Source: Rhizobiaceae bacterium
GTDB taxonomy: Bacteria > Pseudomonadota > Alphaproteobacteria > Rhizobiales > Rhizobiaceae
Direction of reading: 5' to 3'
Length of the DNA: 64,000 nucleotides
NCBI GenBank assembly: GCA_023953905.1
Contig: JAMLJA010000016.1
Coordinates: 1 to 64,000 of the forward strand
This document shows, piece after piece, positions 1-64,000 of this stretch (positions are counted from its first letter, which is position 1; each line of letters begins with the position of its first letter). The notes beneath the pieces are model-generated. The model was not told the origin of the DNA. It worked only from the letters and a program-made list of their open reading frames with translations, and searched no databases. Position numbers and translations under genes: made by a program.

Positions 1-524
1 TCTGCGACGCCGTAGATCGGGATGCCTTGCGTGTAGAACAGCACGATGCCGGTCAGCACCGACATCATCGCAAGCGTCACCATGAAGGGTGAGAGCGCGA
101 ATGTCGCAATCAGCCCCGCATTGACCAGTCCGACCAAAACGCCGACACCGATCACGGCAGCAAGCGCCATCAGGATCACCATCGTCTCCATACCGGGAAA
201 CGCGGCAAGACCCGTCAACATGACGGCTGCCGCAACCACGGACGAGACAGCGACCACAGCGCCGACCGAGAGGTCGAAACCACCTGCGGTCATGATCAGC
301 ATCTGCGCGAGTGACGGGATCACGAGAAACGAGAAGTTCCTGAGCACATTGATGAGATTGAGACGGTTGAGAAAGCGCGGCTCGACCAGAGCCGTCGCGA
401 CGAGCGCCACCACGAGAAACGTAATGACAATGCCACCTTGCATCAGAAACCGGTCAAGGCGACTGGTGGTGTGACGTGTCGCGGGTCTTTCCGCGCTCGG
501 CTGAGGCATGGTGACTGAGCCCAT
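1..524 (-). CDS. Ribose-type ABC transporter permease, C-terminus outside window
   Basis: Inner-membrane permease of the RbsC/BPD_transp_2 family, read on the minus strand and cut by the window edge (about 174 residues visible). The start is the ATG at 524, with a GGAGGGAG ribosome site just upstream; it lies one base beyond the TAG stop of the ATPase gene, so the two are translationally coupled. An in-frame ATG at 509 is a weaker alternative. After a polar N-terminus the translation gives a hydrophobic segment near residue 30 and the family hallmark GGFDLSVGAVVAV, equivalent to GGIDLSVGS in RbsC, followed by further membrane helices. With the TorT-like binding protein and the RbsA-type ATPase it forms one importer. 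The substrate is not evident from the permease. Confidence 0.9.
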   Translation of the reverse strand, partial: MGSVTMPQPSAERPATRHTTSRLDRFLMQGGIVITFLVVALVATALVEPRFLNRLNLINVLRNFSFLVIPSLAQMLIMTAGGFDLSVGAVVAVSSVVAAAVMLTGLAAFPGMETMVILMALAAVIGVGVLVGLVNAGLIATFALSPFMVTLAMMSVLTGIVLFYTQGIPIYGVA

Positions 525-525
525 C

Positions 526-2010
526 CTATGCGCTCCCTCCGAAATAATGCGAGAGTATTGCCGCCTCGGATTTCTCCTCGCTACCGACCTCGGCCACAAC
601 CTTGCCCTCATGCATGACGTAGATGCGCGAGGCGAGATTGATGAGTTCGGGCAGTTCGGAGGTTGAGATGATGACGCAGGCACCGCCTTCGACCAGAGAC
701 TTGATCAGATTGTAGACATCGACTTTCGCACCGACATCGATGCCGACAGTCGGTTCGTCAAACAGATAGACATCGAATGGCTTCATCAGTCCGCGTGCCA
801 GCATCACCTTCTGCTGGTTGCCGCCGGAAAAGGACGAGACTCTGCGCTCCGGCGCCATCGGGCGCAGACCCAGATCGGACAATGGCTTGCGGATGAGCGT
901 CTTCTCGCGCCAGAGCTTCAAAATGGGCCCGGCCGACATCTCGTCCTGCTGGAGCGAACTCATTGTCGCATTTTCGCGAACCGACCGGATCAGCGCGAGA
1001 CCTTCGGAGCCCCGGTCAGCGGGGAAATAGCAGACATTATCGCGCAGCATGGCCTGCGGTTCAGGGTGTTCAATCACCTTGTCACGCAGCTTCACGCTGC
1101 CTTCTTCGATCGCCTCCAGGCCGAATATCGCGCGGCACAGTTCGCTGCGGCCGCAGCCCACAAGACCGGCCAATCCGACAACTTCGCCTGCACGCGCCGT
1201 GATGGATGCACCAATCACCGTTTCGTCGGTTGTGGTGAGGTTCGACACCTCAAGACGGATTTCGCCGGGATTGTTTCGGATAGCGGGGAATAATTGCTCG
1301 ACCGGGCGGCCGACCATCATCTCGATCAGACCGTCATCGGAAACTTCGGACGTGACGACAGTGCCTATCTTCTGGCCGCCGCGCAGGACAGTGACACGAT
1401 CCGACAGATTCCGGATCTCGCTCATGCGGTGCGATACGTAGATAATGCCGACGCCATTGGCTTTCAGGCGCGCAATCGCGCTGAACAGCTTCTCGGCCTC
1501 GCCATCGGTCAGCGACGCGGTCGGCTCGTCGAGGATCAGAACCTGCGGCCTTGTTCGCAGCGCCTTGGCGATTTCGACCATCTGCTTTTGCGCGCGGGAG
1601 AGGAACGACACCTTTTCATCGAGCGGAACATGAAAGCCGACTTCGTCGAAAAGCTCGTGAGCCGCCTGCCGCATCTTTGCACGGCGCAGGAAGAACCCGG
1701 AATCCTCGCGTCCAAGAAACAGATTTTCCAGAACGGTAAGATCGGGAACGAGGCTGAACTCCTGAAACACGGCGGCGATACCGATCTCGCCGGCCTTTTG
1801 CGGCGTCAGACCGTCGATGTCGCGACCGTTCAGGCGATAGCGTCCGCTGTCCCAGGGGAAAGTTCCGGAAATGAGATTGATAAGAGTGGATTTGCCAGCG
1901 CCGTTTTCGCCAAGCAACGCATGAATTTCACCCTTTTCCAGAGAGAAATCGACGTTGTCCAGCGCGAGATTTCCGCGAAACCGCTTGGTAAATCCTGTAG
2001 CTTCCAGCAT
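526..2010 (-). CDS. Sugar-type ABC transporter ATP-binding protein (RbsA/MglA family)
   Basis: 494-residue duplicated ATPase that energises the importer encoded by its neighbours. The first domain has Walker A GENGAGKST (about residues 34-42), Walker B LILDEP (about 158-163) and a signature weakened to LSRAQKQ. The second has a degenerate P-loop GLVGCGRSE (about 282-290), signature SGGNQQK and DEPTVGIDVG. This alternation of one intact and one degenerate site is typical of RbsA, XylG and MglA. Length is normal for the family. The start at 2010 gives the expected N-terminus. The gene follows the binding-protein gene with a 128-bp gap and is immediately followed by the permease. Confidence 0.93.
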   Translation of the reverse strand: MLEATGFTKRFRGNLALDNVDFSLEKGEIHALLGENGAGKSTLINLISGTFPWDSGRYRLNGRDIDGLTPQKAGEIGIAAVFQEFSLVPDLTVLENLFLGREDSGFFLRRAKMRQAAHELFDEVGFHVPLDEKVSFLSRAQKQMVEIAKALRTRPQVLILDEPTASLTDGEAEKLFSAIARLKANGVGIIYVSHRMSEIRNLSDRVTVLRGGQKIGTVVTSEVSDDGLIEMMVGRPVEQLFPAIRNNPGEIRLEVSNLTTTDETVIGASITARAGEVVGLAGLVGCGRSELCRAIFGLEAIEEGSVKLRDKVIEHPEPQAMLRDNVCYFPADRGSEGLALIRSVRENATMSSLQQDEMSAGPILKLWREKTLIRKPLSDLGLRPMAPERRVSSFSGGNQQKVMLARGLMKPFDVYLFDEPTVGIDVGAKVDVYNLIKSLVEGGACVIISTSELPELINLASRIYVMHEGKVVAEVGSEEKSEAAILSHYFGGSA

Positions 2011-2138
2011 GCGTCAATTCACCTAGACCATGGCCGCCAGTACCGGCCGCATCTCGAATGATGCAGCCGAGCCTGGGAGGATCGCGGCCGAAGCCGCGAG
2101 GAGAAGGGCGCGCAGGGCGCCCCGCTTGCCGGTGGTCG

Positions 2139-3197
2139 TTACTTGACCGAGAATTCCGGGCTCGTGCCTTCCGGAGCAAAGATCTGGGTCGTGTCGAAGC
2201 TGTCGATATTGTCCTTGGTCACGATACCGGGCGCAACCAGAAGGACCTTCTCGTGCTCTTTCTTTTCAAGGGCGCGGACGGCCAGATCGACACTGATACG
2301 GCCCATGATCACCGGATATTCGGTCGCAAAGCCGAGCACTGAGCCATCCTTGACAGCCTTCAGCATGGTCTGGTTCTCGTAGGACGACATGATGGTCACG
2401 TCTTCGCGGCCCGTATCGGCAACAGCGCCGATCGCAGCTTCTGCAGTCGGTGCGCCACCCCAGATGACGTTGACGTCCGGATACGTCTGAAGCGCATCCT
2501 CTACCAAACGCAGCTGGACGGGTACGCTCGCCTCGCCATACATTTCAGCCAACAGCTTCACATTACCGGTGTTCGTGCTGTCGCGGAAACCACTCATGTA
2601 GGTTTCAGCCCAGCCACTGCCCTGAGGTCCGGGAAATGCCACCGCGGTCGACTGCTTGTCGCCAAGGAAATTCTTGATGTACTCGCCGGTCTGGAAGCCT
2701 TTCTGATAGAAATCAGGCGTGATGCGGGCCGTGATCGGCGTTTCCAGTATCGGGTTTGCCACAGCGATATTAACGACGCCCTTGGCCATGCCTTCGCCGA
2801 TCTTGGCGGCGACGCCGGCCTCGGAAATCGCGGCTATGAGGATCGCGTCAGCGCCTGAAGCGAGACAATCATCATACTGGGAAATCTGCTTGGGCAGAGC
2901 GGTGTAGCCGCCAGCCTGGAACACGGTGACCTTGACGCCCAGACGCTTGGCTTCTTCGATCAGGCCGTAATTGACGGACACCCAGTAGCTGTCCTGCAGA
3001 TGCGGGTAGAGAACGCAAAGGTTCCAGGCCTTCTCGGCCTTGTCGAGCGGCTTGTATTCAATGTCCTGGACGTTCTTGAGGTCGCCATCCTTGGCGGACG
3101 CGATCTTGAACGGCCACCAATCAGCTGCCGACGCAACGCCTGCCGAGAGCAGAGTCGCCGACATTGCGATCATCAGTGTCTTTTTGAAGTTGCTCAT
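2139..3197 (-). CDS. TorT-like periplasmic binding protein of a ribose-type ABC importer
   Basis: Periplasmic type 1 binding protein, 352 residues from the ATG at 3197 (GGGAGA ribosome site); a longer frame to 3254 would bury the signal peptide. Residues 1-24 are a signal peptide ending ASA. The segment VLYPHLQDSYWVSVNYGL closely matches TorT, the periplasmic sensor that works with the TorS kinase in TMAO respiration. No torS, torR or TMAO reductase gene is near; the next genes are an ABC ATPase and permease. It is therefore inferred to be the transport receptor for an unknown small ligand rather than a TMAO sensor. It is first in its operon, as is usual for binding proteins. Confidence 0.85.
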   Translation of the reverse strand: MSNFKKTLMIAMSATLLSAGVASAADWWPFKIASAKDGDLKNVQDIEYKPLDKAEKAWNLCVLYPHLQDSYWVSVNYGLIEEAKRLGVKVTVFQAGGYTALPKQISQYDDCLASGADAILIAAISEAGVAAKIGEGMAKGVVNIAVANPILETPITARITPDFYQKGFQTGEYIKNFLGDKQSTAVAFPGPQGSGWAETYMSGFRDSTNTGNVKLLAEMYGEASVPVQLRLVEDALQTYPDVNVIWGGAPTAEAAIGAVADTGREDVTIMSSYENQTMLKAVKDGSVLGFATEYPVIMGRISVDLAVRALEKKEHEKVLLVAPGIVTKDNIDSFDTTQIFAPEGTSPEFSVK

Positions 3198-3273
3198 TCC
3201 AATTCTCCCATTGTCATTCCAGCCCCTCAGCGACGGCGCGCCGTTCACCCGCAATATCGGGGCCTATGGTCCA

Positions 3274-3317
3274 TTTAGATCGGCTGACATTTCGATCGTC
3301 AACCGCTTTGTATCCAA
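3274..3317 (-). promoter_or_regulatory. Candidate promoter of the TorT-like operon with TGTATCCAA box
   Basis: On the minus strand TTGACG (3302-3297) and TCTAAA (3279-3274) are separated by 17 bp, a plausible sigma-70 pair about 80 bp before the binding-protein start. The box TTGTATCCAA (3308-3317, plus strand) sits just upstream of the -35. The same box recurs at 3401, 9882, 9977 and 13746. Prediction only. Confidence 0.4.
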
Positions 3318-3400
3318 CGGCGAAGAGTGATTTACGTAGACTCGCAAATTCGTATTATTTTTGGCTTTTTTGGATATGTTTGAGGCAGCTCATGCCTATA

Positions 3401-3410
3401 ATGTATCCAA
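3401..3410. promoter_or_regulatory. Second TGTATCCAA box upstream of the TorT-like operon
   Basis: ATGTATCCAA occurs here, 93 bp from the copy at 3308. A near-match in the opposite orientation, TTGGATATG, lies at 3370-3378. The box resembles operators of FadR-subfamily GntR regulators (TTGTATACAA type). Part of a motif set found before three transcription units in this window. Confidence 0.4.
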
Positions 3411-3470
3411 TCTACTTAGTCCGGTTGTCTTTTGAGGATGATAGAAAGCAGTTGCACGAGCCGCGATTGA

Positions 3471-4841
3471 TCATGTCCTCACAGCTTGAAGCGCGGAATC
3501 AAGGGACTTGCTGAATGCATCGACGATTGTATCCACCTGCTCGGCAGTGATGATCAGCGGCGGGCAGAACGCGATGGCGTCGCCCATATTGCGAACGATC
3601 ACGCCGTGCTGCTGGAGAAGCCCGTTCACCATCACGCCGAGCGCGCCCACATTGCCCCGCGGAGCCTTGGTTGCCTTGTCGGCGACAAGCTCGACCGCCA
3701 TGATGAGGCCCACGCCGCGAACTTCGCCAACAAGCTCGTGCGATTCCAGCTTGCGCAGACGCTTCTGCATATAGGCTCCGACGTCACGCGCATTGTCGAC
3801 GAGATTGCGCTCTTCGATGATCTTGATGTTCTCGAGCGCCACCGCGGCGGCGACAGGATGCCCGCCGGCGGTAAAGCCGTGCCCGAAGGTCCCGATGCGG
3901 TTGCTTTCGTCGGCAAGCGGCTCGAAAACCTTGTCATTGATCATCAAGGCTGAGATCGGCAGGTAGGACGACGATATCTGCTTCGACATGACCATGATGT
4001 CCGGCGTCATTCCGAAGGTCTCGGAACCGAACATCTTGCCGGTCCGGCCAAACCCGCAAATGACTTCGTCAGCGACAAGCAGGATATCGTATTTGACAAG
4101 CACGGCCTGGATCTTCTCCCAGTAGCCGGCAGGCGGAACGACCACGCCGCCCGCACCCATGACCGGCTCGGCCCAGAAAGCCGCAACCGTCTCGGGGCCT
4201 TCCGCGATGATCATCTGCTCAAGCTCATCGGCCAGACGCGTCGAGAACTCTTGCTCACTCTCGCCGGGCTGCGCATCACGCCAGAAATGCGGAGACGAGG
4301 TATGCAGCACATTTGCAATGGGCAGATCGAACGACGTCTGGTTTGCCGGCAGACCGGTGAGGCTGGCGGAAGCAATGGTAACGCCGTGATAGCCACGCTT
4401 GCGGCTGATGATCTTCTTGCGCTGCGGTTGCCCCAGTGCGTTGGAGCGGTACCACACCATCTTCATGGCGGTATCGTTGGCTTCCGAACCGGAGTTCGTG
4501 AAGAACGCCTTGCTCATCGGCACGGGCGCCATCATGACCAGCTTCTCGGCCAGGTCGATCAATGGCGAGTGCCCCTTGTGACCGAACGCATGGTAAAAGG
4601 GCAGCTTGGACATCTGCCGCGTCGCCGCCTCGACAAGCCGCGGCTCGGAGAAACCGACGCCGACGCTCCAAAGTCCCGCCATCGCCTCGATGTAGCGCTT
4701 GCCGGTGTTGTCTTCGACATAGACGCCATCACCCTTTTCAATGATCAGCGGGCCAATTTCCTGATGGCGACGCGCATTGGTGTAGGGATGGAGGTGATAT
4801 GCAATATCACGCGCCTCTGGCGAATTGGGCTGAGCGTCCAT
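3471..4841 (-). CDS. Class III aminotransferase (omega-amino acid/pyruvate type)
   Basis: 456-residue PLP enzyme that moves an amino group from an omega-amine or omega-amino acid to a 2-oxo acid. The ATG at 4841 with GAAGGAAG before it is preferred over a longer frame to 4877. Visible family features are NSGSEAND (about 116-123, phosphate region), ADEVICGFGRTG (about 257-268, with the PLP-pyridine Asp 258) and the Schiff-base lysine in MSKQISS (about K287). It resembles taurine-, beta-alanine- and putrescine-pyruvate aminotransferases; specificity cannot be read from sequence. It diverges from the GntR gene at 5049 across a promoter with a palindrome. A nearby semialdehyde dehydrogenase at 8348 could oxidise its product. 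Confidence 0.9.
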   Translation of the reverse strand: MDAQPNSPEARDIAYHLHPYTNARRHQEIGPLIIEKGDGVYVEDNTGKRYIEAMAGLWSVGVGFSEPRLVEAATRQMSKLPFYHAFGHKGHSPLIDLAEKLVMMAPVPMSKAFFTNSGSEANDTAMKMVWYRSNALGQPQRKKIISRKRGYHGVTIASASLTGLPANQTSFDLPIANVLHTSSPHFWRDAQPGESEQEFSTRLADELEQMIIAEGPETVAAFWAEPVMGAGGVVVPPAGYWEKIQAVLVKYDILLVADEVICGFGRTGKMFGSETFGMTPDIMVMSKQISSSYLPISALMINDKVFEPLADESNRIGTFGHGFTAGGHPVAAAVALENIKIIEERNLVDNARDVGAYMQKRLRKLESHELVGEVRGVGLIMAVELVADKATKAPRGNVGALGVMVNGLLQQHGVIVRNMGDAIAFCPPLIITAEQVDTIVDAFSKSLDSALQAVRT

Positions 4842-4955
4842 GATGACTTCCTTCGATTCACAAAACCCTGCAAACACCCAGAGGGAGCGGCCCCTTGGTC
4901 GCTCAAGCGTTAGACTGTTTCAGCATCGCTCTTGCAAAACATGGTATTTGATGTT

Positions 4956-4990
4956 TGATGCATCATGTTTTTTTACAGTGGCGGTGTCAA
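4956..4990 (-). promoter_or_regulatory. Promoter of the aminotransferase overlapped by TGATGCATCA palindrome
   Basis: On the minus strand a perfect -35 TTGACA (4990-4985) is followed after 17 bp by CATGAT (4967-4962). The perfect 10-bp palindrome TGATGCATCA (4956-4965) overlaps the -10. A repressor bound there would block transcription. The adjacent GntR gene at 5049 is the obvious candidate. Confidence 0.55.
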
Positions 4991-5048
4991 GGCTAATTTG
5001 ATCATTTTGCGGCAGTGAGCCGGACTTGATTCGCACAGGGGAAGCGAC

Positions 5049-5741
5049 ATGAGCGAAACGTTCAGGCTGCGTGCCGTAGAGCACGACAACCTTGGCGAGA
5101 TCGTCTACGGACAACTGTCAGAAGCCTTGATGAAGGGGCGATTTGCGCCTGACGCACGATTGACCATCCGAGATCTGGCCGGATCTTTGGGCACAAGCGT
5201 GACGCCGGTTCGCGACGCCATCCTTCGGCTTATTCAGGATGAGGCACTGGTCCAACGGACCCCGCGAGACGTTCGCGTGCCGATCATGACGCTTGAGCGC
5301 TACTGGGAAATTCGACAGATCCGAATGAAGCTCGAAGGGCTTGCCGCACGCGAAAGCGCGCTGAAAGCGAGCCCGGAAGACATCGCCCGGTTGCGCGATC
5401 TGATCGATCGCAACGAGCGCGCGATTGATCGAAAGGACTGGCTTGAAGGGCTTGACCTGAACCAGACGTTTCATTTTGCGCTCGCCGACATCGCAAGCAT
5501 GGTCGTGCTGCGCGGCATTCTGAATCGACTCTGGCTGCAGATGGGACCTCTGATCGCGGCCTATTACTCTCACGGCGAACGCGTCATGATCGACCAGCAC
5601 TACAACATTCTCAAAGCGATCGAGGATCGCGATCCTGACGCCGCGGAACTGGCGATCATCAGTGACATCAGCAATGCGGGTGACCTGATCAAAAGCCGCC
5701 TGGAAGAGGCCCGCAACAGCAAACTGACAAGCACCACCTGA
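5049..5741 (+). CDS. GntR-family regulator, FadR subfamily (FCD domain)
   Basis: 230-residue DNA-binding regulator. The N-terminal winged helix is recognisable from [20 protein letters not shown] (about residues 37-56), followed by an all-helical FCD ligand-binding domain from about residue 85, in which acids such as Asp and His usually bind a metal and a carboxylate effector. The start ATG at 5049 has GGGGAAG upstream. Three bases separate its stop from the oxidase start at 5744, so it heads the 5049-9781 operon. It probably controls itself and the divergent aminotransferase through the TGATGCATCA palindrome at 4956. Effector unknown; in this subfamily it is usually a pathway acid. Confidence 0.9.
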
Positions 5742-5743
5742 CC

Positions 5744-6859
5744 ATGGACACCGTCGATTGCATCATCGCCGGCGCGGGCGTCATCGGGCTCGCCATTGCA
5801 CGCGAGACGGCGCGCATGGGCCTGGAAACGATCATCGTGGAGGCCGCCGACGCGATTGGCACCGAGACCAGTTCGCGCAATTCAGAGGTCATACACGCAG
5901 GCATCTATTATCCGCAGGGCAGCCTGAAGGCGCAGCTTTGCGTGAGCGGACGCCAGAAGCTCTACGCCTATGCGCAGGATCGCGGGGTTCCGCATAAGCG
6001 TTGCGGAAAGCTGATCGTGGCCACGCAGGACAATCAGGAGGCAGCGCTGGCGGCTATCGTTCAACGCGCCCAAGCCTGCGGGGTCGATGATCTCCGCATG
6101 CTGAGCGCGGCCGAAGCGCAGGCAATGGAGCCGTCGCTCTCCTGCACGTCAGCGATCCTGTCGCCCTCGACCGGGATTGTCGACAGTCATGCGCTGATGC
6201 TGGCCTATCTTGGGGAGGCCGAGGAACGTGGGGCGTTTCTGAGCCTCAACACGAAAATCGTTTCCGGGCAGATCCGCCCCGGCGAGATTCGTCTGCAGAC
6301 GCATGACGCTACAAGCGGCAGTGACTACGAAATCTCTGCCAGACACTTCATCAATGCAGCCGGGCTTTCGGCCAACGCGATTGCGCGAAAGCTGGAGGGC
6401 CTCGACCCAAAATTCGTGCCCCCGCTCCATTATGCGCGCGGCAGTTATTTTTCCGTCACAGGGCGGCCCGCCTTCTCGCGCCTGATTTACCCGGTGCCCG
6501 AACCCGGCGGACTTGGCGTGCATCTGACGCTCGATCTCAACGGCAGCATGCGGTTTGGGCCTGACGTGGAATGGATCGACGAGATCGACTACCGCGTCAA
6601 TCCAGCCCGGGCGGATCATTTCTACGGCGAAATCCGCAAATACTGGCGGGATCTCGCCGACGGCAGCCTGCAGCCAACCTATAGCGGTATAAGGCCAAAG
6701 CTATCCGGTCCGGGAGAGCCCGCCGCCGACTTCGTCATACAGGGACCGGACGTCCACGGAGTGCAGGGCCTGATCAATCTGTTCGGCATTGAAAGTCCGG
6801 GCCTGACATCGTCGCTCGCCATTGCTGAACTCACAGTTTCGACCCTCAAGAGCTCCTGA
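5744..6859 (+). CDS. FAD-dependent oxidoreductase resembling L-2-hydroxyglutarate oxidase (LhgO/L2HGDH family)
   Basis: 371-residue flavoprotein of the DAO fold. The dinucleotide-binding motif GAGVIG is at residues 10-15. The family stretch [15 protein letters not shown] (about 43-57) is characteristic of L-2-hydroxyglutarate dehydrogenases such as LhgO and the mitochondrial enzyme. A C-terminal region ending in [15 protein letters not shown] closes the flavin site. LhgO oxidises L-2-hydroxyglutarate to 2-oxoglutarate and passes electrons to quinone or oxygen. Here it follows the GntR gene with a 2-base gap and precedes a D-2-hydroxyacid dehydrogenase, so the operon holds enzymes for both enantiomers of a 2-hydroxy acid. 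The exact substrate is not proven. Confidence 0.82.
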
Positions 6860-6882
6860 CGTTTCACGTCGAAGATTCATCC

Positions 6883-8295
6883 ATGAGTGTTTCATTGCCC
6901 GATTTTGACACCAACATGCGCGAGGCGCTTGGTGAGCGTGGCTGGATCACAAGCCGCGACGACATTGCGCGTCAAAGTCGCGACTGGCTGGATCGTTTCG
7001 GCGCACAACCGCTCGGCGTTGCCCGGCCGGAATCCACGGCGCAGGTCGCAGAAGCCGTCAGGATCTGCGTCGCCCACGGCGTGGTGATCTCGCCGCAGGG
7101 TGGAAATACCGGGCTTGCCGGCGGTGCGGTCCTGGCGAGTGGCGACCGTGGAATCATCATGTGGCTGGGCAGGATGAACCGCATCGTCTCGATCGACCCC
7201 ATCGATTTCACCGCACGCGTGGAAGCAGGTGTCGTGCTGCAAACGCTGCACGATGCGCTTGCCGAGCAAGATCTGATCTTTCCCCTGCATCTTGGCTCTG
7301 AAGGCAGCGCCCAGATCGGCGGGCTGGTGGGCACAAATGCCGGTGGAAGCCACGCAATGCGGTTCGGCATGATGCAGGATCTGGTGCTTGGACTGGAAGT
7401 CGTGTTGCCGGACGGAACGGTTTGGGATGGCGCGCGCGCGTTGATCAAGGACAATGCCGGATACCAGCTCCGCCGGCTCTTCTGCGGCGCGGAGGGCACT
7501 CTCGGCATCGTGACGGGCGCGGTGTTGCGCCTGTTTCCCGCACCGATCGCGCGCGCCACCGCGCTGCTGGCCGTCTCTGATCTGAATGCCGCGCAATCTG
7601 TCGGCGCGCTTTTGCGCAGCCGTACCGGAGAATTTCTGACAGCCATGGAATTCTTCGGGGAAATCGGTCTTGGCCTGGCGATGAAACACGTGGATGGCCT
7701 GTCGTTTCCCCTGGCGGCCCCTGCCCCGACCTACATTCTGGTGGAATTGACCACATCCGTCCCCGGCATCGACCTCGACGACATGCTTCAGAATGCGCTG
7801 GCGGAGGGCTTCGAGTCAGGGTTCGTGCTCGACGGCGCGATAGCCGCCAATGAGGCGCAGCGCGCCGCCTTCTGGCGGTTGCGCGAAGAGATGCCGGAGG
7901 GGCAGCGACTCGAGGGACCACAGATCAAACATGACGTCGCGGTGCCCGTGGCGAAACTCGCGGCCTTTGTCACGTCAGCCTCCGCCGCCGCCGATGCTGT
8001 GATGCCGGGCGTTCGGATCAACCCCTTCGGTCATCTGGGCGACGGCAATGTGCACTTCAATCTGACGCCGCCGGAAGGCTGCGGGGATTTCATGGGCAAG
8101 CAGGCCGACCTGTCGCGCGCCATCTATGACGCGGCAGTCGCGAACGACGGTACTATTTCCGCCGAACATGGTCTGGGCCAGGCGAAAGTCACGCTCGCAG
8201 ATCAGTACCGATCAGATATTGAGCGCGCGCTCATGCGGCGCATCAAGGCCGCGCTCGATCCGCAGGCGATCATGAATCCCGGCAAGATCATCTGA
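6883..8295 (+). CDS. FAD-linked D-2-hydroxyacid dehydrogenase (D-2-hydroxyglutarate/D-lactate type)
   Basis: 470-residue VAO/PCMH-fold flavoprotein. The FAD-binding stretch PQGGNTGLAGGAV lies at about residues 71-83 and GSEGSAQIGGLVGTNAGG further on. The C-terminal cap has NPFGHLGDGNVHFN (about 380-393) and EHGLGQAK (about 428-435), whose histidines bind the metal and substrate carboxylate in GlcD, D-lactate and D-2-hydroxyglutarate dehydrogenases. Length fits the D2HGDH branch. It lies 23 bp after the L-specific oxidase in the same operon, so the pair probably converts both stereoisomers to one 2-oxo acid. Electron acceptor unknown. Confidence 0.88.
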   Translation: MSVSLPDFDTNMREALGERGWITSRDDIARQSRDWLDRFGAQPLGVARPESTAQVAEAVRICVAHGVVISPQGGNTGLAGGAVLASGDRGIIMWLGRMNRIVSIDPIDFTARVEAGVVLQTLHDALAEQDLIFPLHLGSEGSAQIGGLVGTNAGGSHAMRFGMMQDLVLGLEVVLPDGTVWDGARALIKDNAGYQLRRLFCGAEGTLGIVTGAVLRLFPAPIARATALLAVSDLNAAQSVGALLRSRTGEFLTAMEFFGEIGLGLAMKHVDGLSFPLAAPAPTYILVELTTSVPGIDLDDMLQNALAEGFESGFVLDGAIAANEAQRAAFWRLREEMPEGQRLEGPQIKHDVAVPVAKLAAFVTSASAAADAVMPGVRINPFGHLGDGNVHFNLTPPEGCGDFMGKQADLSRAIYDAAVANDGTISAEHGLGQAKVTLADQYRSDIERALMRRIKAALDPQAIMNPGKII

Positions 8296-8347
8296 CGCAC
8301 CGGCGCCGCCCCGTTCTCAACCCTTCGCCACAGTCAAGGATTCCTGC

Positions 8348-9781
8348 ATGTATTCAGACGTTCAATTGTTCATCGACGGAAAATGGCAACCGGCTCAGGG
8401 CGGCAAGACCATCGATGTGTTCAATCCGGCCAGCAATGAGGTGATCGGCAAGGTTGCGTCCGCAAGCAAGGCGGATCTCGATCTGGCGCTCAAGGCAGCC
8501 GAACGCGGCTTCAAGCAATGGCGCAGGGTTTCGCCCTACGAGCGCAGCAAGGTGCTGCGCCGCGCGGCGGACCTTATGCGCGAGCGCGCCGACAAGATGG
8601 CGACAATTCTTTCCACCGAACAGGGCAAGCCTGTCGGAGAAGCGAAGGCCGAAATCCTGACATCAGCCGATCTTCTCGACTGGTTCGCCGAGGAAGGCCG
8701 CCGGACCTATGGCCGCATCGTGCCCGCGCGCGCCGCAGGCGTTTACCAGCTTGTCGTGAAAGAGCCAGTTGGACCTGTCGCGGCATTCACGCCGTGGAAT
8801 TTCCCGGTTTCGCAGACCGTGCGCAAGGTCGGCGCGGCGCTGGCGACGGGTTGCTCGATCATCGTCAAGCCACCGGAAGAGACCCCCGCTTCCCCAGCCT
8901 GTCTCGGAGACATCTTCAAGGAAGCCGGCCTGCCTGATGGCGTGCTCAACATCGTCTATGGCAACCCACCGGAAATCTCGGGCTATCTTGTCCCGCATCC
9001 GATCATCAAGAAAGTTTCGTTCACCGGCTCCGTACCGGTCGGCAAACATCTGGCAGCCTTGGCCGGCACGCATATGAAGCGCGCCACGATGGAACTGGGC
9101 GGCCACGCGCCTGCCATGGTTTTCGACGATGCAGATGTCGATGCCGCCGCATCCATTCTGGCTGGCTCAAAGTTCCGCAACGCCGGTCAGGTCTGCGTAT
9201 CGCCGACCCGCTTCCTCATTCAGGAAGGGGTTTATGATAGATTCCTCGGCAAATTCGTCGACCACGCCCGCTCGGTGAAGGTTGGTGACGGGGCTGCCGA
9301 CGGTACGCAGATGGGACCGCTGGTCAACGAACGACGCCTTGAAGCGGTCGAGAAACTGATCAACGAGGCCGTCAGCGACGGCGCCACGATCGAGACCGGA
9401 GGAAAGCGCATCGGCAACAAGGGATCGTTCTTCGAGCCGACCGTAATGACAGGCCTGACGGCTGACATGCGCATCATGAACGAGGAGCCGTTCGGCCCGA
9501 TCGCGCTGGTGATGCCGTTCAAATCATTCGACGACGTGGTGTCAGAGGCAAACCGCCTCCCCTATGGGCTCGCAGCATACGCCTTCACCAAGTCAAACAA
9601 GACGGTGACGGATCTCGGCTCGGAAATCGAGACCGGCATGCTCACCATAAACCATCTGGGTCTTGCACTGCCGGAAGTTCCGTTCGGCGGCATTAAGGAC
9701 AGCGGCTACGGTTCGGAAGGCGGTACGGAAGCGCTGGAAGCCTATCTAATCACCAAATTCGTCAGTCAGGCCGGTCACTGA
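8348..9781 (+). CDS. NAD(P)-dependent succinate-semialdehyde dehydrogenase-like enzyme
   Basis: 477-residue aldehyde dehydrogenase of the GabD subgroup. Visible are the proton-channel segment FTPWNFPVSQ (about 147-156), the general base in MELGGHAP (Glu about 249) and the nucleophile in GQVCVSPTR (Cys about 283). The C-terminus PFGGIKDSGYGSEGG is typical of SSADH. It would oxidise a semialdehyde, for example one made by the aminotransferase at 3471, to the dicarboxylate. It is the last gene of the 5049-9781 operon, 52 bp after the D-hydroxyacid dehydrogenase. Two paralogues with the same hallmarks lie at 31631 and 47123. Confidence 0.9.
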   Translation: MYSDVQLFIDGKWQPAQGGKTIDVFNPASNEVIGKVASASKADLDLALKAAERGFKQWRRVSPYERSKVLRRAADLMRERADKMATILSTEQGKPVGEAKAEILTSADLLDWFAEEGRRTYGRIVPARAAGVYQLVVKEPVGPVAAFTPWNFPVSQTVRKVGAALATGCSIIVKPPEETPASPACLGDIFKEAGLPDGVLNIVYGNPPEISGYLVPHPIIKKVSFTGSVPVGKHLAALAGTHMKRATMELGGHAPAMVFDDADVDAAASILAGSKFRNAGQVCVSPTRFLIQEGVYDRFLGKFVDHARSVKVGDGAADGTQMGPLVNERRLEAVEKLINEAVSDGATIETGGKRIGNKGSFFEPTVMTGLTADMRIMNEEPFGPIALVMPFKSFDDVVSEANRLPYGLAAYAFTKSNKTVTDLGSEIETGMLTINHLGLALPEVPFGGIKDSGYGSEGGTEALEAYLITKFVSQAGH

Positions 9782-10106
9782 GGCTAGCCGCCGCTTCCAC
9801 GTAAAAGACATGAATGGCGCGCCTCGGTTCGCCATTCATCGACCGCTCGCCCAGCGATGGCCGCAGTCCTTCCCGGCTTGAATGTATCCAATGGCGCGTG
9901 ATGCTTGGCGTTTGAACGCCCGTCGGGCGCCATTCTCGTGTGTTCCGCAATACCAAACTTGACTTCCCGACAGTCAATGTATCCAATGTGTGCGAAACAT
10001 GCCTGCTTCGCGCCAAACTCCAGCATCTGACGGCATGAGAAAGCTCCGACTGGATCCATTCAATTCGCTTGGCACCGTCGGCAGCATTTTTACCGGGGGA
10101 ACGCTG
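9782..10106. promoter_or_regulatory. Regulatory gap with two TGTATCCAAT boxes and promoter of the E1 fusion gene
   Basis: 325 bp without a convincing gene. The 11-bp box ATGTATCCAAT occurs twice, at 9882-9892 and 9977-9987, 95 bp apart (about nine helical turns). A plausible promoter is TTGACT (9959-9964), 17-bp spacer, TCCAAT (9982-9987); the second box therefore overlaps the -10, an arrangement that suits a repressor. The GntR gene at 12342 is the nearest candidate regulator. Confidence 0.5.
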
Positions 10107-12293
10107 ATGCCAGAACACATCGATCTCGCGCCATCAGCTCACTGGCGGGAACTGCGCACGACGTCTGAAGACTGGTCGGACATCGCCCCGGCAAAGCTTG
10201 AGTCCATGCTGGTGTCGTCTCATCTCATCCGTGCGTTCGAGGAAAAAGTTCTCGAACTTGCCGGACAAGGGCTTGTCCACGGCCCGGCGCATTCGGCGAT
10301 AGGACAAGAAGGCGGTGCGGTGGGTTCTGCCGCACTCATGCGCTCCAGCGACCACATTAATGGCTCGCACCGCGCGCATCATCAGTTTCTTGCCAAAGCA
10401 ATCCGCCATGTGGCGCCGGACGGGCTCGACCATAGTGCCGATTTCGCCGGCGGCATCGAAAACCTTGCGCGCAAGACACTGGCTGAAATCCTCGGGCTTG
10501 CCCAAGGCTTCTGCAAGGGACGCGGCGGCTCCATGCATCTGCGCTGGGCGCAGGCTGGAAATCTGGGCACAAACGCCATTGTGGGTGGCGGCGTACCCCT
10601 TGCAGCAGGCGCGGCATGGGCGCATCGACACGCCGGTACGGGGGATGTTGCGGTCACGTATTTCGGCGACGGCGCGATCAATATCGGATCGGTCCTCGAA
10701 ACCATGAATTTGGCGGCGGCCTGGAAGTTGCCGCTGTGCTTCTTTGTCGAAAACAACCGCTATGCGGTGTCGACGAATGTCGAGGAAGTGACGGCCGAGA
10801 CGCGACTTTCGGCTCGCGGGCTGGCATTCGGCATACCTTCCTGGAAAGTGGATGGAATGGACCCGCTGGCCGTCTATCTGGCGACCGAAGAAGCCTTCGA
10901 GATCATGCGCAATGGCGACGGGCCGACGATCATCGAAGCCGATGTCTATCGCTACTTTCACCAGAACGGCCCGCTGCCCGGCAGCGCATTCAGTTATCGC
11001 GACAAGACCGAGGAGGCGCAATGGCGTCAGCGCGACCCGCTCGACCGCATCGCGCGCGAATTGCAGGAACGCCAGCTTCTGGGAACCGATGCCGTCGCGA
11101 ACCTGGGCAAACGCGCGCGGCAATTGATGGATGATGTTGCCGCCGAACTGATCGAACAGGTCGATGGCAAGCGCCGCATCCGCCCTTCGCTTTGGCCGGA
11201 AGAGAGCTTTCGCGATTTCGGCATTCGTGGCGATCTTTCCGAATTCGAAGGCGCGCGTACCGCCGAGCTTGAAACGTTCAGCGGCGCTGTCACCGACGAT
11301 GCGAAATTCATCGAGATCGTCGCAAAAGTGATGAAGCGCCGAATGAGCGAGGACGAACGCATCGTCGTGATGGGTGAAGACGTTCATCGGCTGAGAGGCG
11401 GTACCAATGGCGCCACGCACGGCCTGGCCGATGCGTTTCCCGGCCGCGTGCTCGGCACACCGATCAGCGAAAATGCGTTCACCGGCCTTGCCGGCGGCAT
11501 CGCAATGGACGGGCGCTATGTCCCGGTCATCGAATTCATGTATCCCGACTTCATGTGGGTTGCCGCCGATCAGGTCTTCAACCAGATCGGCAAGGCACGC
11601 CATATGTTTGGCGGAGACAGCAGGATGCCGCTGGTGTTGCGCACCAAGGTCGCGATGGGCACTGGCTACGGGTCACAGCATTCGATGGACCCGGCTGGTT
11701 TGTTCGCGACGTCCGCAGGCTGGCGCATTGTCGCCCCCTCAACCCCGTTCGATTATGTGGGTCTCATGAACAGCGCGCTGCGCTGTCAGGACCCCGTTCT
11801 CGTCATCGAACATGTCGATCTCTACAGTTCGACCGGACCGGCTCCAACCGACGACTTCGATTATTTCATTCCGCTCGGCAAGGCGAAGATCGCGCGCCCC
11901 GGTCAGTCCCTCACAGTGCTCACCTACCTCAACATGGTTCATCCAGTGCTGAAGCTCGCCGACGAACTGGGCATCGACGCTGAAGTGATCGACCTGCGGT
12001 CCCTCGATCGCGCCGGGCTGGATTGGGAAACAATCGAGGCTTCCATTCGAAAGACAGGCAATGTTCTCATCGTCGAGCAGGGACCGATCGGCACATCCTA
12101 TGGCGGTCTTCTCGCCGCAGAAATCCAGAGCCGATGCTTCGACTGGCTCGATCAGCCGATCCAGCGCGTTCATGGCGGAGAGGCCTCGCCAAGCATTTCG
12201 AAAGTGCTCGAAGCAGCAGCCTGTGCACGCCCAGCCGACATCGAACGCGGCCTGCGCCGGGTCATGGCCGAACAGGGCCGACCGCTGGCCTGA
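10107..12293 (+). CDS. Fused E1 alpha-beta subunit of a 2-oxoacid dehydrogenase (acetoin/pyruvate/branched-chain type)
   Basis: 728-residue thiamine diphosphate enzyme carrying both E1 subunits in one chain. The ATG at 10107 with GGGGGA seven bases ahead is preferred over the in-frame ATG at 9990, which lies outside the promoter. The alpha half has the ThDP motif GDGAINIG..VENN (about 187-217) and SHRAHH. The beta half, from about residue 395, has VVMGEDVHRLRGG, the EFMYPDF segment and a transketolase C-terminal domain. It would decarboxylate a 2-oxo acid and acylate a lipoyl E2. No E2, E3 or lipoylation gene lies in the window, so it must borrow a chromosomal E2 or act alone. A VOC gene and a GntR regulator follow on the other strand. 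Confidence 0.87.
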   Translation: MPEHIDLAPSAHWRELRTTSEDWSDIAPAKLESMLVSSHLIRAFEEKVLELAGQGLVHGPAHSAIGQEGGAVGSAALMRSSDHINGSHRAHHQFLAKAIRHVAPDGLDHSADFAGGIENLARKTLAEILGLAQGFCKGRGGSMHLRWAQAGNLGTNAIVGGGVPLAAGAAWAHRHAGTGDVAVTYFGDGAINIGSVLETMNLAAAWKLPLCFFVENNRYAVSTNVEEVTAETRLSARGLAFGIPSWKVDGMDPLAVYLATEEAFEIMRNGDGPTIIEADVYRYFHQNGPLPGSAFSYRDKTEEAQWRQRDPLDRIARELQERQLLGTDAVANLGKRARQLMDDVAAELIEQVDGKRRIRPSLWPEESFRDFGIRGDLSEFEGARTAELETFSGAVTDDAKFIEIVAKVMKRRMSEDERIVVMGEDVHRLRGGTNGATHGLADAFPGRVLGTPISENAFTGLAGGIAMDGRYVPVIEFMYPDFMWVAADQVFNQIGKARHMFGGDSRMPLVLRTKVAMGTGYGSQHSMDPAGLFATSAGWRIVAPSTPFDYVGLMNSALRCQDPVLVIEHVDLYSSTGPAPTDDFDYFIPLGKAKIARPGQSLTVLTYLNMVHPVLKLADELGIDAEVIDLRSLDRAGLDWETIEASIRKTGNVLIVEQGPIGTSYGGLLAAEIQSRCFDWLDQPIQRVHGGEASPSISKVLEAAACARPADIERGLRRVMAEQGRPLA

Positions 12294-12341
12294 TATTCCA
12301 GCACCAATGTCGCGTCGGGCCCAAGGGCAAGCCAGGCGCAG

Positions 12342-13040
12342 TCACGCAAAGACTTCGTCATGCTCCTGAAGTTTCAGGCGTGTTCGCCTGATATGGCCGA
12401 GCAGGATCATGCTTGCCTGCTCGCCGTCCCGGCGCATTAGCGCTTCGAGAATGAGGTGATGCTCATAATAGACGGCCTGCATGGTGCTGCCGCCGGCGGT
12501 CAGGCGGAATGCACGGCGATATTGTTGGGTCGAGTTCCAGAATTTGTTGATCATCTGCCGCAGATGCGGCATCGGCGCGCCTTCATAGCTGAGCAGATGA
12601 AACTCTCGGTCCAGTCTCAGAAACTCATCGGAATCGCGCGTCTGCTCGATGCTTGAAGCAAGGTCGGCCAAACGGCGCAACGTTTCCTCGGAGAGATACG
12701 GACAGCTTTCTGCCAGAGCCATGGGCTCCAGCCGTTCGCGAATCTTGTAAATCTCAATGCATTCGTCGCGGTCCAGTTTGGAGATCCAGGCGCCGCTGTT
12801 GGGCACGAGGACCACAAGTCCCTCGGCCTCCAGCCTGCGCAGCGCTTCTCGAACCGGAATTCGGCTGATGCCAAATTCTTCCGCAAGTTCTTCCTGCCGG
12901 ACCCGGCTGCCGGGAGCCAGACGGCCCGTCAGGATCGCCTCCCGCAAAGCATCGGTAACGCGCCCGCTCGCCAAGGCTCCGGGACTGTCGGCCTCACCCG
13001 CTATCGCATGTCGCTCGCGCAATTGCCGCAATCCCCTCAA
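12342..13040 (-). CDS. GntR-family regulator, FadR subfamily
   Basis: 232-residue regulator. The winged helix is seen in RQEELAEEFGISRIPVREAL (about residues 48-67) with the following wing LEAEGLVVLVPNSGAW; an FCD-type helical effector domain follows with LDREFHLL. The frame opens at a TTG at 13040; no ATG is available before an in-frame stop, and a TTG at 13022 with a better-spaced GAGGGG is an alternative. The gene converges on the E1 fusion and lies between two promoters that both carry TGTATCCAA boxes (9882/9977 and 13686/13746), which makes it the best candidate to bind them. Effector unknown. Confidence 0.85.
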   Translation of the reverse strand: MRGLRQLRERHAIAGEADSPGALASGRVTDALREAILTGRLAPGSRVRQEELAEEFGISRIPVREALRRLEAEGLVVLVPNSGAWISKLDRDECIEIYKIRERLEPMALAESCPYLSEETLRRLADLASSIEQTRDSDEFLRLDREFHLLSYEGAPMPHLRQMINKFWNSTQQYRRAFRLTAGGSTMQAVYYEHHLILEALMRRDGEQASMILLGHIRRTRLKLQEHDEVFA

Positions 13041-13078
13041 TGAGCCGATGCACTCCGCCCGACATCAGCATTGCAACA

Positions 13079-13633
13079 TTAACCAGCAGCATCAACCGGA
13101 TGCCACAACCTTCTTGAAGTTGTCTGTTCATATCCCTTGCCGTCAGGGAAGCTGACGAGCTCAAGCTGCATGCCCCATGGCGTCAGGAAATAGACCCAGG
13201 TCTGACCGGCGCTCGGGCCCGTCACCCGCACAGTCGGTTCGCCCAGGACGCGGACATCGTTGGCTTTCAGATAGGCGACGGCCGCGTCCATATCATCCAC
13301 ATAGAATGCGAGGTGATGGCCGCCGACATCACTGTTGAGAGGCTGCGTCCGGTTCTGACCGGGCGCCGAATATTCAAAGATCTCGAAATTGCTGCCGTTG
13401 CGACAACGCAGGAAGCGCAGTCGTTTCATGACTGACCGCGATGGCACGTTGAGATGCGTTTCCATCCAGTCGGTGTCAGATTCGAAAGGCCCGAGTTCAT
13501 AAAATGCCTCGCAGCCAATGATGTCGACGAAAAACCTCACCGCCGCCTCCAGGTCCGGAACGGTGAACCCAATGTGCTCGGTTCCGCGCAACCCCGGAAT
13601 GCCGAGCGACCGTTGTGAGATGACATCCGTCAT
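13079..13633 (-). CDS. VOC superfamily (glyoxalase/extradiol-dioxygenase fold) protein
   Basis: 184-residue metalloprotein of the vicinal-oxygen-chelate fold. The start ATG at 13633 has CGGAG eight bases before it; a longer frame to 13693 overlaps the regulatory boxes. Two beta-alpha-beta-beta-beta repeats are suggested by HIGFTVPDLEAAVRFFVDII near the N-terminus and HHLAFYVDDMDAAVAYLK in the second half, the latter giving a likely metal-binding His pair. A C-terminal Glu in MQLELVSFP fits the usual third ligand. It could be a lactoylglutathione-lyase-like enzyme, an epimerase or a dioxygenase; no specificity can be given. It shares the TGTATCCAA boxes with the E1 fusion, so a joint role is likely. 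Confidence 0.8.
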   Translation of the reverse strand: MTDVISQRSLGIPGLRGTEHIGFTVPDLEAAVRFFVDIIGCEAFYELGPFESDTDWMETHLNVPSRSVMKRLRFLRCRNGSNFEIFEYSAPGQNRTQPLNSDVGGHHLAFYVDDMDAAVAYLKANDVRVLGEPTVRVTGPSAGQTWVYFLTPWGMQLELVSFPDGKGYEQTTSRRLWHPVDAAG

Positions 13634-13934
13634 TGTTGAGCTCCGAGGCGATGATCGTGATGCCGTCGCATCCACGCCGCCAAAGATATCCAATCATCCC
13701 CTTTACTCAAGCCAGATGGACAAAATTTATGGAGTGCGCGCCATCATTGTATCCAAATAGCCAGTGGCTTTGGATTGCGATGGTCTGGTTATGGTCATCA
13801 AGGAGCGCTGCCGGCCCCGCCCGCTGGGACCGTTTTACGTCGGAACATGTCAGGACGTTCCTGCCCATCACGCAATCAACGAGCAGGGCAACAGGGACCT
13901 AAACCTCAAGCGCCTGCCTTGCTTAAAGCTAGCG
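13634..13934. promoter_or_regulatory. Gap holding two TGTATCCAA-type boxes before the VOC gene
   Basis: 301 bp between the VOC start and the end of the UbiX gene. ATTGTATCCAAA is at 13746-13757 and a shorter copy ATATCCAAT at 13686-13694, 60 bp apart. On the minus strand TTGAGT followed by GGATATC overlaps the second box and may be the VOC promoter. Nothing else is recognisable; open frames here lack a ribosome site and similarity to known proteins. Confidence 0.45.
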
Positions 13935-14537
13935 CTATCCAACGTCTTCTTGAGAGCCAAATCCGACGTTCTCGCCCCATCGGCGAACGCCGCCTGCATC
14001 GATGCCGAACAGGTCAAGCGCGCGCCCCACGCTGTGGTTGACGATGTCGTCGACCGTTTCAGGCTTGATATAGAATGCCGGAAGCGGAGGCATGACGATC
14101 GCCCCCATTTCCGTGACCTGCGTCATGCTGCGCAGATGCCCAAGGTGGAATGGTGTTTCGCGCACCATCAAGACCAGTTTGCGACGTTCCTTGAGCACAA
14201 CGTCTGCCGCACGGGAAAGCAAGCCCGATGTCACGCCGGTGGCGATTTCCGACAGGCTTCGGATGGAGCAAGGCGCAACGAGCATGCCCAGCGTCTGAAA
14301 GGAACCGCTGGAAATGCTGGCGGCGATGTCGTCCGGCTTGTGCACGACGTCCGCGATTTGCCGCAAGTCCGCCAGCTTCATGGAGAGTTCCTGGGCCAGC
14401 GTGATTTGCGCGGAACGGGTGACCACGAGGTGGATCTCGATACCCGTTCCGCGCAGCATCTCCAGCGCGCGCACTCCATAGATGGCGCCCGACGCGCCAC
14501 TGATGGCGACAACGAGTCTTTGGGGTGCGTGCTTCAA
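13935..14537 (-). CDS. UbiX-family flavin prenyltransferase
   Basis: 200-residue flavoprotein that prenylates reduced FMN with dimethylallyl phosphate to make the prFMN cofactor of UbiD decarboxylases. The N-terminus carries VVAISGASGAIYGVRALE, nearly identical to UbiX/Pad1 and diagnostic of the FMN site. Later landmarks are VAPCSIRSLSEIA and the RRKLVLMVRETPF stretch that holds the prenyl phosphate. The start is a TTG at 14537 with GGAG seven bases before it; no ATG is available nearby. It is the last gene of the minus-strand operon that begins with UbiD at 21383, so it most likely supplies cofactor to that enzyme rather than serving ubiquinone synthesis. Confidence 0.92.
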   Translation of the reverse strand: MKHAPQRLVVAISGASGAIYGVRALEMLRGTGIEIHLVVTRSAQITLAQELSMKLADLRQIADVVHKPDDIAASISSGSFQTLGMLVAPCSIRSLSEIATGVTSGLLSRAADVVLKERRKLVLMVRETPFHLGHLRSMTQVTEMGAIVMPPLPAFYIKPETVDDIVNHSVGRALDLFGIDAGGVRRWGENVGFGSQEDVG

Positions 14538-14562
14538 ATCGATGCTCCGGCCGCGGCGCGTA

Positions 14563-15570
14563 CTACTTCACGAACTCGTTGGTGTAGTAGGTCGTCACAT
14601 CCGCGATGTCGGTCTGCAATCCGCCGAATTCCTTCATCAACGTCTGCGTCGCTTTCCAGCGGTCTTCCACCGAAGCGCCGACAACGCCATCCGGATCACC
14701 CTCGGCATGGAGAAGGGCGGCGGTCGCCTTCAGCTTTTCGATTTCGACCTCGACATTGATCTTGGGTGAGCGTTCCTTGAGGGACGCGATCGCCTCCTCG
14801 GGATGCTCCAGCGCATATTCATAGGCCTTGAGGCTGGCCTTCACGAAACCGGCGACGACCTCCGGAGATTTCTCGATGGTTTCCTGATGCGCGGCAATGC
14901 CGTCGCCCATCGTATCCACGCCGAACGACGCATAGGTGAAATATTTCAGGCCACCGCCAGTGGTGTTGGAAAGGCTGAGATAGCTGTCATTCGGAAAGCC
15001 GGTGATCGCTTCCGTCCTCTTGGCCAGGAATGTCTGGTTGCGCGTGCCGCCATCGGAAGCGATGATCTGAACGGAGGACGAGTCCACCCCGTTCTTGGCA
15101 AGCAGCGCGTAGAGCATCGTCGTGGTCATATCTCCCTGCAGCGTCGCGACCTTCTTGCCGACCAGATCGGCGGGCTTGCTGATGTTGTATTCTTCCCAGC
15201 TGATCAGGGCATTCGGGCTCGTCTGATAGATCTGCGCGACCTGCTTGATGGGCATGCCCTGTGCAACGCCAAGCATCAATGACGGTGGATCGATGATGGC
15301 GAAGGTATCCTCCTGGCTCGCGACCAACTGCATCGAGGAGGTGACGCCGCGCCCTTCGAGCACTTCGACGTCAAGTCCCTCATCCTTGTAGAAGCCCTTG
15401 TCTACGCCGAGCAGATAGGGCGACCGGTGCCCGTTGTAGCTGAAGGCGAGCCTGACGGTCACCTTGGTCAGTTCCTCAGCCTGCGACGGGACAGAGCCTA
15501 GGCCAAATGCGGTGGAGGCGGCAAGCGCGCCCAGTGCCGCCAGCATCGTCGTTCTGCGTGTGAATTTCAT
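14563..15570 (-). CDS. ABC transporter substrate-binding protein (NMT1/ThiY-SsuA type)
   Basis: 335-residue periplasmic receptor. The ATG at 15570 has AAGGAG nine bases upstream. Residues 1 to about 31 are a signal peptide ending in SQA. The body begins VTVRLAFSYNGHRSPYLLGV, followed by KGFYKDEGLDVEVLEG, the usual opening of NMT1/THI5-type and nitrate/sulfonate receptors. The ligand may be an aromatic or heterocyclic acid, judged only from the UbiD/UbiX genes of the operon. It follows the cognate ATPase and precedes UbiX by 25 bp. Binding-protein genes usually come first, so its place behind the ATPase is slightly unusual. Confidence 0.88.
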   Translation of the reverse strand: MKFTRRTTMLAALGALAASTAFGLGSVPSQAEELTKVTVRLAFSYNGHRSPYLLGVDKGFYKDEGLDVEVLEGRGVTSSMQLVASQEDTFAIIDPPSLMLGVAQGMPIKQVAQIYQTSPNALISWEEYNISKPADLVGKKVATLQGDMTTTMLYALLAKNGVDSSSVQIIASDGGTRNQTFLAKRTEAITGFPNDSYLSLSNTTGGGLKYFTYASFGVDTMGDGIAAHQETIEKSPEVVAGFVKASLKAYEYALEHPEEAIASLKERSPKINVEVEIEKLKATAALLHAEGDPDGVVGASVEDRWKATQTLMKEFGGLQTDIADVTTYYTNEFVK

Positions 15571-15596
15571 GAGTTCCACTCCTTTATCGTTGGTCT

Positions 15597-16373
15597 TCAG
15601 TAAGATTTCAGGACGCCGTGCTTCTCGAAGAGGTGACGTATCTGCGCCACCACGCTGACGAAGCGCTTGGTTTCCATGGTTGCCGGCCGCCTCGGATGTG
15701 GCAGGTCTGTCTTTATGATTTCGGCGATGCGCCCGGGGCGCGGCGTCATGACGATCACGCGATCCGCCAGCAACACGGCCTCCTGGATGTCATGGGTGAT
15801 GAAGATCACGCTCTTCCGGGTTTCAAGCCAGATCTGGTGCAGTTCCATCACCATCTGCTCACGGGTCAGCGCGTCGAGCGCCCCGAACGGTTCGTCCATC
15901 AGCAAGAGTTGGGGCTCATGAATAAGCGCCCTGCAGATGGAGACGCGCTGCCTCATCCCACCCGACAACTCGTAAGGAAATTTCTTCTCGAAGCCTTCGA
16001 GGCCGACCATCTTCATCAGGTCGAGGGCGCGTGGCCTGAAGGCGTTGCGGTCGAGTCCCCGCATTTCGGGCTGTATGAGGATGTTGTCGATGATCGTCCG
16101 CCAATCGAGCAGAACGTCGGTCTGGAAGACGATGCCGAGATCCGTGACGGGCGCTGTAACCGGTTCGCCTCGCACGGAAATCGTTCCCGAGCTCGGAAAC
16201 GCCAGCCCGGATGCCATCGACAGAAGTGTGCTTTTGCCACAACCGCTCGGCCCCACGATCGAAATGAACTCCCCCTCCCCGACATCGAGGTCGAAGTCGC
16301 GTAGCGCTTCGATGGGACCGGTCGCGGTCTGATACACCTTGCTGACGTTGCGGAATTGAAGTGTCGCCACCAT
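15597..16373 (-). CDS. ABC transporter ATP-binding protein (SsuB/TauB type)
   Basis: 258-residue ATPase. The start ATG at 16373 shares one base with the TGA of the permease (TGATG), and a longer frame reaching 16814 overlaps that permease and is rejected. Walker [10 protein letters not shown], the Q-loop GIVFQTDVLLDW, signature [10 protein letters not shown] and Walker [13 protein letters not shown] are intact, followed by the switch His in FITHDIQEAV. Together with the permease and receptor it forms an importer of the nitrate/sulfonate/taurine family. Translational coupling through the operon indicates that transport and metabolism are expressed together. Confidence 0.93.
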   Translation of the reverse strand: MVATLQFRNVSKVYQTATGPIEALRDFDLDVGEGEFISIVGPSGCGKSTLLSMASGLAFPSSGTISVRGEPVTAPVTDLGIVFQTDVLLDWRTIIDNILIQPEMRGLDRNAFRPRALDLMKMVGLEGFEKKFPYELSGGMRQRVSICRALIHEPQLLLMDEPFGALDALTREQMVMELHQIWLETRKSVIFITHDIQEAVLLADRVIVMTPRPGRIAEIIKTDLPHPRRPATMETKRFVSVVAQIRHLFEKHGVLKSY

Positions 16374-17194
16374 CACGGCCGCTCCTGTCCTGTCGATCGG
16401 TGCGAGATATGCCAGGGCAAGAGCAGACGTTCGACGAGATCGACGAGCGCGAAGAGGAGAATGCCGACGACACTCAGAACCACCAGAATGGCGAATGAGA
16501 GAACGACGTCGAGCATGCCGTTGGCGACGATCAACTGATATCCGAGCCCGCGATCGGAAGCCACGAACTCGCCAACCACCGCGCCGACGACAGCCAGGGT
16601 GCTCGCGACCTTCAAGCCGCCAAATATATGCGGCAGCGCGGCTGGCAACTGGAAGTTCAGGAAGATGCGCCGACGTGGCGCGCCCATGGATCGCGCCAGC
16701 CAGATGACCTCCTTGGGTGTCGATCTGAAACCGATCAGCGCGTCGATCAGAATGGGGAAGAAACAGATGAGGAAGGCGATCAGCACCTTGGGAAAGAGCC
16801 CAAAGCCGAACCACACGACGATCAGCGGTGCGATGGCAACCTTGGGAATGGTCTGGGAGGCGACGAGTATGGGGTACAGAGCTCTTTCGAGCGGGCGAAA
16901 CTGCGCAAGGATAGCGGCCAGCGGAATGCTGACCGCAATGGCGAGCCCGAAGCCCACGAGCACTTCGTTCACGGTAACGATCGTGTGCATGAACAGGAGG
17001 CGGTAGTCGGTGACGATCCGCATCAGCACGGTCGAGGGAGGCGGCAACAGATACACCGGAACTTGACCGACGCGGACGCCGACTTCCCAGATCAACACAA
17101 GCGCTAGCCCCAAAAGCGTACTGTCAAGCGATGCAGGCCACCATCTTCTTCGGCTGGTGGTGGCTCTTGTTTCGTCCTGTGTCTGTGCGACCAT
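16373..17194 (-). CDS. ABC transporter permease (SsuC/TauC type)
   Basis: 273-residue inner-membrane protein. After a polar N-terminus the translation shows about six hydrophobic segments, starting with TLLGLALVLIWEVGVRVG, and the family EAA loop near ARSMGAPRRRIFLNFQLPAALPH, which contacts the ATPase. It starts on the base where the aminotransferase stop ends and finishes on the first base of the ATPase start, so all three genes are translationally coupled. The partner receptor is at 14563. Confidence 0.92.
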   Translation of the reverse strand: MVAQTQDETRATTSRRRWWPASLDSTLLGLALVLIWEVGVRVGQVPVYLLPPPSTVLMRIVTDYRLLFMHTIVTVNEVLVGFGLAIAVSIPLAAILAQFRPLERALYPILVASQTIPKVAIAPLIVVWFGFGLFPKVLIAFLICFFPILIDALIGFRSTPKEVIWLARSMGAPRRRIFLNFQLPAALPHIFGGLKVASTLAVVGAVVGEFVASDRGLGYQLIVANGMLDVVLSFAILVVLSVVGILLFALVDLVERLLLPWHISHRSTGQERP

Positions 17195-18291
17195 CAGACC
17201 TTCCCCAGAGCAGCAATGAGCTTCAGATTGTCCTCACGTTTCCTCAGCGAAACGCGCAGGAACGAACAGTGCTCGAGCCCGTGAAAGGATGTCGCGTCGG
17301 CCACGACGATCCCTCTTGCCGCGAGCGACGCCGCAGTGCTGGATGCATCGCGCGCGGCCAGATCCAGCAACAGCATGTTGGCGTTGCTGCCCTTGATCGT
17401 GATGTCGGAGACGGCCGAGAGTTGCTCGCGGAAATAGGCCGTTTCGGACTGAAAGGTTGCCTTGCAAGCCGGCAGAAAGCGATCATCCGCCAGCGCCGCG
17501 ACCGCTGCCTGCACCGCGGCTTCGCTCATGTTGAAGGGTGGTCTTCCGACTTCGGCGATCCCGACGAGCCTGGCGCTTGCGACCGCATATCCGATGCGCA
17601 GGCCCGCAAGCCCGTAATATTTTGAGAAGGTCCGCAACACACAAAGGTTCGGATGACCGGCACAGAGCGGCACGGCGCCGTCGTCGAGCGGATAGATGAG
17701 CGCTTCATCGACAACGAATAGTGTGTTCGGATAGGCATCTGCCCACCGCGCGATATCGGCGTTGTCAACCGTCGCGCCGGTCGGATTGTTGGGCGTGCAG
17801 ATGAAGGCAAGCGCGATGTCGCCAGCCGACAATGCGCGCTCCATGTTGGCGAGGCCAATGGTCTCAGGCCTGTCGTTTGCCACGGCGACGACGTTGCACC
17901 CTCGCAAACGCGCTTCAAGCTCGTAGCGGGGAAACGTCGGAATATGCACCAGCACCTTGTCGCTGCTGCTGGTCCACGCCTGAAGCAGTAGTTTGATGAC
18001 GTCATCCAGCCCCGCCCCGAAGAACAGACAGTCTTCGTCAACGCCGTGACGCGCCGCCAGAGCCGCGCGCAGCCCGGCAAAACGCAGATCCGGATAGAGA
18101 TTGGCCGACTGCATGGCTGCCTGCGCCGCAACGATGGCCGCATGAGGCGAACCGAGGGGGTTCACATTCAAAGAAAAATCGATCACCTCCGAAGGATCGA
18201 GTTCGTATCGCCGGGCAATCACGTCAACCGAGGTTTCCGCCTCATAGAGCCTAAGCGACGCCATCTCGGCATTTTGAGCGTTCAGGGTCAT
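17194..18291 (-). CDS. Class I/II PLP aminotransferase or decarboxylase (HisC/CobD-like)
   Basis: 365-residue fold-type I PLP enzyme. IDFSLNVNPLGSP (about 37-49) is the N-terminal signature shared by HisC and the threonine-phosphate decarboxylase CobD. CTPNNPTGATV (about 165-175) binds PLP and the Schiff-base lysine lies in TFSKYYGLAGLRIGY (about K224). HisC converts imidazole acetol phosphate; CobD decarboxylates threonine phosphate; neither pathway is represented here. It overlaps the isomerase stop by four bases (ATGA) and sits between that gene and the ABC permease, so it is a core enzyme of the UbiD operon. Reaction unknown: transamination, decarboxylation or lyase chemistry are all possible. 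Confidence 0.85.
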   Translation of the reverse strand: MTLNAQNAEMASLRLYEAETSVDVIARRYELDPSEVIDFSLNVNPLGSPHAAIVAAQAAMQSANLYPDLRFAGLRAALAARHGVDEDCLFFGAGLDDVIKLLLQAWTSSSDKVLVHIPTFPRYELEARLRGCNVVAVANDRPETIGLANMERALSAGDIALAFICTPNNPTGATVDNADIARWADAYPNTLFVVDEALIYPLDDGAVPLCAGHPNLCVLRTFSKYYGLAGLRIGYAVASARLVGIAEVGRPPFNMSEAAVQAAVAALADDRFLPACKATFQSETAYFREQLSAVSDITIKGSNANMLLLDLAARDASSTAASLAARGIVVADATSFHGLEHCSFLRVSLRKREDNLKLIAALGKV

Positions 18292-19022
18292 GACGCCAGC
18301 AACCTGCCGAAACCTGGAATGACTGTCGGCTTTCCCAATTCACGCAGGATGGCCCATAAAGTAACCTGATTGCTGCTGAGAACCGGCTTGGACAGTTCCC
18401 GTTCCAGATCCTCCAGCACCTCGAGCGCGCGAAAATCGGTGCAGCTGATGAAAAGGGCATCGCTTTCGGCAGAGTTCGCCGCTCGCGCGAGTTCGACGAT
18501 CCGGTGCGGCGGCACCTCGCGAATGGCTGGGCCTGACAAGCTCATACCAACCAGCGAACAGACGGTCAGTGCGTGACTTTCGAAGAACGCCTTCTCGGCA
18601 AGGTTCACCTCGTCGCGATAGGGCGTGGCGAGCGCGATGCGGGAAGCACCAATGTGCCGGAACGCATCGATGATGGCGCCCGAGGTGGCGATCGCCGGAC
18701 AACCGGCAATCTTCGACATGGTGGCAAGCTGATCGCGCAGCCCTGCCTCGCCATCAACGAAACTTCCGCTCGTGCACGCATAGGCGAGAAGGTTGGGCGA
18801 AAGGTGGGACAAAAGCGCCGCTGCCCCCTCGACACTCTTGTTCATCTCGCGCAAGCCGTCCGGCGTCGTCTCGGCGAGCGGAACCCGGGAAAAATGAAAG
18901 CTCAGCTCGGGAGGCGACACCCATGCGAGGTCAGGCTCCAGTACCGCGTTCACCGAAGGCAGTATCACTCCGACGCGTTGTCCCGAAGGTCTCGGCCTCG
19001 GGTCGATCACTTCGCGTTCCAT
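18288..19022 (-). CDS. Maleate isomerase / arylmalonate decarboxylase-like Asp/Glu racemase superfamily protein
   Basis: 244-residue protein. The N-terminus GQRVGVILPSVNAVLEPD matches maleate cis-trans isomerases, which use an Asn plus two cysteines. Both cysteines are present, at about 83 (YACTSGS) and 194 (FISCTDFR), at the spacing of characterised maleate isomerases. The related arylmalonate decarboxylase keeps one of them. A cis-trans isomerisation of an unsaturated diacid or a racemisation is therefore plausible. The start ATG at 19022 overlaps the end of the glutamate-cyclase-like gene by 16 bases and has a weak ribosome site, so it probably depends on coupling. Confidence 0.85.
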   Translation of the reverse strand: MEREVIDPRPRPSGQRVGVILPSVNAVLEPDLAWVSPPELSFHFSRVPLAETTPDGLREMNKSVEGAAALLSHLSPNLLAYACTSGSFVDGEAGLRDQLATMSKIAGCPAIATSGAIIDAFRHIGASRIALATPYRDEVNLAEKAFFESHALTVCSLVGMSLSGPAIREVPPHRIVELARAANSAESDALFISCTDFRALEVLEDLERELSKPVLSSNQVTLWAILRELGKPTVIPGFGRLLAS

Positions 19023-20044
19023 GAGTTCTGATAACCGCTGATATTTGCACCCTCTCGCTGGCTGAGATCCACAATCGACCGCAGAAGATCGACGAGGCAG
19101 GCGTTGGTGTGTGCATCCGTTCCATCGACATAGAGACGGAGCTGGCCGCCCACCGGGTCGATGGCGCCAGCCTTCACGCAGGCTTCGATGAGGCGCTTCT
19201 CATGTTCGCCATCGTGAAAGGCGTCACTGTTGCCCGTCAGCGCAGCCAGACACGCCGCAATTCCATAGGCGCCCCAGTTCGAGATATTCGCCACCACGGT
19301 CACGTCGGCTTTCTGGCGGGCGGCGATCACGTCGCCGAGCGGCACCTGGCTCGAAACGATATCAGCGACCGCGCCCATGCCGAGCTCGTTGCCGAGATCG
19401 CCAATGCCGATGGTGGCGATACCGGCCTTGCGGGCTTCCTCGAAAAGAATGTCGGTCTTGGCCGTGAAGGACGAAATCTCGAAACCGCCACCACCATGAT
19501 AATGGCCGTCCTGTCCAGCGCCGGGCCGCTCCACGGCCACGAGTGCCTTCGGACGATGCCGTTCGAGCAGGTCGCGTGCGGCAAGCACGGCCTCGCCTTC
19601 GTCGACCGGAAAGCCGGACAGGCCAAAGCGGTGCCTGCCCGAATCCAGCTTGTCGGATTCGGCGGAGATAAGTCCCGCAGAAGAGAAGCACGCATCCATG
19701 CATGGGACGATCGAGTCTTCGCTGATGCCGATCGGTACAGCGCCCAGCCCGAGAGAAAGGGCACGCGCCAGAACTGCCGCGCCGATCGGGCCATCGGTTT
19801 CTGGCCGCCCATAGTCGCGCATGATGAACCCGCTGAGCACGAAAACCCGGTCGCCGCGCGACACGTGTTCCTGCAACAACTTCGCCGCGGCAAGGGTGAC
19901 GGAGCCACCCGCAAGCTCGCGCGCCGCGGCATAAAGACTTGCCAACGGAAGCCCCTTGAGAATCGTCCAGTTCGAAATGGGCGCGGTGACCAAATGGTCG
20001 ACGGCGTCCCCGATGCGTTCCGGGCTAATTGCTGGCGCGTGCAC
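19007..20044 (-). CDS. D-glutamate cyclase-domain protein (DUF4392)
   Basis: 345-residue protein of the family that includes the C-terminal domain of mammalian D-glutamate cyclase, which turns D-glutamate into 5-oxo-D-proline. The motifs AVERPGAGQDGHYHGGGG (from about residue 171) and GIGDLGNELGMG (about 213-224) are the most conserved blocks. The GTG at 20044 has GGAGGA eight bases before it and is preferred over the ATG at 20077, which would overlap the UbiD gene more deeply. As seen it is a stand-alone domain, as in many bacteria. Its place between UbiD and a maleate-isomerase-like gene suggests lactam- or carboxylate-forming chemistry in the pathway, but no member in such a setting is known to me. 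Confidence 0.8.
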   Translation of the reverse strand: MHAPAISPERIGDAVDHLVTAPISNWTILKGLPLASLYAAARELAGGSVTLAAAKLLQEHVSRGDRVFVLSGFIMRDYGRPETDGPIGAAVLARALSLGLGAVPIGISEDSIVPCMDACFSSAGLISAESDKLDSGRHRFGLSGFPVDEGEAVLAARDLLERHRPKALVAVERPGAGQDGHYHGGGGFEISSFTAKTDILFEEARKAGIATIGIGDLGNELGMGAVADIVSSQVPLGDVIAARQKADVTVVANISNWGAYGIAACLAALTGNSDAFHDGEHEKRLIEACVKAGAIDPVGGQLRLYVDGTDAHTNACLVDLLRSIVDLSQREGANISGYQNSWNAK

Positions 20045-21383
20045 TGATATAGTCCTCCAGACGAATGTCGGCCTCACCGGGGAAGCGGCGGCGTTCGAAC
20101 AGATCTTTCATTGAGATTGGCGCGGTGGCGTCGATGCCGACCTTGCCGCGGTGAACCTCGCGCACGTCCTCGCGGGTGTAGCTCGGTATTCGCGGCACGA
20201 CATAAATGCCCGTTTCAGGCGTACATCGGGTCTGGATCGCCCACAAAACGTCGGCGGCGTTGAACGGATCGACATCCTTGTCCACCACCACCACAACCTT
20301 CGTCCACGAATAACCACCAAGCGCCGCCAACATCGCATTGCGGGCCTGATCGTCGTTCTGCTTGTCGATTGAGATAACGCAACCGAAGACATAGCCCGGC
20401 GTCGCAATGTCGCGGATCTTCGGGACGAAGTTCGTGACCTTCTTGTAGATCTCGGCCTGGATGGGAACGCCGACGAGATTGAGATCCTCGGTGCCTCCGG
20501 CCAGGATCGCGTGATACATGGCATCGCGCCGCCGCGTGATCGCCGTGACCCGAAACACGTGATTTTTCATGACCGGCACATAGCCGTCCGTGAACTCTCC
20601 GAACGGGCCCTCATCCTCGCGCACGCCGGCAATGACCTCGCCCTCAATGACGATCTCGGCATCCGCCGGAACGTCGACCGGGATCGTCTTGCAGCGCACC
20701 ACCCTCAACGGCTTGCCCTGCCATGCACCCGCCACTTCCAGTTCATCCGCCTCGTAGGGAACCTTCGACGCAGCCGAGAACATGAGGCCGGGAGGCGCGC
20801 CGATCACGATCGCGCATGGCAGGTTCTGCCCGCGCTCCTCGGCCTCGGCATGGTAGCGTCCCAGATGCTGTGGCGGCATCATGCGCACGCGCAGCTTGTC
20901 GCTTTCGGCAAGCTGACAGCGGTTCCACGAAGCGTTGTAAGCACCCGTGACGGGATGCGGCGCGATCAGAACGCCCGCCGTTATATAGGCGCCGCCATCG
21001 TGCTCGGCATAGACCATCTGGGGAAGGTCACGCGTGACGTCCACATCGGCGCCGGTCTTGACGACTTCCTGGACCGGCGCGTCCTCCACGCGGTCGACGC
21101 CGATAGCCTTGGCTTCGAGCGAAACCATTGTCCTGAGCAGATCACTTTCGGCCAGACCAAGGGACTCGGCCACGGTGCTGCGGAAGCCAAAGACGTTGGT
21201 GACGACGGGCAGGTCCGTACCGCGGACGGTGTCGAAGCTCATCGGCCGGTTGGGACCCTTCTGCATATGGCGCAGAACAGCAGTCAGCTCATGCCTGGGG
21301 TCGACCTCTCGCTCGACATGGGCGATCTCCCCACGCTCCTCAAGCAGTTCTACCAGTTGCCTGAAAGATTCGAGCGCTGCCAT
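20025..21383 (-). CDS. UbiD-family prFMN-dependent decarboxylase
   Basis: 452-residue enzyme catalysing reversible decarboxylation of aromatic, heteroaromatic or alpha,beta-unsaturated acids on prenylated FMN. The block GGAYITAGVLIAPHP..NASWNRCQL (about 130-158) lies in the prFMN site, and the catalytic acid motif EDEGPFGEFTDGY (about 256-268) is intact. Length is typical. The ATG at 21383 has GGAG close upstream. It is first of eight coupled genes and shares the promoter region with the divergent IclR regulator. The paired UbiX is at the operon end. The operon has no ring oxygenase, so the acid is likely degraded through non-oxygenolytic steps. Substrate unknown. Confidence 0.93.
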   Translation of the reverse strand: MAALESFRQLVELLEERGEIAHVEREVDPRHELTAVLRHMQKGPNRPMSFDTVRGTDLPVVTNVFGFRSTVAESLGLAESDLLRTMVSLEAKAIGVDRVEDAPVQEVVKTGADVDVTRDLPQMVYAEHDGGAYITAGVLIAPHPVTGAYNASWNRCQLAESDKLRVRMMPPQHLGRYHAEAEERGQNLPCAIVIGAPPGLMFSAASKVPYEADELEVAGAWQGKPLRVVRCKTIPVDVPADAEIVIEGEVIAGVREDEGPFGEFTDGYVPVMKNHVFRVTAITRRRDAMYHAILAGGTEDLNLVGVPIQAEIYKKVTNFVPKIRDIATPGYVFGCVISIDKQNDDQARNAMLAALGGYSWTKVVVVVDKDVDPFNAADVLWAIQTRCTPETGIYVVPRIPSYTREDVREVHRGKVGIDATAPISMKDLFERRRFPGEADIRLEDYISARASN

Positions 21384-21411
21384 AAGGACTCCAGATGTTA
21401 CAAACGATCAT

Positions 21412-21475
21412 TGTTGGCTATTGACCAACACTGTTGGTTAGTTGATAGTATTTCCTCTGGGCCGTACGGTGTCAA
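21412..21475. promoter_or_regulatory. Divergent UbiD/IclR promoters with TGTTGG operator half-sites
   Basis: On the minus strand TTGACA (21475-21470), 17-bp spacer, AATACT (21452-21447) serve the UbiD operon. On the plus strand TTGACC (21421-21426), 17 bp, GATAGT (21444-21449) can serve IclR. Half-sites TGTTGG (21412-21417), CCAACA (21425-21430) and TGTTGG (21432-21437) form an inverted repeat plus a third copy. They lie downstream of the UbiD -10 and across the IclR promoter, so a bound regulator would repress both. Confidence 0.6.
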
Positions 21476-21488
21476 GAGATCGGGAGAC

Positions 21489-22277
21489 ATGCGGGTGGAA
21501 AAGCAGCAGACCGGTCAGAAGGGCGTTCGAACAGTCCACGCTGTCGCGCATCTGAGTGACATCCTGCGTTGTGTGTCGAAGGCGGGGAAACCGGTCGGCA
21601 TCAACGAGATCGCCCGCGCCGTCGCGCTGGACAAGAGTTCGGTCTCGCGTCTGGTTGCGTCCTTGGAAAAGGAGCGCCTCCTGCAGCGCGGACACGATGG
21701 CGGGGTCCGCCTCGGGCTTGGACTGCTCGCGATAGCGGCACCGCTGATGCGGGATCTTGGTCTTTCGACACGGGTACGACCAAGCCTCGAGGCGCTGGCC
21801 AAGCGCACGGGCGAGACGGTGAACCTCAGCGTGTGGAGTGGCACGGAGTCCGTCAGCGTCGTACAGGCCCTCGGATCCAACGCGATCACTCACTATGCCC
21901 CGCCCGGCAGGACCATCCCGCCGCATTGTTCCGCATCGGGCAAGGTGCTTCTTGCATTCGCCTCCGAAGAGGTGATCGAAAGCGTGCTGTTGCAGCCGCT
22001 ACAGCGCTATTCCGACAAAACCATCACCGATCCGGACATTCTGCGCGGGCAGTTGCAGGAGATCAGGCGTCAGGGCTATGCGGTCAATATCGGAGAACTC
22101 GCGGCCGACGTCTGCGCCATCGGGGCGGCGGTGTTCGATCTCGACGGGAGTGTCGTTGGCGCTCTCACCGTGACCGTGCCCGCCTATCGTTTCGACGTCG
22201 ACCGGCAGGCCGAGATCCTCAGCGAGACCCTCCCCGTGGCGCATGATCTGTCGGCCCAGTTCGGATTCCGGAGCTAG
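21489..22277 (+). CDS. IclR-family transcriptional regulator
   Basis: 262-residue regulator with the N-terminal winged helix KPVGINEIARAVALDKSSVS followed by the IclR effector domain (GRTIPPHCSASGKVLLA is the characteristic strand and loop). The ATG at 21489 lies only two bases after GGGAG; a GTG two codons later (21495) is better spaced, so the start may be there. A much longer frame upstream antisense to UbiD is not credible. It diverges from the UbiD operon, and IclR proteins usually sense an intermediate of the neighbouring pathway, so it is the likely regulator of that operon through the TGTTGG sites. Confidence 0.92.
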   Translation: MRVEKQQTGQKGVRTVHAVAHLSDILRCVSKAGKPVGINEIARAVALDKSSVSRLVASLEKERLLQRGHDGGVRLGLGLLAIAAPLMRDLGLSTRVRPSLEALAKRTGETVNLSVWSGTESVSVVQALGSNAITHYAPPGRTIPPHCSASGKVLLAFASEEVIESVLLQPLQRYSDKTITDPDILRGQLQEIRRQGYAVNIGELAADVCAIGAAVFDLDGSVVGALTVTVPAYRFDVDRQAEILSETLPVAHDLSAQFGFRS

Positions 22278-22305
22278 AACCCACGCAATGCCGCACTGGC
22301 TGCTG

Positions 22306-22337
22306 CGTGACGGGATGGACTATACGAGCCCGTCACG
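22306..22337. terminator. Stem-loop between convergent IclR and YciI genes
   Basis: CGTGACGGG (22306-22314) pairs perfectly with CCCGTCACG (22329-22337) around a 14-base loop, and a short TTTT run follows a few bases later on the plus strand. It lies between the stops of two convergent units, as a terminator would. The T run is short and slightly displaced, so strength is uncertain. Confidence 0.5.
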
Positions 22338-22354
22338 ATCGATCGATTTTCATC

Positions 22355-22645
22355 TCAGGTCGACTGGCCTTCCCTGACCGAAGCCCGGAACGCCTTCACA
22401 TCAAATGATTCAAAGCAGCCATTGGCAACGTAAGGGTCGTTGCTGATCAAGGAGTACGCCTCATCGCGATCTTCGGCCTGAACGATCATGATCTGGCCAA
22501 TACGCTCGCCGTCGTCGGAAAGAAGCGGACCAGCCAGCCAGATGCGCTCCATGCGCGGCTCCCAGTAGGTATCGTGATCGCCCCGCAGGCGAGTACGGAT
22601 TTCGGCGATACCGGGGTTCGCGCGTAGGGTGGCGGCAAAAAGCAT
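22355..22645 (-). CDS. YciI-family protein
   Basis: 96-residue protein with the YCII dimeric alpha-beta barrel fold: RMERIWLAGPLLSDDGERIG and DRDEAYSLISNDPYVANG are the family hallmarks, including the conserved His/Asp region in shortened form. Members are often small lactone- or enol-processing enzymes or accessory proteins in catabolic operons; the function of this one is not known. Its ATG at 22645 shares one base with the stop of the FMN 2-hydroxyacid dehydrogenase (TAATG), so it is co-translated with that enzyme. Confidence 0.82.
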   Translation of the reverse strand: MLFAATLRANPGIAEIRTRLRGDHDTYWEPRMERIWLAGPLLSDDGERIGQIMIVQAEDRDEAYSLISNDPYVANGCFESFDVKAFRASVREGQST

Positions 22646-23880
22646 TATTTGACCTTCCTTAGAAAAGAGGCGTCCAGTTCATCCAGACGATTGATCCCAA
22701 GCAGCGCCATGTCGCGACCAATCTCTTCGCCCATGAGCGAGATGGCGTGGCGGACGGCGTCCAGCCCAAACACGGCGGACATCAGGAATGGCCGACCGAT
22801 GAAAACGAAATCGGCGCCAGCAGCCAACGCCTTGAGCACGTCCGTGCCGCGCCTGAAGCCGCCATCGACCATGACCGTCATGGAACCCGACTGTTTGACG
22901 ATCTCCGGAAGCATGCGCATCGGAGCGATCGCCCCATCCAGCTGACGCCCGCCATGATTGGAGACAACGATTCCGTCAGCACCCATTTGCGCGGCCTTCG
23001 CCGCGTCAGCCGCCGAAAGCAGTCCCTTGATGACCAGCTTGCCCTTCCAACGTTGACGAATGCGGGCAACGTGGGTCCAGTCGAGTTGGTCGCGCGCGCC
23101 GATCTGGCGGACCAGGTTGCGCGACATCACCGGAGGGCCGCGAAAAGCATCCATGTTCTCAAAGCGGGGACTGCCTTGCGCCAGCGTGCGCAGGAACGTT
23201 CCGAACGTCCATCTCGGATGGGTCAAGCCGTCGATAGCCAGCCTGAGGCTCGGTCGCATCGGGATACTGAAGCCCGTGCGGACATTGTTCTCGCGATTGG
23301 CCGGAACGGGCACGTCCGCGGTGAGCACCAGTGTGGAAAAGCCCGCAGTTTCCACACGATCCACCATTGCATCGATGCGTTCAGCCTCACCGGGCAGATA
23401 CGCCTGAAACCAGCTCGCGCCACCTTCCTGCGCAAGTCGCTCCAGCGGCATGATGGATGTGGCGCTGACAACCATGGGAATGTTCTCGGCCCGCGCGGCA
23501 CGTGCAAGCACGAGATCGCCCTCAAAGGTGGAAAGCCCGCTGAGCCCCATTGGCGAAATGCCGATCGGTAAACTGTAGTCGCGACCGAACAGAGTCGTAT
23601 GCGCCGAGCGGCGAGAAACATTTGCGAGCACACGCGGCACAAGCGCCAGTTCCTCAAAGCTCTCGCGATTGTCGCGAAACGACTGCCCCGTCTCGGCCGC
23701 GCCGGCATAGTAGCCATAGATCTGACGCGGAAGCCGGTGCCGCGCCGCGCGCTGGAAGTCATCAAGGTTCAGGAACCGCGCAGCAAGCCCTGGATGCGTG
23801 GCCTTCTCTTCCCGTTCCGCCACAACGACACGCAATTTTGCGGCATTGAGATCGCCCGCGTTCGGCGTCTGCGCAATCAT
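22645..23880 (-). CDS. FMN-dependent 2-hydroxyacid dehydrogenase (lactate/mandelate type)
   Basis: 411-residue TIM-barrel flavoenzyme that oxidises an (S)-2-hydroxy acid to the 2-oxo acid. The ATG at 23880 with GAGG just upstream is preferred to a longer frame overlapping the ThDP gene. Visible are IYGYYAGAAETG near the N-terminus (substrate Tyr), TADVPVPANRENN and the active-site block VVSNHGGRQLDG with the catalytic His and FMN/substrate Arg, then VDGGFRRGTDVLKALAAGAD. It lies 67 bp after the ThDP decarboxylase gene, an order that mirrors the mandelate pathway where the product 2-oxo acid is decarboxylated next. A second homologue is at 30564. Confidence 0.9.
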   Translation of the reverse strand: MIAQTPNAGDLNAAKLRVVVAEREEKATHPGLAARFLNLDDFQRAARHRLPRQIYGYYAGAAETGQSFRDNRESFEELALVPRVLANVSRRSAHTTLFGRDYSLPIGISPMGLSGLSTFEGDLVLARAARAENIPMVVSATSIMPLERLAQEGGASWFQAYLPGEAERIDAMVDRVETAGFSTLVLTADVPVPANRENNVRTGFSIPMRPSLRLAIDGLTHPRWTFGTFLRTLAQGSPRFENMDAFRGPPVMSRNLVRQIGARDQLDWTHVARIRQRWKGKLVIKGLLSAADAAKAAQMGADGIVVSNHGGRQLDGAIAPMRMLPEIVKQSGSMTVMVDGGFRRGTDVLKALAAGADFVFIGRPFLMSAVFGLDAVRHAISLMGEEIGRDMALLGINRLDELDASFLRKVK

Positions 23881-23947
23881 CCCGACCTCACTCCCGGAAC
23901 GCCGCCTCGCGAGCGAGGCATTGGGGCATTTCGACCAAGTCTGTGGC

Positions 23948-25717
23948 TCAGGAAGCGCCGGCAGCGGCATAGCCGGGAGCGATATGCACATCCAAAACGG
24001 CAACCTTGCCATCGCGCACCGCCGCAACCGCCTCCTTGATCGCCTCGCGCAAAGCGACTGCGTCTCGGATGGGGCCGAAACCGACCGCGCCCTGGGCCTT
24101 TGCCATCAAAGCGATGTCCGGTGCCGGATCGTCTATGCGCTGTCCGATCCACTTGTTCTCGACGGGGCGTTGGCGCCGCTTGGCGACACGCTCCTGATGC
24201 AGTTCGTCATTGAAGAACGACCGATTGTTGGCGGAGATCACAAGCATGGGGATCTTGTAGTGAACTGCTGTCCAGATCGCGGTCACGCCCATCAACGTAT
24301 CGCCATCGCCGAGCACGGCGACGGGCAGGTGATCGGTGTCCATGAGGGCAAGTGCGGCGCCGACAGCCATACCGGGTCCCGATCCGACACCGCCGCCACC
24401 GGAGTGCCCGAGCTGATCGAGAGGATGGGAGAACTCCATCAATGAACCGTCCCACCCGAGAGGGATGCGCATGAGCGAAACCGGTTGCCCGTCAGCCGCC
24501 GATCTCAGCGCCTGGGCGATGTCGGACAGCTCCAGTTCGTCTCCGGCTTGAGCGTCAGGCTTTGAAGGCGCTGTAGAATATGTCGTCCTTTGTAACGGAG
24601 CCGGGAGCATCGCGGATAGGGCAGCAACAAAGGCTTCCGGGGTTGACTGGACATGAAGATCAACCTCGGGCAGCGCCATGTATTCGAAGTTCGAACCGTT
24701 GTGCAGCAGATGATCCAGCGACACCTGAATGACCTTTGCCGGGCAGGATTGCTGCGGCCAGATCGTCCGCAATGCACCCGCCAGATCGGCCCAATCAATC
24801 GAAAGGACCACATCGGCTTCACGCAGGCGTGCCAACGCCGACGGCGTCAACGACATCCCCGGAGATCCGGCATGCAGGGGATGAGCCGTCGGGAACGCAG
24901 CACCGACCTTGAGATCGGTCGCCACCATTGCATCGAGCTGCTCCGCAAGGCGAACACGATTGTCCCATTCCTTTTGATCGCGCGTAACCCGCCCCATGAG
25001 GATCGCAGGCTTCTTCGCGTTCCTCAGCAAGTCAGAGGCGGCGGCAAGAACCTCATCGGCAGGTCTTGCGTCCGCAAATGGCTTGAACCGCGAGAGGTTC
25101 GGCAATGGACGATCCTGCGTGAGCTCGGCTTCCTGAATGTCGGAATCCAGATTGATATAGACCGGACCTTTCGGGGCGGTCATGCTCATCTGCATCCCGC
25201 GCAGAAACGACTCTTCGGCAGCGATGAGCGACGTCGGCTGGTCGTCCCATTTCACGTAGCTGCGGACCATCGAAGCCTGATCACGCGTGCTGTGAATCCA
25301 GTCGATATAAGGCCGACGATGGGCCGCATCGAGTGGACCGGTGCCGCCTATGATCATCATGGGAACCCGGTCGCACCACGCATTGAAAATCGCCATCGTC
25401 GCATGCATCAGACCAACATTTGCATGAAGCGCCACTGCGAGCGGCTTGCCCGTGACGCGCGCATAGCCATGCGCCATCGCCACCGCGTGCTCCTCGTGCA
25501 GGCAGACGAGCATCTGAGGTGATTTATTACCAAGCCCATTCACGATGCTGTCGTGAAGACCCCGAAAGCTTGAGCCGGGATTGATGCAAATATAGGGTAT
25601 TTCGAAGCTGCGCAGCAATTCGGCTATGTGGTCACTGCCCCAGCGGCTGCCCGCCGGCGACGCTGCAGGCGTCTCGGAGTGGACGGCTTGCTTCGAAAGG
25701 TCTCCGGCTGCGCTCAT
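23948..25717 (-). CDS. Thiamine diphosphate-dependent 2-oxoacid decarboxylase-like enzyme, copy 1
   Basis: 589-residue enzyme of the acetolactate synthase/benzoylformate decarboxylase family. CINPGSSFRGLHDS (about 44-57) and the activating Glu in LHEEHAVAMAHGYA (about 73-86) lie in the PYR domain; the ThDP-Mg motif GDGDTLMG..ISANN lies in the PP domain. The ATG at 25717 has GGAGAAGGG ahead. Paired with an FMN 2-hydroxyacid dehydrogenase it probably decarboxylates a 2-oxo acid to an aldehyde, as benzoylformate decarboxylase does, though a carboligase or sulfoacid-related role is possible. A close paralogue with the same PGSSFRGLHDS block is at 33072. Confidence 0.87.
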   Translation of the reverse strand: MSAAGDLSKQAVHSETPAASPAGSRWGSDHIAELLRSFEIPYICINPGSSFRGLHDSIVNGLGNKSPQMLVCLHEEHAVAMAHGYARVTGKPLAVALHANVGLMHATMAIFNAWCDRVPMMIIGGTGPLDAAHRRPYIDWIHSTRDQASMVRSYVKWDDQPTSLIAAEESFLRGMQMSMTAPKGPVYINLDSDIQEAELTQDRPLPNLSRFKPFADARPADEVLAAASDLLRNAKKPAILMGRVTRDQKEWDNRVRLAEQLDAMVATDLKVGAAFPTAHPLHAGSPGMSLTPSALARLREADVVLSIDWADLAGALRTIWPQQSCPAKVIQVSLDHLLHNGSNFEYMALPEVDLHVQSTPEAFVAALSAMLPAPLQRTTYSTAPSKPDAQAGDELELSDIAQALRSAADGQPVSLMRIPLGWDGSLMEFSHPLDQLGHSGGGGVGSGPGMAVGAALALMDTDHLPVAVLGDGDTLMGVTAIWTAVHYKIPMLVISANNRSFFNDELHQERVAKRRQRPVENKWIGQRIDDPAPDIALMAKAQGAVGFGPIRDAVALREAIKEAVAAVRDGKVAVLDVHIAPGYAAAGAS

Positions 25718-25757
25718 GAATCCCTTCTCCCAACTGAACGGTCAATTTATGTATGAA

Positions 25758-25911
25758 ATGTAGCTTAAGACAGTAGTTATTATCAAGCGATATTCGCCTC
25801 GCTGCGCGCGATATAAAAAATAAGGCTCCTTATTATATAGGCGTCAGGCGAGGTTCGAAAGCGAATCCCTCAAGAGGCTATTGCATACGGAATTTATCTA
25901 TGTATTGTAGT
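25758..25911. promoter_or_regulatory. Divergent control region of module E with AATAAGG-N2-CCTTATT palindrome
   Basis: 266 bp separate the divergent ThDP gene and the binding-protein gene at 25984. The palindrome AATAAGGCTCCTTATT occupies 25819-25834; the same palindrome with TG in the centre is at 43500-43515. For the minus strand TTGATA (25786-25781), 18 bp, TACATT (25762-25757) is a candidate promoter. For the plus strand TTGCAT (25881-25886), 16 bp, TATTGT (25903-25908) is possible. The palindrome lies between the two, where one regulator could affect both. Confidence 0.55.
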
Positions 25912-25983
25912 CTTTATAGCGCACAAAAAACCAGCGCATCGGCCCGGAACGCCGGATAAAGTCAACAAACACGGGGAACGAAA

Positions 25984-26952
25984 ATGACTCGTAAATTCCA
26001 CCTTCTTACAGCCGCAGCCATGATCGCGATCGCGCAGCCTGCGGCCGCACAAGGCAACGAAAAAGTCAAAGTCGCTACGACCTTCCTTGGCCTCTGGGAC
26101 ACCTCGCAACCCTCATTGTGCGCCGAGCGTGGCGAATTCGCCAAGGCCGGTCTGGATGTCGAAGTAACGTCCACGCGTGGCGGCTCGGAAAACGTTCAGG
26201 CGGTCGTGGCCGGCGGCATGGATATCGGTTACTCACCGGGCATCAACTCGGTTCTGGCTGCGGCTGGACAGGGAGCGCCTATCAAGATCATCAGCTCCGA
26301 ATTCCGCGGACAGAATGACTCTTTCTTCTACGTCAAGGCCGACAGCCCGATCAAATCCATGGACGATCTGGCCGGCAAGTCGATCGCCTATTCGCGCCCC
26401 GGCGGCGCCAGTGAGGCCATTCTGCTCGCCCTGAAAGCCGATCGGAACATCGATCTCAATCTCGTCACCGGCGGAGGCATGGATGCCACCTACACGATGG
26501 CGATGACCGGCCAGATCGACGTTGGCTATGCAGTCCCGCCGACAATGTTGAAAGAGGCCGAAGAAGGAAAGATCCGCGTGATCTTCTCGGGCGACGACGT
26601 TGAATCGCAGCGCGGCATGACCCAGCGCCTGATCATCGCCAGCGACGACTTTCTGTCTAACCGGCGCGAGGTGGCGACCAAGTTCCTCGAAGTGCTCGAT
26701 CAGTGCATTGACTGGGCCTATGCCAATCCAGAGGAGTCGCTCGCATACTATGCGAAGTTGAACAAGGTGGATCCTGCCATCGCAAAGAAGGGCATGGAAT
26801 TCTACAAGCGCGAAACACTGGCCTTTGGTCCGATTCAGGAGCAGGAAAAGGGTATCGCGCAGGCTGTTGCCGGTGGCTTCATCAAGGAAAAGCCGAGCGA
26901 GGAAGCTTTGAAGGATCTGGTCCAGATTCTTTACACCACACCCGCTAAGTAG
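25984..26952 (+). CDS. ABC transporter substrate-binding protein (SsuA/NMT1 type), paralogue 1
   Basis: 322-residue periplasmic receptor with a signal peptide ending PAAAQG (cut near residue 22) and a start ATG preceded by GGGGAACG. The mature protein opens VKVATTFLGLWDTSQPSLC and contains RGGSENVQAVVAGGMDIGYS, as in nitrate/sulfonate/taurine-type receptors. A paralogue at 38954 is alike over the full length, by eye more than half identical. A strong stem-loop follows it. Its ATPase is at 27065; permeases are not adjacent but at 34857 and 35677. Ligand unknown, presumably the acid or amine degraded by module E. Confidence 0.9.
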   Translation: MTRKFHLLTAAAMIAIAQPAAAQGNEKVKVATTFLGLWDTSQPSLCAERGEFAKAGLDVEVTSTRGGSENVQAVVAGGMDIGYSPGINSVLAAAGQGAPIKIISSEFRGQNDSFFYVKADSPIKSMDDLAGKSIAYSRPGGASEAILLALKADRNIDLNLVTGGGMDATYTMAMTGQIDVGYAVPPTMLKEAEEGKIRVIFSGDDVESQRGMTQRLIIASDDFLSNRREVATKFLEVLDQCIDWAYANPEESLAYYAKLNKVDPAIAKKGMEFYKRETLAFGPIQEQEKGIAQAVAGGFIKEKPSEEALKDLVQILYTTPAK

Positions 26953-26965
26953 CATTTGGCAGTCA

Positions 26966-26998
26966 GCGCTTGCTGCGACCGCAGGTTGCAGCAAGCGC
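26966..26998 (+). terminator. Stem-loop between binding-protein and ATPase genes
   Basis: GCGCTTGCTGC (26966-26976) pairs perfectly with GCAGCAAGCGC (26988-26998), an 11-bp stem with an 11-base loop, directly after the binding-protein stop. No T run follows. Such hairpins in ABC operons stabilise the receptor mRNA or reduce read-through, giving more receptor than ATPase. Confidence 0.6.
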
Positions 26999-27064
26999 GC
27001 CACCCCACATGAAGCTGATCTCTTTCAACGAGTCGGATTTCATCAAGGTTTATGGATTGGAAGA

Positions 27065-27883
27065 ATGACCCTGACGTCTGATCCTTCTGCACTCTCCGAA
27101 ACGCCAACCGACGTACCCGCACTGGCGCTTCGAGAGGTCGGCAAGTCGTTTGGTAACGGCGATACGACATTCTGGGCAGTGAAGGACTTTTCGTTCGATA
27201 TTCGCCCCGGCGAGTTCATCTCGATTATCGGCCCCAGCGGGTGCGGCAAGTCCACTCTGTTCAGCATCATTGGCGGGTTCTTCTCCCGCTCCAGCGGTAC
27301 CGTGCTTGTCGATGGTAAATCCGGCGCGGATATTCGCCGCTCGATCGGCAGTGTGTTCCAGCAGGAATCCACCTTCCCCTGGCGGACCGCGCTCGACAAT
27401 GTCGCTTTTCCACTCGAGGCTGCCGGGGTAGGCAAGAAGGAAAGGCACGATCGCGCGCGCGAATTGCTGTCGCTCGTCGGCCTTTCGGGTTTCGAGAACC
27501 ATTATCCGTCGGAAATGTCTGGTGGCATGCGTCAACGAACGGCTATCGCCCGTACGCTCGCCGCAAGCCCCAAGATCCTGCTCATGGACGAGCCGTTCGC
27601 TGCACTTGACGAACAGACCCGCATGTTGCTGGGCGATAAGGTTCTCCAGATCCAGCAGTCTCTGAAGCAGACGACGCTGCTGATTACCCACAACATCACC
27701 GAGGCGGTGCAGCTGAGCGACCGCGTGATCATCATGACCTATCGGCCCGGCACAATAAAGCGTGTCGTCGAGGTTGATCTGCCTCGCCCGCGCACGTCCG
27801 AAATCATTGGCAGTGAAGCCTTCAGCCGCGTTGTGGGCGAGATCTGGGCCGATCTTCGCGTCGAGGCCAGCCGGGGCATGTAA
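27065..27883 (+). CDS. ABC transporter ATP-binding protein (SsuB/TauB type)
   Basis: 272-residue ATPase with Walker [11 protein letters not shown]-loop SVFQQESTFPWR, signature MSGGMRQRTA, Walker B LLMDEPFAALDEQT and switch His in LITHNITEAV. It starts 112 bp after the receptor gene, beyond the stem-loop. It is the only ATPase in the plus-strand unit 25984-38864, so it is expected to serve the two permeases at 34857 and 35677 and possibly both paralogous receptors. A short polar N-terminus of about 15 residues precedes the conserved core. Confidence 0.92.
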   Translation: MTLTSDPSALSETPTDVPALALREVGKSFGNGDTTFWAVKDFSFDIRPGEFISIIGPSGCGKSTLFSIIGGFFSRSSGTVLVDGKSGADIRRSIGSVFQQESTFPWRTALDNVAFPLEAAGVGKKERHDRARELLSLVGLSGFENHYPSEMSGGMRQRTAIARTLAASPKILLMDEPFAALDEQTRMLLGDKVLQIQQSLKQTTLLITHNITEAVQLSDRVIIMTYRPGTIKRVVEVDLPRPRTSEIIGSEAFSRVVGEIWADLRVEASRGM

Positions 27884-27989
27884 AGGGCTGCGATCGCGCA
27901 GTGCCGCAGTGCCTTGTTATGTTAATAATGAAGCTTTCTGGCTGATATAGTTTGGTTTGCCGCCTTTTCTGAGAATAGATCCGGAGTCG

Positions 27990-29084
27990 ATGATGAAGTC
28001 CTGGCTGTCTTACGATTTCAATGACATGCGGCTTGAAGATGCGCCCATGCCGAAGGCGGAGCCGGGATGGGTCGTCTGCCGGACGCGCGTGCTGCAGCTG
28101 TCGATTACCGAAGTCGCCGAATTCCGCGGCCTGCCCGTTTCAAGCCACGAAGTCTACAAGGAGATGTGGGCCAAGCAGCGTCCGCTCCCGCTGTTCGGAC
28201 ACGAGTTCTGCGCCGAGGTTGTGGAAGTCGGTGCTGGTGTCGATAATCTCAAGATCGGCGACCGTGTGTTCTATCATCGCGGTGCCCAGTGCGGGCGGTG
28301 CAAGTACTGCAAGGCCGGGCAGCCGCAATATTGCCGGTCGTCCACTTTCGTCGGCGAAGACACCCCAGGCTGTCTTGCCGAGTATTTTCCGGTGCCCGCG
28401 CATGTGGTTGCGGCGGTCCCGAAGGAAGTCAGCGATTCCGAATGCGCCTCGCTGCAGCCTCTGGTGTCGATGGTATCGTCGCTGGAAGGGCTTGGCATCT
28501 CGATGGGTGATACCGTCGCCGTCATCGGTCTGGGGCCAATGGGTCTCGACACGATGCAGGTTGCGAGGGTGGCAGGGGCAGGCAAGGTCATCGCCATTGC
28601 GCGCCGCGACGAAGTGCTGGAATTGGGCCGCTCTCTCGGCGCCGACGTGACTGTCAACGTCACGAACACCGATCCCGTCGAAGCCGTCATGGAGGCGACA
28701 AACGGCCTCGGCTGCGACGTGGTGGTGGACTGCGCAGGCGGCAGCAACGAGCAGGGCCATGCCGGCACGTCGGCCTTCCAGCAGGGTCTCCAGATGCTCC
28801 GCAACGAGGGCCGCATCATGGAGGTCGGACATCTCCCGGCCGGCGCGCAGATCGTCTACGGGCTGATCGAGAAGAAGGCGCTCCGAGTCTATGGTCGCAG
28901 AGCGCCATCGGCGCGCATGATCCAGTATTCGATCGATCTCGTGGCGAGCGGCAGGGTCAAGATCGAGCCAACCATCCTGCACAAGCTGCACGGCATCGAA
29001 AAGGTGCCTGAGGCCTTCGATATGCTCGCCAACAAGTCAAAGCACGGCATCATCAACCCACCGCAAGTGGTGGTCTGGCAGTAA
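27990..29084 (+). CDS. Zinc-dependent alcohol dehydrogenase (MDR superfamily)
   Basis: 364-residue medium-chain dehydrogenase/reductase. GHEFCAEVVEVGAG carries the catalytic-zinc His-Glu pair; four cysteines in CGRCKYCKAGQPQYC form the structural-zinc lobe; the NAD-binding glycines are in VIGLGPMGLD. The ATG at 27990 (or 27993) with CCGGAG is preferred to an upstream TTG. It would oxidise or reduce an alcohol/aldehyde or polyol-type intermediate. It lies in the module E unit, downstream of the ATPase and upstream of an aminotransferase, so it probably handles a product or precursor of that pathway. Substrate unknown. Confidence 0.88.
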   Translation: MMKSWLSYDFNDMRLEDAPMPKAEPGWVVCRTRVLQLSITEVAEFRGLPVSSHEVYKEMWAKQRPLPLFGHEFCAEVVEVGAGVDNLKIGDRVFYHRGAQCGRCKYCKAGQPQYCRSSTFVGEDTPGCLAEYFPVPAHVVAAVPKEVSDSECASLQPLVSMVSSLEGLGISMGDTVAVIGLGPMGLDTMQVARVAGAGKVIAIARRDEVLELGRSLGADVTVNVTNTDPVEAVMEATNGLGCDVVVDCAGGSNEQGHAGTSAFQQGLQMLRNEGRIMEVGHLPAGAQIVYGLIEKKALRVYGRRAPSARMIQYSIDLVASGRVKIEPTILHKLHGIEKVPEAFDMLANKSKHGIINPPQVVVWQ

Positions 29085-29127
29085 ACGGCGACCGCCGTCC
29101 GATATCGGGGGAAGTGGAGTTTCGGTC

Positions 29128-30525
29128 ATGATTTCTGAAGAGCAACTCGCATCATTGTCCTATCCGGCAATGCCCAAGATGGTGACCAATTCGCTGCCGG
29201 GTCCAATGGCGGCAGCCGTGATCGAGCGCGCCCACAAGGCGCAAACTCCGACGCGACCGTCGGTTCGTGGACGATTGGTCATCGAAAGCGCGATGGGCGC
29301 CGGTTTCACAGATGCCGACGGCAATGTTTTCCTCGACATGTCAGCCGGTGTCGCCGTGTCCAGCGTCGGGCGCAATCATCCGAAAGTGGTGGCGGCGATC
29401 CGCGATCAGAGCGAAAAGCTGATGCACTCCGCCGGCCTGGTCAGCGACACCACGGTTTCACTCGCCGAGAAGCTGAACGCGACATTGCCAGTGGGGTTGA
29501 AGGACGAGAGCTTCAGCTGGTTCGGCATGAGCGGCTCGGACGCGATCGAAACCGCCATCAAGTTCGCAAAGGCGATCACCGGGCGCAGCCAGATCGTTGC
29601 CTTCGAGGGGGCCTATCACGGTGTCTTCCACGGCTCGCTGGCACTCACCACCCGCGAGAATTTCAGGGCCGGTTTCGGGCCCCTAATGCCCGGCGCCATG
29701 CATCTCCCCTACCCTTACTGCTATCGTTGCTTTGCCGACATGAAACCGTCGGAATGCGGGTCGCTATGCTCCAAATACGTTCGTCACAAACTGACGACCC
29801 CGAACACGGGTGCGGACGATGTGGCCGCGGTGATCGTTGAATCGATGCAGGCCGATGGCGGCTATATCGACCCGCCGGCTGAATTCCTCCAGACGATCCG
29901 CGAGGTGTGCACCGCCAAGAACATCATCATGATCGTTGATGAAGTGCAGGCAGGCGGCGGGCGGACCGGCAAGATGTGGGGTCACGAGCACTTCGGCGTG
30001 GTGCCCGACATGATGACGTGGGCAAAGGCGGTCGGCGGAGATCTGCCAATGTCGGGCGTGGTAATCCACGAGCGCTTCCGCGACAAGCTTCCGCAGGCCT
30101 CGCAGGTCCTCACGGCGGCGGAGAATGCTCTGTCCAATCGCGTCGCCATGACAAATCTGGATATCCTGACCGATCCCGAAGACGATCTCATGGGCCGCGC
30201 AGTCATCGTGGGCGAGGAATTGAAAGCCGAGCTTCGCGAAATCGCCTCCAAGAGCAAGTTCATGGACGAAGTGCGCGGACGTGGTCTGTTCATCGGCATC
30301 GAACTTGTCTCCGACAAGGAAAAGAGAACGCCGCTGGACGCCAAGCGGATGGGAGCGATCCTCCAGAAGTGCGAACTGCAAGGCGTCAGGATCATGTCCT
30401 GCGGCCGCTACGGTTCGACGATACGGCTGATGCCGCCGCTGACGGCTACACGGGCCCATCTGCGGGCCGGCATCCGTGCACTGGCCAATGCCATCGCCGA
30501 GGTCGAGGCGGAAACCGTCAACTGA
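29128..30525 (+). CDS. Class III aminotransferase (4-aminobutyrate aminotransferase-like)
   Basis: 465-residue PLP enzyme. FGMSGSDAIETAIKFA (about 132-147) and VDEVQAGGGRTG (about 270-281, Asp 271) precede the Schiff-base lysine in TWAKAVGGD (about K300). Four cysteines cluster in the stretch YCYRCFADMKPSECGSLCSK (Cys 198, 201, 210, 214), a feature also seen in other members with a surface metal or Fe-S loop; whether a metal binds here is untested. The start ATG is preceded by GGAG at eight bases. In the operon it is followed by the FMN hydroxyacid dehydrogenase, so amine removal probably feeds the hydroxy/oxo acid steps. Confidence 0.9.
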   Translation: MISEEQLASLSYPAMPKMVTNSLPGPMAAAVIERAHKAQTPTRPSVRGRLVIESAMGAGFTDADGNVFLDMSAGVAVSSVGRNHPKVVAAIRDQSEKLMHSAGLVSDTTVSLAEKLNATLPVGLKDESFSWFGMSGSDAIETAIKFAKAITGRSQIVAFEGAYHGVFHGSLALTTRENFRAGFGPLMPGAMHLPYPYCYRCFADMKPSECGSLCSKYVRHKLTTPNTGADDVAAVIVESMQADGGYIDPPAEFLQTIREVCTAKNIIMIVDEVQAGGGRTGKMWGHEHFGVVPDMMTWAKAVGGDLPMSGVVIHERFRDKLPQASQVLTAAENALSNRVAMTNLDILTDPEDDLMGRAVIVGEELKAELREIASKSKFMDEVRGRGLFIGIELVSDKEKRTPLDAKRMGAILQKCELQGVRIMSCGRYGSTIRLMPPLTATRAHLRAGIRALANAIAEVEAETVN

Positions 30526-30563
30526 ACATCTGCACAGCACATGCAACAAGCGTTGAGGCTAAA

Positions 30564-31634
30564 GTGAGCGAGTTCACCTGCAACCAAGAGATCGTGACGA
30601 TTGCGCGCCGCAATCTCACACAGGATGTCTGGGACTATCTGACCGGCGGTGCGGAGTCTGAAATGACGATGCGGCGCAACCGTCACGCGATAGACAGCTA
30701 CGCCTTCATTCCGCGCGTGCTGCGTGACATGTCGTCGATCGACCCTTCGGGAACCACACTCGGCCAGAAGGTTCGCATACCGGTTCTGCTTGCGCCTATC
30801 GGGTCGCTTCAGGCCATCCATGCTGGAGGTGGCGCCAGTTCTGCAAAGGCAGCGGCCCGGTTCGGGACCATGCCGATCATCAGTTCGATCACCGAGCCGT
30901 CCCTGGAAGAAATAGCCGAGGCGGCCGACGGGCCGAAGGTCTTCCAACTCTATGTTCGAGGCGATTTCGACTGGATCAAATCCATCGTCGGTCGTGCGAA
31001 ATCAGCCGGCTACACATCGCTCGCGCTGACTGTCGACTCCGCCTATTACGGCATTCGGGAGCGACAGCTGATGAATCGCTGGCTGCCGCCCAGCGTCAAG
31101 GCACAAAAGGACCGTCACCTCCAATCAGCCATCACCTGGGACCTCATGGATCGCATTCGCGACCTGTGGCAGGGCAATTTCATGCTCAAGGGAATAGGCT
31201 CGGTTGCCGACGCGGTGATGGCGGTCGAACGGGGCGTCGACACGCTCTACATCTCCAATCATGGCGGCCGGCAACTGGACCATTGTCTGGGTGGGCTGGA
31301 AACCCTGGCGGAAGTTGCCGCGGCGGTAAAGGGTCGCGCCGAACTGATCGTCGATGGCGGCTTCCTGCGCGGCACCGACGTGATCAAGGCCATTGCACTT
31401 GGGGCTTCGTCGGTTGCGATCGGTCGCCTGCAAGGTTGGGCATTGGCGGCGGGCGGCGAGGACGGACTGGTACGCTGTCTTGAGCTCATCGAACGGGAGA
31501 TGATCAATGCACTGGGTCTTCTGGGCGTCAACAATCTCGCCCAGCTGACGACGGATTATGTCCGAAAGACCGATGTCGTCGGACCGACGCATGAACTGAG
31601 CACGTTCTATCACATGAAGGAGCGGCTCACGTGA
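30564..31634 (+). CDS. FMN-dependent 2-hydroxyacid oxidase/dehydrogenase, second homologue
   Basis: 356-residue enzyme starting at a GTG with GAGG five bases before it; frames opening further upstream run over the aminotransferase and are artefacts. YLTGGAESEMTMRRN near the N-terminus holds the substrate Tyr, and YISNHGGRQLDHCLGG holds the catalytic His and Arg, followed by VDGGFLRGTDVIKAIALGAS. It is shorter than the homologue at 22645 and closer in layout to glycolate/lactate oxidases. Its stop overlaps the next aldehyde dehydrogenase start by four bases (GTGA). Likely oxidises a 2-hydroxy acid for the ThDP enzyme at 33072. Confidence 0.88.
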   Translation: MSEFTCNQEIVTIARRNLTQDVWDYLTGGAESEMTMRRNRHAIDSYAFIPRVLRDMSSIDPSGTTLGQKVRIPVLLAPIGSLQAIHAGGGASSAKAAARFGTMPIISSITEPSLEEIAEAADGPKVFQLYVRGDFDWIKSIVGRAKSAGYTSLALTVDSAYYGIRERQLMNRWLPPSVKAQKDRHLQSAITWDLMDRIRDLWQGNFMLKGIGSVADAVMAVERGVDTLYISNHGGRQLDHCLGGLETLAEVAAAVKGRAELIVDGGFLRGTDVIKAIALGASSVAIGRLQGWALAAGGEDGLVRCLELIEREMINALGLLGVNNLAQLTTDYVRKTDVVGPTHELSTFYHMKERLT

Positions 31635-33061
31635 CCGTGTCATTGCAGCATCTGATCGCAGGCGAATGGACGAGCGGATCCGGATCCGAGACGCTGTCCG
31701 TCATCAATCCCGCCACTGAGGAAGAGATTGGCCGCCTGCCGCTGGCAACAACGGCTGATCTGGACCGTGCGCTTGAATCGTCCCAACGTGGTTTTGAGCA
31801 GTGGCGCAAGGCTCTTCCCACCGAGCGATCAAAGGTGCTGCGCAACTTTGCTGCCCTGCTGCGCCAGAATACCGAATTGCTGGCGGCTGCCATAACGGAA
31901 GAAGAGGGAAAGCCGCTTGCGGAAGCGCGCAATGAAGTGGCAGCCACTGCCGAGCTTACGGAATGGCTGGCTGAGGAAAGCCGCCGCATGTACGGCCGCA
32001 TCGTGCCCTCCCGCTATGAGAACACGCGCATTCTGGTGACCTACGAGCCGGTGGGTCCGGTTGCCGCCTTCTCGCCGTGGAATTTCCCCTGCATGATGGC
32101 CGCGCGCAAGATCGCGCATGCCCTTGCAGCAGGCTGCTCGGTTATCTTGAAGCCGTCCGAAGAGACCCCCGGCCCGGCTGTGCTGCTTGGGCGTCTCATC
32201 ATCGAAGCGGGCGCGCCGAAAGACGCCGTCAATATCGTGTTCGGCGACCCCGCCCAGGTGTCGGACTATCTGATCGACAGCCCGATCATCAAGAAAGTGA
32301 ACCTCACCGGCTCGGTGCCGGTCGGCAAACATGTGGCGCAGCGTGCCGCGCGACAGCTCAAGAAAGTGACGCTTGAACTCGGTGGTCATTCACCCGCCAT
32401 CATCATGGACGACGCAGACATCGAGCGAGCCGTCGATCTGTGCTGGAAAGCACGCTATCGCAATGCCGGTCAGGTCTGCACCGCGCCCACCCGCTTCTTC
32501 GTGCAATCCAAGGTTATGGATCAGTTCGTCGAGAAATTCACGGCTGGCGCCGCATCGCTGCGCGTCGGTGTCGGCACCGATGCGTCGACCACAATGGGGC
32601 CGGTTGCAAACCGCAGGCGGCTGGAGGCGATGGAGAAGTTCGTCGCCGATGCCGTCGCACGCGGCGGAACGGTGCTCGCCGGCGGCGAGCGGCTTGGCAA
32701 TCGCGGCTTCATGTTTGGGGCGACGGTGCTCTCGGGCGTTCCGTCGGACGCGGATGTGATGCAGCAGGAGCCATTCGGCCCGATCGCGCCGATTGCCTCT
32801 TTCACCGATCTCGACGAGGTCGTGGCGGAAGCAAACTCGCTGCCGTTTGGTCTTGCCTCCTACGCCTTCACGCGGTCGCACTCCGTCGCCGCGAAACTCT
32901 CCGCCTCACTCAAGGCAGGCGTCGTCGCGCTCAATGGTGTTACCGTCACTGCCCCCGAAGCACCCTTCGGTGGCGTCGGCGACAGCGGCCTTGGGCGGGA
33001 AGCCGGCATCGAGGGCGTGCTGGAGCACATGAACATCAAAACCGTCCTAGAAACCTTCTGA
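31631..33061 (+). CDS. Succinate-semialdehyde-type aldehyde dehydrogenase
   Basis: 476-residue NAD(P) enzyme starting at GTG 31631, overlapping the previous stop. FSPWNFPCMMAARK (about 147-160), the base in LELGGHSP (Glu about 249) and nucleophile GQVCTAPTR (Cys about 283) are intact. It sits between the FMN hydroxyacid enzyme and the ThDP decarboxylase, so it is the obvious enzyme to oxidise the aldehyde made by that decarboxylase, the role played by MdlD in the mandelate pathway. The sequence groups with SSADH rather than with benzaldehyde dehydrogenases, which suggests an aliphatic aldehyde. Confidence 0.9.
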   Translation: MTVSLQHLIAGEWTSGSGSETLSVINPATEEEIGRLPLATTADLDRALESSQRGFEQWRKALPTERSKVLRNFAALLRQNTELLAAAITEEEGKPLAEARNEVAATAELTEWLAEESRRMYGRIVPSRYENTRILVTYEPVGPVAAFSPWNFPCMMAARKIAHALAAGCSVILKPSEETPGPAVLLGRLIIEAGAPKDAVNIVFGDPAQVSDYLIDSPIIKKVNLTGSVPVGKHVAQRAARQLKKVTLELGGHSPAIIMDDADIERAVDLCWKARYRNAGQVCTAPTRFFVQSKVMDQFVEKFTAGAASLRVGVGTDASTTMGPVANRRRLEAMEKFVADAVARGGTVLAGGERLGNRGFMFGATVLSGVPSDADVMQQEPFGPIAPIASFTDLDEVVAEANSLPFGLASYAFTRSHSVAAKLSASLKAGVVALNGVTVTAPEAPFGGVGDSGLGREAGIEGVLEHMNIKTVLETF

Positions 33062-33071
33062 GGAGATCGGG

Positions 33072-34835
33072 ATGGAACGCGACATTGCAGTAAAGTCGAC
33101 CGAATCCGAGTTGAAATGGGGCAGCGACGTCGCAGCCGAGATGCTGCGCCGTCTCGGCGTGGAATATGTCTGCATCAATCCGGGCTCCAGTTTTCGCGGG
33201 CTGCATGACAGTCTCGTGAACTATCTCGGCAACGAAAACCCGTCCCTGCTCCTCTCGCTCCACGAAGAGAGCGTGGTGGCCATTGCCCACGGCTATGCCA
33301 AGGTCACCGGCAAGCCCATGGGTGTGGTGCTGCACAGCAATGTTGGGCTGATGCTGGGCATGATGTCGATCTTCAATGCATGGTGCGACCGCGTGCCGAT
33401 GCTGATCATGGGCGCGACGGGCGCAGTCGATACGGTGGTACGCCGCAATTGGATCGACTGGCTGCACACGTCGCGCGACCAGGGCGCGCTTATACGTCAC
33501 TTCGTCAAATGGGACGACCAGCCGACGTCGCCCGGTGCCACGGTCGAGGCAATACTGCGGGCGCATATGCTTGCCTGCACCGCCCCTTGCGGCCCTTCCT
33601 ACGTCGCCCTTGACCGGCGATTGCAGGAGGACGCGCTGGCCAAGGAGATTCCGCTTCCGGATATCTCGCTCTTTACGCCGCCGCATCCTCCCATGCCCAC
33701 GCCCGAAACGATGACGCAGGCCGCATCCATGCTGGCAAATGCGGAGCGTCCCGTGATCCTGATAGGTCGGGCCTCGCGATCGCAGGCTGCATGGTCCCAG
33801 CGCATCGCGCTTGCCGAATTGTTGGGCGCACGGGTGATAACCGATCTCCGCTTCGGCGCCTCTTTCCCGACCACACATCCTCTGCACGGCGCACCGCCGG
33901 ACCTCTTCCTGACGCCGCGAAACCGGCAGATACTGGCCGAGGCTGACGTCGTGCTCAGTCTGGGCTGGGACGACCTCGCCGATGTCATGCGGCAGGCCAA
34001 TGCCGACAGCGGAAGCAAGGCGAAAGTCATTCACGTCTCTATCGATCACCAGGTTCACAATGGATGGTCGGGCGATCACCAACGACTGGCACCCGTGGAA
34101 CTGCGCATCGCCTGCGAGGCCGACTCGGTGCTTGAGCCCCTGACCTCCGCTTTGAAAGATCAGGCGGTCGTTGCAAAACCAATACCAGCCGCAACCGCCG
34201 CTCCGAATATGCCGCCGGTGGCAGCCGGCAAAAAGCCAACCCTGCTCGACATCGGTCGAGCGCTGTTGGCCGCTCGTGGCGATCGCAAACTCTGCCTCGC
34301 GCGTGTTCCGCTAAATTGGCCCGCTGGCGCCTACCCGTTCGAGGATCCGATGGATTATCTCGGATATGACGGTGGCGGCGGCGTTGGATCTGGTCCTGGC
34401 ATGACGATTGGATCAGCGTTGGCGCTCAAGGGCTCGGACCGCCTGCCCGTCGGGCTGATGGGTGATGGCGAATTCATCGGCGGCGCGACCGCGCTTTGGA
34501 CAGCAGCTCATTACCATATCCCGGTGCTGATCGTGGTCGCGAACAATCGCTCCTACTACACGGATGAGGTGCAGCAGGAAGCTGTCGCCCTGGCACGCGG
34601 TCGGCCGGCGGAGAACAAATGGATCGGACAACGCATCGACGAGCCTGCGATCAACATCGCGGGAATGGCCGAGAACCTGGGATTCAAGACCGAGAAGGCG
34701 GTAACCGATTCCGGTGACGTTCAAGCCGCGATCGAGCGGGGGCTGGCCGAAGTCGAAGCCGGTGGATGCTATCTGATCGAAATCGAAATCGAGCCGTCCG
34801 ACGGTTCCAGCCTCGATTGGCTGAATCACCACTAA
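33072..34835 (+). CDS. Thiamine diphosphate-dependent 2-oxoacid decarboxylase-like enzyme, copy 2
   Basis: 587-residue paralogue of the enzyme at 23948, alike over its full length. CINPGSSFRGLHDS and the activating Glu in LHEESVVAIAHGYA lie in the PYR domain; GDGEFIGG..VVANN is the ThDP-Mg motif in the PP domain. The middle domain differs most between the copies. GAGGAGATC precedes the ATG by a few bases. It follows the aldehyde dehydrogenase by 10 bp and precedes the permeases by 21 bp. Two such enzymes in one region suggest either two substrates of similar shape or two subunits; heteromers cannot be excluded. Confidence 0.87.
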   Translation: MERDIAVKSTESELKWGSDVAAEMLRRLGVEYVCINPGSSFRGLHDSLVNYLGNENPSLLLSLHEESVVAIAHGYAKVTGKPMGVVLHSNVGLMLGMMSIFNAWCDRVPMLIMGATGAVDTVVRRNWIDWLHTSRDQGALIRHFVKWDDQPTSPGATVEAILRAHMLACTAPCGPSYVALDRRLQEDALAKEIPLPDISLFTPPHPPMPTPETMTQAASMLANAERPVILIGRASRSQAAWSQRIALAELLGARVITDLRFGASFPTTHPLHGAPPDLFLTPRNRQILAEADVVLSLGWDDLADVMRQANADSGSKAKVIHVSIDHQVHNGWSGDHQRLAPVELRIACEADSVLEPLTSALKDQAVVAKPIPAATAAPNMPPVAAGKKPTLLDIGRALLAARGDRKLCLARVPLNWPAGAYPFEDPMDYLGYDGGGGVGSGPGMTIGSALALKGSDRLPVGLMGDGEFIGGATALWTAAHYHIPVLIVVANNRSYYTDEVQQEAVALARGRPAENKWIGQRIDEPAINIAGMAENLGFKTEKAVTDSGDVQAAIERGLAEVEAGGCYLIEIEIEPSDGSSLDWLNHH

Positions 34836-34856
34836 CGCGGAAAAGGAGCGCGGTCG

Positions 34857-35675
34857 ATGTCGAAAGCCAAGGGGGTCGCAATAAGCGCCGCGCCTCGCCG
34901 CAACTCCGCGTCGTCGGGGTTGCGCTTCCTCAGGACGATCGCGGATCCGGCGGTCTTGTTCGGCTTTCTGGTTTTCGTCGCCATTCTCGGCGCGGTCCAG
35001 TGGCTCGTCGCCAGCGGCCACATCTCACGCGCCATAGTGGCACTGCCGAGCGATGCGATCGCGGGGTTGTTTTCGCCCGAGTTCAGTGGCGAGCTGTTTC
35101 GCGCATGCCGCCTGACGTTCGGGCTGGTGGTATCCGCGCTTGTGCTCGAAATCCTCGTCGCCATCCCGATCGGCTACTTCCTGTACCGCAAACCTGTATT
35201 CGGTGCCGCTTATGAAAGCTGGCTCGCCGCCCTGTTCGCAGCTCCGATCTTCCTGCTCTACCCACTGTTCATGGTGATCATCGGGCGCAACAACTACACG
35301 CTGCTTTTCATGGGCTTCGCGGCCGGGGTGATCCCGATCATCATCCACGCACGGCTCGCCTTCATGACCGTGCCGGATACGCTGATCAATGTCGGACGCA
35401 GCTTTCATCTCACGCAATCGCAGATCTTCTGGAAGATCATCCTGCCAAGCGGGGTCCCGACCATCTTCGCAGGCATCAGGCTCGCGCTGATCTATACCCT
35501 GATCAACATCATCGCGATCGAGTTCCTTGTCGACGCCGGCGGATTGGGCCGCATGGTTTCCGACCGCTACTTCCGCTTCGACATTGCCGGGACCTATACC
35601 GCCATTTCAGCCGTGGCGCTGGTCAGCGTCACGCTGAACCTGATCATAAATCGTCTCGAGAAGATGGTCCGGTAA
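34857..35675 (+). CDS. ABC transporter permease (SsuC/TauC type)
   Basis: 272-residue membrane protein with an unusually polar N-terminus of about 25 residues, then five to six hydrophobic segments beginning VLFGFLVFVAILGAVQWL. The EAA loop is near VGRSFHLTQSQIFWKIILPS. AAGGAG precedes the ATG. It is followed after one base by a second permease, so the transporter uses a heterodimeric channel. It shares the operon with the ThDP enzyme; the receptor and ATPase of the system are 7-9 kb upstream on the same strand. Confidence 0.9.
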   Translation: MSKAKGVAISAAPRRNSASSGLRFLRTIADPAVLFGFLVFVAILGAVQWLVASGHISRAIVALPSDAIAGLFSPEFSGELFRACRLTFGLVVSALVLEILVAIPIGYFLYRKPVFGAAYESWLAALFAAPIFLLYPLFMVIIGRNNYTLLFMGFAAGVIPIIIHARLAFMTVPDTLINVGRSFHLTQSQIFWKIILPSGVPTIFAGIRLALIYTLINIIAIEFLVDAGGLGRMVSDRYFRFDIAGTYTAISAVALVSVTLNLIINRLEKMVR

Positions 35676-35676
35676 C

Positions 35677-36501
35677 ATGAGTACGACATCCTCCTCCTCA
35701 GCATTCCTGACGCCCGTACGTCGCATCAAGATCGTGACGATTCTGGTCATTCTGGCCGCGTGGCAGCTGTTGGCCGTCTCCGGCCTGCTTTTTGAGGGCG
35801 TGTTGCCACAGCCCCTCCAGGTACTGGGAGCGCTCTACCAAGAGCTTCTTTCGCCCTCGCTATATTACGACCTGGGCATCACGCTTTTCGAAGCGGCGTT
35901 GGGCTTCATCATCGGCTCAGCCATTGCGATCGGCGTCGGGCTATGGCTCGGCAGCAGCAATTTCATGCGCCGCGCCTTCGAGCCCTATATTCATGCGCTG
36001 GCGGGCATGCCGAAGATCATCTTTCTCCCGATTCTGTTTCTCGTCTTCGGACTTGGGATCGAATCGAAGATTGCGAAATCAGCAATGTCTACTTTCTTCC
36101 CGGTCGTATTGAGCACGATTGCCGGCTTTCTCCAGATCGACAAGACCCTGATCAACGTCGGCCGGAGCTTCGACCTTACCCGCTCTAGAATGGTTCGCAT
36201 GATCTACATACCTGCGATGTTGCGTCCGCTCGCGGTGGGTCTGCAACTGGGCGTAGCGATGTCGATCATCGGTGTTCTTTCCGCCGAAATCGCCTATGCC
36301 AGCGCTGGATTGGGCGCGCGGCTCATCAGGTATTCTGACAACTTCAATATCAGCTCGACCTACGCCGTGATGATCATCATCTTTGCGGTGGCTGCATTCG
36401 TGAACTATCTGTTTGCCCGTCTACAGGAGCCCTTCCTGCGCCACGAACGTTCGAAGGCCGAGAATGCAGCCCGACCCGTCGTTCCAGTCGAGCAGACTTA
36501 G
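35677..36501 (+). CDS. ABC transporter permease (SsuC/TauC type), partner
   Basis: 274-residue membrane protein, starting one base after the stop of the other permease. Hydrophobic segments begin IVTILVILAAWQLLAVSGLL; the ATPase-contact loop is VGRSFDLTRSRMVRMIYIPA. By eye it is only distantly related to the first permease outside the EAA loop, consistent with a heterodimer. It leads into the molybdenum hydroxylase gene with 11 bp between them. Confidence 0.9.
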   Translation: MSTTSSSSAFLTPVRRIKIVTILVILAAWQLLAVSGLLFEGVLPQPLQVLGALYQELLSPSLYYDLGITLFEAALGFIIGSAIAIGVGLWLGSSNFMRRAFEPYIHALAGMPKIIFLPILFLVFGLGIESKIAKSAMSTFFPVVLSTIAGFLQIDKTLINVGRSFDLTRSRMVRMIYIPAMLRPLAVGLQLGVAMSIIGVLSAEIAYASAGLGARLIRYSDNFNISSTYAVMIIIFAVAAFVNYLFARLQEPFLRHERSKAENAARPVVPVEQT

Positions 36502-36512
36502 CATTGAGCGCC

Positions 36513-38864
36513 ATGCCAGAAGCAAACTCCCTCAAGACGGGCGGCATTGGATCGTCCGTCTCCCGGCGCGAAGACCTTCGCCTGATCAAGGGGAAAGGTC
36601 GTTACACCGACGACGTGGCGATCCAGACCGGCAAAGCGGCGCATCTGGTAGCCGTGCGCTCGCCCTACGCATTTGCCCGCATCGTCTCGATTGAAACGGA
36701 CGATGCAAAGAGCATGCCTGGCGTGCTCGCCGTGCTGACCGGCGATGACATGGCGGCGCTCAATCTCAAGCCGTTTCCCCTCCGCGTGATGCGAAAAAAG
36801 GCAAATGGCGAGCCCAATTTCGTGCCGCCTTATATGCCTCTCGCGGTGGATCATGTGCGCCATGTTGGTGACGTGGTGGCGTTTGTCGTTGCCGAGACAC
36901 TGGATCAGGCGAAGGATGCTGGCGAGCAGGTCCTGGTCGATTACGAGCCTTTGGATCCCGTCATCGACATGGGCGATGCCGTTGCCGAGGGCGCTACGTT
37001 GATCTGGCCATCGGAGCCGGACAATATCTGCTTCGAACACCGCCTTGGCGACAGCCAGGCTTGGGAGACCGCAAAGGCGAACGCCGACCATATCGTTTCC
37101 GACCGGATGGTTATCAGTCGCGTCAGCGCCAATCCTATCGAACCGCGCGCTGCGCTGGGAGAATACGACCCGGAGACGAAACGCTTCACGCTGCATTGCG
37201 GGCTTCAATCCCCACATGTATTTCGTAGAGAGATCGCAGCAATCTTCGGCATTCCGATCGACCGGCTGCGCGTGGTCGGACCCGATGTGGGCGGTGCCTT
37301 CGGCATGAAATCCAGCCTCCATCCGGAGATCATTCTGGTGCTCTGGGCAGCGCGTCTGACGGGTCGGCCCGTGCGGCATATCTGCGAGCGATCCGAGGCA
37401 TTCCTTTCCGATCACCAGTCGCGCGATCATGTCTCCGACGTATCTCTGGCGCTTGACAAGGAAGGCAAGTTCCTTGGGTTGAAGGTCTCCACGCTTGCAA
37501 ATCTAGGCGCCTATATCGCCTCCAATGGACTTCATTCGCCGACCAATAATCTCGGTGGACTGACGGGCGTCTACAAGATCGGTGCATTCGACGTGGTCGT
37601 GCGCGGAGTATTCACGAATACCCTGCCCACATGCCCTTACCGCGGCGCGGGAAGACCCGAAGCGACGTTCTATATCGAACAGATCATTGACAAGGCGGCG
37701 ACAGAGCTCGGCATCGACCGCGTCGAGCTACGTCGGCGCAATCTGATACCCCCCGAGGCCATGCCCTACGCGACCGGCCTGGTCTATACATATGACAGCG
37801 GCGACTTCCCGGCCGTGATGGAGAAATGTGTCGATGCCGCCGACTGGGTTGGCTTTGATCAGCGTCGGCAGGTTTCGGAAGCCTCCGGCCTGATACGGGG
37901 GATTGGTATCGCCTACGCGATCGAGATTGCAGGCGGTCCACCCGACAAGCCATTCGATGAATACGCCAAGATCGAATTCACGCCGGATGGTGGAGCAGTG
38001 ATTTATGCTGGCAGCCATTCCCAGGGCCAGGGCCACGAGACGAATTATCTCCAGATGGCCGAGACGCTTCTTGGCTTGCCGGCAGACCGTGTCGAGATTG
38101 TTTATGGCGATACAGACAGGGTCGTCGAGGGACGCGGCACGTTCGGTTCGCGCACAATGATGGCTTATGGCGCTGCGTTTTCCAGCGTCTCGTCGAGTAT
38201 TATTGCAAAGGCGCAGAAGCTGGCCGCCCATTTGCTGGAGACCGAACATAACGCGGTGGAGTTCCGGGACGGACGCTTTTTTGCGCGCGGCTCCAACAGA
38301 AACCTCTCGCTAAGCGATATCGCGATCGCATCACACGATCCCGAGCAGATGCCCGACGATCTGGAGCCGGGTCTGGAGGCCCACGCTTCCGTGGCACTCG
38401 ACCACGCGACCTATCCGAACGGATGTCATATCTGCGAGGTCGTCATCGATCCTGACACCGGCGCAGTCGATATTGTCAAATACGTTGTGGTCGATGACGT
38501 CGGCATCCAGATCAATCCAATGCTGGTAAAGGGACAGATCGCGGGTGGCGTCGTTCAGGGCATCGGGCAGGTCATGTCCGAACAGATCAGCTACAGCGAA
38601 GACGGGCAGGTCCTCAGCGGTTCGTTTATGGACTACGGCATGCCGAGAGCGGACGACGTTCCAAACATCGATGTCTACAGCCACGAAGTACCGACCAACA
38701 CAAATCCACTTGGGGTCAAGGGCGCTGGCGAGGCAGGTACTGTAGGCGCTCTGGCAGCAGTCTCAAGTGCGATCAAGCATGCCTTGCGCAGTCGCGGGGC
38801 CGATGGCTTTGAGATGCCGGCATCGCCGCTGCGTATCTGGACCGCACTGCAATCAAAGCGTTGA
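36513..38864 (+). CDS. Xanthine dehydrogenase/CO dehydrogenase-family molybdopterin-binding large subunit (orphan)
   Basis: 783-residue molybdenum hydroxylase large subunit. RLIKGKGRYTDD near the N-terminus, VGGAFGMKSS (about 270), the Mo-site loop PYRGAGRPE and the catalytic Glu in KGAGEAGTVGA (about 740) are all present, so it should be active. The ATG at 36513 is chosen; a TTG three codons earlier is possible and neither has a strong ribosome site, which suggests coupling to the permease. Members hydroxylate aldehydes or N-heterocycles and need a 2Fe-2S and usually an FAD subunit. Neither is encoded in the window, which is unusual for the family. It ends the plus-strand operon. Confidence 0.9.
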   Translation: MPEANSLKTGGIGSSVSRREDLRLIKGKGRYTDDVAIQTGKAAHLVAVRSPYAFARIVSIETDDAKSMPGVLAVLTGDDMAALNLKPFPLRVMRKKANGEPNFVPPYMPLAVDHVRHVGDVVAFVVAETLDQAKDAGEQVLVDYEPLDPVIDMGDAVAEGATLIWPSEPDNICFEHRLGDSQAWETAKANADHIVSDRMVISRVSANPIEPRAALGEYDPETKRFTLHCGLQSPHVFRREIAAIFGIPIDRLRVVGPDVGGAFGMKSSLHPEIILVLWAARLTGRPVRHICERSEAFLSDHQSRDHVSDVSLALDKEGKFLGLKVSTLANLGAYIASNGLHSPTNNLGGLTGVYKIGAFDVVVRGVFTNTLPTCPYRGAGRPEATFYIEQIIDKAATELGIDRVELRRRNLIPPEAMPYATGLVYTYDSGDFPAVMEKCVDAADWVGFDQRRQVSEASGLIRGIGIAYAIEIAGGPPDKPFDEYAKIEFTPDGGAVIYAGSHSQGQGHETNYLQMAETLLGLPADRVEIVYGDTDRVVEGRGTFGSRTMMAYGAAFSSVSSSIIAKAQKLAAHLLETEHNAVEFRDGRFFARGSNRNLSLSDIAIASHDPEQMPDDLEPGLEAHASVALDHATYPNGCHICEVVIDPDTGAVDIVKYVVVDDVGIQINPMLVKGQIAGGVVQGIGQVMSEQISYSEDGQVLSGSFMDYGMPRADDVPNIDVYSHEVPTNTNPLGVKGAGEAGTVGALAAVSSAIKHALRSRGADGFEMPASPLRIWTALQSKR

Positions 38865-38887
38865 CACATACATATTTTATCTACATT
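38861..38887 (+). promoter_or_regulatory. Possible promoter of the second binding-protein gene
   Basis: TTGACA (38861-38866) overlaps the stop codon of the molybdenum hydroxylase gene; TACATT (38882-38887) follows after 15 bp, a short spacer. The AT-rich run after it is unlike the surrounding coding DNA. Spacing makes this a weak prediction. Confidence 0.3.
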
Positions 38888-38953
38888 GTATATATATCGC
38901 AGTGCCCCGTAAGTTGAACCCAAAGTACATCTACGGCAAAAAAGGAACGAGCC

Positions 38954-39925
38954 ATGCTTTCTAGAAAGTTGCGTCTCCTTGCGACACTCGCGACCGCTCT
39001 CGCGGTTCAGACAAGCGGCGCCTTCGCCATGGAGAAGGTCAAGGTTGCAACTACGTTTCTAGGGCTTTGGGATACGTCTCAACCGCAATTTTGCAAGGAC
39101 CGAGGCGAGTTCGAGAAGGCGGGGCTTGACGTTGAGATTTCAAACACACGCGGCGGATCGGAGAATGTCCAGTCCGTGGTCGCCGGAGGAATGGATATTG
39201 GCTATTCCCCTGGCGTGAATTCGGTGCTTGCCGGATATGTTCAGGGGGCTGGCATCCGGATCGTGAGCGCTCAGTTCACGGGCCAAGCTGGCGCGTTCTT
39301 CTATGTGCTCGCCGACAGCCCTATCAAGTCGGTCGATGATCTGAACGGAAAGACGGTCGCCTTCTCGCGTCCAGGCGGCGCGATGGAAGGATTGGTGCTG
39401 GCATTCAAGGAAGAGAGGAACCTGGACCTTAAGCCGGTCGCCACCGGCGCCATGAATGCCACCCACACCATGGTCATGACCGGACAGATCGACGTCGGCT
39501 ATTCCGTCGTCCCTGCCCTTCTCGACGCGGTCAACAAGGGTGAGATTCGCATTCTGTTTGAAAGCAGCGAAGTGGAATCGCGCAGCAACCTGACGGACCG
39601 GGTCAACATCGCCAGTATCGATTTCCTGGAAAAGCGTCGCGACGTCGCGACGAAGTTCTTCGAGGTTCTCGACGGTTGCATCGACTGGGCTTATGCGAAT
39701 ATCGATGAGACGGCAAAGATGTATGCCGACCTCAACAAGATCGACCTGGAACTCGCAAAGCAGGCGGTGAAATTCTATTCACGTGACAAGCTGAATTTCG
39801 GCCCGGTCAAAGGCTTCGACGAGTCGATGGAGCTGGCCGTTCGGGACGGTTTCCTGAAAGAGCCACTGCCCCAGGCCAAAGTCGACGAGTTGATGGACAT
39901 CATCTACGAAACGAAGCCGCAATAG
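38954..39925 (+). CDS. ABC transporter substrate-binding protein (SsuA/NMT1 type), paralogue 2
   Basis: 323-residue periplasmic receptor with a signal peptide ending TSGAFA. VKVATTFLGLWDTSQPQFC and NTRGGSENVQSVVAGGMD are shared almost word for word with the receptor at 25984, so the two descend from a duplication and probably bind related ligands. AAGGAACG precedes the ATG. It has its own promoter-like region and is followed by the deacetylase-like gene. No separate permease or ATPase follows; it probably docks on the transporter made of 27065, 34857 and 35677. Confidence 0.9.
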   Translation: MLSRKLRLLATLATALAVQTSGAFAMEKVKVATTFLGLWDTSQPQFCKDRGEFEKAGLDVEISNTRGGSENVQSVVAGGMDIGYSPGVNSVLAGYVQGAGIRIVSAQFTGQAGAFFYVLADSPIKSVDDLNGKTVAFSRPGGAMEGLVLAFKEERNLDLKPVATGAMNATHTMVMTGQIDVGYSVVPALLDAVNKGEIRILFESSEVESRSNLTDRVNIASIDFLEKRRDVATKFFEVLDGCIDWAYANIDETAKMYADLNKIDLELAKQAVKFYSRDKLNFGPVKGFDESMELAVRDGFLKEPLPQAKVDELMDIIYETKPQ

Positions 39926-39974
39926 CCATTCTCAGCGCGCCACTACAGGCAAGGTTGGTAGATAAGGCTTGATT

Positions 39975-41063
39975 ATGGCAACCGGCTTCTGCTGGCACGA
40001 ACTGTTTGCCTGGCACGATGCCGGGCCACAGATCGGCACCGATATCGAACCAACTGGCGCGCAGGACACGCCTGAGAGCAAGCGACGGTTCCGCAATCTC
40101 GTGGAGAAGAGCGGACTTCTGGACCAGTTGACCCGCATTTCCCCGCGGCCAGCCACCGACGAGGAAATCCTGCGCGCGCATAGCGCTGAACTGCTTGAGC
40201 GCATCAAGACTGTCGATCGCGTCGGTGGTTTCCTGGGACGCATGGCCCACATCGCGGCAGGTGGGCTTGATATCGTCAGACTTGCGGCGGGCGCTGCAAT
40301 AGAATCCACGGACGCGGTCCTGGATGGAACCGTGAAGAATGCCTACGCGTTGGTGCGCCCGGCCGGGCATCACGCGTCGCGCGAAACAAGTCACGGCTTT
40401 TGCATCGTCAACAATGTCGCCATAGCTGCCGAGCACGCACTTCATGCGCGGGGACTGTCGCGTGTCGCAATCGTGGATTGGGACGTGCATTGGGGCAACG
40501 GCACACAATCGATTTTTTGGCGCAATCCGCATGTTTTGGCAGTTTCGATCCACCAGAACGAGTTGCTGACCACGCGAGGCGGATACACGAGCGAAATCGG
40601 TGAAGATGAGGGAGAAGGCACTACGCTCAACATTCCGCTGCCGCCTGGCTCGGGGCACGATGCCTATGTCAGTGCTTTCAAACGAGTGGTGCTGCCGGCA
40701 CTCGATCGATTCAGGCCGGATCTGATCATCGTCGCGTCAGGTCTCGACGCTCTGTCGCATGACAGCTATGGACGCATGAACCTGCATTCCGGAAGCTATC
40801 GTGCACTCACCACGATGATGATGGAAGCGGCCGAGAAGCTGTGTGATGGTCGCCTCGTTATGTGCCACGAAGGCGGTTACAGCCCGATCGTCGTGCCATT
40901 CGGGGGCTTGGCGATCCTCGAAACCATGTCCGGTATCTCGACAAGCGTAGTCGACCCGTTTCGGGAAAGTGTCGCGTCCCAGACTTGGCAAAAGGTTTCA
41001 GATCATCAGGACCAAGCGATTGCAGAAGCTGAGGCGGTCCTGACACATATACCCAGAAACTGA
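39975..41063 (+). CDS. Class II histone-deacetylase-family amidohydrolase (HDAH/acetylpolyamine amidohydrolase type)
   Basis: 362-residue zinc amidase. The ATG at 39975 has AAGG seven bases upstream; a TTG two codons earlier is rejected. GFCWHELFAWHDAG is the opening typical of bacterial class II HDAC-like amidohydrolases. The active site is complete: RPAGHHASRE, GFCIVNNVAIAA, the zinc Asp-His in WDVHWGNGTQ, and the late SGLDALSHD and CHEGGYSP blocks. Bacterial members remove acetyl or acyl groups from polyamines or other amides. It sits 49 bp after a binding-protein gene, so its natural substrate may be an imported N-acyl amine. Confidence 0.9.
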   Translation: MATGFCWHELFAWHDAGPQIGTDIEPTGAQDTPESKRRFRNLVEKSGLLDQLTRISPRPATDEEILRAHSAELLERIKTVDRVGGFLGRMAHIAAGGLDIVRLAAGAAIESTDAVLDGTVKNAYALVRPAGHHASRETSHGFCIVNNVAIAAEHALHARGLSRVAIVDWDVHWGNGTQSIFWRNPHVLAVSIHQNELLTTRGGYTSEIGEDEGEGTTLNIPLPPGSGHDAYVSAFKRVVLPALDRFRPDLIIVASGLDALSHDSYGRMNLHSGSYRALTTMMMEAAEKLCDGRLVMCHEGGYSPIVVPFGGLAILETMSGISTSVVDPFRESVASQTWQKVSDHQDQAIAEAEAVLTHIPRN

Positions 41064-41086
41064 CCCCGACTTTCACGATCCGCAGG

Positions 41087-41689
41087 TCAGAACCGATCCT
41101 GACTTTCGCGCTCGGCGACCTTGAGGTCAGCGATGGCAAATTCGCTGTTTCGCGACAGACGATTGAACAGGGTTTCTGCATGAAGGACATCCTGGCTGGT
41201 GACCCCGTCAAACAGGATATCGTTGACGCGCCGCACAAACTCGTTCACGGAAGCGACCACCTCCTGTCCCTCATCGGTGAGGCTCACCAGCACACTGCGA
41301 CGATCGTCGTCCGCTGCGCATTTGACCAGCAGGCCACGTCGAATAAGCCTTCCAACCTCGGTCGTGACATGGGTCGGAGCCAGATGGATATACTGCGCAA
41401 GACGTTTGATGGTGACGCCCTGAACACCCTGGCGATAGGCCACACCGACCAATACAGCGAATTGGGAACCGGTGAGGCCGATGGAGCGACCAAATGCTTC
41501 ACGGCACATATTGAGACGCCCGAGGACTTCCACGAAAAGATAGATGAGTTCCCGGAACCGGTCGTCGCTGCCATCAACCAGTAGGTCCGGATGCGAAACC
41601 GTCAGCGGCGGAGCGAACGGCCTCGCCTGTTCTGCAGTTCGTTTTGTCGCCTTGCCCTTCGGCGCCAGTTTCACTTTCGCTTTTGCCAT
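41087..41689 (-). CDS. MarR-family transcriptional regulator
   Basis: 200-residue winged-helix regulator. The ATG at 41689 with GGAGAGGGG ahead is preferred to one at 41707. A basic, Lys-rich N-terminal tail of about 25 residues precedes the conserved domain; the recognition helix region is TIKRLAQYIHLAPTHVTTEV and the wing DDDRRSVLVSLTDEG. MarR proteins bind short palindromes and are released by aromatic or acidic ligands. It diverges from the aldehyde dehydrogenase at 41946 and converges on the HDAC-like gene with 23 bp between stops. Its target may be its own promoter region or the AATAAGG palindromes. Confidence 0.9.
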   Translation of the reverse strand: MAKAKVKLAPKGKATKRTAEQARPFAPPLTVSHPDLLVDGSDDRFRELIYLFVEVLGRLNMCREAFGRSIGLTGSQFAVLVGVAYRQGVQGVTIKRLAQYIHLAPTHVTTEVGRLIRRGLLVKCAADDDRRSVLVSLTDEGQEVVASVNEFVRRVNDILFDGVTSQDVLHAETLFNRLSRNSEFAIADLKVAERESQDRF

Positions 41690-41805
41690 AGCCCCTCTCC
41701 CCAACATGATTGATACAGGATGACATCGAATCCGGACCAGAGAGAAATCGAGTCAACCGCCGCCGCCTGACGAAGCTAAATACATTGGAAAGCTTTTACA
41801 TTAAA

Positions 41806-41825
41806 CCATTTCACTACGTAAATGG
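41806..41825. promoter_or_regulatory. Inverted repeat in the MarR/aldehyde dehydrogenase divergent region
   Basis: CCATTT (41806-41811) and AAATGG (41820-41825) form a 6-bp inverted repeat with an 8-base spacer containing TACGTA in the 256-bp gap between the divergent MarR and aldehyde dehydrogenase genes. The gap is AT-rich. The repeat is a candidate MarR operator, without independent support. Confidence 0.35.
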
Positions 41826-41945
41826 CGATGTTAGATTTCCGCGTGGGACAAACCGCCCGAATGCCCCCTCCGAATAAAAGCCTTGATTATTAACATACAT
41901 TGTGTAGCCATATCAGCAGTCGGAACCGACCTGGACAATTGATCG

Positions 41946-43409
41946 ATGACCTTTAAGACCAAGCTCAGCGCGCTTCCCACCCAGCGGGGACTGTTTCACA
42001 GCGGCAAATGGCAGCCAGCGATAACGGGCGCGACCGAGGAAGTCTTCGACCCAGCGACAGGTGAAAGCCTTGGGCATACCTCGATTGCTGGGCGTGAAGA
42101 CGTTGAAGCAGCCGTTCGCTCCGCCAAACAGGGGTTTGCGGAATGGCGCCGCGTCCCCCTTGCCGAACGGTCTGCTATCCTGAGGGAAGCGGCCGTCATC
42201 ATCCGCGCCAATGCCGAACGCATCACCCTGACCGATTCGCTGGATTCCGGCGGTCCTTACAAGCGCATGCTGAAGGACGCTGAGGCTGGCGCGGCGACGT
42301 TCGACTTCTTCGCTGGCCTTGCCACCGAGATGAAGGGCACCACAATCCCGTTCAACGACACCTCGCTGAATTACACGCTGCGCGAGCCACTCGGCGTAGT
42401 TGTCCGGATCAACGCGTTCAACCATCCGTTTCTGTTTGCGGCCCAGCGTGCAGCAGCACCACTCGTGGCCGGCAACACGATCATTATCAAGCCGCCCGTG
42501 CAGGCACCCATGTCTACACTCTTGTTCGCCGAACTGATTGGCCATCTGTTCCCTGCCGGCGTGTTCAGCGTCCTGCCGGGCGGGATGGAATGCGGCCAGT
42601 CCCTTGTCGAGCACAAGGACGTCAGCATGGTCGGTGTGATCGGCTCCGTGGAAACCGGAAGGGCTATCGCCCGGTCGGCGGCCGGGACTCTGAAGAAGCT
42701 GAGCCTGGAACTGGGTGGCAAGAACGCGCTGATCGCCTTCCCCGATGCCAATATCGACAAGGTGTCGGCGGGCGCGGTGCAGGGCATGAATTTCACCTGG
42801 TGCGGCCAGTCCTGCGGTTCGACGTCACGCGTTTTCCTGCACGAGTCGATCCATGACGAGGTGCTGGAGAAGATCGTAGCGGCGATTGGCAAGATGGTCC
42901 CCGGGATCCTTTCCGATCCGGAAACCGATATGGGCTGCATGGTCAGCGCCGCGCAGTTGGAGAAGACCCAGCGTTATGTCCAGTATGGCCGCGAAGATGG
43001 CGCAAGGCTGGTAGTCGGCGGGGACCGGCCGGAGAATGCCGAACTGCAAAAAGGCTTCTATCACAACCCGACCGTATTCGCCGACGTCCGGCCGGATATG
43101 CGCATCGCACGCGAGGAAGTCTTCGGGCCAGTCATGTCGGTGATCAAGTGGCGCGATGAGGAAGAAATGTTCGCCGCCGTAAACGACTCCGATCTAGGCC
43201 TGACCGCAGCGATCTGGACGAACGATCTCTCCACAGCTCACCGGGCGGCGGCACGGGTCGAAGCTGGCTACATCTGGGTGAATGGCAGCAGCTCGCACTT
43301 TCTCGGAGCGCCATTCGGCGGATATAAGCTTTCAGGTCTGGGCCGCGAGGAATCCATCGAGGAGCTCTTGGCCTGCACCCAGATAAAGAATGTCAACATA
43401 ACGCTTTAG
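41946..43409 (+). CDS. NAD-dependent aldehyde dehydrogenase (betaine-aldehyde/lactaldehyde-like)
   Basis: 487-residue enzyme of a different branch from the three SSADH-like paralogues. RINAFNHPFLFAAQ (about 154-167), the base in LSLELGGKN (Glu about 255) and the nucleophile in WCGQSCGSTSR (Cys about 290) are intact. The start ATG at 41946 lacks a clear ribosome site, but no other start fits. It is transcribed away from the MarR gene at 41689, which is the likely regulator. An aldehyde substrate is assured; its identity is not. Confidence 0.88.
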   Translation: MTFKTKLSALPTQRGLFHSGKWQPAITGATEEVFDPATGESLGHTSIAGREDVEAAVRSAKQGFAEWRRVPLAERSAILREAAVIIRANAERITLTDSLDSGGPYKRMLKDAEAGAATFDFFAGLATEMKGTTIPFNDTSLNYTLREPLGVVVRINAFNHPFLFAAQRAAAPLVAGNTIIIKPPVQAPMSTLLFAELIGHLFPAGVFSVLPGGMECGQSLVEHKDVSMVGVIGSVETGRAIARSAAGTLKKLSLELGGKNALIAFPDANIDKVSAGAVQGMNFTWCGQSCGSTSRVFLHESIHDEVLEKIVAAIGKMVPGILSDPETDMGCMVSAAQLEKTQRYVQYGREDGARLVVGGDRPENAELQKGFYHNPTVFADVRPDMRIAREEVFGPVMSVIKWRDEEEMFAAVNDSDLGLTAAIWTNDLSTAHRAAARVEAGYIWVNGSSSHFLGAPFGGYKLSGLGREESIEELLACTQIKNVNITL

Positions 43410-43496
43410 TATCTGTGCCGGGACGCTGACGACCCGTTCCGAACCCGGCAAATCACACAGAATCTGGCGCCTCCGAACTTGCCAGACTTCTGGAAA

Positions 43497-43516
43497 TATA
43501 ATAAGGTGCCTTATTA
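43497..43516 (+). promoter_or_regulatory. Promoter of the Rieske operon overlapped by TAATAAGG-N2-CCTTATTA palindrome
   Basis: A perfect -10 TATAAT (43497-43502) runs into TAATAAGG (43499-43506) and CCTTATTA (43509-43516), an 8-bp perfect inverted repeat with two bases between arms. No good -35 is seen at 16-18 bp, so an activator or weak basal promoter is possible. The 7-bp arms are identical to the palindrome at 25819-25834. The MarR gene at 45549, downstream in the same direction, is the best candidate to bind it. Confidence 0.6.
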
Positions 43517-43532
43517 ATTTAGGGAGCACAGC

Positions 43533-43898
43533 ATGGCTGAGCACTTTGTCTGCAATATCAGCGAACTTGCTGACGGCAGCGTCCGAATCTTCGAGGGTGA
43601 GGGGCTGGAAATCGGCGTCATCCACCACAGCGGCACGGTCTATGCCTACCAGAATCTCTGTCCACATCAGGGCGGGCCGGCGTGTGAGGGTCTGCGTATT
43701 CCGCAGGTCGTGGACGTGATCGGAAAGGGCGGCGTTTTCGTCGGGCAAACGTTCGATGAGGACGACATGCACATTGTCTGCCCGTGGCATGGCTACGAAT
43801 ATCATCTGTCGTCAGGCGAGCATGTCTGCAACGCGGCACTGAAGCTGAGGAAGTTTGACGTGGAGACACGCGAGGGCGGTATCTATGTCAAAATCTGA
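43533..43898 (+). CDS. Rieske [2Fe-2S] domain protein with long loop
   Basis: 121-residue single-domain Rieske protein. The cluster ligands are C43 and H45 in NLCPHQGG and C83 and H86 in IVCPWHGYEY. The gap between H45 and C83 is 37 residues, about twice that of ordinary Rieske ferredoxins, and contains PQVVDVIGKGGVFVGQTF. It may carry electrons to a mono- or dioxygenase, but no oxygenase gene is nearby. AGGGAG precedes the ATG. Its end overlaps the next gene by 14 bases. The operon continues with a small unknown protein and an amidohydrolase, so it may instead be a structural or redox partner of those. Confidence 0.85.
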   Translation: MAEHFVCNISELADGSVRIFEGEGLEIGVIHHSGTVYAYQNLCPHQGGPACEGLRIPQVVDVIGKGGVFVGQTFDEDDMHIVCPWHGYEYHLSSGEHVCNAALKLRKFDVETREGGIYVKI

Positions 43899-44223
43899 TC
43901 TTCAGCCCGACGAACTCGCTTTCCGTCTCGCGGAAATGTGCGAGCGCGGTGTAGACCGTGGCGATCTGACAGCGCTTTCGGATCCCGCCCTGGTGGGCGT
44001 GCTGACCAGCGTGCTTCGCCTTCTGGCCGCTCGCGCTCAGAACGAACTGACCGTCGATCTCGGAATTGGCAACAGCCGTCTGAGCGCGACGGACGCGGTT
44101 ATCGCCAGCACCGCCATTCTCGAAAGCGCCTCCGTCGAGGTTTTCGAACTGGCGGCATGGCAGGCGATGACCAGCACCGGCTCCGCCAAGCGCGCGCGCG
44201 CCGAACATCAAATGGAGCAGTAG
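43885..44223 (+). CDS. Small protein of unknown function in the Rieske operon
   Basis: 112-residue protein, not recognised. It starts at ATG 43885 inside the last codons of the Rieske gene and ends three bases before the amidohydrolase start, so it is translationally linked to both. The translation is Ala- and Leu-rich and mainly helical, with hydrophobic stretches LVGVLTSVLRLLAARA and ATDAVIASTAILESA but no signal peptide, metal motif or clear membrane helix. It could be a small partner subunit of the Rieske protein or the amidohydrolase. The coupling argues that it is a real gene. Confidence 0.7.
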   Translation: MSKSDLQPDELAFRLAEMCERGVDRGDLTALSDPALVGVLTSVLRLLAARAQNELTVDLGIGNSRLSATDAVIASTAILESASVEVFELAAWQAMTSTGSAKRARAEHQMEQ

Positions 44224-44226
44224 GCG

Positions 44227-45468
44227 ATGACTTTCACACCGGGAAACCATCTGATCGAACCCTCGCGCGAAGACTTCGACAGCGAGCAGCATCTGGCCCA
44301 TGCCAAGCAGCAGGCGCTCAGCCGTGGCTATGAGGACTTCCTTATCGTCGATGTGGATTCTCATCACTACGAGACGGAAGCCTTTCAGGAGATCGCCGAG
44401 TATATCGAGGATCCGGTGCTTCGAATGGAAGCGAAGTATCAGGGCATGGCGCGCGGAGGCGTGACGTCGATCGATGGTTCGTATCAGGAAATGACCGGGC
44501 GCGTGACGCGCTATCCGATGCGCCGACGCGAGAAGACACCGCCGACGATCCACCGTGACATCACTTTGATGCGGCGCTGGATGGATTCGATGGGCGTGGA
44601 CATGGCCTGCATGTTCCCTACCCCGATGCTGAATATAGCCACCTGCCCCCGCGTCGAAGTCGAGACCGCGCTCGCGCGCGCCTACAATCGATGGCTCTGC
44701 GACAACGTTCTGGCCGAAGAACCGCGTCTTACCTCGATGCTCTATCTGCCATTCAACGATCCGGAAGCCTGCCTGAAGATGGTCGAGGAGTTCGGCGACC
44801 GGAAGGGCGTGATCGGCTTCATGGTGACAGCGACCCATTACAAGGGCTGCCACGACAACGCCTACATGAAGACTTATGCGGCCTTGGAGGAGCGCAATCT
44901 GCCTCTCGGCTTCCATGCCGCCTATACCTGGGGCGACAAGTCGACGGCGCTCATGAACCGCTTCATATCGGTGCATGCGCTGGGCTTCGTCTGGCACAAC
45001 ATGGTTCATATGACCAACTGGCTCATGAACGGCATGCCGGAGCGCTTCCCCAAGCTCAAGACGTTGTGGATAGAAAGCGGCCTTGCCTGGGTGCCTTTCC
45101 TCATGCAGCGACTCGACAACGAGTTCATGATGCGCAGTTCGGATGCACCGCTTCTCAAGCGGAAGCCTTCCGACTACATGCGGGAAATGTTCTATACCTC
45201 GCAGCCCATGGAGATGGTGGACAACCGCGAGGCACTCGAACTGACCTTCAAGATGATGAAGGCCGACAGCCAGTTGCTCTATTCGTCCGACTACCCGCAT
45301 TGGGATATGGACCTGCCAAGCACCATCTACGACCTGCCGTTCCTGGATGAAGCGGCAAAGCGCGCTATCCTTGGCGGCAATGCGCAATCGCTGTTCAGCC
45401 TTGAGCCGGCCTATGCGCCCTGGAAGCTGGCGCAACGCGCCAAGAACCAGAATACACCGGCAGCTTGA
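44227..45468 (+). CDS. Amidohydrolase 2-family TIM-barrel enzyme (decarboxylase/hydrolase, ACMSD-like)
   Basis: 413-residue metal enzyme of the amidohydrolase superfamily. VDVDSHHYETEAF near residue 40 holds the first metal site in a modified D-x-H form, HYKGCHDN and GFHAAYTW lie in the middle, and LLYSSDYPHWDMD near residue 360 is the highly conserved Asp of the family. Relatives include aminocarboxymuconate-semialdehyde, resorcylate and carboxyvanillate decarboxylases and hydrolases of cyclic compounds. GTAGGCG precedes the ATG. With the Rieske protein and the small protein it forms one unit under a MarR-type operator. Confidence 0.87.
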   Translation: MTFTPGNHLIEPSREDFDSEQHLAHAKQQALSRGYEDFLIVDVDSHHYETEAFQEIAEYIEDPVLRMEAKYQGMARGGVTSIDGSYQEMTGRVTRYPMRRREKTPPTIHRDITLMRRWMDSMGVDMACMFPTPMLNIATCPRVEVETALARAYNRWLCDNVLAEEPRLTSMLYLPFNDPEACLKMVEEFGDRKGVIGFMVTATHYKGCHDNAYMKTYAALEERNLPLGFHAAYTWGDKSTALMNRFISVHALGFVWHNMVHMTNWLMNGMPERFPKLKTLWIESGLAWVPFLMQRLDNEFMMRSSDAPLLKRKPSDYMREMFYTSQPMEMVDNREALELTFKMMKADSQLLYSSDYPHWDMDLPSTIYDLPFLDEAAKRAILGGNAQSLFSLEPAYAPWKLAQRAKNQNTPAA

Positions 45469-45548
45469 GTACCGGGCCGGGGACTTGACTTCGAGAGGAA
45501 GCTGAGGGCTCAACTCGCGAGGGAAGAGCATGGAAGGACAGTGAGCCG

Positions 45549-46022
45549 GTGGCGAAGAAGATCCAGATCGGACTGGGCAAGAGGCTCAGGCTGGCTCACA
45601 TGGCATTCAGTCGCGGACTGCGGATGGAGCTGGCAAAGGAGAACGTCAGTTTCGGTCAGTTTGTCCATCTCGAACGTCTCTGGGAAAAGGACGGCCTGAC
45701 CCAGAAGGAACTGTCGGGACGCGTCGGCGTGGAGATGGCCTCGTCGACGGTAATCCTGGCCGAGCTGGAAACGCTCGGCCTGGTGCGGCGCGAACGTTCG
45801 GAGCAGGACCGTCGCGCAATCAACGTGTTTCTCACGCCCGAAGGCAAGGCCCTGAAGTCGCGCCTGCTGAAATGCGCCGGCCGTGTGAACGCGTTGGCGC
45901 GCAAGGCACTCTCACCTGAACAGGTGGATCTGGTTATGGCCGCCCTCGACATCGTGGCCAAGGAGATGAACGAGCACTATCCGCAATCCGGGCGCAGCGG
46001 AAAGCAGCGGCTACAGGCCTGA
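45549..46022 (+). CDS. MarR-family transcriptional regulator
   Basis: 157-residue regulator starting at GTG 45549. The DNA-binding helices are in LTQKELSGRVGVEMASSTVI and the wing is ERSEQDRRAINVFLTPEG. It is 81 bp downstream of the amidohydrolase and probably autoregulated with that operon, whose -10 box is overlapped by a typical MarR palindrome (43499-43516). The convergent neighbour, an acetamidase gene, ends 10 bp away. Ligand unknown; aromatic or unsaturated acids are common in the family. Confidence 0.88.
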   Translation: MAKKIQIGLGKRLRLAHMAFSRGLRMELAKENVSFGQFVHLERLWEKDGLTQKELSGRVGVEMASSTVILAELETLGLVRRERSEQDRRAINVFLTPEGKALKSRLLKCAGRVNALARKALSPEQVDLVMAALDIVAKEMNEHYPQSGRSGKQRLQA

Positions 46023-46032
46023 CGCCTGACGT

Positions 46033-46974
46033 TCATCGGGCCGATAGATACGTCTTGTTCATCATGCAATGAACGCCCTTGTCGCCATTGGCCACCTGAG
46101 TGATGCGAAGTTCCGCAACGAGATTCATGAGAGCATAGGCCTGGTAACGATCGAGGCTCGTACGGGAGACGACGAGATCCAGCATCGAGCGAAGCGCCGT
46201 CGTCACGCAATTATCGAGATCGACGTCCGACGCCATCGTCATCATGTGGGTGGCTGTTTCAGCCATCGGCCATTCGAGCGACATGTCCTTTCGAACAGTC
46301 AACCTGAACGTGCCGACGAGACCCGTCTCGCAGGCCATTCCGATCTCGCCATCACTTTGCGCACCGTGGCCGTCACCAACCGAGAAAAGGGCGCCGTCTG
46401 CGAAAACTGGCAGATAGAGAGTTGAGCCCGCCATAAGCTCGCGATTGTCGATGTTGCCGCCATTCTGGCGCGGAGGCAGCGAGCCTATCGTGCCCCACCC
46501 AGCCGGCGGAGCGACCCCCATCACACCGAAGAATGGCGCATAGGGAACTTTCTGTCCCCATGGCAGCCGCCAGGATTGCCTGTCAGCATCAAGAGTCAGG
46601 TGAATCAATCGACGCTCTTCGAAATCAAGCGGCAGCGCTCCGACCAGCGGTTTGATCAAATGATAGGCCCAGTCGGTCAGTGGCTCGATCTGTTCGATAT
46701 CGATCTGCAGGACATCGCCTTTTTGCGCCCCTCTGACCGCCACGGGCCCGGTCATGATATGGCCCGGAATCATTTTTGTGGTCACCTGCTGATGGATCGC
46801 CTGCTGGACTGGCGGAACGATCAACGGAGCCCCAGGTAGAATCTCAGGTCCGCCAGAGACCGCTGAGATGGTGACGACATCGCCACTGTCGATCGTCAGT
46901 CGTGGCTGAAGTTCTGAGCTGAAATAGCCCCAGTGAACAGTATCTGGTGCCGCATCGAGTCGGTGTGATGACAT
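46033..46974 (-). CDS. Acetamidase/formamidase family protein
   Basis: 313-residue cytosolic amidase of the FmdA/AmdA family, which hydrolyses formamide or short amides to the acid and ammonia. Landmarks are the His-rich entry HRLDAAPDTVHWGYF, SGDVVTISAVSGGPE, GAQKGDVLQIDI, the block FFGVMGVAPPAGWGTIGS and FSVGDGHGAQSDGE with the metal-binding Asp/His. GGGGGAG precedes the ATG at 46974. It diverges from the aldehyde dehydrogenase at 47123 across a short region with an inverted repeat. Amide substrate unknown; it fits the amide theme of the HDAC-like and YtcJ-like enzymes here. Confidence 0.9.
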   Translation of the reverse strand: MSSHRLDAAPDTVHWGYFSSELQPRLTIDSGDVVTISAVSGGPEILPGAPLIVPPVQQAIHQQVTTKMIPGHIMTGPVAVRGAQKGDVLQIDIEQIEPLTDWAYHLIKPLVGALPLDFEERRLIHLTLDADRQSWRLPWGQKVPYAPFFGVMGVAPPAGWGTIGSLPPRQNGGNIDNRELMAGSTLYLPVFADGALFSVGDGHGAQSDGEIGMACETGLVGTFRLTVRKDMSLEWPMAETATHMMTMASDVDLDNCVTTALRSMLDLVVSRTSLDRYQAYALMNLVAELRITQVANGDKGVHCMMNKTYLSAR

Positions 46975-46998
46975 GGAGCTCCCCCAAAAAAGGCGCGG

Positions 46999-47014
46999 TG
47001 CATCATTCGATGCA
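46999..47014. promoter_or_regulatory. TGCATC-N4-GATGCA inverted repeat in divergent region
   Basis: TGCATC (46999-47004) and GATGCA (47009-47014) form a perfect 6-bp inverted repeat with a 4-base spacer, 25 bp upstream of the formamidase start and within the AT-rich gap before the aldehyde dehydrogenase. The half-site GATGCA also occurs in the palindrome at 4956-4965. Candidate regulator site, unproven. Confidence 0.4.
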
Positions 47015-47122
47015 TACGGATAAGACTACACTAGATAGCATAATTCAAAACATATATCCTGATTGCAATAGCGATCCGCGACAGCGCATCGGAATCGCAG
47101 GCGCATAGCGAGGAGAATGGCA

Positions 47123-48574
47123 ATGGCAGCTGGTGAGCAATTCTATCCGGACGTGCGGCTGTTTATCGAAAACAGATGGGAAGATGCTGCAGCGTTCTCC
47201 ACGTTTCCGATCGTCAATCCAGCGACAGGACAGGTGATCGGCCACGCTGCCAAGGCTTCGGAAGCGGATCTGGAGGCGGCCGTTGCAAGCGCTTTGTCCG
47301 GCTTTGCCGCATGGAAGGACAGATCGCCCTACGACCGCTCCGCAATCATGCGGCGGGCAGCCGGTCTCCTGCGGGAGCGCACAGCCAGGATCGCCCGGTT
47401 GCTGACCCTTGAGCAGGGCAAGCCCTTGGCAGAAGCGATGGCCGAGGTGAGTGTCGCCGCCGACACCATCGAGTGGTTTGCCGAGGAAGGACGACGGACC
47501 TACGGACGCATCGTTCCATCCCGGGCGCCCGGTACCCATCAGTTGGTCACAAAGGAGCCGATTGGCCCGGTCGCGGTGTTCACTCCGTGGAACTTCCCGC
47601 TCAACCAGGCCGCGCGAAAGATCGCCGCGGCAATCGCAGCAGGCTGTTCGGTTGTCGCGAAACCGGCGGAAGAAACGCCTGCCTGCGTCGCGGAACTCGT
47701 TCAGGCATTCGCAGATGCTGGCCTGCCGGGCGGCGTCCTCAATATGGTGCTCGGCGTGCCCTCCGAAATATCGGGCTATCTGATCCCGCATCCTTCAATA
47801 CGCAAGATTTCGTTCACAGGCTCAACCGCTGTCGGCAAGAAGCTGGCGGCGCTGGCCGGCGAACACATGAAGCGCGCAACGATGGAGCTTGGCGGCCACG
47901 CGCCGGTTCTGGTGTTTGAGGACGCCGATGTCAGATCGGCGGCATCGGCGATGGCTCAGGCCAAATTCCGCAATGCCGGGCAGATCTGCATCGCCCCGAC
48001 ACGCTTCATTGTTCACCGCAACATCAGCGAGCAATTCACGGACGTCTTCACAGAGGTCGCAAAGACTCTGCGCCTAGGCGACGGACTTGAGACTGGCACA
48101 GAAATGGGACCGGTGGCGAACGAACGCCGTCTTGAGGCTGTGGAAGGGCTCGTCGCTGACGCGATCGAATGCGGCGCCGTGTTGCGGGCGGGCGGCAATC
48201 GTCGCGGAAATCAGGGCTATTTCTTCGAACCGACGGTGCTTTCCGACGTGCCCACGAGCGCGAGAGCCATGAACGAGGAGCCATTCGGCCCCATCGCCCT
48301 GATCAGGTCCTTCCAGACGACAGACGAGGCCATTGCGGAGGCCAACCGGCTCGCCTATGGCCTTGCCGCGTTCGCCTTCACGCGATCCAACGATACGGTC
48401 ATGGACGTCAGCAGCCGCGTACAGGCCGGAATGATCAGCATCAATGGCAACCTCCTCGCCCTGCCCGAGGTACCTTTCGGCGGCATCAAGGATTCCGGCT
48501 ACGGATCCGAAGGCGGCAGTGAAGCAATGGAAGCCTACATGAACACAAAACTTGTGAAGGTGAGCCGCAGCTGA
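47123..48574 (+). CDS. Succinate-semialdehyde-type aldehyde dehydrogenase
   Basis: 483-residue enzyme. Two ATG codons occur at 47117 and 47123; AGGAG at 47111-47115 is correctly spaced only for the second. FTPWNFPLNQAARK, MELGGHAPVLV (general base Glu) and GQICIAPTR (nucleophile Cys) mark an intact SSADH-type active site, and VPFGGIKDSGYGSEGG ends the core. It is closely related by eye to the enzyme at 8348. It diverges from the formamidase; its TGA abuts the stop of the convergent ATPase gene to form TGATCA, so there is no spacer at all between the two units. Confidence 0.9.
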   Translation: MAAGEQFYPDVRLFIENRWEDAAAFSTFPIVNPATGQVIGHAAKASEADLEAAVASALSGFAAWKDRSPYDRSAIMRRAAGLLRERTARIARLLTLEQGKPLAEAMAEVSVAADTIEWFAEEGRRTYGRIVPSRAPGTHQLVTKEPIGPVAVFTPWNFPLNQAARKIAAAIAAGCSVVAKPAEETPACVAELVQAFADAGLPGGVLNMVLGVPSEISGYLIPHPSIRKISFTGSTAVGKKLAALAGEHMKRATMELGGHAPVLVFEDADVRSAASAMAQAKFRNAGQICIAPTRFIVHRNISEQFTDVFTEVAKTLRLGDGLETGTEMGPVANERRLEAVEGLVADAIECGAVLRAGGNRRGNQGYFFEPTVLSDVPTSARAMNEEPFGPIALIRSFQTTDEAIAEANRLAYGLAAFAFTRSNDTVMDVSSRVQAGMISINGNLLALPEVPFGGIKDSGYGSEGGSEAMEAYMNTKLVKVSRS

Positions 48575-49711
48575 TCAGGCAGCGACCGTGTTCTTGAGCG
48601 ATTGAACGACGCCGTCGCGCGTGTTGGCCGGAGGTGATGTGAAGGCGATACAATCCTCCGGCGACCAGGACGCCGAGACCGCCTGCCCTTGCTGGAATGG
48701 CTGTGCTGTTTCGGTCTTCACCTGAAGCAGCTGGCCCCCTTCCAGCCTGATCACCAGCTTGAGGTGATCGCCAAAGAAGATCGTCTTGTCGATGGTGCCG
48801 GATAGTTCGTTTCGGCCGACATCTTCCGTGCGACTACGCGATACCAGAATCCGCTCGGGGCGTATCGCGACATAGGCGTCATTAGCGTTGCCGTCTCCAA
48901 TGTCGCCAGCGCTTGCCGCGATTGTGCCAGCGCCCGGAATCTCAAGCATTGTCCGAGATGCGTCACGGCCTAGGATCCGTCCCGTCAGAAGATTGCTGTC
49001 GCCGATGAATGTCGCGACGAACGCGTTGCCCGGCCGATCATACAGCGTCTGCGGGTCGGCAATCTGCTCGATGACACCGCGCCGAAAGATGGCGACACGG
49101 TCAGACATGGTCAGCGCTTCGCCCTGATCATGCGTGACATAGACGAATGTCACGCCCACGCGAGCATGGATACTTTTGATCTCCATCTGCATTTCTTCGC
49201 GCAACTGTCTGTCGAGAGCGCCAAGCGGTTCATCCATGAGAACGATCTTGGGTTCATAGACAAGGGCGCGCGCAAGCGCGACGCGCTGCTGCTGACCGCC
49301 TGAGAGTTCGGACGGCTTGCGCGAGGCGACCCCAGGCAGCCTCACCATATCGAGTGCGGCAGCGACTTTGCGGCCTATGTCCTGCGCCGCATGTCCGCGG
49401 ACCTGAAGCGGAAAAGCGATATTGTCGCCGACGGTCATGTGCGGGAACAAGGCATAGCTCTGGAAGACCACGCCGATGTCGCGCTTGTGCGGCGGCAATG
49501 ACGAATACGGGCGCCCTTCCACAAAGATCTCACCGTTGGTCGGAGCCTCGAAACCCGCCAACATCATCAGCGCCGTGGTCTTGCCCGAGCCCGATGGTCC
49601 GAGCAGGGTCAGGAACTCGCCATGCTGCACGTCGAGGTTGAGATTGTTGATGACAAACGATTGGCCGTCATACGACTTCGAGATGTTCTTGAATTCAACG
49701 ATCGGTGCCAT
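48575..49711 (-). CDS. Spermidine/putrescine-type ABC transporter ATP-binding protein (PotA family)
   Basis: 378-residue ATPase with an N-terminal nucleotide domain (Walker A GPSGSGKTT, Q-loop VVFQSYALFPH, signature LSGGQQQRVA, Walker B VLMDEPLGALD) and a C-terminal TOBE regulatory domain from about residue 245. The length and TOBE domain are those of PotA-like rather than SsuB-like ATPases. It is the last gene of a receptor-permease-permease-ATPase operon on the minus strand. PotA relatives import polyamines, opines, putrescine or small cationic compounds. Confidence 0.93.
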   Translation of the reverse strand: MAPIVEFKNISKSYDGQSFVINNLNLDVQHGEFLTLLGPSGSGKTTALMMLAGFEAPTNGEIFVEGRPYSSLPPHKRDIGVVFQSYALFPHMTVGDNIAFPLQVRGHAAQDIGRKVAAALDMVRLPGVASRKPSELSGGQQQRVALARALVYEPKIVLMDEPLGALDRQLREEMQMEIKSIHARVGVTFVYVTHDQGEALTMSDRVAIFRRGVIEQIADPQTLYDRPGNAFVATFIGDSNLLTGRILGRDASRTMLEIPGAGTIAASAGDIGDGNANDAYVAIRPERILVSRSRTEDVGRNELSGTIDKTIFFGDHLKLVIRLEGGQLLQVKTETAQPFQQGQAVSASWSPEDCIAFTSPPANTRDGVVQSLKNTVAA

Positions 49712-49730
49712 GGCTAGCGTACTTCGACTT

Positions 49731-50573
49731 CTACTGTCCGGCGGCCGCGCCAGAGTGCTTCTGGGAAAGTTGGTCGCGGCGGCGGAGCAATTCCAGGAAA
49801 ACCATCATCGCGATGGCGACAACGAACATCAGAGAGGCAGCGGCGGCTGTCGCCAGATCGAAGAGATCTGTCGACCGCATATACATTTGCACCGGCAAGG
49901 TGCGTTGATCCGGTCCTGCGAGGAAAAGCGCGACGACGACATCATCCAGCGAGATCGCGAAGGCGAATACCGCGCCCGACACCACGCCCGGCATGATCAG
50001 TGGCAACGTTATGCGACGAAACGCAAGCAGGGGATGAGCGCCCATGCTCGCGGCCGCGCGCAACAGATTGCCGTCGAATCTCGCGAGTACCGCTGAAACG
50101 GTCACCACCACGATCGGTGCTGCCATCGCGGTGTGCGCAAGGATCAATCCGACATAGGTGTAGTGGAGACCGACCTGGGCGAAACTGAAATACATGCTCA
50201 CGGCGCCGATCACGCTCGGCACGATCATGGGCGTCATGATCAGGATCATGATGAAGCCCTGGCCGCGAAACCGGCCGCGCCAGAGACCGAAAGCTGCGGC
50301 AACGCCCAGAGCCGTGGCCAGAACCGTCGCCGACGTCGCGACGACGACGCTGTTGAAAAATGCCAGACGCCATTCGCTTGACGAGAACAGGTCCCAGTAC
50401 CAGCGCAGGCTGAAGCTCTCGATCGGATAATGGAGAAGAGCCACGCCATTGAAAGACATGGGCACAAAGGCGAGGATCGGCCCAATCAGGAAGATGCAGA
50501 ACAGCAGGCCGAACAATCGCAAGGCGATAGTGCCGGCACGCTGCGCGCTCGTATTGCCCACACCGGCTTTCAT
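49731..50573 (-). CDS. ABC transporter permease (PotC type)
   Basis: 280-residue membrane protein. The ATG at 50573 overlaps the TGA of the first permease by four bases (ATGA); a longer frame to 50777 is rejected. Six hydrophobic segments begin LFGLLFCIFLIGPILAFVPM, and the ATPase-contact loop is in AASMGAHPLLAFRRITLPLI. Forms the channel with the 416-residue partner and is followed by the ATPase after 19 bp. Confidence 0.92.
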   Translation of the reverse strand: MKAGVGNTSAQRAGTIALRLFGLLFCIFLIGPILAFVPMSFNGVALLHYPIESFSLRWYWDLFSSSEWRLAFFNSVVVATSATVLATALGVAAAFGLWRGRFRGQGFIMILIMTPMIVPSVIGAVSMYFSFAQVGLHYTYVGLILAHTAMAAPIVVVTVSAVLARFDGNLLRAAASMGAHPLLAFRRITLPLIMPGVVSGAVFAFAISLDDVVVALFLAGPDQRTLPVQMYMRSTDLFDLATAAAASLMFVVAIAMMVFLELLRRRDQLSQKHSGAAAGQ

Positions 50574-51820
50574 CGCGCACCCAGACTGAGCGTTGCGGAC
50601 TTCGTCAATTTCACGAACAGCCAGTAGAGCAGATAGACCGACACGAGCAGGATGACCGAAAGTGCAGCCGCCAGACCCCAGTTGAGCGTCTTGTTGACGT
50701 AGTGGGCGATTAGCACGGGCAGCCCCTGCTCGCGCGCGCCGCCAAGAATGGCGGGCACCACGAAGACGCCGAGACACTGGATGAACACCAGCAGTGACCC
50801 GGCCGCGAGTCCCGGTGCGACCTGTGGCAGGTATACCCGGCGAAACACAGTCAGCGGAGTTGCGCCAAGCGATGCGGCGGCGCGAAGATGAGCCTGCGGC
50901 ACTGTCTTCATGACGCTGTAGAGTGGCAGCACCATGTAGGGCACGAAGATGTGCAACAGCGCGATATTAACGGCGGTGCGATTGTAGAGAAGATCGAGCG
51001 GCTCGCTGAGGCCAAGCGCCATCAGGCCGGACTTGATTACACCCTCGCGCCCCAGAAGGATACCCCATGCGAGGATGCGCACCATGGTGGCGGTGAGGAA
51101 CGGCAGCAGCACCATGAACATCAGGATGCCCGCGACCCGGTCCGATGCGGAAGCCATCAGATAGGCAAAAGGGAAGCCGAATGCGATCGCCAGAATGGTG
51201 ACGGTCAACGCGATGGTGAAGGTGGTGACAATGCTGGGCACGAATGCGCTCAGATTCGCGGGGAGGCTCGTGATCGAGCCATCAGGCCCACGCTTCATGT
51301 CAAGGGCAGTCAGCAAATAGAAGTCCGTCACCGGACCGGACGCCTGCTTTATCGCCGCCCAGCTTTCCGGTTCACTCCATTTCGGCGAGAGTGACTCCAG
51401 CAGTGCTTTGAAATCCGAGGTGGCGCCGTCAGCGCGCTGAAGACGGTTGCGCGTCGTCATCAACTGCGAGCGCATGCCCGGCAATGCGTAGTTCAATCGG
51501 CCTGCGGCCGAAGCAAGACTTGCTGGGGTGGAGGCCTCACGCAGATCTTCGACGAGCGCCTTATAGGCACTGTCAGGAACCGGTGTGCCCCATTGCCAAT
51601 CGCTCAGCGCCGTGACAGTCCGCGGCAGTGCCGCTGCTACTTCCTGATCGTCCACGCTGCGGCCAAGCAGCGTTGCGACCGGGCCGATGAAGACAACCAA
51701 CAGAAAGACGAGAAGCGGGGCAATCAGCATGAACGCGCGAAGTTTTGCCGCGCGTTCCGACCGCGCCTGGTCACGCGCGATAGTCGGCGCATGATCAGAC
51801 GCTGGTCGCCAATGCCTCAT
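50570..51820 (-). CDS. ABC transporter permease (PotB type) with large periplasmic insert
   Basis: 416-residue membrane protein, over 100 residues longer than ordinary PotB. The extra length is a hydrophilic stretch between the first membrane helix (APLLVFLLVVFIGPVATLL, about 34-52) and the remaining helices that begin near residue 205; it starts RSVDDQEVAAALPRTVTAL. Such inserts occur in some spermidine/putrescine-type permeases and may contact the receptor. The start ATG at 51820 overlaps the receptor's TGA by four bases. The EAA loop is in AASLGATPLTVFRRVYLPQV. Confidence 0.9.
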   Translation of the reverse strand: MRHWRPASDHAPTIARDQARSERAAKLRAFMLIAPLLVFLLVVFIGPVATLLGRSVDDQEVAAALPRTVTALSDWQWGTPVPDSAYKALVEDLREASTPASLASAAGRLNYALPGMRSQLMTTRNRLQRADGATSDFKALLESLSPKWSEPESWAAIKQASGPVTDFYLLTALDMKRGPDGSITSLPANLSAFVPSIVTTFTIALTVTILAIAFGFPFAYLMASASDRVAGILMFMVLLPFLTATMVRILAWGILLGREGVIKSGLMALGLSEPLDLLYNRTAVNIALLHIFVPYMVLPLYSVMKTVPQAHLRAAASLGATPLTVFRRVYLPQVAPGLAAGSLLVFIQCLGVFVVPAILGGAREQGLPVLIAHYVNKTLNWGLAAALSVILLVSVYLLYWLFVKLTKSATLSLGAR

Positions 51821-52881
51821 TTCGATGCGACCCACGCATCAAAACGCTGCTGCAAGGCGTCGCCATTGTCGACCCAGAACTGAGCGTCGACCTGCAGGGA
51901 TTCCCCTAGATTATCCGGATTGGACGTCAAATAGGGCTTCAGATCCTCCTGGACGAAATCCATCGCTTTCCTGTTTGGCGTCGAGATCGCAAGTCCGTTT
52001 GTTATCGCGGCCTGTACCTCAGGCTGCGACGCGTAGTTGAGAAACTTGTAGGCGTTGTCAACGTGCTTGCTGCCTTCGACGAGAACCCAGTAGTTGACAC
52101 TCGTGATCGTATCCTTGCGGACCAGACCGAAATTGGTGCCCTGGGTTTTGTTGAAGAAGCGGATGCCGTTGTCATAGGTGACCGACATCACAATCTCGCC
52201 GGACGCAAGCATCTGGCGCGACTGGCCCGGGTTCTGCCACCACACGATGTTCGGCTTGAGTTCGTCAAGCTTCTTGAAGGCGCGATCGACACCTTCGGGG
52301 GTTGAAAGCGTTTCGTAGACCTGACCGCGCTCCACCCCATCGGCCATCAGCGCTAGTTCCAGCGTGGCGATAGGCGTCTTGTTCATGCCGCGCCGGCCCG
52401 GCCACTGATTGACGTCCCACAAATCCTTCCAGGAGGTCGGCTCGGTTCCTATGCGCGATTTGTCGTAGGCCAGTACGGTGCCGTAGAAAACGAACGGGAT
52501 GGCGCATTCCAGCTTGTCATCCATCAGATCGAAATCGGCCAGAGCGGGAATTTTGGATTTGTCTATCTTGGCGAAGTAGCCCTCGTCGCAGCCCTGGATG
52601 GCCTCCGAGTCCTCGACAGTGACTAGGTCCCAGACGTCGCTGCCACCTTCGATCTTGGCGCGCACGGCGCCGATGCCCCAGTCACGATTGTCGGCATTCA
52701 CATCAAGTTTGGTTTCCGCGCGAAAAGGATCAATCGCGGCCGTCTTCAGCACCTCACCGAGCGGACTGGTGAAGAGCGCGAGAGTGAGGTCGCTGCTGAA
52801 GGCGGGGGCCGGGAACACAATGGACGCGGCCATCGCAAGACCCGCATACACTGACTTGGTATTGGTCGAAAACAGGCTCAT
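51817..52881 (-). CDS. Extracellular solute-binding protein (PotD-like) of the polyamine-type importer
   Basis: 354-residue periplasmic receptor with a signal peptide of about 29 residues (ending FPAPAFSS). Typical blocks are GSDVWDLVTVEDSEAIQGC, KLECAIPFVFYGTVLAYDK, and RIGTEPTSWKDLWDVNQWPG. These match the PotD/PotF receptor family for linear polyamines and related cations. The ATG at 52881 has GGGAGAAT before it, within a 15-base leader identical to that of the TorT-like gene. It is the first gene of the operon 52881-48575, and a good promoter lies 110 bp upstream. Confidence 0.92.
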   Translation of the reverse strand: MSLFSTNTKSVYAGLAMAASIVFPAPAFSSDLTLALFTSPLGEVLKTAAIDPFRAETKLDVNADNRDWGIGAVRAKIEGGSDVWDLVTVEDSEAIQGCDEGYFAKIDKSKIPALADFDLMDDKLECAIPFVFYGTVLAYDKSRIGTEPTSWKDLWDVNQWPGRRGMNKTPIATLELALMADGVERGQVYETLSTPEGVDRAFKKLDELKPNIVWWQNPGQSRQMLASGEIVMSVTYDNGIRFFNKTQGTNFGLVRKDTITSVNYWVLVEGSKHVDNAYKFLNYASQPEVQAAITNGLAISTPNRKAMDFVQEDLKPYLTSNPDNLGESLQVDAQFWVDNGDALQQRFDAWVASK

Positions 52882-52990
52882 TTCATTCTCCCATTGTCAG
52901 CCGTCCAGCACCAGACTACCACTCCCGTGATTATGCACTTGTTGTGAGTTGTAGAACAGCAATGGCGAGGCAATAACCTACTGAATGTAG

Positions 52991-53019
52991 ATAATTTGAT
53001 ACCTTTCTTATGTTGTCAA
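52991..53019 (-). promoter_or_regulatory. Promoter of the PotD-like operon
   Basis: On the minus strand TTGACA (53019-53014), 17-bp spacer and AATTAT (52996-52991) form a good sigma-70 promoter, with the sequence CTACATT immediately downstream at 52990-52984. It is about 110 bp before the receptor ATG. A 200-bp gap holds it and nothing else recognisable. Confidence 0.55.
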
Positions 53020-53081
53020 GAACGAGTCGGACTCAAACTGTCCGCAAGTATCACTTTTGCGAAAAAACGAACTCTCGTGGC

Positions 53082-54716
53082 TCATCGAACATAGACGGCC
53101 TCGCCGGCAAAACACGTTCTCAACACCTGTGTGTCGGCAATCTCTTCGGGCTTGATGGCAAACAGATCCCGGTCGAGGACCGCGAAATCCGCCGACTTTC
53201 CAACCGCGATCGAGCCGGTCTGCTTCTCGAAGCCCATGTATCGCGCAACGTTGATGGTGCACAGTCGCAGGGCCTGCTCGAGGGTCAGGGCCTGATCGGG
53301 GCGATAGACGCCTTGGCTGCGCCGTGACGGATCCTTGCGGGTAATCAGGCTGGAGAGACCGGGCCAGGGGTTGGGCGATGGCACGATTGGCCAATCCGTT
53401 CCCAGCACTGTCTCAGTGCCGGCGGCGACAATGTCACCGATGGACCAGGCGTTCTGGCCGCGCGCATCGCCAAGCGCCAACGCGTTGGCCTGAAGAATAG
53501 GGTTGGGAAACCACAAAGGCGGACAAAGATCCGCCACCACGTTCAGGGCCGACAGGCGCTTGATATCGCTCTGCGCGATATAGCTCAGATGGGCGATGGA
53601 ATGTTGGGGGCCGTCCCCACCGTTCCGCTGACGCACCATTTCGATCGCGTCCAGCGTGTCACGGATAGCCTTGTCGCCCACAGCATGTACCTTGACGCGA
53701 ATTCCCTCACAATCCAGCGGCTGGATACGTTCATAAAGCTCTTTCGACGTGAAGGCAGGCGGCGGCAGGGCAGTTTCGCCATCGTGCAATGCGTAGGGCT
53801 CTATAAACGCGGCCGTCCTTGCTCCTGGAACGCCATCCATGAAGAACTTCACGTAGTCGACTGCAACATGATCGGTCCGGTGCGCTGCTCTTCGGGCAAT
53901 CGTCGCGGCGCCAATGCCTTCTCTTTCCGGCGTGAGTAGCGTGTCGGTTGCGATGCATGTCGCGACCCATGCGCGGAGGCGCCCTTCCCTGTCCAGGTCG
54001 CTGAAAAGCTTCATCGTGGTTTCGCTCGTCGCGGCATGTACGAACCCGGTAACTCCCATGCTGTTGTAGAGCGAGACCGCATGAAGAGCCGAACTTCGGC
54101 GGGCATCTTCGGAGTCCATTGGTATGACGCGGTCGACCAGCCCGCACGCCTCCTCGAACAGGATACCCGAAAGCGAGCCATCGCTGCGCCGATCGACGGA
54201 CCCGTTCTCAACTGCATCGGACTGGGAGACGCCAGCCAGCCGAAGCGCCGCTGAATTGGCGAACATCGTGTGGTGACTGCTGTCGCGCAGAACCGTTGGC
54301 CGGTCCCCCGTCAGCATGTCGAGCGCGGCCATGACATCGGCATGTCGCAAGTGCTGGATCAAGCGCACGGGCCAGCCCGCACCCTTGATCCAGCGGTCTG
54401 ACGGAATACGGTCCATCGCTTCCTCGACCGAGCGAAGAAGACCTGAGACATCGTCTGCAGCGGAGAGCCTCACCTCGTAGAGGTCGGCGCGAGCTGCCTC
54501 GAAAGCATGACAGTGCGAATCCATGAGTCCGGGAAGCACGAAAGCGTCATCGCAATCGACGACCTCCGTCTCCGGCCCGATCTGCGCATTCAGGTCGTCA
54601 TTTGCGCTAATCGCGGTAAAGCGGCCGTTCGAGACGGCGAACGATGAGGCCCAGGGCATCGCCGGGTCCATCGTATAAATCCGCGCATTGCGATAGACGA
54701 GGTCGGCCTTGCTCAT
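53082..54716 (-). CDS. YtcJ-like amidohydrolase (metal-dependent)
   Basis: 544-residue amidohydrolase of the YtcJ/NfdA group, which includes N-substituted formamide deformylase. VYRNARIYTMDPAMPW near the N-terminus is typical, and the first metal site is PGLMDSHCHAFEAA (about 66-79). Later blocks are KVHAVGDKAIRDTLDA with a metal His and the conserved GTDWPIVPSPNPWPGL. It would cleave an amide, carbamate or ester bond. The ribosome site upstream of ATG 54716 is weak. It follows the RidA gene by 44 bp on the same strand, so the two probably form one unit. Confidence 0.87.
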   Translation of the reverse strand: MSKADLVYRNARIYTMDPAMPWASSFAVSNGRFTAISANDDLNAQIGPETEVVDCDDAFVLPGLMDSHCHAFEAARADLYEVRLSAADDVSGLLRSVEEAMDRIPSDRWIKGAGWPVRLIQHLRHADVMAALDMLTGDRPTVLRDSSHHTMFANSAALRLAGVSQSDAVENGSVDRRSDGSLSGILFEEACGLVDRVIPMDSEDARRSSALHAVSLYNSMGVTGFVHAATSETTMKLFSDLDREGRLRAWVATCIATDTLLTPEREGIGAATIARRAAHRTDHVAVDYVKFFMDGVPGARTAAFIEPYALHDGETALPPPAFTSKELYERIQPLDCEGIRVKVHAVGDKAIRDTLDAIEMVRQRNGGDGPQHSIAHLSYIAQSDIKRLSALNVVADLCPPLWFPNPILQANALALGDARGQNAWSIGDIVAAGTETVLGTDWPIVPSPNPWPGLSSLITRKDPSRRSQGVYRPDQALTLEQALRLCTINVARYMGFEKQTGSIAVGKSADFAVLDRDLFAIKPEEIADTQVLRTCFAGEAVYVR

Positions 54717-54760
54717 GCCAAAAGCCCTTTTAATATGCCCACTCGCGTCAGTCGTCCCGA

Positions 54761-55111
54761 CTATGAGGACTGTGCGGCGATCACAAAGATCTCGACCTTG
54801 TAGCCTGGGTCGACCAGCTTCGCCTCGCCAGTGGCACGCGCCGGCGCGCAGCCAGCAGGTATCCAGTCGAGCCAGATTTTGTTCATTTCATCGAACGTCT
54901 CTATGTCCGCCAGCCAGATCACGGCTTGAAGAATCCGCGACCGGTCGGAGCCGGCTTGCGCCAGCAGCTCATCGATCCTGGCGAGGATCTGACGGGTCTG
55001 TTGGGCAACATCGTCACCCAGCGTGCCGACCTGACCCGAGAGAAAGATCAAACCCGCGAACATCACGGCTGCGCTCGAACGCTCACCCGGCTCTATGCGC
55101 TCAATGACCAT
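54761..55111 (-). CDS. RidA/YjgF family protein
   Basis: 116-residue trimeric deaminase-type protein. The ATG at 55111 with GGGAGG upstream is preferred to a longer frame. SGQVGTLGDDVAQQTRQIL and the Arg-containing CAPARATGEAKLVDPGYKVEI, whose Arg contacts the substrate carboxylate, are the RidA hallmarks. RidA hydrolyses reactive enamines/imines from PLP enzymes. It lies between an aminotransferase (divergent) and an amidohydrolase, and may clean up imines from them. Confidence 0.9.
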   Translation of the reverse strand: MVIERIEPGERSSAAVMFAGLIFLSGQVGTLGDDVAQQTRQILARIDELLAQAGSDRSRILQAVIWLADIETFDEMNKIWLDWIPAGCAPARATGEAKLVDPGYKVEIFVIAAQSS

Positions 55112-55351
55112 GGAACCACCTCCCGCGACGCTACAATCCAATCAAACGGATCGCAAAGACTATCGCCGTCGTGCGCTGCATTGACAACATAAAAAATCTA
55201 TATAAGCAGCTATTTGATGTAGCTATATTGTTGCGTTCGAGCGCTGCGGTAAAATCCGCGCCGCGGCAGATGCAAGCCGCTTTTCCAGCCCAACGGAACG
55301 CAGCCGAGATTGGCAAAGCGCATCCGGATCGAACATACCGAGGTAGACCCC

Positions 55352-56728
55352 ATGACCAGTGCGACCAGCAAGAATTTTCTCCGCGAGTTGAACGCCAAGA
55401 AGGTCTACCACCCGATGGCGCATCCCAATGATCTTGAGGCCCACCCGCCGCGCATAATCTCGCGCGGCGAGGGCGTGCACCTTTTCGATGACGATGGCCG
55501 CAAGGTTGTCGACAGTTGTGCGGGGTTGTGGAACGTCAATCTTGGATATTCAAACCAGCCGGTGAAAGATGCCATTGCGCGGCAACTTGCTGACCTGCCC
55601 TATTCATCGGCCTTCAAGGGCACCACGAACGAAAAGCTGATCGAACTCAGCGACGTGGTTGTTGGCATGTTGGACGAGGAAAACATGCGCCGCGTGTTCT
55701 TCACTTCCGGCGGTTCCGACTCTGTCGAAACGGCGTTGCGGCTTGCGCGACAGTTCTGGAAGATGTCGGGCCATGTCGACAGGACAAAGTTCCTTTCACT
55801 CAAGCGGGGCTATCACGGTACCCATTTCGGCGGCGCCTCCGTGAACGGAAACATGACCTTCCGTCGCGCCTATGAGCCGCTATTGCCCGGCTGTTTTCAC
55901 GTGGCGGTGCCGTTCGACTATCGCAACGTGTTCAACGAAGCGGACCCGGCCAAATTGGCGGATCTCTGTCTGGCGGCACTGGAAGACGAAATCGCGTTCC
56001 AGGGTCCGGATACGATTGCCGCTTTCATCGCCGAACCGGTGCTGGGTGCCGGCGGCGTGATTGTCCCCCCGGAGAGCTATTGGCCAAAGCTGCGCGCTCT
56101 GCTCGACCGACATGGGATCCTGCTGATTTCGGATGAAGTCATCACTGGCTTCGGCCGCACGGGCAACTGGTTCGGTGCAAGAGGCTGGGGTGTCAAACCG
56201 GACATGATGTGCCTCGCCAAGGCAATCACCACGGGTTACTTCCCGATGGGCGCAGTGGCCATTAACGATAGGATCGAGGCGGCGTTCAAGTCGAACAACG
56301 ATGCCATGGGGACGATCTCGCATGGCTATACCTATTCCGGGCACCCGGTCGGCTGTGCTGCGGCCCTCGCCTGCCTGGCTGAGACAAAACGGCTCGACAT
56401 TCCCAGCAACGCCGCTAAGGAAGGCGCGTACCTGCTGTCGCGATTCAAGACGCTCATGGAGACGCAGGAGAGCATTGGCAATGTGCGCGGAAAAGGATTG
56501 ATGATGGCGATCGAATTCGTCGCCGACCGCAAGACCAAGCAGCCCGCAGGCAAGAACTTCATGTCCGAACTGGGCGATCGGATCTACGAGGCCGGCGCAC
56601 TTGTGCGCATCGTAGGCCACAGCATCCTGATGTCTCCGCCGCTGATCCTCACGCGCAACGACAGTGACGAGATAGCCGACGCCGTGGAGGCCGGCCTGTC
56701 GCAGACGCGACTTAGCCCGGCGAACTGA
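55352..56728 (+). CDS. Class III aminotransferase (beta-alanine/omega-amino acid-pyruvate type)
   Basis: 458-residue PLP enzyme starting at ATG 55352 with GAGG upstream; a longer frame to 55310 has no ribosome site. SCAGLWNVNLGYSNQ, FFTSGGSDSVETALR (about 116-130), ISDEVITGFGRTG (about 259-271, Asp 261) and the Schiff-base lysine in LAKAITTGYFPMG (about K290) are those of omega-aminotransferases that use pyruvate. It is a different lineage from the enzymes at 3471 and 29128 but of the same broad class. A TIGR02444 protein follows after 9 bp. It diverges from the RidA gene. Confidence 0.9.
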   Translation: MTSATSKNFLRELNAKKVYHPMAHPNDLEAHPPRIISRGEGVHLFDDDGRKVVDSCAGLWNVNLGYSNQPVKDAIARQLADLPYSSAFKGTTNEKLIELSDVVVGMLDEENMRRVFFTSGGSDSVETALRLARQFWKMSGHVDRTKFLSLKRGYHGTHFGGASVNGNMTFRRAYEPLLPGCFHVAVPFDYRNVFNEADPAKLADLCLAALEDEIAFQGPDTIAAFIAEPVLGAGGVIVPPESYWPKLRALLDRHGILLISDEVITGFGRTGNWFGARGWGVKPDMMCLAKAITTGYFPMGAVAINDRIEAAFKSNNDAMGTISHGYTYSGHPVGCAAALACLAETKRLDIPSNAAKEGAYLLSRFKTLMETQESIGNVRGKGLMMAIEFVADRKTKQPAGKNFMSELGDRIYEAGALVRIVGHSILMSPPLILTRNDSDEIADAVEAGLSQTRLSPAN

Positions 56729-56737
56729 GGAGCAGGT

Positions 56738-57265
56738 TTGTTCTACGATCTCGACAGCAACCCGTTTTGGGACTTCTCGGTGCGGTTCTACCGCTTGCCC
56801 GGCGTTGCATCAGCTTGTCTGCGATTGCAGACCAGTCTCGGCCTCGACGTCAATCTGCTCCTGTTCAGCGTCTGGTCTTCCACAACCGGCGCGTTCGGGC
56901 TTGACCTGCAAGGGTACAAGCAACTCATCGAAGACACCGCACCCTGGCACCATGGCGTGGTTCGCACCATGCGGCAGGCTCGGCAGACAGCAAAGGCCGG
57001 GCATCCGCTTCTATCCCAGTCGGAAGCCGAAACGGCCTATCGCAGTGTGCTGGCGGTTGAGCTGGGATTGGAGCGCTACGAGCAGCTGATCATCATTCGT
57101 GCAGCTGAAACGCTCGAGAAACCGCTCGCTCTGACGGGCCCAATCGATGCGCGGGCGCGGCGAAACATGGACCTTTATCTGGAGGCGCAACAGGTCTCGA
57201 CTGACGCCGAGGATCGGGCTGCGCTCGATACGATTGCTTCAGCGCTGTTGAATGATGGCGCCTGA
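56738..57265 (+). CDS. TIGR02444 family protein
   Basis: 175-residue protein starting at TTG 56738 with GAGGAG six bases ahead. NPFWDFSVRFYRLPGVASAC and LDVNLLLFSVWSSTTG are the N-terminal signature of the TIGR02444 (DUF2390) family, whose function is unknown. The family is helical, without signal peptide or metal motif. It is co-oriented with and 9 bp after the aminotransferase, so it is probably in its mRNA. The TTG start means low translation or a missed start; no ATG fits. Confidence 0.8.
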   Translation: MFYDLDSNPFWDFSVRFYRLPGVASACLRLQTSLGLDVNLLLFSVWSSTTGAFGLDLQGYKQLIEDTAPWHHGVVRTMRQARQTAKAGHPLLSQSEAETAYRSVLAVELGLERYEQLIIIRAAETLEKPLALTGPIDARARRNMDLYLEAQQVSTDAEDRAALDTIASALLNDGA

Positions 57266-57289
57266 CGGCAAACTAAACGATCAGGGCTT

Positions 57290-58267
57290 TCACGAAGATA
57301 CGTAGCGACAGCTGCCGGTGGCCAGAAAGTCACGGACATTTTCTGCCGCGCGTTGTGCCATGATCGCCGGCATTGTGGGAATCCGCGATGCACAGTGGGG
57401 TGTGCCGAGCAGGTTCGGCAGTTCGAAAAACGGTTCCTCAAGGTGGAAGCGACCCTGATTGAACGGTTCTTCCCACCACACGTCTATGCATGCCTGAAAC
57501 GCAGGCTTCTCGACCAGATGCCTGTAGAGCGCACGCTGATCGATCACGCGAGCCCGGGCGACATTGACCAGTATGGCATCGTCGCGCATCAGAGCCAGTT
57601 CCCGCGACCCGATCATTCCCACCGTCTCATCATTGAGCGGAACAGCAAGGACGACAACGTCCGCCTTGGCGATCATTGCATCCAGTCCATCAGGGCCAAC
57701 GGCTTCTGCGACAGCGGGCTCGCGGTTCGCTCCTGAGCGGCTTACCCCGGTGACCTTCATGCCGATCGCGTGGAAGAGACGTGCTATCGCCCGACCCATT
57801 TCCCCCAGTCCAACAATACAGCAAGCTCCACCACTGAGCATTCGGGTGGTGGTCACAAAATCGAAATGGCCTTTGGCCAACGCAGTGTGGAAGCTCTCCA
57901 GCCGTTTCGCACCGGCAAGCGCCATTGCGAGCGCATGCTCTGCAATCGCCTGAGACTGCGCGCCGGGAAGAGCTGCGATCGGCAGAGCCGATGGCATCAC
58001 GTTGCGGCGCAGATGATCGACGCCAGAGGTCATGACCTGCAGCAACTGCGCCCGAACATGGTTCCACTCGTCATCCTCGACTTCCGAATGCGGAAGAAAG
58101 GAGATGACGACATCGGCTTCGGCGAGCGCTGCAGCCCGATCGTCAGCCGCGTCCTCCAAATACGTCACCGTCGACAGAGACCCGAGCGTATTTGAGTAGA
58201 TTTCACGGATTTCGGGGCCGGAAGGGCGCGCCACCAAAACTGTGGGGCGCGCTGCTGCATGGGTCAT
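57290..58267 (-). CDS. D-isomer-specific 2-hydroxyacid dehydrogenase (NAD-dependent)
   Basis: 325-residue cytosolic reductase/dehydrogenase. NAD-binding glycines are in IVGLGEMGRAIARL; catalytic Arg is in VNVARARVID, the Glu in WWEEPFNQG and the His in GTPHCASRIP, so the Arg-Glu-His triad is complete. The ATG at 58267 overlaps the aldolase stop by four bases (ATGA) and a longer frame is rejected. Members interconvert 2-hydroxy and 2-oxo acids. It is the last gene of the importer/aldolase operon 57290-62470. Confidence 0.9.
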   Translation of the reverse strand: MTHAAARPTVLVARPSGPEIREIYSNTLGSLSTVTYLEDAADDRAAALAEADVVISFLPHSEVEDDEWNHVRAQLLQVMTSGVDHLRRNVMPSALPIAALPGAQSQAIAEHALAMALAGAKRLESFHTALAKGHFDFVTTTRMLSGGACCIVGLGEMGRAIARLFHAIGMKVTGVSRSGANREPAVAEAVGPDGLDAMIAKADVVVLAVPLNDETVGMIGSRELALMRDDAILVNVARARVIDQRALYRHLVEKPAFQACIDVWWEEPFNQGRFHLEEPFFELPNLLGTPHCASRIPTMPAIMAQRAAENVRDFLATGSCRYVSS

Positions 58268-59031
58268 GACCGGAAGGACGGGTCGAGGCGATCTGCCAGC
58301 CGCAGGCATCCCGCCCAGTCGCGACCGCCATTCTCGGTGAGCTTGTAGATTTCCATTTGCCGCGCGGCGAATTCGGCAACGCGCTCCTCGGGGATTACGA
58401 TATCGCTGCCGCCGGCAAGTGCCGCGATCTGGGCCTTGCAGGCGTATTCGAGGAAGTGGTGCTTCAGAAAAGCCTCGGCGATTGTTGGCGCAATCACCAA
58501 GGCTCCATGGTTGCGCATCAGCGCGACCGACTTGTCGCCGAGATCCTGCAGCAGCGAGTTGCGCATGCCGTCCTCCATCTCGAAGCCACCAAAGTCATGG
58601 TAGGCGATCCGGTTGTGGAAGATGACGGCATGCTGACTGATCGGCAGCAAGCCATGCTTCTGCGTCGACACGCCTATATTGGCGGGAGTGTGGGTGTGCA
58701 TGACACAGCCAATCTCGGGACGCTCCGAGAGCACACCGGCATGAATGGTCAGGACGGGCCCGCTCAATGGAGCCGCGTTGTCGCTGACCGGCGTTCCATC
58801 AAGTTTGTACTTGCCCAGGCAGGACGCCGTGACTTCCTCAAAAAAGTAGTCTTCGGGCTTGAGAAGCATCATGTCCGGCTCGCCCGGTACACGTGCTGAA
58901 ATGTGGTTATAGGTGAGGTCGTTGACGCCGTAATGCGCCAGAAGACGGTAGGATGCCGCAAGGTCGGTGCGGCACTGACGTTCCTCTGGAGACATGCCGT
59001 CGATTGCTTTGACTGCTGACGAAGCTGACAT
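58264..59031 (-). CDS. Class II aldolase/adducin-family protein
   Basis: 255-residue metal-dependent aldolase-fold protein (fuculose/rhamnulose-phosphate aldolase superfamily). DLTYNHISARVPGE, the metal His pair in MHTHTPANIG and the later metal His in MRNHGALVIAP are present. AAGGTGAGC precedes the ATG at 59031; frames opening upstream are rejected. Family members cleave sugars or act as decarboxylases or epimerases. Here it lies between the ABC permease and the 2-hydroxyacid dehydrogenase. Substrate unknown. Confidence 0.87.
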   Translation of the reverse strand: MSASSAVKAIDGMSPEERQCRTDLAASYRLLAHYGVNDLTYNHISARVPGEPDMMLLKPEDYFFEEVTASCLGKYKLDGTPVSDNAAPLSGPVLTIHAGVLSERPEIGCVMHTHTPANIGVSTQKHGLLPISQHAVIFHNRIAYHDFGGFEMEDGMRNSLLQDLGDKSVALMRNHGALVIAPTIAEAFLKHHFLEYACKAQIAALAGGSDIVIPEERVAEFAARQMEIYKLTENGGRDWAGCLRLADRLDPSFRS

Positions 59032-59089
59032 AATGCTCACCTTTGCTTTGAGACTTTGAATTCCGGCATGGCGGACCCGCGGGCATGAA

Positions 59090-59857
59090 TCATTTCTGCT
59101 CATCCCAGCTGAGAAGGCGGTGCCGCAGCCGAAGGAATAGCTGATCGAGGACAATCCCCATCGCCAACATGACCAGCAGATATGCGTAGACGGTAGGGGT
59201 CTCGAACAAGCGCTGCGAGTACATCAACGCCGCGCCGACGCCGCCGCCGCCGCCGATCATCTCGGCGGTGAAGGTGGCAAGGAGGGCAAGCGGGAGCGCG
59301 ACACGCAGTCCGGACATGAGGCCCGAAAGCGACGCTGGCAGCAGCACTGTGCGTATCACATCGAACTCCGACGCGCCGAGCGACCGGGACGACCACAACA
59401 GAACCTTTGGCACCGCGGAAGCGGCCGCCTGCACCGAAATCGCGATCGGGAAAACGCAGGTGATGAACACCAGCGCAATCTTCGAACTGCTGTAGACGCC
59501 CAGCCACAGAATGAAGATCGGAATCAGCGCCACCTTCGGCAGCGGCTGACCAATCGAGAGCAAAGGCGACACGATGAGGTGAACAGTGCGGGAGCGCGCC
59601 GACAGGAAGCCCAGGATGCTCCCGACGACGACGGAAAGGGCCAGTCCCACCGCACCCCGCGCCACGCTGACCGCGATTGGTTCTGCAAGAGAGCCATCGG
59701 CGATCATCGCATACAACTGTTCCAGCACCACTGAAAGTCGCGGCAGGAAGACTTCACGTATCAGCCCAGCAGCCGCGACCGCCTCCCAAAGCAGGCAGAC
59801 GAGGATCAACGAATAGGAGGCCGCGAAAGCTCTACGCAGGCGTTCACTGAGTCTCAT
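59090..59857 (-). CDS. ABC transporter permease (SsuC/TauC type)
   Basis: 255-residue membrane protein whose ATG at 59857 shares one base with the stop of the upstream permease (TGATG); a longer frame to 60394 overlaps that gene and is rejected. Hydrophobic segments begin SLILVCLLWEAVAAAGL; the ATPase-contact loop is in SSRSLGASEFDVIRTVLLPA. Forms a heterodimeric channel with the neighbouring permease. Confidence 0.92.
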   Translation of the reverse strand: MRLSERLRRAFAASYSLILVCLLWEAVAAAGLIREVFLPRLSVVLEQLYAMIADGSLAEPIAVSVARGAVGLALSVVVGSILGFLSARSRTVHLIVSPLLSIGQPLPKVALIPIFILWLGVYSSSKIALVFITCVFPIAISVQAAASAVPKVLLWSSRSLGASEFDVIRTVLLPASLSGLMSGLRVALPLALLATFTAEMIGGGGGVGAALMYSQRLFETPTVYAYLLVMLAMGIVLDQLFLRLRHRLLSWDEQK

Positions 59858-60639
59858 CACGCGCCCCCGCCCGAGGAATGGCCTCGGTCGAGCCATCGCA
59901 AATAATAATCTATGAAGGCCATGAAGAGGAGATCGGCCACATATGCGACGATGAGCAGGACACAGATCACAGCGAACATGGACGGATAGACACCACCCTC
60001 GCCATAGCTGAAGATCAACTTGCCAAGACCGGTGGTGCTGACGATCATCTCGCCTGCGATGGCCACCGTGAAAGCGAAGCCCAGGGCGATCCGCATCCCG
60101 ACAAGAATTTCTGGCATCGCGGCAGGGAGCAGCACCGACCAGAACAGGTCGCGTCGCGACACGCCAAAGCTCAGCGCGCTCCAGACACGCAGTTTCGGCA
60201 CCTCCGAGATACCGTGAAACGTGTAGACGACGACCGGCAGGGCGCAGGCAATGAACACCACCAGAACGATCGGCCAGAAACCCAGCCCGAACCAGAGGAT
60301 GAACAAGGGGATGAAGGAGGATTTCGGGATCGCGTAGGTTGACGCAAGGATCGGATAGAAGAAGCCGTTCGCCCTGCTGCTGATGGCCATCCAACTGCCG
60401 AGCAGCACTCCCACGACCGCCGCGATGAAGAAGCCAATGGCAATCCGGAAGAGCGTGGCGGCCAGTTCGGGAAGCAGTTCCGCCGCGCCCATTTCTCGCA
60501 TGGCCTGCAGGATCTGTCCCGGCGATGGCAGAAACTCAGAATCGACGAAGCCCAGCCGGACGGACGCCTCCCAGATCAACACCAGGATGACCGGCGACAG
60601 CAGCTGCTTGAGAAATGGTTGCACACGCCCCAGAAGCAT
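59857..60639 (-). CDS. ABC transporter permease (SsuC/TauC type), partner
   Basis: 260-residue membrane protein with hydrophobic segments beginning LLSPVILVLIWEASVRLG and the EAA loop in WSALSFGVSRRDLFWSVLLP. Its ATG at 60639 lies five bases after the ATPase stop, so it is coupled to it. Its closest relatives by eye are the permeases at 16373, 34857 and 35677. Confidence 0.92.
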   Translation of the reverse strand: MLLGRVQPFLKQLLSPVILVLIWEASVRLGFVDSEFLPSPGQILQAMREMGAAELLPELAATLFRIAIGFFIAAVVGVLLGSWMAISSRANGFFYPILASTYAIPKSSFIPLFILWFGLGFWPIVLVVFIACALPVVVYTFHGISEVPKLRVWSALSFGVSRRDLFWSVLLPAAMPEILVGMRIALGFAFTVAIAGEMIVSTTGLGKLIFSYGEGGVYPSMFAVICVLLIVAYVADLLFMAFIDYYLRWLDRGHSSGGGA

Positions 60640-60644
60640 GCGGC

Positions 60645-61436
60645 CTACCTCATTCCAGCTGCAAGAGCCTCATGGCGAACCTTGAGCCAGACTGCATTGC
60701 GCTGCTCGGCAAAAGCAGCGGATGTCTCGCATTCCTCGCGCGGCAGTTCTCGATCGAGATTGACCTGCACTTCATCGATGATGCGGCCCGGTCGCGCCGA
60801 CATGATCAGCACGCGCTGCGAGAGATAGATCGCCTCGGTGACGTCATGCGTGATGAGGCAAACCGTCTTGGATGTCGCGCGCCAGACGCGCAGTAGTTCG
60901 TCCTGCATGATCTCGCGTGTCTGCGCATCGAGCGCCCCGAAAGGCTCGTCAAGCAACAGGACATCCGGATCCGCCGCGAGCGTTCGGGCGATCGCCACGC
61001 GCTGGCGCATGCCTCCGGACAATTCGCGCGGGAAGCGATGTTCGAAACCGCCAAGACCGATCACGTCGATCAGCCGCGCCGCTTCATCCATCTGCTGGCT
61101 CTTGGAGAGTTTACGCCGCTTGAGAGGGTAAAGGATATTCTGCTGCACGGTGAGCCAAGGGAACAGGGCGTATTCCTGGAATACGATGCCGCGCTCGACC
61201 CCTGGCCCCTCAATGGGACGAGCGTCCATCGTGATCGTGCCGGAGGTGCGATCGACGAAACCGCCGATCATGTAAAGCAGTGTGCTCTTCCCGCATCCCG
61301 ATGGGCCGACAATGGTAACGAATTCGCCCTGTCCGATCCTGGCGGACGCGTCGGAGATGGCGACGACCTCGCCACCTCCGGCTGCTTTGAAAGTCTTGCC
61401 GACATTGGCAAGAACAATCTTTGCATCAGATGTCAT
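60645..61436 (-). CDS. ABC transporter ATP-binding protein (SsuB/TauB type)
   Basis: 263-residue ATPase. The ATG at 61436 overlaps the receptor stop by four bases (ATGA); a GTG two codons earlier is less likely. Walker [11 protein letters not shown]-loop [12 protein letters not shown], signature [10 protein letters not shown], Walker [13 protein letters not shown] and switch His in [10 protein letters not shown] are intact. It serves the permeases at 59857 and 59090. Confidence 0.93.
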
Positions 61437-62470
61437 GAACACTTTCCGGGCAGGTAGCTCAAGTCCAGCACCGAGGCGACATCGATGGATGAGCTCGTCA
61501 GGCCGACCTCCTTCATCGCATCAACCGGCTTCTGGATCATCGCGGCCGTGAGGCAGCCATCCGGAGCGTGATAATAGTCTTCATCGGTGAGGAAGTAGGG
61601 TCGCAACGTTTCGATCGGGCTCTTCGTGACTTCATTGCCAATCTCCAGAACCTTCTCGCGGTTTGCAGGATCGTAGAGCCACTTCATGCCGTCATAATAA
61701 TCGGCAAAGAAGGCGCGGACCGCGTCGGGCTGTGCCTTCAGGAAACTTACCGGAGCACCATGGAAGAGCAGCGCCGCATCGCCGATGATTTCGCGCTGCG
61801 TAAACACCGCCTTCACCCCGCCCTTGGCCTGCTCGACTGCCCAGAATGGCTGCACCATGCAGCCGCAGTCGATGCGGTCCTGCCGGATCGCGGCGCCCAT
61901 GTTCGGGAAGCCGATCTCGAGAAGTTCCACATCGGTCTTCGGATCGAGCCCGTTGCGCTGCAGCATCAGGCGCAGCAGGATGTCAGGACCCGTGCCGAAA
62001 CCGTTGGTGGCAACCCTCTTTCCACGAAGATCCGCGATCGACTTGATCGGCGAATCTTCCTTGGCAGCGTAGGTGTTGCTGAAGCCGTGACTGTCCTGGT
62101 AACTGTCGGCAATCACCTTGATGCCACCGGGCACCATGTCCTTCTGCACGACCGCAGATAGCGACGAGAACGACAGCGTGCCAATGTCGACCTGGCCCGC
62201 AGCCAGCAGGGTGACCACTTCCGGGCTGCCCTTGGTCAGGATCATCGAGAACGTGTAGTCCTTGCCGAAGCGGCCAAAGGACGGCAGGACTTCCTTCTGC
62301 ATCGTCGGCGAGAAGATCAGGGTCTCGATGCAGCCCGATCCGACGGCACCTGCATTACCAAAGCGGATTGGAACCGGAGCCGCCATTGCGGACCGAATGA
62401 ATGCAGGGGCCGCAAGTGCGCTTGCTGCCGATACTGCCATGAATTTGCGACGTGAAAGAGAATTGGTCAT
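61433..62470 (-). CDS. ABC transporter substrate-binding protein with Tat-like signal
   Basis: 345-residue receptor. The ATG at 62470 has GGGGA eight bases upstream; ATGs at 62476 and 62485 are alternatives. The N-terminus has [18 protein letters not shown], a twin-arginine-type signal peptide, so export may use the Tat system, meaning the receptor may fold or bind a ligand before export. The body is of the nitrate/sulfonate/NMT1 type: [20 protein letters not shown] is the opening and [18 protein letters not shown] lies further on. It is first in an operon with ATPase, two permeases, an aldolase and a dehydrogenase. Confidence 0.88.
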
Positions 62471-62883
62471 GAACATGTTCCCCATTGTTCGTGATTGTGA
62501 TGGACCAATACAGTCGGCTTGAGCCTAGATGTTCTTTTTAGAGTGCAGACTTCTTTCCATCTTGGTTTGCGATCAAAGCACCAACCGATCAGTACTCATT
62601 CCTGAGCGACAATCGCCCATTCTGCATCGCGGTCGCGCCCGCACGCTGGGAACGACCAAAGGACTGATCCCCGGGCCCCGCGACAGGAAAATGACCACCT
62701 GAAACAAACGTTATTTGCTACATTCTGTATATTAAATCTGGACTGTCAAGGCTATCGCGGCATTCATTTGGAAGATGCGGAGATTATTTTAATGGCAGTG
62801 CCCAAAGAAACGTCAGGGCTCGACCGAGGTCCGCCATGGGCATGGGTTCCGCGTCGCCTGGAGATACTGCGCGATGACAAAAA
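62471..62883. other. 413-bp gap between two minus-strand importer operons
   Basis: AT-rich around 62700-62790, GC-rich elsewhere. On the minus strand TTGACA (62749-62744) and CAGAAT (62727-62722), 16 bp apart, might be the receptor promoter. GCTACATT (62717-62724) recurs with variants before other units. A 34-codon frame on the plus strand (62792-62896) runs into the livF end; it has no strong ribosome site and I do not call it a gene. Confidence 0.4.
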
Positions 62884-63585
62884 TCAGCCGATATAGGACT
62901 GAAACAGCTCTCGCTCGTCGTGGAACTGGGCGGTCGGCCCGTGCTTCACAATCGTCCCGTTGCGAATGATATAGACATAGCTGGCCACGCTCAGTGCGAG
63001 ATGCATGTTCTGCTCGACCAGAAGCACGGACGTACCAGTCTCATTGAGCCGTTTGATCGTTCGGCCAAGTTCATTGACGATGAGCGGCGCAAGACCCATC
63101 GACGGCTCGTCCAGCATCAGCAGTTTTGGTTGCGAAGCGATCGCGCGTCCGATGGCGACCATCTGCTGTTGGCCACCGGACAGCGTCCCTGCCCTGCGTT
63201 CGAGATGTGCGCGAAGTTCCGGCAGATGGTCCAGCACGTCATCTATCCGCTTGCCAAGCGACTGGCGGTTGCCCCTCTGGATCGCACCGAGCTCCAGATG
63301 TTCGTAGACCGACATCTCGCTGAACAGTTCTCGCCATTGCGGCACGAGCGCCACGCCGTGGCTGAAGACGCGATGCGCAGGCTTGGAGTGTATCGCAGCG
63401 TTGTCGAAGGTGACGGTCCCCTTGCGCGTCGGAATAAGTCCCATGATGGCGCTCAGCGTCGTCGTCTTGCCCGCACCATTACCGCCGAGAAGCGCGATGA
63501 TCTCGCCTCTCGGCACCTGCATGGAAAGGTCCTTGAGCACCAGATGAGGGCCGTAACCCGCCTCCAGATTTGCAACGTCAAGCAT
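62884..63585 (-). CDS. livF: Branched-chain amino acid-type ABC transporter ATP-binding protein (LivF)
   Basis: 233-residue ATPase. The ATG at 63585 overlaps the end of the upstream ATPase gene by eight bases; a longer frame to 63663 is rejected. Walker A GGNGAGKTT, signature LSGGQQQMVA, Walker B LLMLDEPSMGLAP and the switch His-containing LLVEQNMHLAL are LivF-like. It is the last gene of an operon that continues beyond the window. The exact ligand cannot be inferred, since LivF-type ATPases serve amino acid, amide and urea importers. Confidence 0.92.
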   Translation of the reverse strand: MLDVANLEAGYGPHLVLKDLSMQVPRGEIIALLGGNGAGKTTTLSAIMGLIPTRKGTVTFDNAAIHSKPAHRVFSHGVALVPQWRELFSEMSVYEHLELGAIQRGNRQSLGKRIDDVLDHLPELRAHLERRAGTLSGGQQQMVAIGRAIASQPKLLMLDEPSMGLAPLIVNELGRTIKRLNETGTSVLLVEQNMHLALSVASYVYIIRNGTIVKHGPTAQFHDERELFQSYIG

Positions 63586-64000
63586 CCAGTCGCTCTCCGA
63601 GATAGGCCTTTTGAACGACCGGATCGTTCTCGATCTCCGAACCTGTTCCTTCCGCGATGACACGTCCGCGATCGAGCACGGTGATGCGGTCGCACAGCTT
63701 CACGACGAGAGGAATGACGTGCTCGACCAAAAGGATCGAAACATCCCAGTCCGCCGGGAGCTTTGCGATGAGGTCGTCCAGGCGTTCGAGTTGCGCCGGA
63801 GACAGGCCGGCGGTCGGTTCGTCCAGCATCAGGAGTTTCGGCCTCGCGACCAGTGCGCGCCCGATCTCGACATAACGCTGGTCGGCAATGGTCAGTGTTT
63901 CGACTACCCGATCCTGCAGGTCGGACATTCCCAGATATTCCAGAACCTCTGCAAGAATCCTGTCCGCATCGACGTTCGTGCGCTGGGCATGTCCACCCAC
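63578..64000 (-). CDS. livG: LivG-type ABC transporter ATP-binding protein, 5' end outside window
   Basis: C-terminal 140 residues of a LivG-like ATPase; the N-terminal Walker A is beyond position 64000. Visible are a signature replaced by VETLTIADQRYVEIGRAL, where the usual LSGG reads LTIA, Walker B LLMLDEPTAGLSP and the end EHVIPLVVKLCDRITVLDRG typical of LivG. The weak signature is a real deviation from LSGGQ, though the partner LivF site is intact. Co-translated with livF by an 8-base overlap. Confidence 0.85.
   Translation of the reverse strand: MGGHAQRTNVDADRILAEVLEYLGMSDLQDRVVETLTIADQRYVEIGRALVARPKLLMLDEPTAGLSPAQLERLDDLIAKLPADWDVSILLVEHVIPLVVKLCDRITVLDRGRVIAEGTGSEIENDPVVQKAYLGERLDA

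Follow-up and report, generated by a model that had tools for sequence, protein, structure and literature searches.

A conserved bacterial gene cluster with two mandelate-pathway-like enzyme sets and a putative dinuclear monooxygenase

Introduction

In the mandelate pathway of Pseudomonas putida, MdlB, MdlC and MdlD take a hydroxyacid to an oxoacid, then to an aldehyde and finally to an acid, and MdlA is the mandelate racemase. Amidohydrolase-related dinuclear oxygenases (AROs) such as AibH1H2, SfbO and PtmU3 are a recently discovered oxygenase type. AibH2-like dinuclear monooxygenases form a large family with 555 listed members, for which few co-occurring genes were found from which a function could be inferred (PMC10401708). 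An acidic residue two positions past the histidine of the DYPH motif is a mark of the dinuclear site (PMC7782822).

Relatives of both systems lie side by side in the 64,000-nucleotide stretch of Rhizobiaceae DNA analysed here (the window; contig JAMLJA010000016.1, positions 1 to 64,000). There is about an even chance, in our estimate, that the genes described below break down an acid or amine that the cell takes up and that is probably aromatic, with two steps from 2-oxoacid through aldehyde to acid and a monooxygenase trio joined in one mandelate-like pathway. A literature search on BbmA, on the named enzyme families together and on PDB 7pda yielded nothing useful.

A conserved, patchily distributed gene cluster

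The locus belongs to a bacterial gene cluster that is conserved yet patchy in its distribution. Its gene content is common to seven other genomes (from Oryzicola, Mesorhizobium, Ancylobacter, Bosea and Pseudolabrys), and the unit was therefore widened to about 22.3–46.0 kb. The bounds of the initial annotation (22355–38864) were too narrow, since the conserved unit extends to the ARO and MarR genes at ~46.0 kb, and a second aldehyde dehydrogenase (ALDH2) and the Rieske/small protein/ARO trio (43533–45468) had been overlooked. About ten genes occur in all seven relatives, including ThDP_A, FMN_B, ALDH1, ALDH2, the alcohol dehydrogenase, the aminotransferase AT3, both permeases, the transporter ATPase and the molybdenum hydroxylase (MoCo). 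The ARO trio is present in all six relatives that have sequence at that place. ThDP_B is found in six of the seven and is missing from the Mesorhizobium locus; no copy of FMN_A was found in the Pseudolabrys clusters, nor does it adjoin ThDP_A in Ancylobacter or Bosea. That FMN_A was not found with Pseudolabrys and that ThDP_B is missing from the Mesorhizobium locus indicates that neither is indispensable.

At the left edge, a gene for a small YCII-family protein (22355–22645, minus strand; PF03795) lies downstream of FMN_A; it adjoins FMN_A at loci L001 and L004 and also occurs in the Pseudolabrys clusters. The right edge is formed by a MarR-family regulator (45549–46022, plus strand; PF01047), which adjoins the ARO trio in relatives. 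The run of UbiD, AMDase, D-glutamate cyclase and aminotransferase genes at ~13.9–21.4 kb was considered as a member of the unit and rejected, as it does not accompany the cluster in relatives.

All transport genes lie on the plus strand. The receptor paralogues noted at 25984 and 38954 are indeed NMT1/SsuA-type ABC binding proteins (SBP_A, 25984–26952; SBP_B, 38954–39925; both PF09084) and are 57% identical; SBP_B is absent at this place in Oryzicola. They are accompanied by an ATPase (27065–27883; PF00005; 70–89% conserved in seven genomes) and two permeases (34857–35675 and 35677–36501; both PF00528).

The ThDP enzymes and their neighbours

The two ThDP genes are where the initial annotation had placed them: ThDP_A on the minus strand (23948–25717; PF02776/PF00205/PF02775), predicted to encode a 2-oxoacid decarboxylase-like enzyme, and ThDP_B on the plus strand (33072–34835), assigned by sequence and tree to a separate clade. 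The proteins are 587–589 residues long and 49% identical from end to end (509 bits). Both contain the PGSSFRGLHDS motif, as had been noted; the motif is common to the whole family, and the region ENKWIGQRID is family-specific. The best structural matches of the predicted ThDP_A structure (AF2, pLDDT 86.8) in a Foldseek search are benzoylformate decarboxylases (BFDCs). The BFDC catalytic residues Ser26, Glu47 and His70 are retained, as is GDG..NN, whereas His281 is replaced by Ala in ThDP_A and by Val in ThDP_B. Against the curated BFDC profile (NCBIfam NF005485, cut-off 493 bits) the two score 155 and 160 bits, compared with 640–850 bits for true BFDCs of the same order. Strict benzoylformate decarboxylase identity is ruled out by this cut-off together with the catalytic-residue test.

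The low profile scores and the loss of His281 make carboligation or lyase chemistry possible. An unlikely alternative is that the ThDP enzymes are carboligases or lyases, or decarboxylate heteroaryl acids directly like LumK/LumL of riboflavin catabolism, rather than acting on side-chain 2-oxoacids. ThDP-dependent decarboxylation of heterocycles is documented (PMC12746152), and both the family-specific region and the molybdenum hydroxylase within the cluster would suit such chemistry; however, LumK and LumL are proteins of only 20 and 23 kDa, the three other catalytic residues are in place, and 2-hydroxyacid and aldehyde dehydrogenases often adjoin the ThDP genes.

The 2-hydroxyacid dehydrogenase genes, too, are found at their annotated positions. 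FMN_A (22645–~23880, minus strand; PF01070, E 6e-122) encodes a predicted FMN-dependent, mandelate-dehydrogenase-like (S)-2-hydroxyacid dehydrogenase; an alternative TTG start at 24027 would run into the ThDP gene. Its closest solved relative is an (S)-mandelate dehydrogenase (PDB 6bfg, 253 bits), with SNHGGRQLD, FQAY and IKG aligned. FMN_B (30564–31634, plus strand; PF01070; seven of seven genomes) is a predicted 2-hydroxyacid oxidase or dehydrogenase whose best single-domain PDB match is glycolate oxidase (5zbm). Both score above the PF01070 cut-off, and the active-site Tyr/Tyr/Lys/His/Arg of (S)-2-hydroxyacid dehydrogenases aligns in each.

An aldehyde dehydrogenase had been noted as lying 'between', and the gene is present (ALDH1, 31631–33061, plus strand; PF00171), but it is part of the plus-strand set, and the partner of ThDP_A in relatives is ALDH2 (41946–43409, plus strand; PF00171), a protein resembling BADH and phenylacetaldehyde dehydrogenase whose gene immediately follows ThDP_A in Ancylobacter, Bosea and Pseudolabrys. 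ALDH1 resembles succinate-semialdehyde dehydrogenase (SSADH), scoring 467 bits against TIGR01780, under the cut-off of 646. Three further plus-strand genes encode a Tdh-like zinc alcohol dehydrogenase (27957–29084; PF08240/PF00107; 65–93% conserved in seven genomes), the class-III aminotransferase AT3 of the GABA aminotransferase (GABA-AT) or amino-acid racemase type (29128–30525; PF00202), with GABA-AT and alanine/serine racemase as its PDB matches, and a CoxL/XdhA-like large subunit of a molybdenum hydroxylase (36504–38864; PF02738/PF20256). No FAD or FeS subunit adjoins the latter, and a search of the genome for the FAD subunit found none within the window. When PDB sequences were searched with a profile of A3 at 1e-60, none matched.

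A putative dinuclear monooxygenase and its small partner

The trio at 43533–45468, on the plus strand, seems to be an amidohydrolase-related dinuclear (Mn/Fe-type) monooxygenase. The ARO protein (44227–45468; PF04909) shows long similarity to characterised AROs and aligns with 8sm7, 8sm6, 8sm9 and 6m1w, including the dinuclear-site motif SSDYPHWD, of which D355, H358 and D360 are invariant in 17 sequences. A small Rieske [2Fe-2S] ferredoxin with a CPH..CPWH motif (43533–43898; PF00355) lies 325–436 bp from ARO at every locus with flanking sequence. Between ferredoxin and hydroxylase lies a conserved protein of ~112 residues (43885–44223), with homologues at 16 ARO loci and on two plasmids, a dN/dS of ~0.10 and a four-helix AF2 model (pLDDT 82); it matched no family, and a fold search found no solved relative. 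Its conservation hints at a component that is missing from the current picture of these monooxygenase systems.

ARO occurs in only seven of 397 genomes of the order, yet the 1.36 Mb of sequence around ThDP loci contains six strong matches. Its co-occurrence with ThDP has a Fisher p of 0.001, without correction for kinship. There is a single ARO homologue in the whole genome and none of the second amidohydrolase subunit, AibH1. The Aib pathway, considered on account of ARO and an AMDase-like gene at 18288, was rejected, since AibC is an SHMT-type enzyme and AibH1 has no homologue here.

This ARO subfamily sits in a conserved, named catabolic gene set, and an orphan monooxygenase family is thereby placed in the setting of a pathway; as the set is carried by culturable strains, the substrate can be sought by growth and induction tests. 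Pathway context and an undescribed four-helix partner protein are the main new leads.

A proposed catabolic pathway

In the order that we infer, an acid or amine would be imported by the ABC transporter of the cluster, and the ARO trio would hydroxylate a C–H bond early, most simply yielding a hydroxy acid for the dehydrogenases. ThDP_A and ALDH2 would process the 2-oxoacid produced by FMN_A and, in relatives, by an NAD-dependent D-2-hydroxyacid dehydrogenase, whose gene adjoins the ThDP gene in Oryzicola, Mesorhizobium, Phaeobacter and Thioclava; ThDP_B and ALDH1 would process a 2-oxoacid from FMN_B and possibly from AT3. A first step by the aminotransferase, as the initial annotation had it, is no more than a possibility. 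The mandelate-like logic of the initial annotation is supported by the resemblance of FMN_A to (S)-mandelate dehydrogenase, by the BFDC-like fold of ThDP_A, by the aldehyde dehydrogenases that adjoin in many relatives and by the D-2-hydroxyacid dehydrogenase next to the ThDP gene in relatives.

The resulting aryl acid would enter ring degradation, through UbiD/UbiX/HpaB here and protocatechuate 3,4-dioxygenase in the Rhodobacterales plasmids. Genes for UbiD, UbiX, HpaB and a flavin reductase lie near ThDP_A and ARO in Ancylobacter, Bosea and Pseudolabrys; UbiD/UbiX/HpaB orthologues are on the window's own contig, ~40 kb downstream. The plasmid clusters of Phaeobacter and Thioclava directly adjoin pca genes. 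No protein in the organism's own genome matches intradiol dioxygenase (PF00775), so protocatechuate ortho-cleavage was rejected for this organism, which must open the ring in another way than the plasmid clusters do.

The SSADH-like ALDH1 and GABA-AT-like aminotransferase would fit an aliphatic substrate equally well.

An aliphatic amino- or hydroxy-acid route, GABA- or 2-aminoisobutyrate-like, in which an amino acid is first hydroxylated by ARO and then transaminated by AT3, after which ThDP_B forms a semialdehyde and ALDH1 oxidises it, appears improbable to us. It draws on the resemblance of AT3 to GABA-AT and racemases, on that of ALDH1 to SSADH and on the characterised ARO relative AibH2, which uses 2-aminoisobutyrate (PMC7782822), but the UbiD/UbiX/HpaB and pca neighbours indicate aromatics, FMN_A is mandelate-dehydrogenase-like and the genome has no AibH1-like second amidohydrolase.

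Within the proposed aromatic pathway, a bolder and rather doubtful idea is that the trio makes up a new multicomponent monooxygenase, with an Mn/Fe-type hydroxylase, a Rieske ferredoxin and an undescribed four-helix coupling protein, that α-hydroxylates an aryl acid; joined to the 2-hydroxyacid dehydrogenases, the ThDP decarboxylase and the aldehyde dehydrogenase, it would perform an aerobic α-oxidation in two rounds, each of which takes one carbon off the aryl side chain.

Two old paralogous sets

The two FMN/ThDP sets are, judged from their sequences, old and distinct paralogues kept side by side as separate parts of one pathway. FMN_A and FMN_B are only 30% identical (153 bits), with loops of 87 and 42 residues (a difference of ~45), and fall into different subfamilies and separate clades of the FMN tree. 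The ThDP tree likewise separates A from B, each clade tracking the genera that carry the cluster, and neither tree places A and B as sister paralogues of one duplication. The 'duplicated module' of the initial annotation, a literal mandelate block of FMN dehydrogenase and decarboxylase copied for two similar 2-hydroxy acids, is therefore highly improbable: the same families do occur twice, on opposite strands, with considerable identity between the ThDP copies and between the receptors, but the FMN copies diverge in sequence, loop architecture and clade, the ThDP copies have separate orthologues in the same genera, and FMN_A is away from ThDP_A or not found in several relatives. Look-alike enzyme pairs within one cluster are not necessarily duplicates.

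Comparison with known systems

Like the mandelate pathway, the cluster combines an FMN (S)-2-hydroxyacid dehydrogenase, a BFDC-fold ThDP enzyme and an aldehyde dehydrogenase. Unlike it, the window has two FMN/ThDP sets that are only distantly related, its ThDP enzymes miss the curated BFDC test and lack His281, it has an added ABC importer, aminotransferase, molybdenum hydroxylase and ARO monooxygenase, and its relatives apparently serve both hydroxyacid enantiomers by different dehydrogenases.

With AibH1H2, SfbO and PtmU3 the trio shares a PF04909 protein with a DYPHxD motif adjoining a small Rieske ferredoxin, but the putative system of the window has a single amidohydrolase, an extra conserved 112-residue protein between ferredoxin and hydroxylase, and other pathway neighbours. 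Lumichrome catabolism also unites ThDP-dependent decarboxylation and a molybdenum hydroxylase in an aromatic catabolic cluster; LumK/LumL, a thiamin-dependent heterocycle decarboxylase, differs in its small split subunits that act directly on a heteroaryl acid, and the accessible part of the published account mentions no 2-hydroxyacid dehydrogenases.

The Phaeobacter and Thioclava plasmid clusters (NZ_CP010716.1 and NZ_CP123976.1) share ThDP, 2-hydroxyacid dehydrogenase, ALDH, α-hydroxy acid oxidase and MarR genes and the Rieske/small protein/ARO trio. They differ in having one ThDP gene among those listed, a TRAP (TAXI) transporter, a VanB-type Rieske oxygenase pair and directly adjoining pcaCDGH, whereas the window has an ABC transporter and a UbiD/HpaB arm.

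Two enzyme sets maintained together

All genes named in the initial annotation are present at the coordinates it gave. On the minus strand, the FMN-dependent 2-hydroxyacid dehydrogenase FMN_A (22645-~23880) lies beside the thiamine-diphosphate enzyme ThDP_A (23948-25717). The plus strand carries an NMT1/SsuA-type ABC binding protein (SBP_A), an ABC ATPase, a Zn-ADH and a class-III aminotransferase, followed by FMN_B (30564-31634), the aldehyde dehydrogenase ALDH1 (31631-33061), ThDP_B (33072-34835), two ABC permeases, the large subunit of a molybdenum hydroxylase (MoCo, 36504-38864) with no FeS or FAD subunit gene adjoining, a second binding protein (SBP_B, 38954-39925) and a histone-deacetylase-like gene of the acetylpolyamine-amidohydrolase type (39969-41063). 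In Ancylobacter, a FAD-subunit gene is located elsewhere within the cluster (L131:10170).

The same annotation regarded the FMN and ThDP gene pairs as one mandelate-like module in duplicate, a reading that is contradicted by phylogeny, loop length and gene placement. The A and B proteins share 49% (ThDP), 30% (FMN) and 57% (SBP) identity. In a quick tree of 94 ThDP proteins, with SH-aLRT as its only branch support, the ThDP_A orthologues of Oryzicola, Mesorhizobium, Ancylobacter, Bosea and Pseudolabrys form one clade and the ThDP_B orthologues another; both clades repeat the same genus order, and many other lineages of the family separate them. FMN_A and FMN_B again occupy separate clades, and a loop of 42-46 residues in all measurable FMN_B relatives compares with 86-88 in the FMN_A group. 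FMN_A lies near the Mo hydroxylase, not adjoining ThDP_A, in Ancylobacter and Bosea, and was not found in the Pseudolabrys clusters; the constant neighbour of ThDP_A in these three genera is a second aldehyde dehydrogenase, ALDH2. The shared PGSSFRGLHDS peptide is typical of the entire ThDP family (at least 564 confirmed relatives) rather than of this pair. Taken together, these sequence comparisons argue for two old, differentiated sets kept side by side, and module duplication is rejected.

ThDP_A yields a confident predicted model (pLDDT 86.8), and its closest structural matches are benzoylformate decarboxylases, two of them 4-hydroxybenzoylformate decarboxylases. Ser26, Glu47, His70 and the GDG..NN motif are retained, while the residue alignment shows that His281 is not conserved in the ThDP proteins (numbering of the P. 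putida enzyme). Lacking His281 and scoring below the curated cut-off, ThDP_A was rejected as a member of the benzoylformate decarboxylase family as curated; given its fold and retained residues, it plausibly works like a benzoylformate decarboxylase nonetheless. Of the FMN proteins, FMN_A most resembles (S)-mandelate dehydrogenase and FMN_B most resembles glycolate/hydroxyacid and lactate oxidases.

Conservation and distribution

Ten genes (ThDP_A, ATPase, ADH, aminotransferase, FMN_B, ALDH1, both permeases, MoCo and ALDH2) are common to all seven relative genomes, and ThDP_B to six; the Mesorhizobium locus has no space for it between ALDH1 and permease 1. A Rieske ferredoxin, a small protein, the monooxygenase-type protein ARO and MarR are present in 6/6 genomes with sequence at that place, the Mesorhizobium contig stopping at ALDH2. 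The cluster consists of ordinary enzyme families, is not duplicated and is well conserved. The histone-deacetylase-like gene and SBP_B, which separate MoCo from ALDH2 in the window, are absent from that place in Oryzicola. Oryzicola and Mesorhizobium carry a D-2-hydroxyacid dehydrogenase gene between ThDP_A and FMN_A that is missing from the corresponding window site (between 23880 and 23948); its closest match in the window's genome (48% identity) is on a different contig.

Distribution is patchy: among 397 genomes from the order, 7 have a strong match to ARO and 17 to ThDP_B, and none of these is another sampled member of the window's own family. Genes for an FmdA/AmdA-like amidase, an aldehyde dehydrogenase, ABC transporter components and an Amidohydro_3 protein (46033-54716) also adjoin the conserved cluster of Oryzicola (L127/L128), and some of them do so in Bosea. 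A compact variant in another genome (L114) combines FMN_B-like, ALDH, a different ThDP enzyme, a TctA/TctC transporter, ARO, Rieske, UbiD, UbiX and CoA-transferase genes. A separate minus-strand run (13935-21383: UbiX, NMT1-type ABC transporter, HisC-like aminotransferase, AMDase/EutA-like, D-glutamate-cyclase-like and VdcC-like UbiD genes) was not seen alongside the cluster in relatives. A further ThDP catabolic cluster, of a different kind, includes a plus-strand fused E1/transketolase-type ThDP protein (9990-12293) preceded by genes for FAD oxidases and an aldehyde dehydrogenase.

A probable monooxygenase arm with a small candidate partner protein

The best PDB matches of ARO, a PF04909 protein (44227-45468, plus strand), are 8sm7, 8sm6, 8sm9 and 6m1w, all amidohydrolase-related dinuclear oxygenases (PMC10811679, PMC7782822, PMC10401708). 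The SSDYPHWD stretch, whose Asp has been linked to dinuclear sites (PMC7782822), is kept in ARO and 16 relatives, allowing conservative changes. A Rieske ferredoxin with a CxH..CxxH motif lies 325-436 bp from ARO in every locus with flanking sequence.

The Rieske and ARO genes flank a small gene (43885-44223, plus strand), unannotated in the window and labelled 'hypothetical protein' in Phaeobacter and Thioclava, which is conserved in 16 loci and two plasmids. Its product (~112 residues here, ~90-120 overall) has four predicted helices and three residues invariant across 16 diverse sequences, and dN/dS is ~0.10 between window and Oryzicola. It matches no Pfam or NCBIfam family, and a fold search found no relative among solved structures. 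We infer a coupling or effector role; the protein is a candidate third component of these monooxygenases. The cluster supplies pathway context for an orphan monooxygenase family and includes this previously undescribed putative partner protein.

Substrate and comparison with plasmid systems

ThDP_A of Ancylobacter, Bosea and Pseudolabrys has UbiX, UbiD and HpaB genes close by, and the window's genome has orthologues on the window's own contig at ~84-88.5 kb (UbiD 73%, HpaB 67%, UbiX 64%). The 64-104 kb part of that contig (L143/L144) bears a second aromatic arm comprising HpaB, UbiD, UbiX, DUF2848, amidase, isochorismatase, a cytochrome P450 accompanied by a Fer2-domain protein, and a Mo-hydroxylase trio.

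Phaeobacter and Thioclava plasmids combine a ThDP gene (55% to ThDP_A), an ALDH (53% to ALDH2), the ARO trio (64%), an alpha-hydroxy acid oxidase (41% to FMN_A), a 2-hydroxyacid dehydrogenase and a VanB-type oxygenase pair, the whole set adjoining pcaCDGH. The UbiX/UbiD/HpaB and pcaCDGH neighbours point to an aryl acid as the probable pathway product; given the SSADH-like ALDH1 and the aminotransferase, the B set may handle an aliphatic intermediate. No intradiol dioxygenase is encoded in the window's genome, and ring cleavage in this organism therefore differs from the plasmid route.

Follow-up and report, generated by a model that had tools for sequence, protein, structure and literature searches.

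A conserved gene trio predicted to encode a dinuclear oxygenase, a long-loop Rieske ferredoxin and a small third component in a Rhizobiaceae bacterium

Gene content of the locus

We analysed a window of 64,000 nucleotides (positions 1 to 64,000 of contig JAMLJA010000016.1, assembly GCA_023953905.1, from a Rhizobiaceae bacterium), in which three consecutive genes encode a Rieske ferredoxin, a 112-residue protein and an amidohydrolase-family protein (Table 1). As an earlier note on this DNA had pointed out, the small helical protein begins within the final codons of the Rieske gene: its ATG lies at 43885, and its initial 14 nt overlap the Rieske 3′ end, including the stop codon at 43896–43898. 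Pfam searches placed MarR genes on both sides of the trio (at 41087 and 45549) and an aldehyde dehydrogenase gene upstream. The region is flanked by a histone-deacetylase-like gene (39969–41063) and an acetamidase/formamidase gene (46033–46974), which hint at amide or amine substrates.

Table 1 Features of the window around the trio and the second palindrome.
Feature	Position	Strand	Evidence
Rieske [2Fe-2S] ferredoxin, 121 aa, inferred ARO electron donor	43533..43898	+	PF00355 E 6.9e-11; C43/H45/C83/H86
37-residue inter-motif loop, residues 46-82	43668..43778	+	Motif spacing, AlphaFold2 model
112-aa four-helix protein, proposed third component	43885..44223	+	AlphaFold2, co-occurrence
PF04909 amidohydrolase, predicted dinuclear oxygenase, 413 aa	44227..45468	+	Pfam, PDB profile, ligand alignment
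MarR-family regulator after the ARO, candidate cassette regulator	45549..46022	+	PF01047 E 2.6e-12
Aldehyde dehydrogenase adjoining the cassette, candidate pathway step	41946..43409	+	PF00171
Perfect palindrome AATAAGGTGCCTTATT, candidate operator, 17 nt 5′ of the Rieske ATG	43500..43515	.	
Second exact palindrome copy, 149 nt 5′ of the SsuA-like binding-protein gene at 25984	25819..25834	.	
Gene cluster 3′ of the second palindrome	25984..34835	+	Pfam
Cluster members: SsuA/NMT1 binding protein, ABC ATPase, Zn-ADH, class III aminotransferase	within 25984..34835	+	
Cluster member: FMN_dh alpha-hydroxy-acid oxidase	domain from about 30603	+	
Cluster members: ALDH; TPP enzyme	31631-33061; 33072-34835	+	
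Divergent pair: TPP enzyme (23948-25717), FMN_dh (22645-24027)	22645..25717	-	
UbiD-type decarboxylase	20025-21383		

The amidohydrolase-family protein and its long-loop ferredoxin

The protein encoded at 44227 was assigned to Amidohydro_2/PF04909 (E 3.7e-22; 79.9 bits against a cut-off of 26.4), a family that takes in hydrolases and decarboxylases as well as oxygenases. Its amidohydrolase-related dinuclear oxygenases (AROs), with Mn/Fe or diiron centres, form a class of recent date, few of whose members have a known partner set or substrate. In a PDB search with a nine-sequence profile, the best five matches were 8sm7, 8sm9, 8sm6 (SfbO), 6m1w_B (AibH2) and 8sm8 (E 1.7e-58 to 7e-38). PtmU3 was matched at E 5.2e-11, and weaker PDB matches included ACMSD and the 5-carboxyvanillate and gamma-resorcylate decarboxylases. 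The structure 8SM6 is that of SfbO and 8SM7–8SM9 are candidate AROs, all with redox-active diiron centres, and within this set activity was demonstrated for SfbO only (PMC10811679). AibH2 is an Mn/Fe monooxygenase (PMC10401708), and hydroxylation among the matched ARO structures was demonstrated for AibH2 and SfbO only (PMC10811679, PMC10401708). The identity of clade AROs, that is, of the window protein and its relatives, to proven oxygenases is low, and the clade is distant in sequence from SfbO and 8SM7–8SM9.

The metal ligands given for AibH2 in PMC7782822 and PMC10401708 (25D, 27H, 211H, 265E, 337D and 340H) and its D342 align with D44, H46, H230, E283, D355, H358 and D360 of the window protein, so that the acidic second-shell residue (D342 in AibH2, E313 in PtmU3) is present as D360. 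The six predicted ligands and D360 were kept in 94 of 94 distinct clade sequences, the window's among them. One of these, L040, is missing from the set of 93 clade AROs used for the gene-neighbourhood counts below, since its DFPHWD failed the motif filter; beside it lies a Rieske gene whose loop is 37, and no small gene. A small Rieske gene lies beside the ARO in the window and in 79 of the 93 distinct clade AROs. Pairing with Rieske ferredoxins is established for AROs. A Rieske gene adjoins 90% of 555 AibH2-like genes (PMC10401708). The earlier note had stated that no oxygenase is near. That is probably wrong: the amidohydrolase bears the dinuclear oxygenase signature and, as it keeps the AibH2 ligands, the oxygenase found missing is probably the third gene itself. 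Judged by homology and ligand conservation, the 44227 “amidohydrolase” is most likely the terminal oxygenase of the trio.

An AibH1-like PF04909 partner, of the kind that lacks the dinuclear motif, was adjacent to 0 of 109 clade AROs (window included) versus 14 of 22 other AROs after duplicate removal (0 of 111 and 21 of 30 with duplicates), and a search of the window's own genome with its ARO gave a single match at E 1e-5.

The Rieske motifs are exactly as the earlier note had read them: C43-P-H45, 37 residues and C83-P-W-H86, set in a Rieske fold. The AlphaFold2 model (mean pLDDT 93) has NirD, CarAc and T4moC among its nearest folds and superposes on 4aiv with Z 14.0 and an rmsd of 2.0 over 103 residues. 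Within an otherwise normal Rieske fold, the loop was modelled as a short helix (49–52) and two long strands (54–63 and 69–82), with a pLDDT of 75 at residues 41–50 and 92–97 at residues 51–80. A third cysteine, C51 (43683–43685), eight residues past C43, was invariant in 65 of 65 clade ferredoxins.

Rieske dioxygenase ferredoxins of the BphF/CarAc type have a short inter-motif spacing of about 15–18, from which the 37 of the window protein departs. In the ferredoxins encoded beside 79 distinct clade AROs the loop length was 37 in 75, 36 in three and unparsed in one; a value this constant is not a matter of chance. The partners of distant AROs had a loop of 32 in 15 of 15 cases, a second, overlapping set of distant AROs gave 32 at each of the 20 loci where a Rieske gene was present, and one ARO-partner Rieske protein outside the clade (L238) had a loop of 36. 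For comparison, 20 small Rieske genes were taken from related genomes, namely all 19 open frames of up to 160 aa except the window's, plus one of 180. Four had loops of 32–37 and all four lie beside an ARO (two of them, L240 and L241, already known as trio loci and the other two not), whereas none of the 16 with short loops of 15–21 did so in the fetched stretch, some stretches being ended by contig ends (4/4 versus 0/16, p 2e-4). The short loops were mostly of 16, close to the ordinary spacing of about 15–17 quoted in the earlier note. The best 30 PF00355 matches are mostly larger proteins; the 23 that could be parsed had loops of 13–21, without an ARO alongside. Among the small Rieske genes tested, then, a long loop (32 or more) marks the ARO ferredoxins and provides a sequence signature for them; PMC10811679 leaves the spacing open (C-x-H-xn-C-x2-H). 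The long loop is probably an element that docks the ferredoxin on the oxygenase.

The small protein and co-occurrence of the trio

The AlphaFold2 model of the small protein comprises four helices and no strand (mean pLDDT 83, 58–70 at the C-terminal end, pTM 0.64). Among 55 aligned homologues F86, L88 and W91 were invariant and T68 and E87 nearly so, in model numbering, which is one below that of the full protein because Met1 was omitted. Pfam returned no family for the window protein; across the 55 homologues it gave three families, each matched by a single stray sequence (E 0.0018–0.0085). NCBIfam gave a single match (0.011, a dipeptide permease model) and PHROGs none. The best PDB profile match was XepA at E 0.4, the best Foldseek match had E 4.1, and VIA-align gave no Z of 2 or more over the three chains compared. 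Pfam and PDB searches, which may miss relatives, likewise produced no sequence or fold match of note to the effectors of bacterial multicomponent monooxygenases (MmoB/TmoD), and no fusion of the small protein to a neighbouring gene occurred in the collected loci searched. The possibility of a chance or shadow ORF was rejected, given its conservation in 55 homologues and its position in the trio.

A contig scan with a seven-sequence alignment yielded at least 566 relatives, of which 78 loci were kept; plasmid records contributed eight further loci, seven of them annotated. The trio was conserved in records titled as members of Hyphomicrobiales, Rhodobacterales and Rhodospirillales. Conservation of the three-gene order had been proposed in the earlier note as a check, and the three genes do co-occur: the small gene was central in 85 of 85 distinct triples, 80 in the order Rieske–small–ARO and five in the order ARO–small–Rieske. 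The count did not change when the allowed gap was widened from 300 nt, a setting that favours the middle position, to 3000 nt. An in-frame start overlapping the Rieske 3′ end was present in 80 of 81 cases (25 of 81 in the third-frame control), and an ATG at the window's own offset in 60 of 81, with 0 at neighbouring third-frame offsets. Only six of 91 distinct small-protein sequences lay outside any triple: two at a contig edge (L053, L070), two as second copies near the locus end (L029, L033), one whose ARO is cut by the contig end (L147), and L138. At L138:2781-3074 the small-protein homologue has no ARO or Rieske gene within the fetched 6 kb.

Viewed from the oxygenase, 67 of the 93 distinct clade AROs have both a Rieske and a small gene alongside, 12 a Rieske gene only, two a small gene only (both at a contig edge) and 12 neither. 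Seven of the last group are tandem copies behind one Rieske–small pair and five are unexplained. The tandem loci have one Rieske and one small gene followed by five AROs (L029:6920-13941) or four (L033:6912-12725), an apparent paralogue expansion sharing one donor pair. The small gene is thus missing beside 24 of the 93 AROs, half of which have a Rieske gene alongside and half neither gene. A quick tree showed eight changes of small-protein adjacency, with the window nested among rows having the small gene. Where the queried ARO locus is without the small gene, the genome encodes the protein elsewhere in 13 of 14 cases; in the remaining one (G538, locus L081) no small protein was detected at E 0.001. 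Since it is absent near those 24 AROs and from G538, the small protein may not be strictly required.

The converse search, starting from the small protein, gave 34 matches, in genomes preselected for holding clade AROs. Twenty regions were fetched, and in 19 an ARO gene is accompanied by a Rieske gene whose loop is 36 or 37, the exception being L138; two of the 20 were already among the collected loci, and the pattern holds in 17 of the other 18. Of 347 genomes from the window's order, seven encode the small protein (10 copies, E up to 1e-5). Clade AROs, scoring over 550 bits, occur in exactly these seven, also in 10 copies, and all 10 small genes adjoin an ARO and a Rieske gene; 29 further genomes had distant PF04909 relatives only, without the small protein. 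The seven genomes represent seven genera and six families. If the two genes were independent, such co-occurrence would have a probability of 9e-15, a figure overstated because the genomes are related, limited candidates were scored per genome and alignment rows came from three of the seven (the genomes of the window, L030 and L034, while G094, G236, G427 and G789 gave none).

As the earlier note had supposed, the Rieske and small proteins thus look dedicated to the amidohydrolase, a reading supported by gene order and co-occurrence across three orders. No description of a third small ARO component was found in the literature searched, mostly at abstract level, and the main text of PMC10811679 does not mention one. 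On sequence grounds the small protein appears to be an undescribed third ARO component, most likely a subunit or coupling factor and possibly an assembly factor.

Some loci stand apart. Two Rhodobacterales genera carry a nearly identical ARO cassette on plasmids (L006, L007); it is probably mobile, since the same dehydrogenase and Mu-type transposase protein accessions lie near it. On a haloarchaeal plasmid (L013:4995-6481) an ARO gene is followed by a Rieske gene with a 37-residue loop, without the small protein, and then by an aldehyde dehydrogenase gene. A Thioclava plasmid with an ARO cassette also carries a predicted BKC-1 beta-lactamase gene (L008:16479-16691, PLSDB).

Proposed function, alternatives and pathway context

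From computed homology, ligand conservation, gene order, co-occurrence, the loop signature and predicted folds, we infer metal content, O2 chemistry, electron transfer, docking, a role for the small protein and a substrate type. The trio is, with good though not full confidence, a three-component oxygenase comprising the 44227 protein as terminal enzyme, the Rieske protein as donor and the 112-aa protein as a dedicated third component. The terminal enzyme would adopt a TIM-barrel amidohydrolase fold binding a dinuclear centre (Fe/Fe or Mn/Fe), which with O2 would hydroxylate a small molecule. The ferredoxin encoded at 43533 would serve as its dedicated electron donor, docking on the oxygenase through the long loop, and the 112-aa protein would be a structural or coupling subunit taking the place that AibH1 has in AibH1H2. 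Speculatively, the product would probably pass on to FMN_dh, TPP decarboxylase and ALDH, whose genes lie close by. The earlier note had left a choice between dedication to the amidohydrolase and an unknown redox step. The former is supported; and with the amidohydrolase most likely the terminal oxygenase, the redox step is probably the O2-dependent hydroxylation that this enzyme itself would carry out.

A close parallel is AibH1H2-AibG-AibF, the 2-aminoisobutyrate hydroxylase of Rhodococcus wratislaviensis (PMC7782822, PMC10401708). Both systems have a PF04909 terminal oxygenase with the same six ligands, a Rieske ferredoxin partner and catabolic surroundings with alcohol and aldehyde oxidation. 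AibH1H2 includes AibH1 as a second PF04909 subunit and works with a reductase of its own, AibF, whereas the window trio has one PF04909 protein and the small helical protein, with no adjacent AibH1-like gene or reductase. SfbO and 8SM7–8SM9, the best PDB matches of the window ARO family, were identified by the same Rieske-plus-PF04909 logic. PtmU3, a nonheme diiron monooxygenase, likewise belongs to the amidohydrolase superfamily and shares the ligand logic; we know of no Rieske partner for it. It also differs in being biosynthetic, with CoA-ligated substrates accepted (PMC7782822). T4MO combines a dinuclear hydroxylase with a Rieske ferredoxin (T4moC) and a small extra protein (T4moD), as proposed for the trio. 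The loop of T4moC is short, and T4moD and the window's small protein are presumably unrelated. The T4MO hydroxylase is a four-helix-bundle diiron protein and not a TIM barrel, and AibF and AibG have been likened to T4MO components (both PMC7782822). The window thus appears, from its sequence relationships, to encode an ARO system that has its own long-loop ferredoxin and a third component seemingly not described before. We regard it as possible, if doubtful, that it represents a distinct three-protein oxygenase class, in which a new, unrelated four-helix family has replaced AibH1, the Rieske donor is keyed to it by an extended hairpin loop, and, in this lineage, alpha-hydroxylation of a carboxylate feeds a mandelate-like route.

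Membership of the same Pfam family and the weaker PDB matches to ACMSD and the decarboxylases would also suit an ordinary mononuclear hydrolase or decarboxylase (of the ACMSD or gamma-resorcylate decarboxylase type) whose Rieske neighbour has another job. We consider this improbable, in that AROs outrank those enzymes in the PDB search, the full dinuclear ligand set and the D342 equivalent are kept throughout the clade, and adjacency to a long-loop Rieske gene is conserved. That the ferredoxin instead reduces a classical Rieske oxygenase encoded elsewhere, the trio being merely co-regulated, is very improbable: loops of 32 or more track AROs and the two triple orders are conserved. Its resemblance in fold to CarAc and T4moC speaks for this reading, as do Roseobacter cassettes: on these Rhodobacterales plasmids a large Rieske-domain protein is encoded about 6.5 kb, and a PDR/VanB-type reductase about 4 kb, upstream of the ferredoxin, which could therefore have a different partner in that setting. 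AibF is a 2Fe-2S reductase too (PMC7782822), and a reductase of this kind is therefore no argument against an ARO. In the window itself, a Pfam scan of 40 ORFs, the trio included, revealed no classical oxygenase partner in the remaining 37, and no reductase lies next to the trio. The trio's reductase is probably encoded elsewhere. A VanB-like reductase family (Fer2 plus NAD-binding) recurred in 7 of the 79 loci; within the Rhodobacterales cassettes it lies several kb upstream and could there be the AibF counterpart. A gene following the Rieske gene in Aminobacter (L012), annotated as an FAD-dependent oxidoreductase, is classed by Pfam as an aromatic-ring hydroxylase.

Two further alternatives concern the small protein. 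It could act in metal loading or assembly, being required to build the cofactor but dispensable for turnover; such a factor might be shared between oxygenases, which suits its absence beside some AROs in genomes that encode it elsewhere and the single Rieske–small pair ahead of five or four tandem AROs. Its unbroken middle position and its overlap with the Rieske gene suit stoichiometric production instead, and its invariant residues form no evident metal-binding motif; we hold this role to be distinctly unlikely. A turnover effector like MmoB or TmoD of the bacterial multicomponent monooxygenases would match in size, and the arrangement of a hydroxylase with a Rieske ferredoxin and a small protein is shared. 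The model here, however, is all-helical and finds no fold match, whereas MmoB and TmoD are alpha/beta proteins, and such a role seems rather unlikely.

Under the preferred reading of a three-component oxygenase, the third component is one to include when members of the window ARO clade are reconstituted. The result also suggests that many adjacent “amidohydrolase family protein” and “hypothetical protein” annotations are oxygenase systems.

The genes around the trio supply a concrete substrate hypothesis. Neighbourhoods of related AROs were varied, with TctC receptors, ABC transporters, a TPP enzyme, ALDH, FMN_dh and UbiD. Near 78 related loci and 40 control regions (evenly spaced, from the five genomes G427, G094, G548, G536 and G757), FMN_dh occurred at 17 versus 0, UbiD at 15 versus 0, SsuA at 10 versus 0, homologues of the window's two queried ALDHs at 17 versus 0 and the TPP enzyme at 13 versus 1; p-values for such comparisons are too small, since the 78 loci are related. 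Not significant against the controls were ADH (1 versus 0), the aminotransferase (3 versus 0) and XDH (10 versus 2). FMN_dh, TPP enzyme and ALDH were found together at only 5 of the 78 loci, all close relatives in the window's subclade. In the window, FMN_dh and TPP-enzyme genes stand on both sides of the palindrome at 25819. An FMN_dh, a TPP decarboxylase and an ALDH are the enzyme kinds of the mandelate route, and with these nearby, alpha-hydroxylation of a carboxylic acid is the best guess for the window enzyme, a speculative one that we hold at clearly less than even confidence. In a mandelate-like route the hydroxy acid would be oxidised to the keto acid by FMN_dh, decarboxylated to the aldehyde by the TPP enzyme and oxidised to the acid by ALDH.

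The exact 16-bp palindrome was not found in the fetched loci of other genomes, so its conservation is not supported. Allowing up to three mismatches, 9 of 100 shuffles reached two matches, while both real sites have none. The whole 4.75 Mb genome contains just two exact copies of AATAAGGNNCCTTATT, each of them in the window (0 for the reversed-pattern control). With a copy before each of two catabolic gene clusters, the palindromes likely define one regulon, and the MarR protein encoded at 45549 is a candidate regulator of the cassette that may act at the palindrome.
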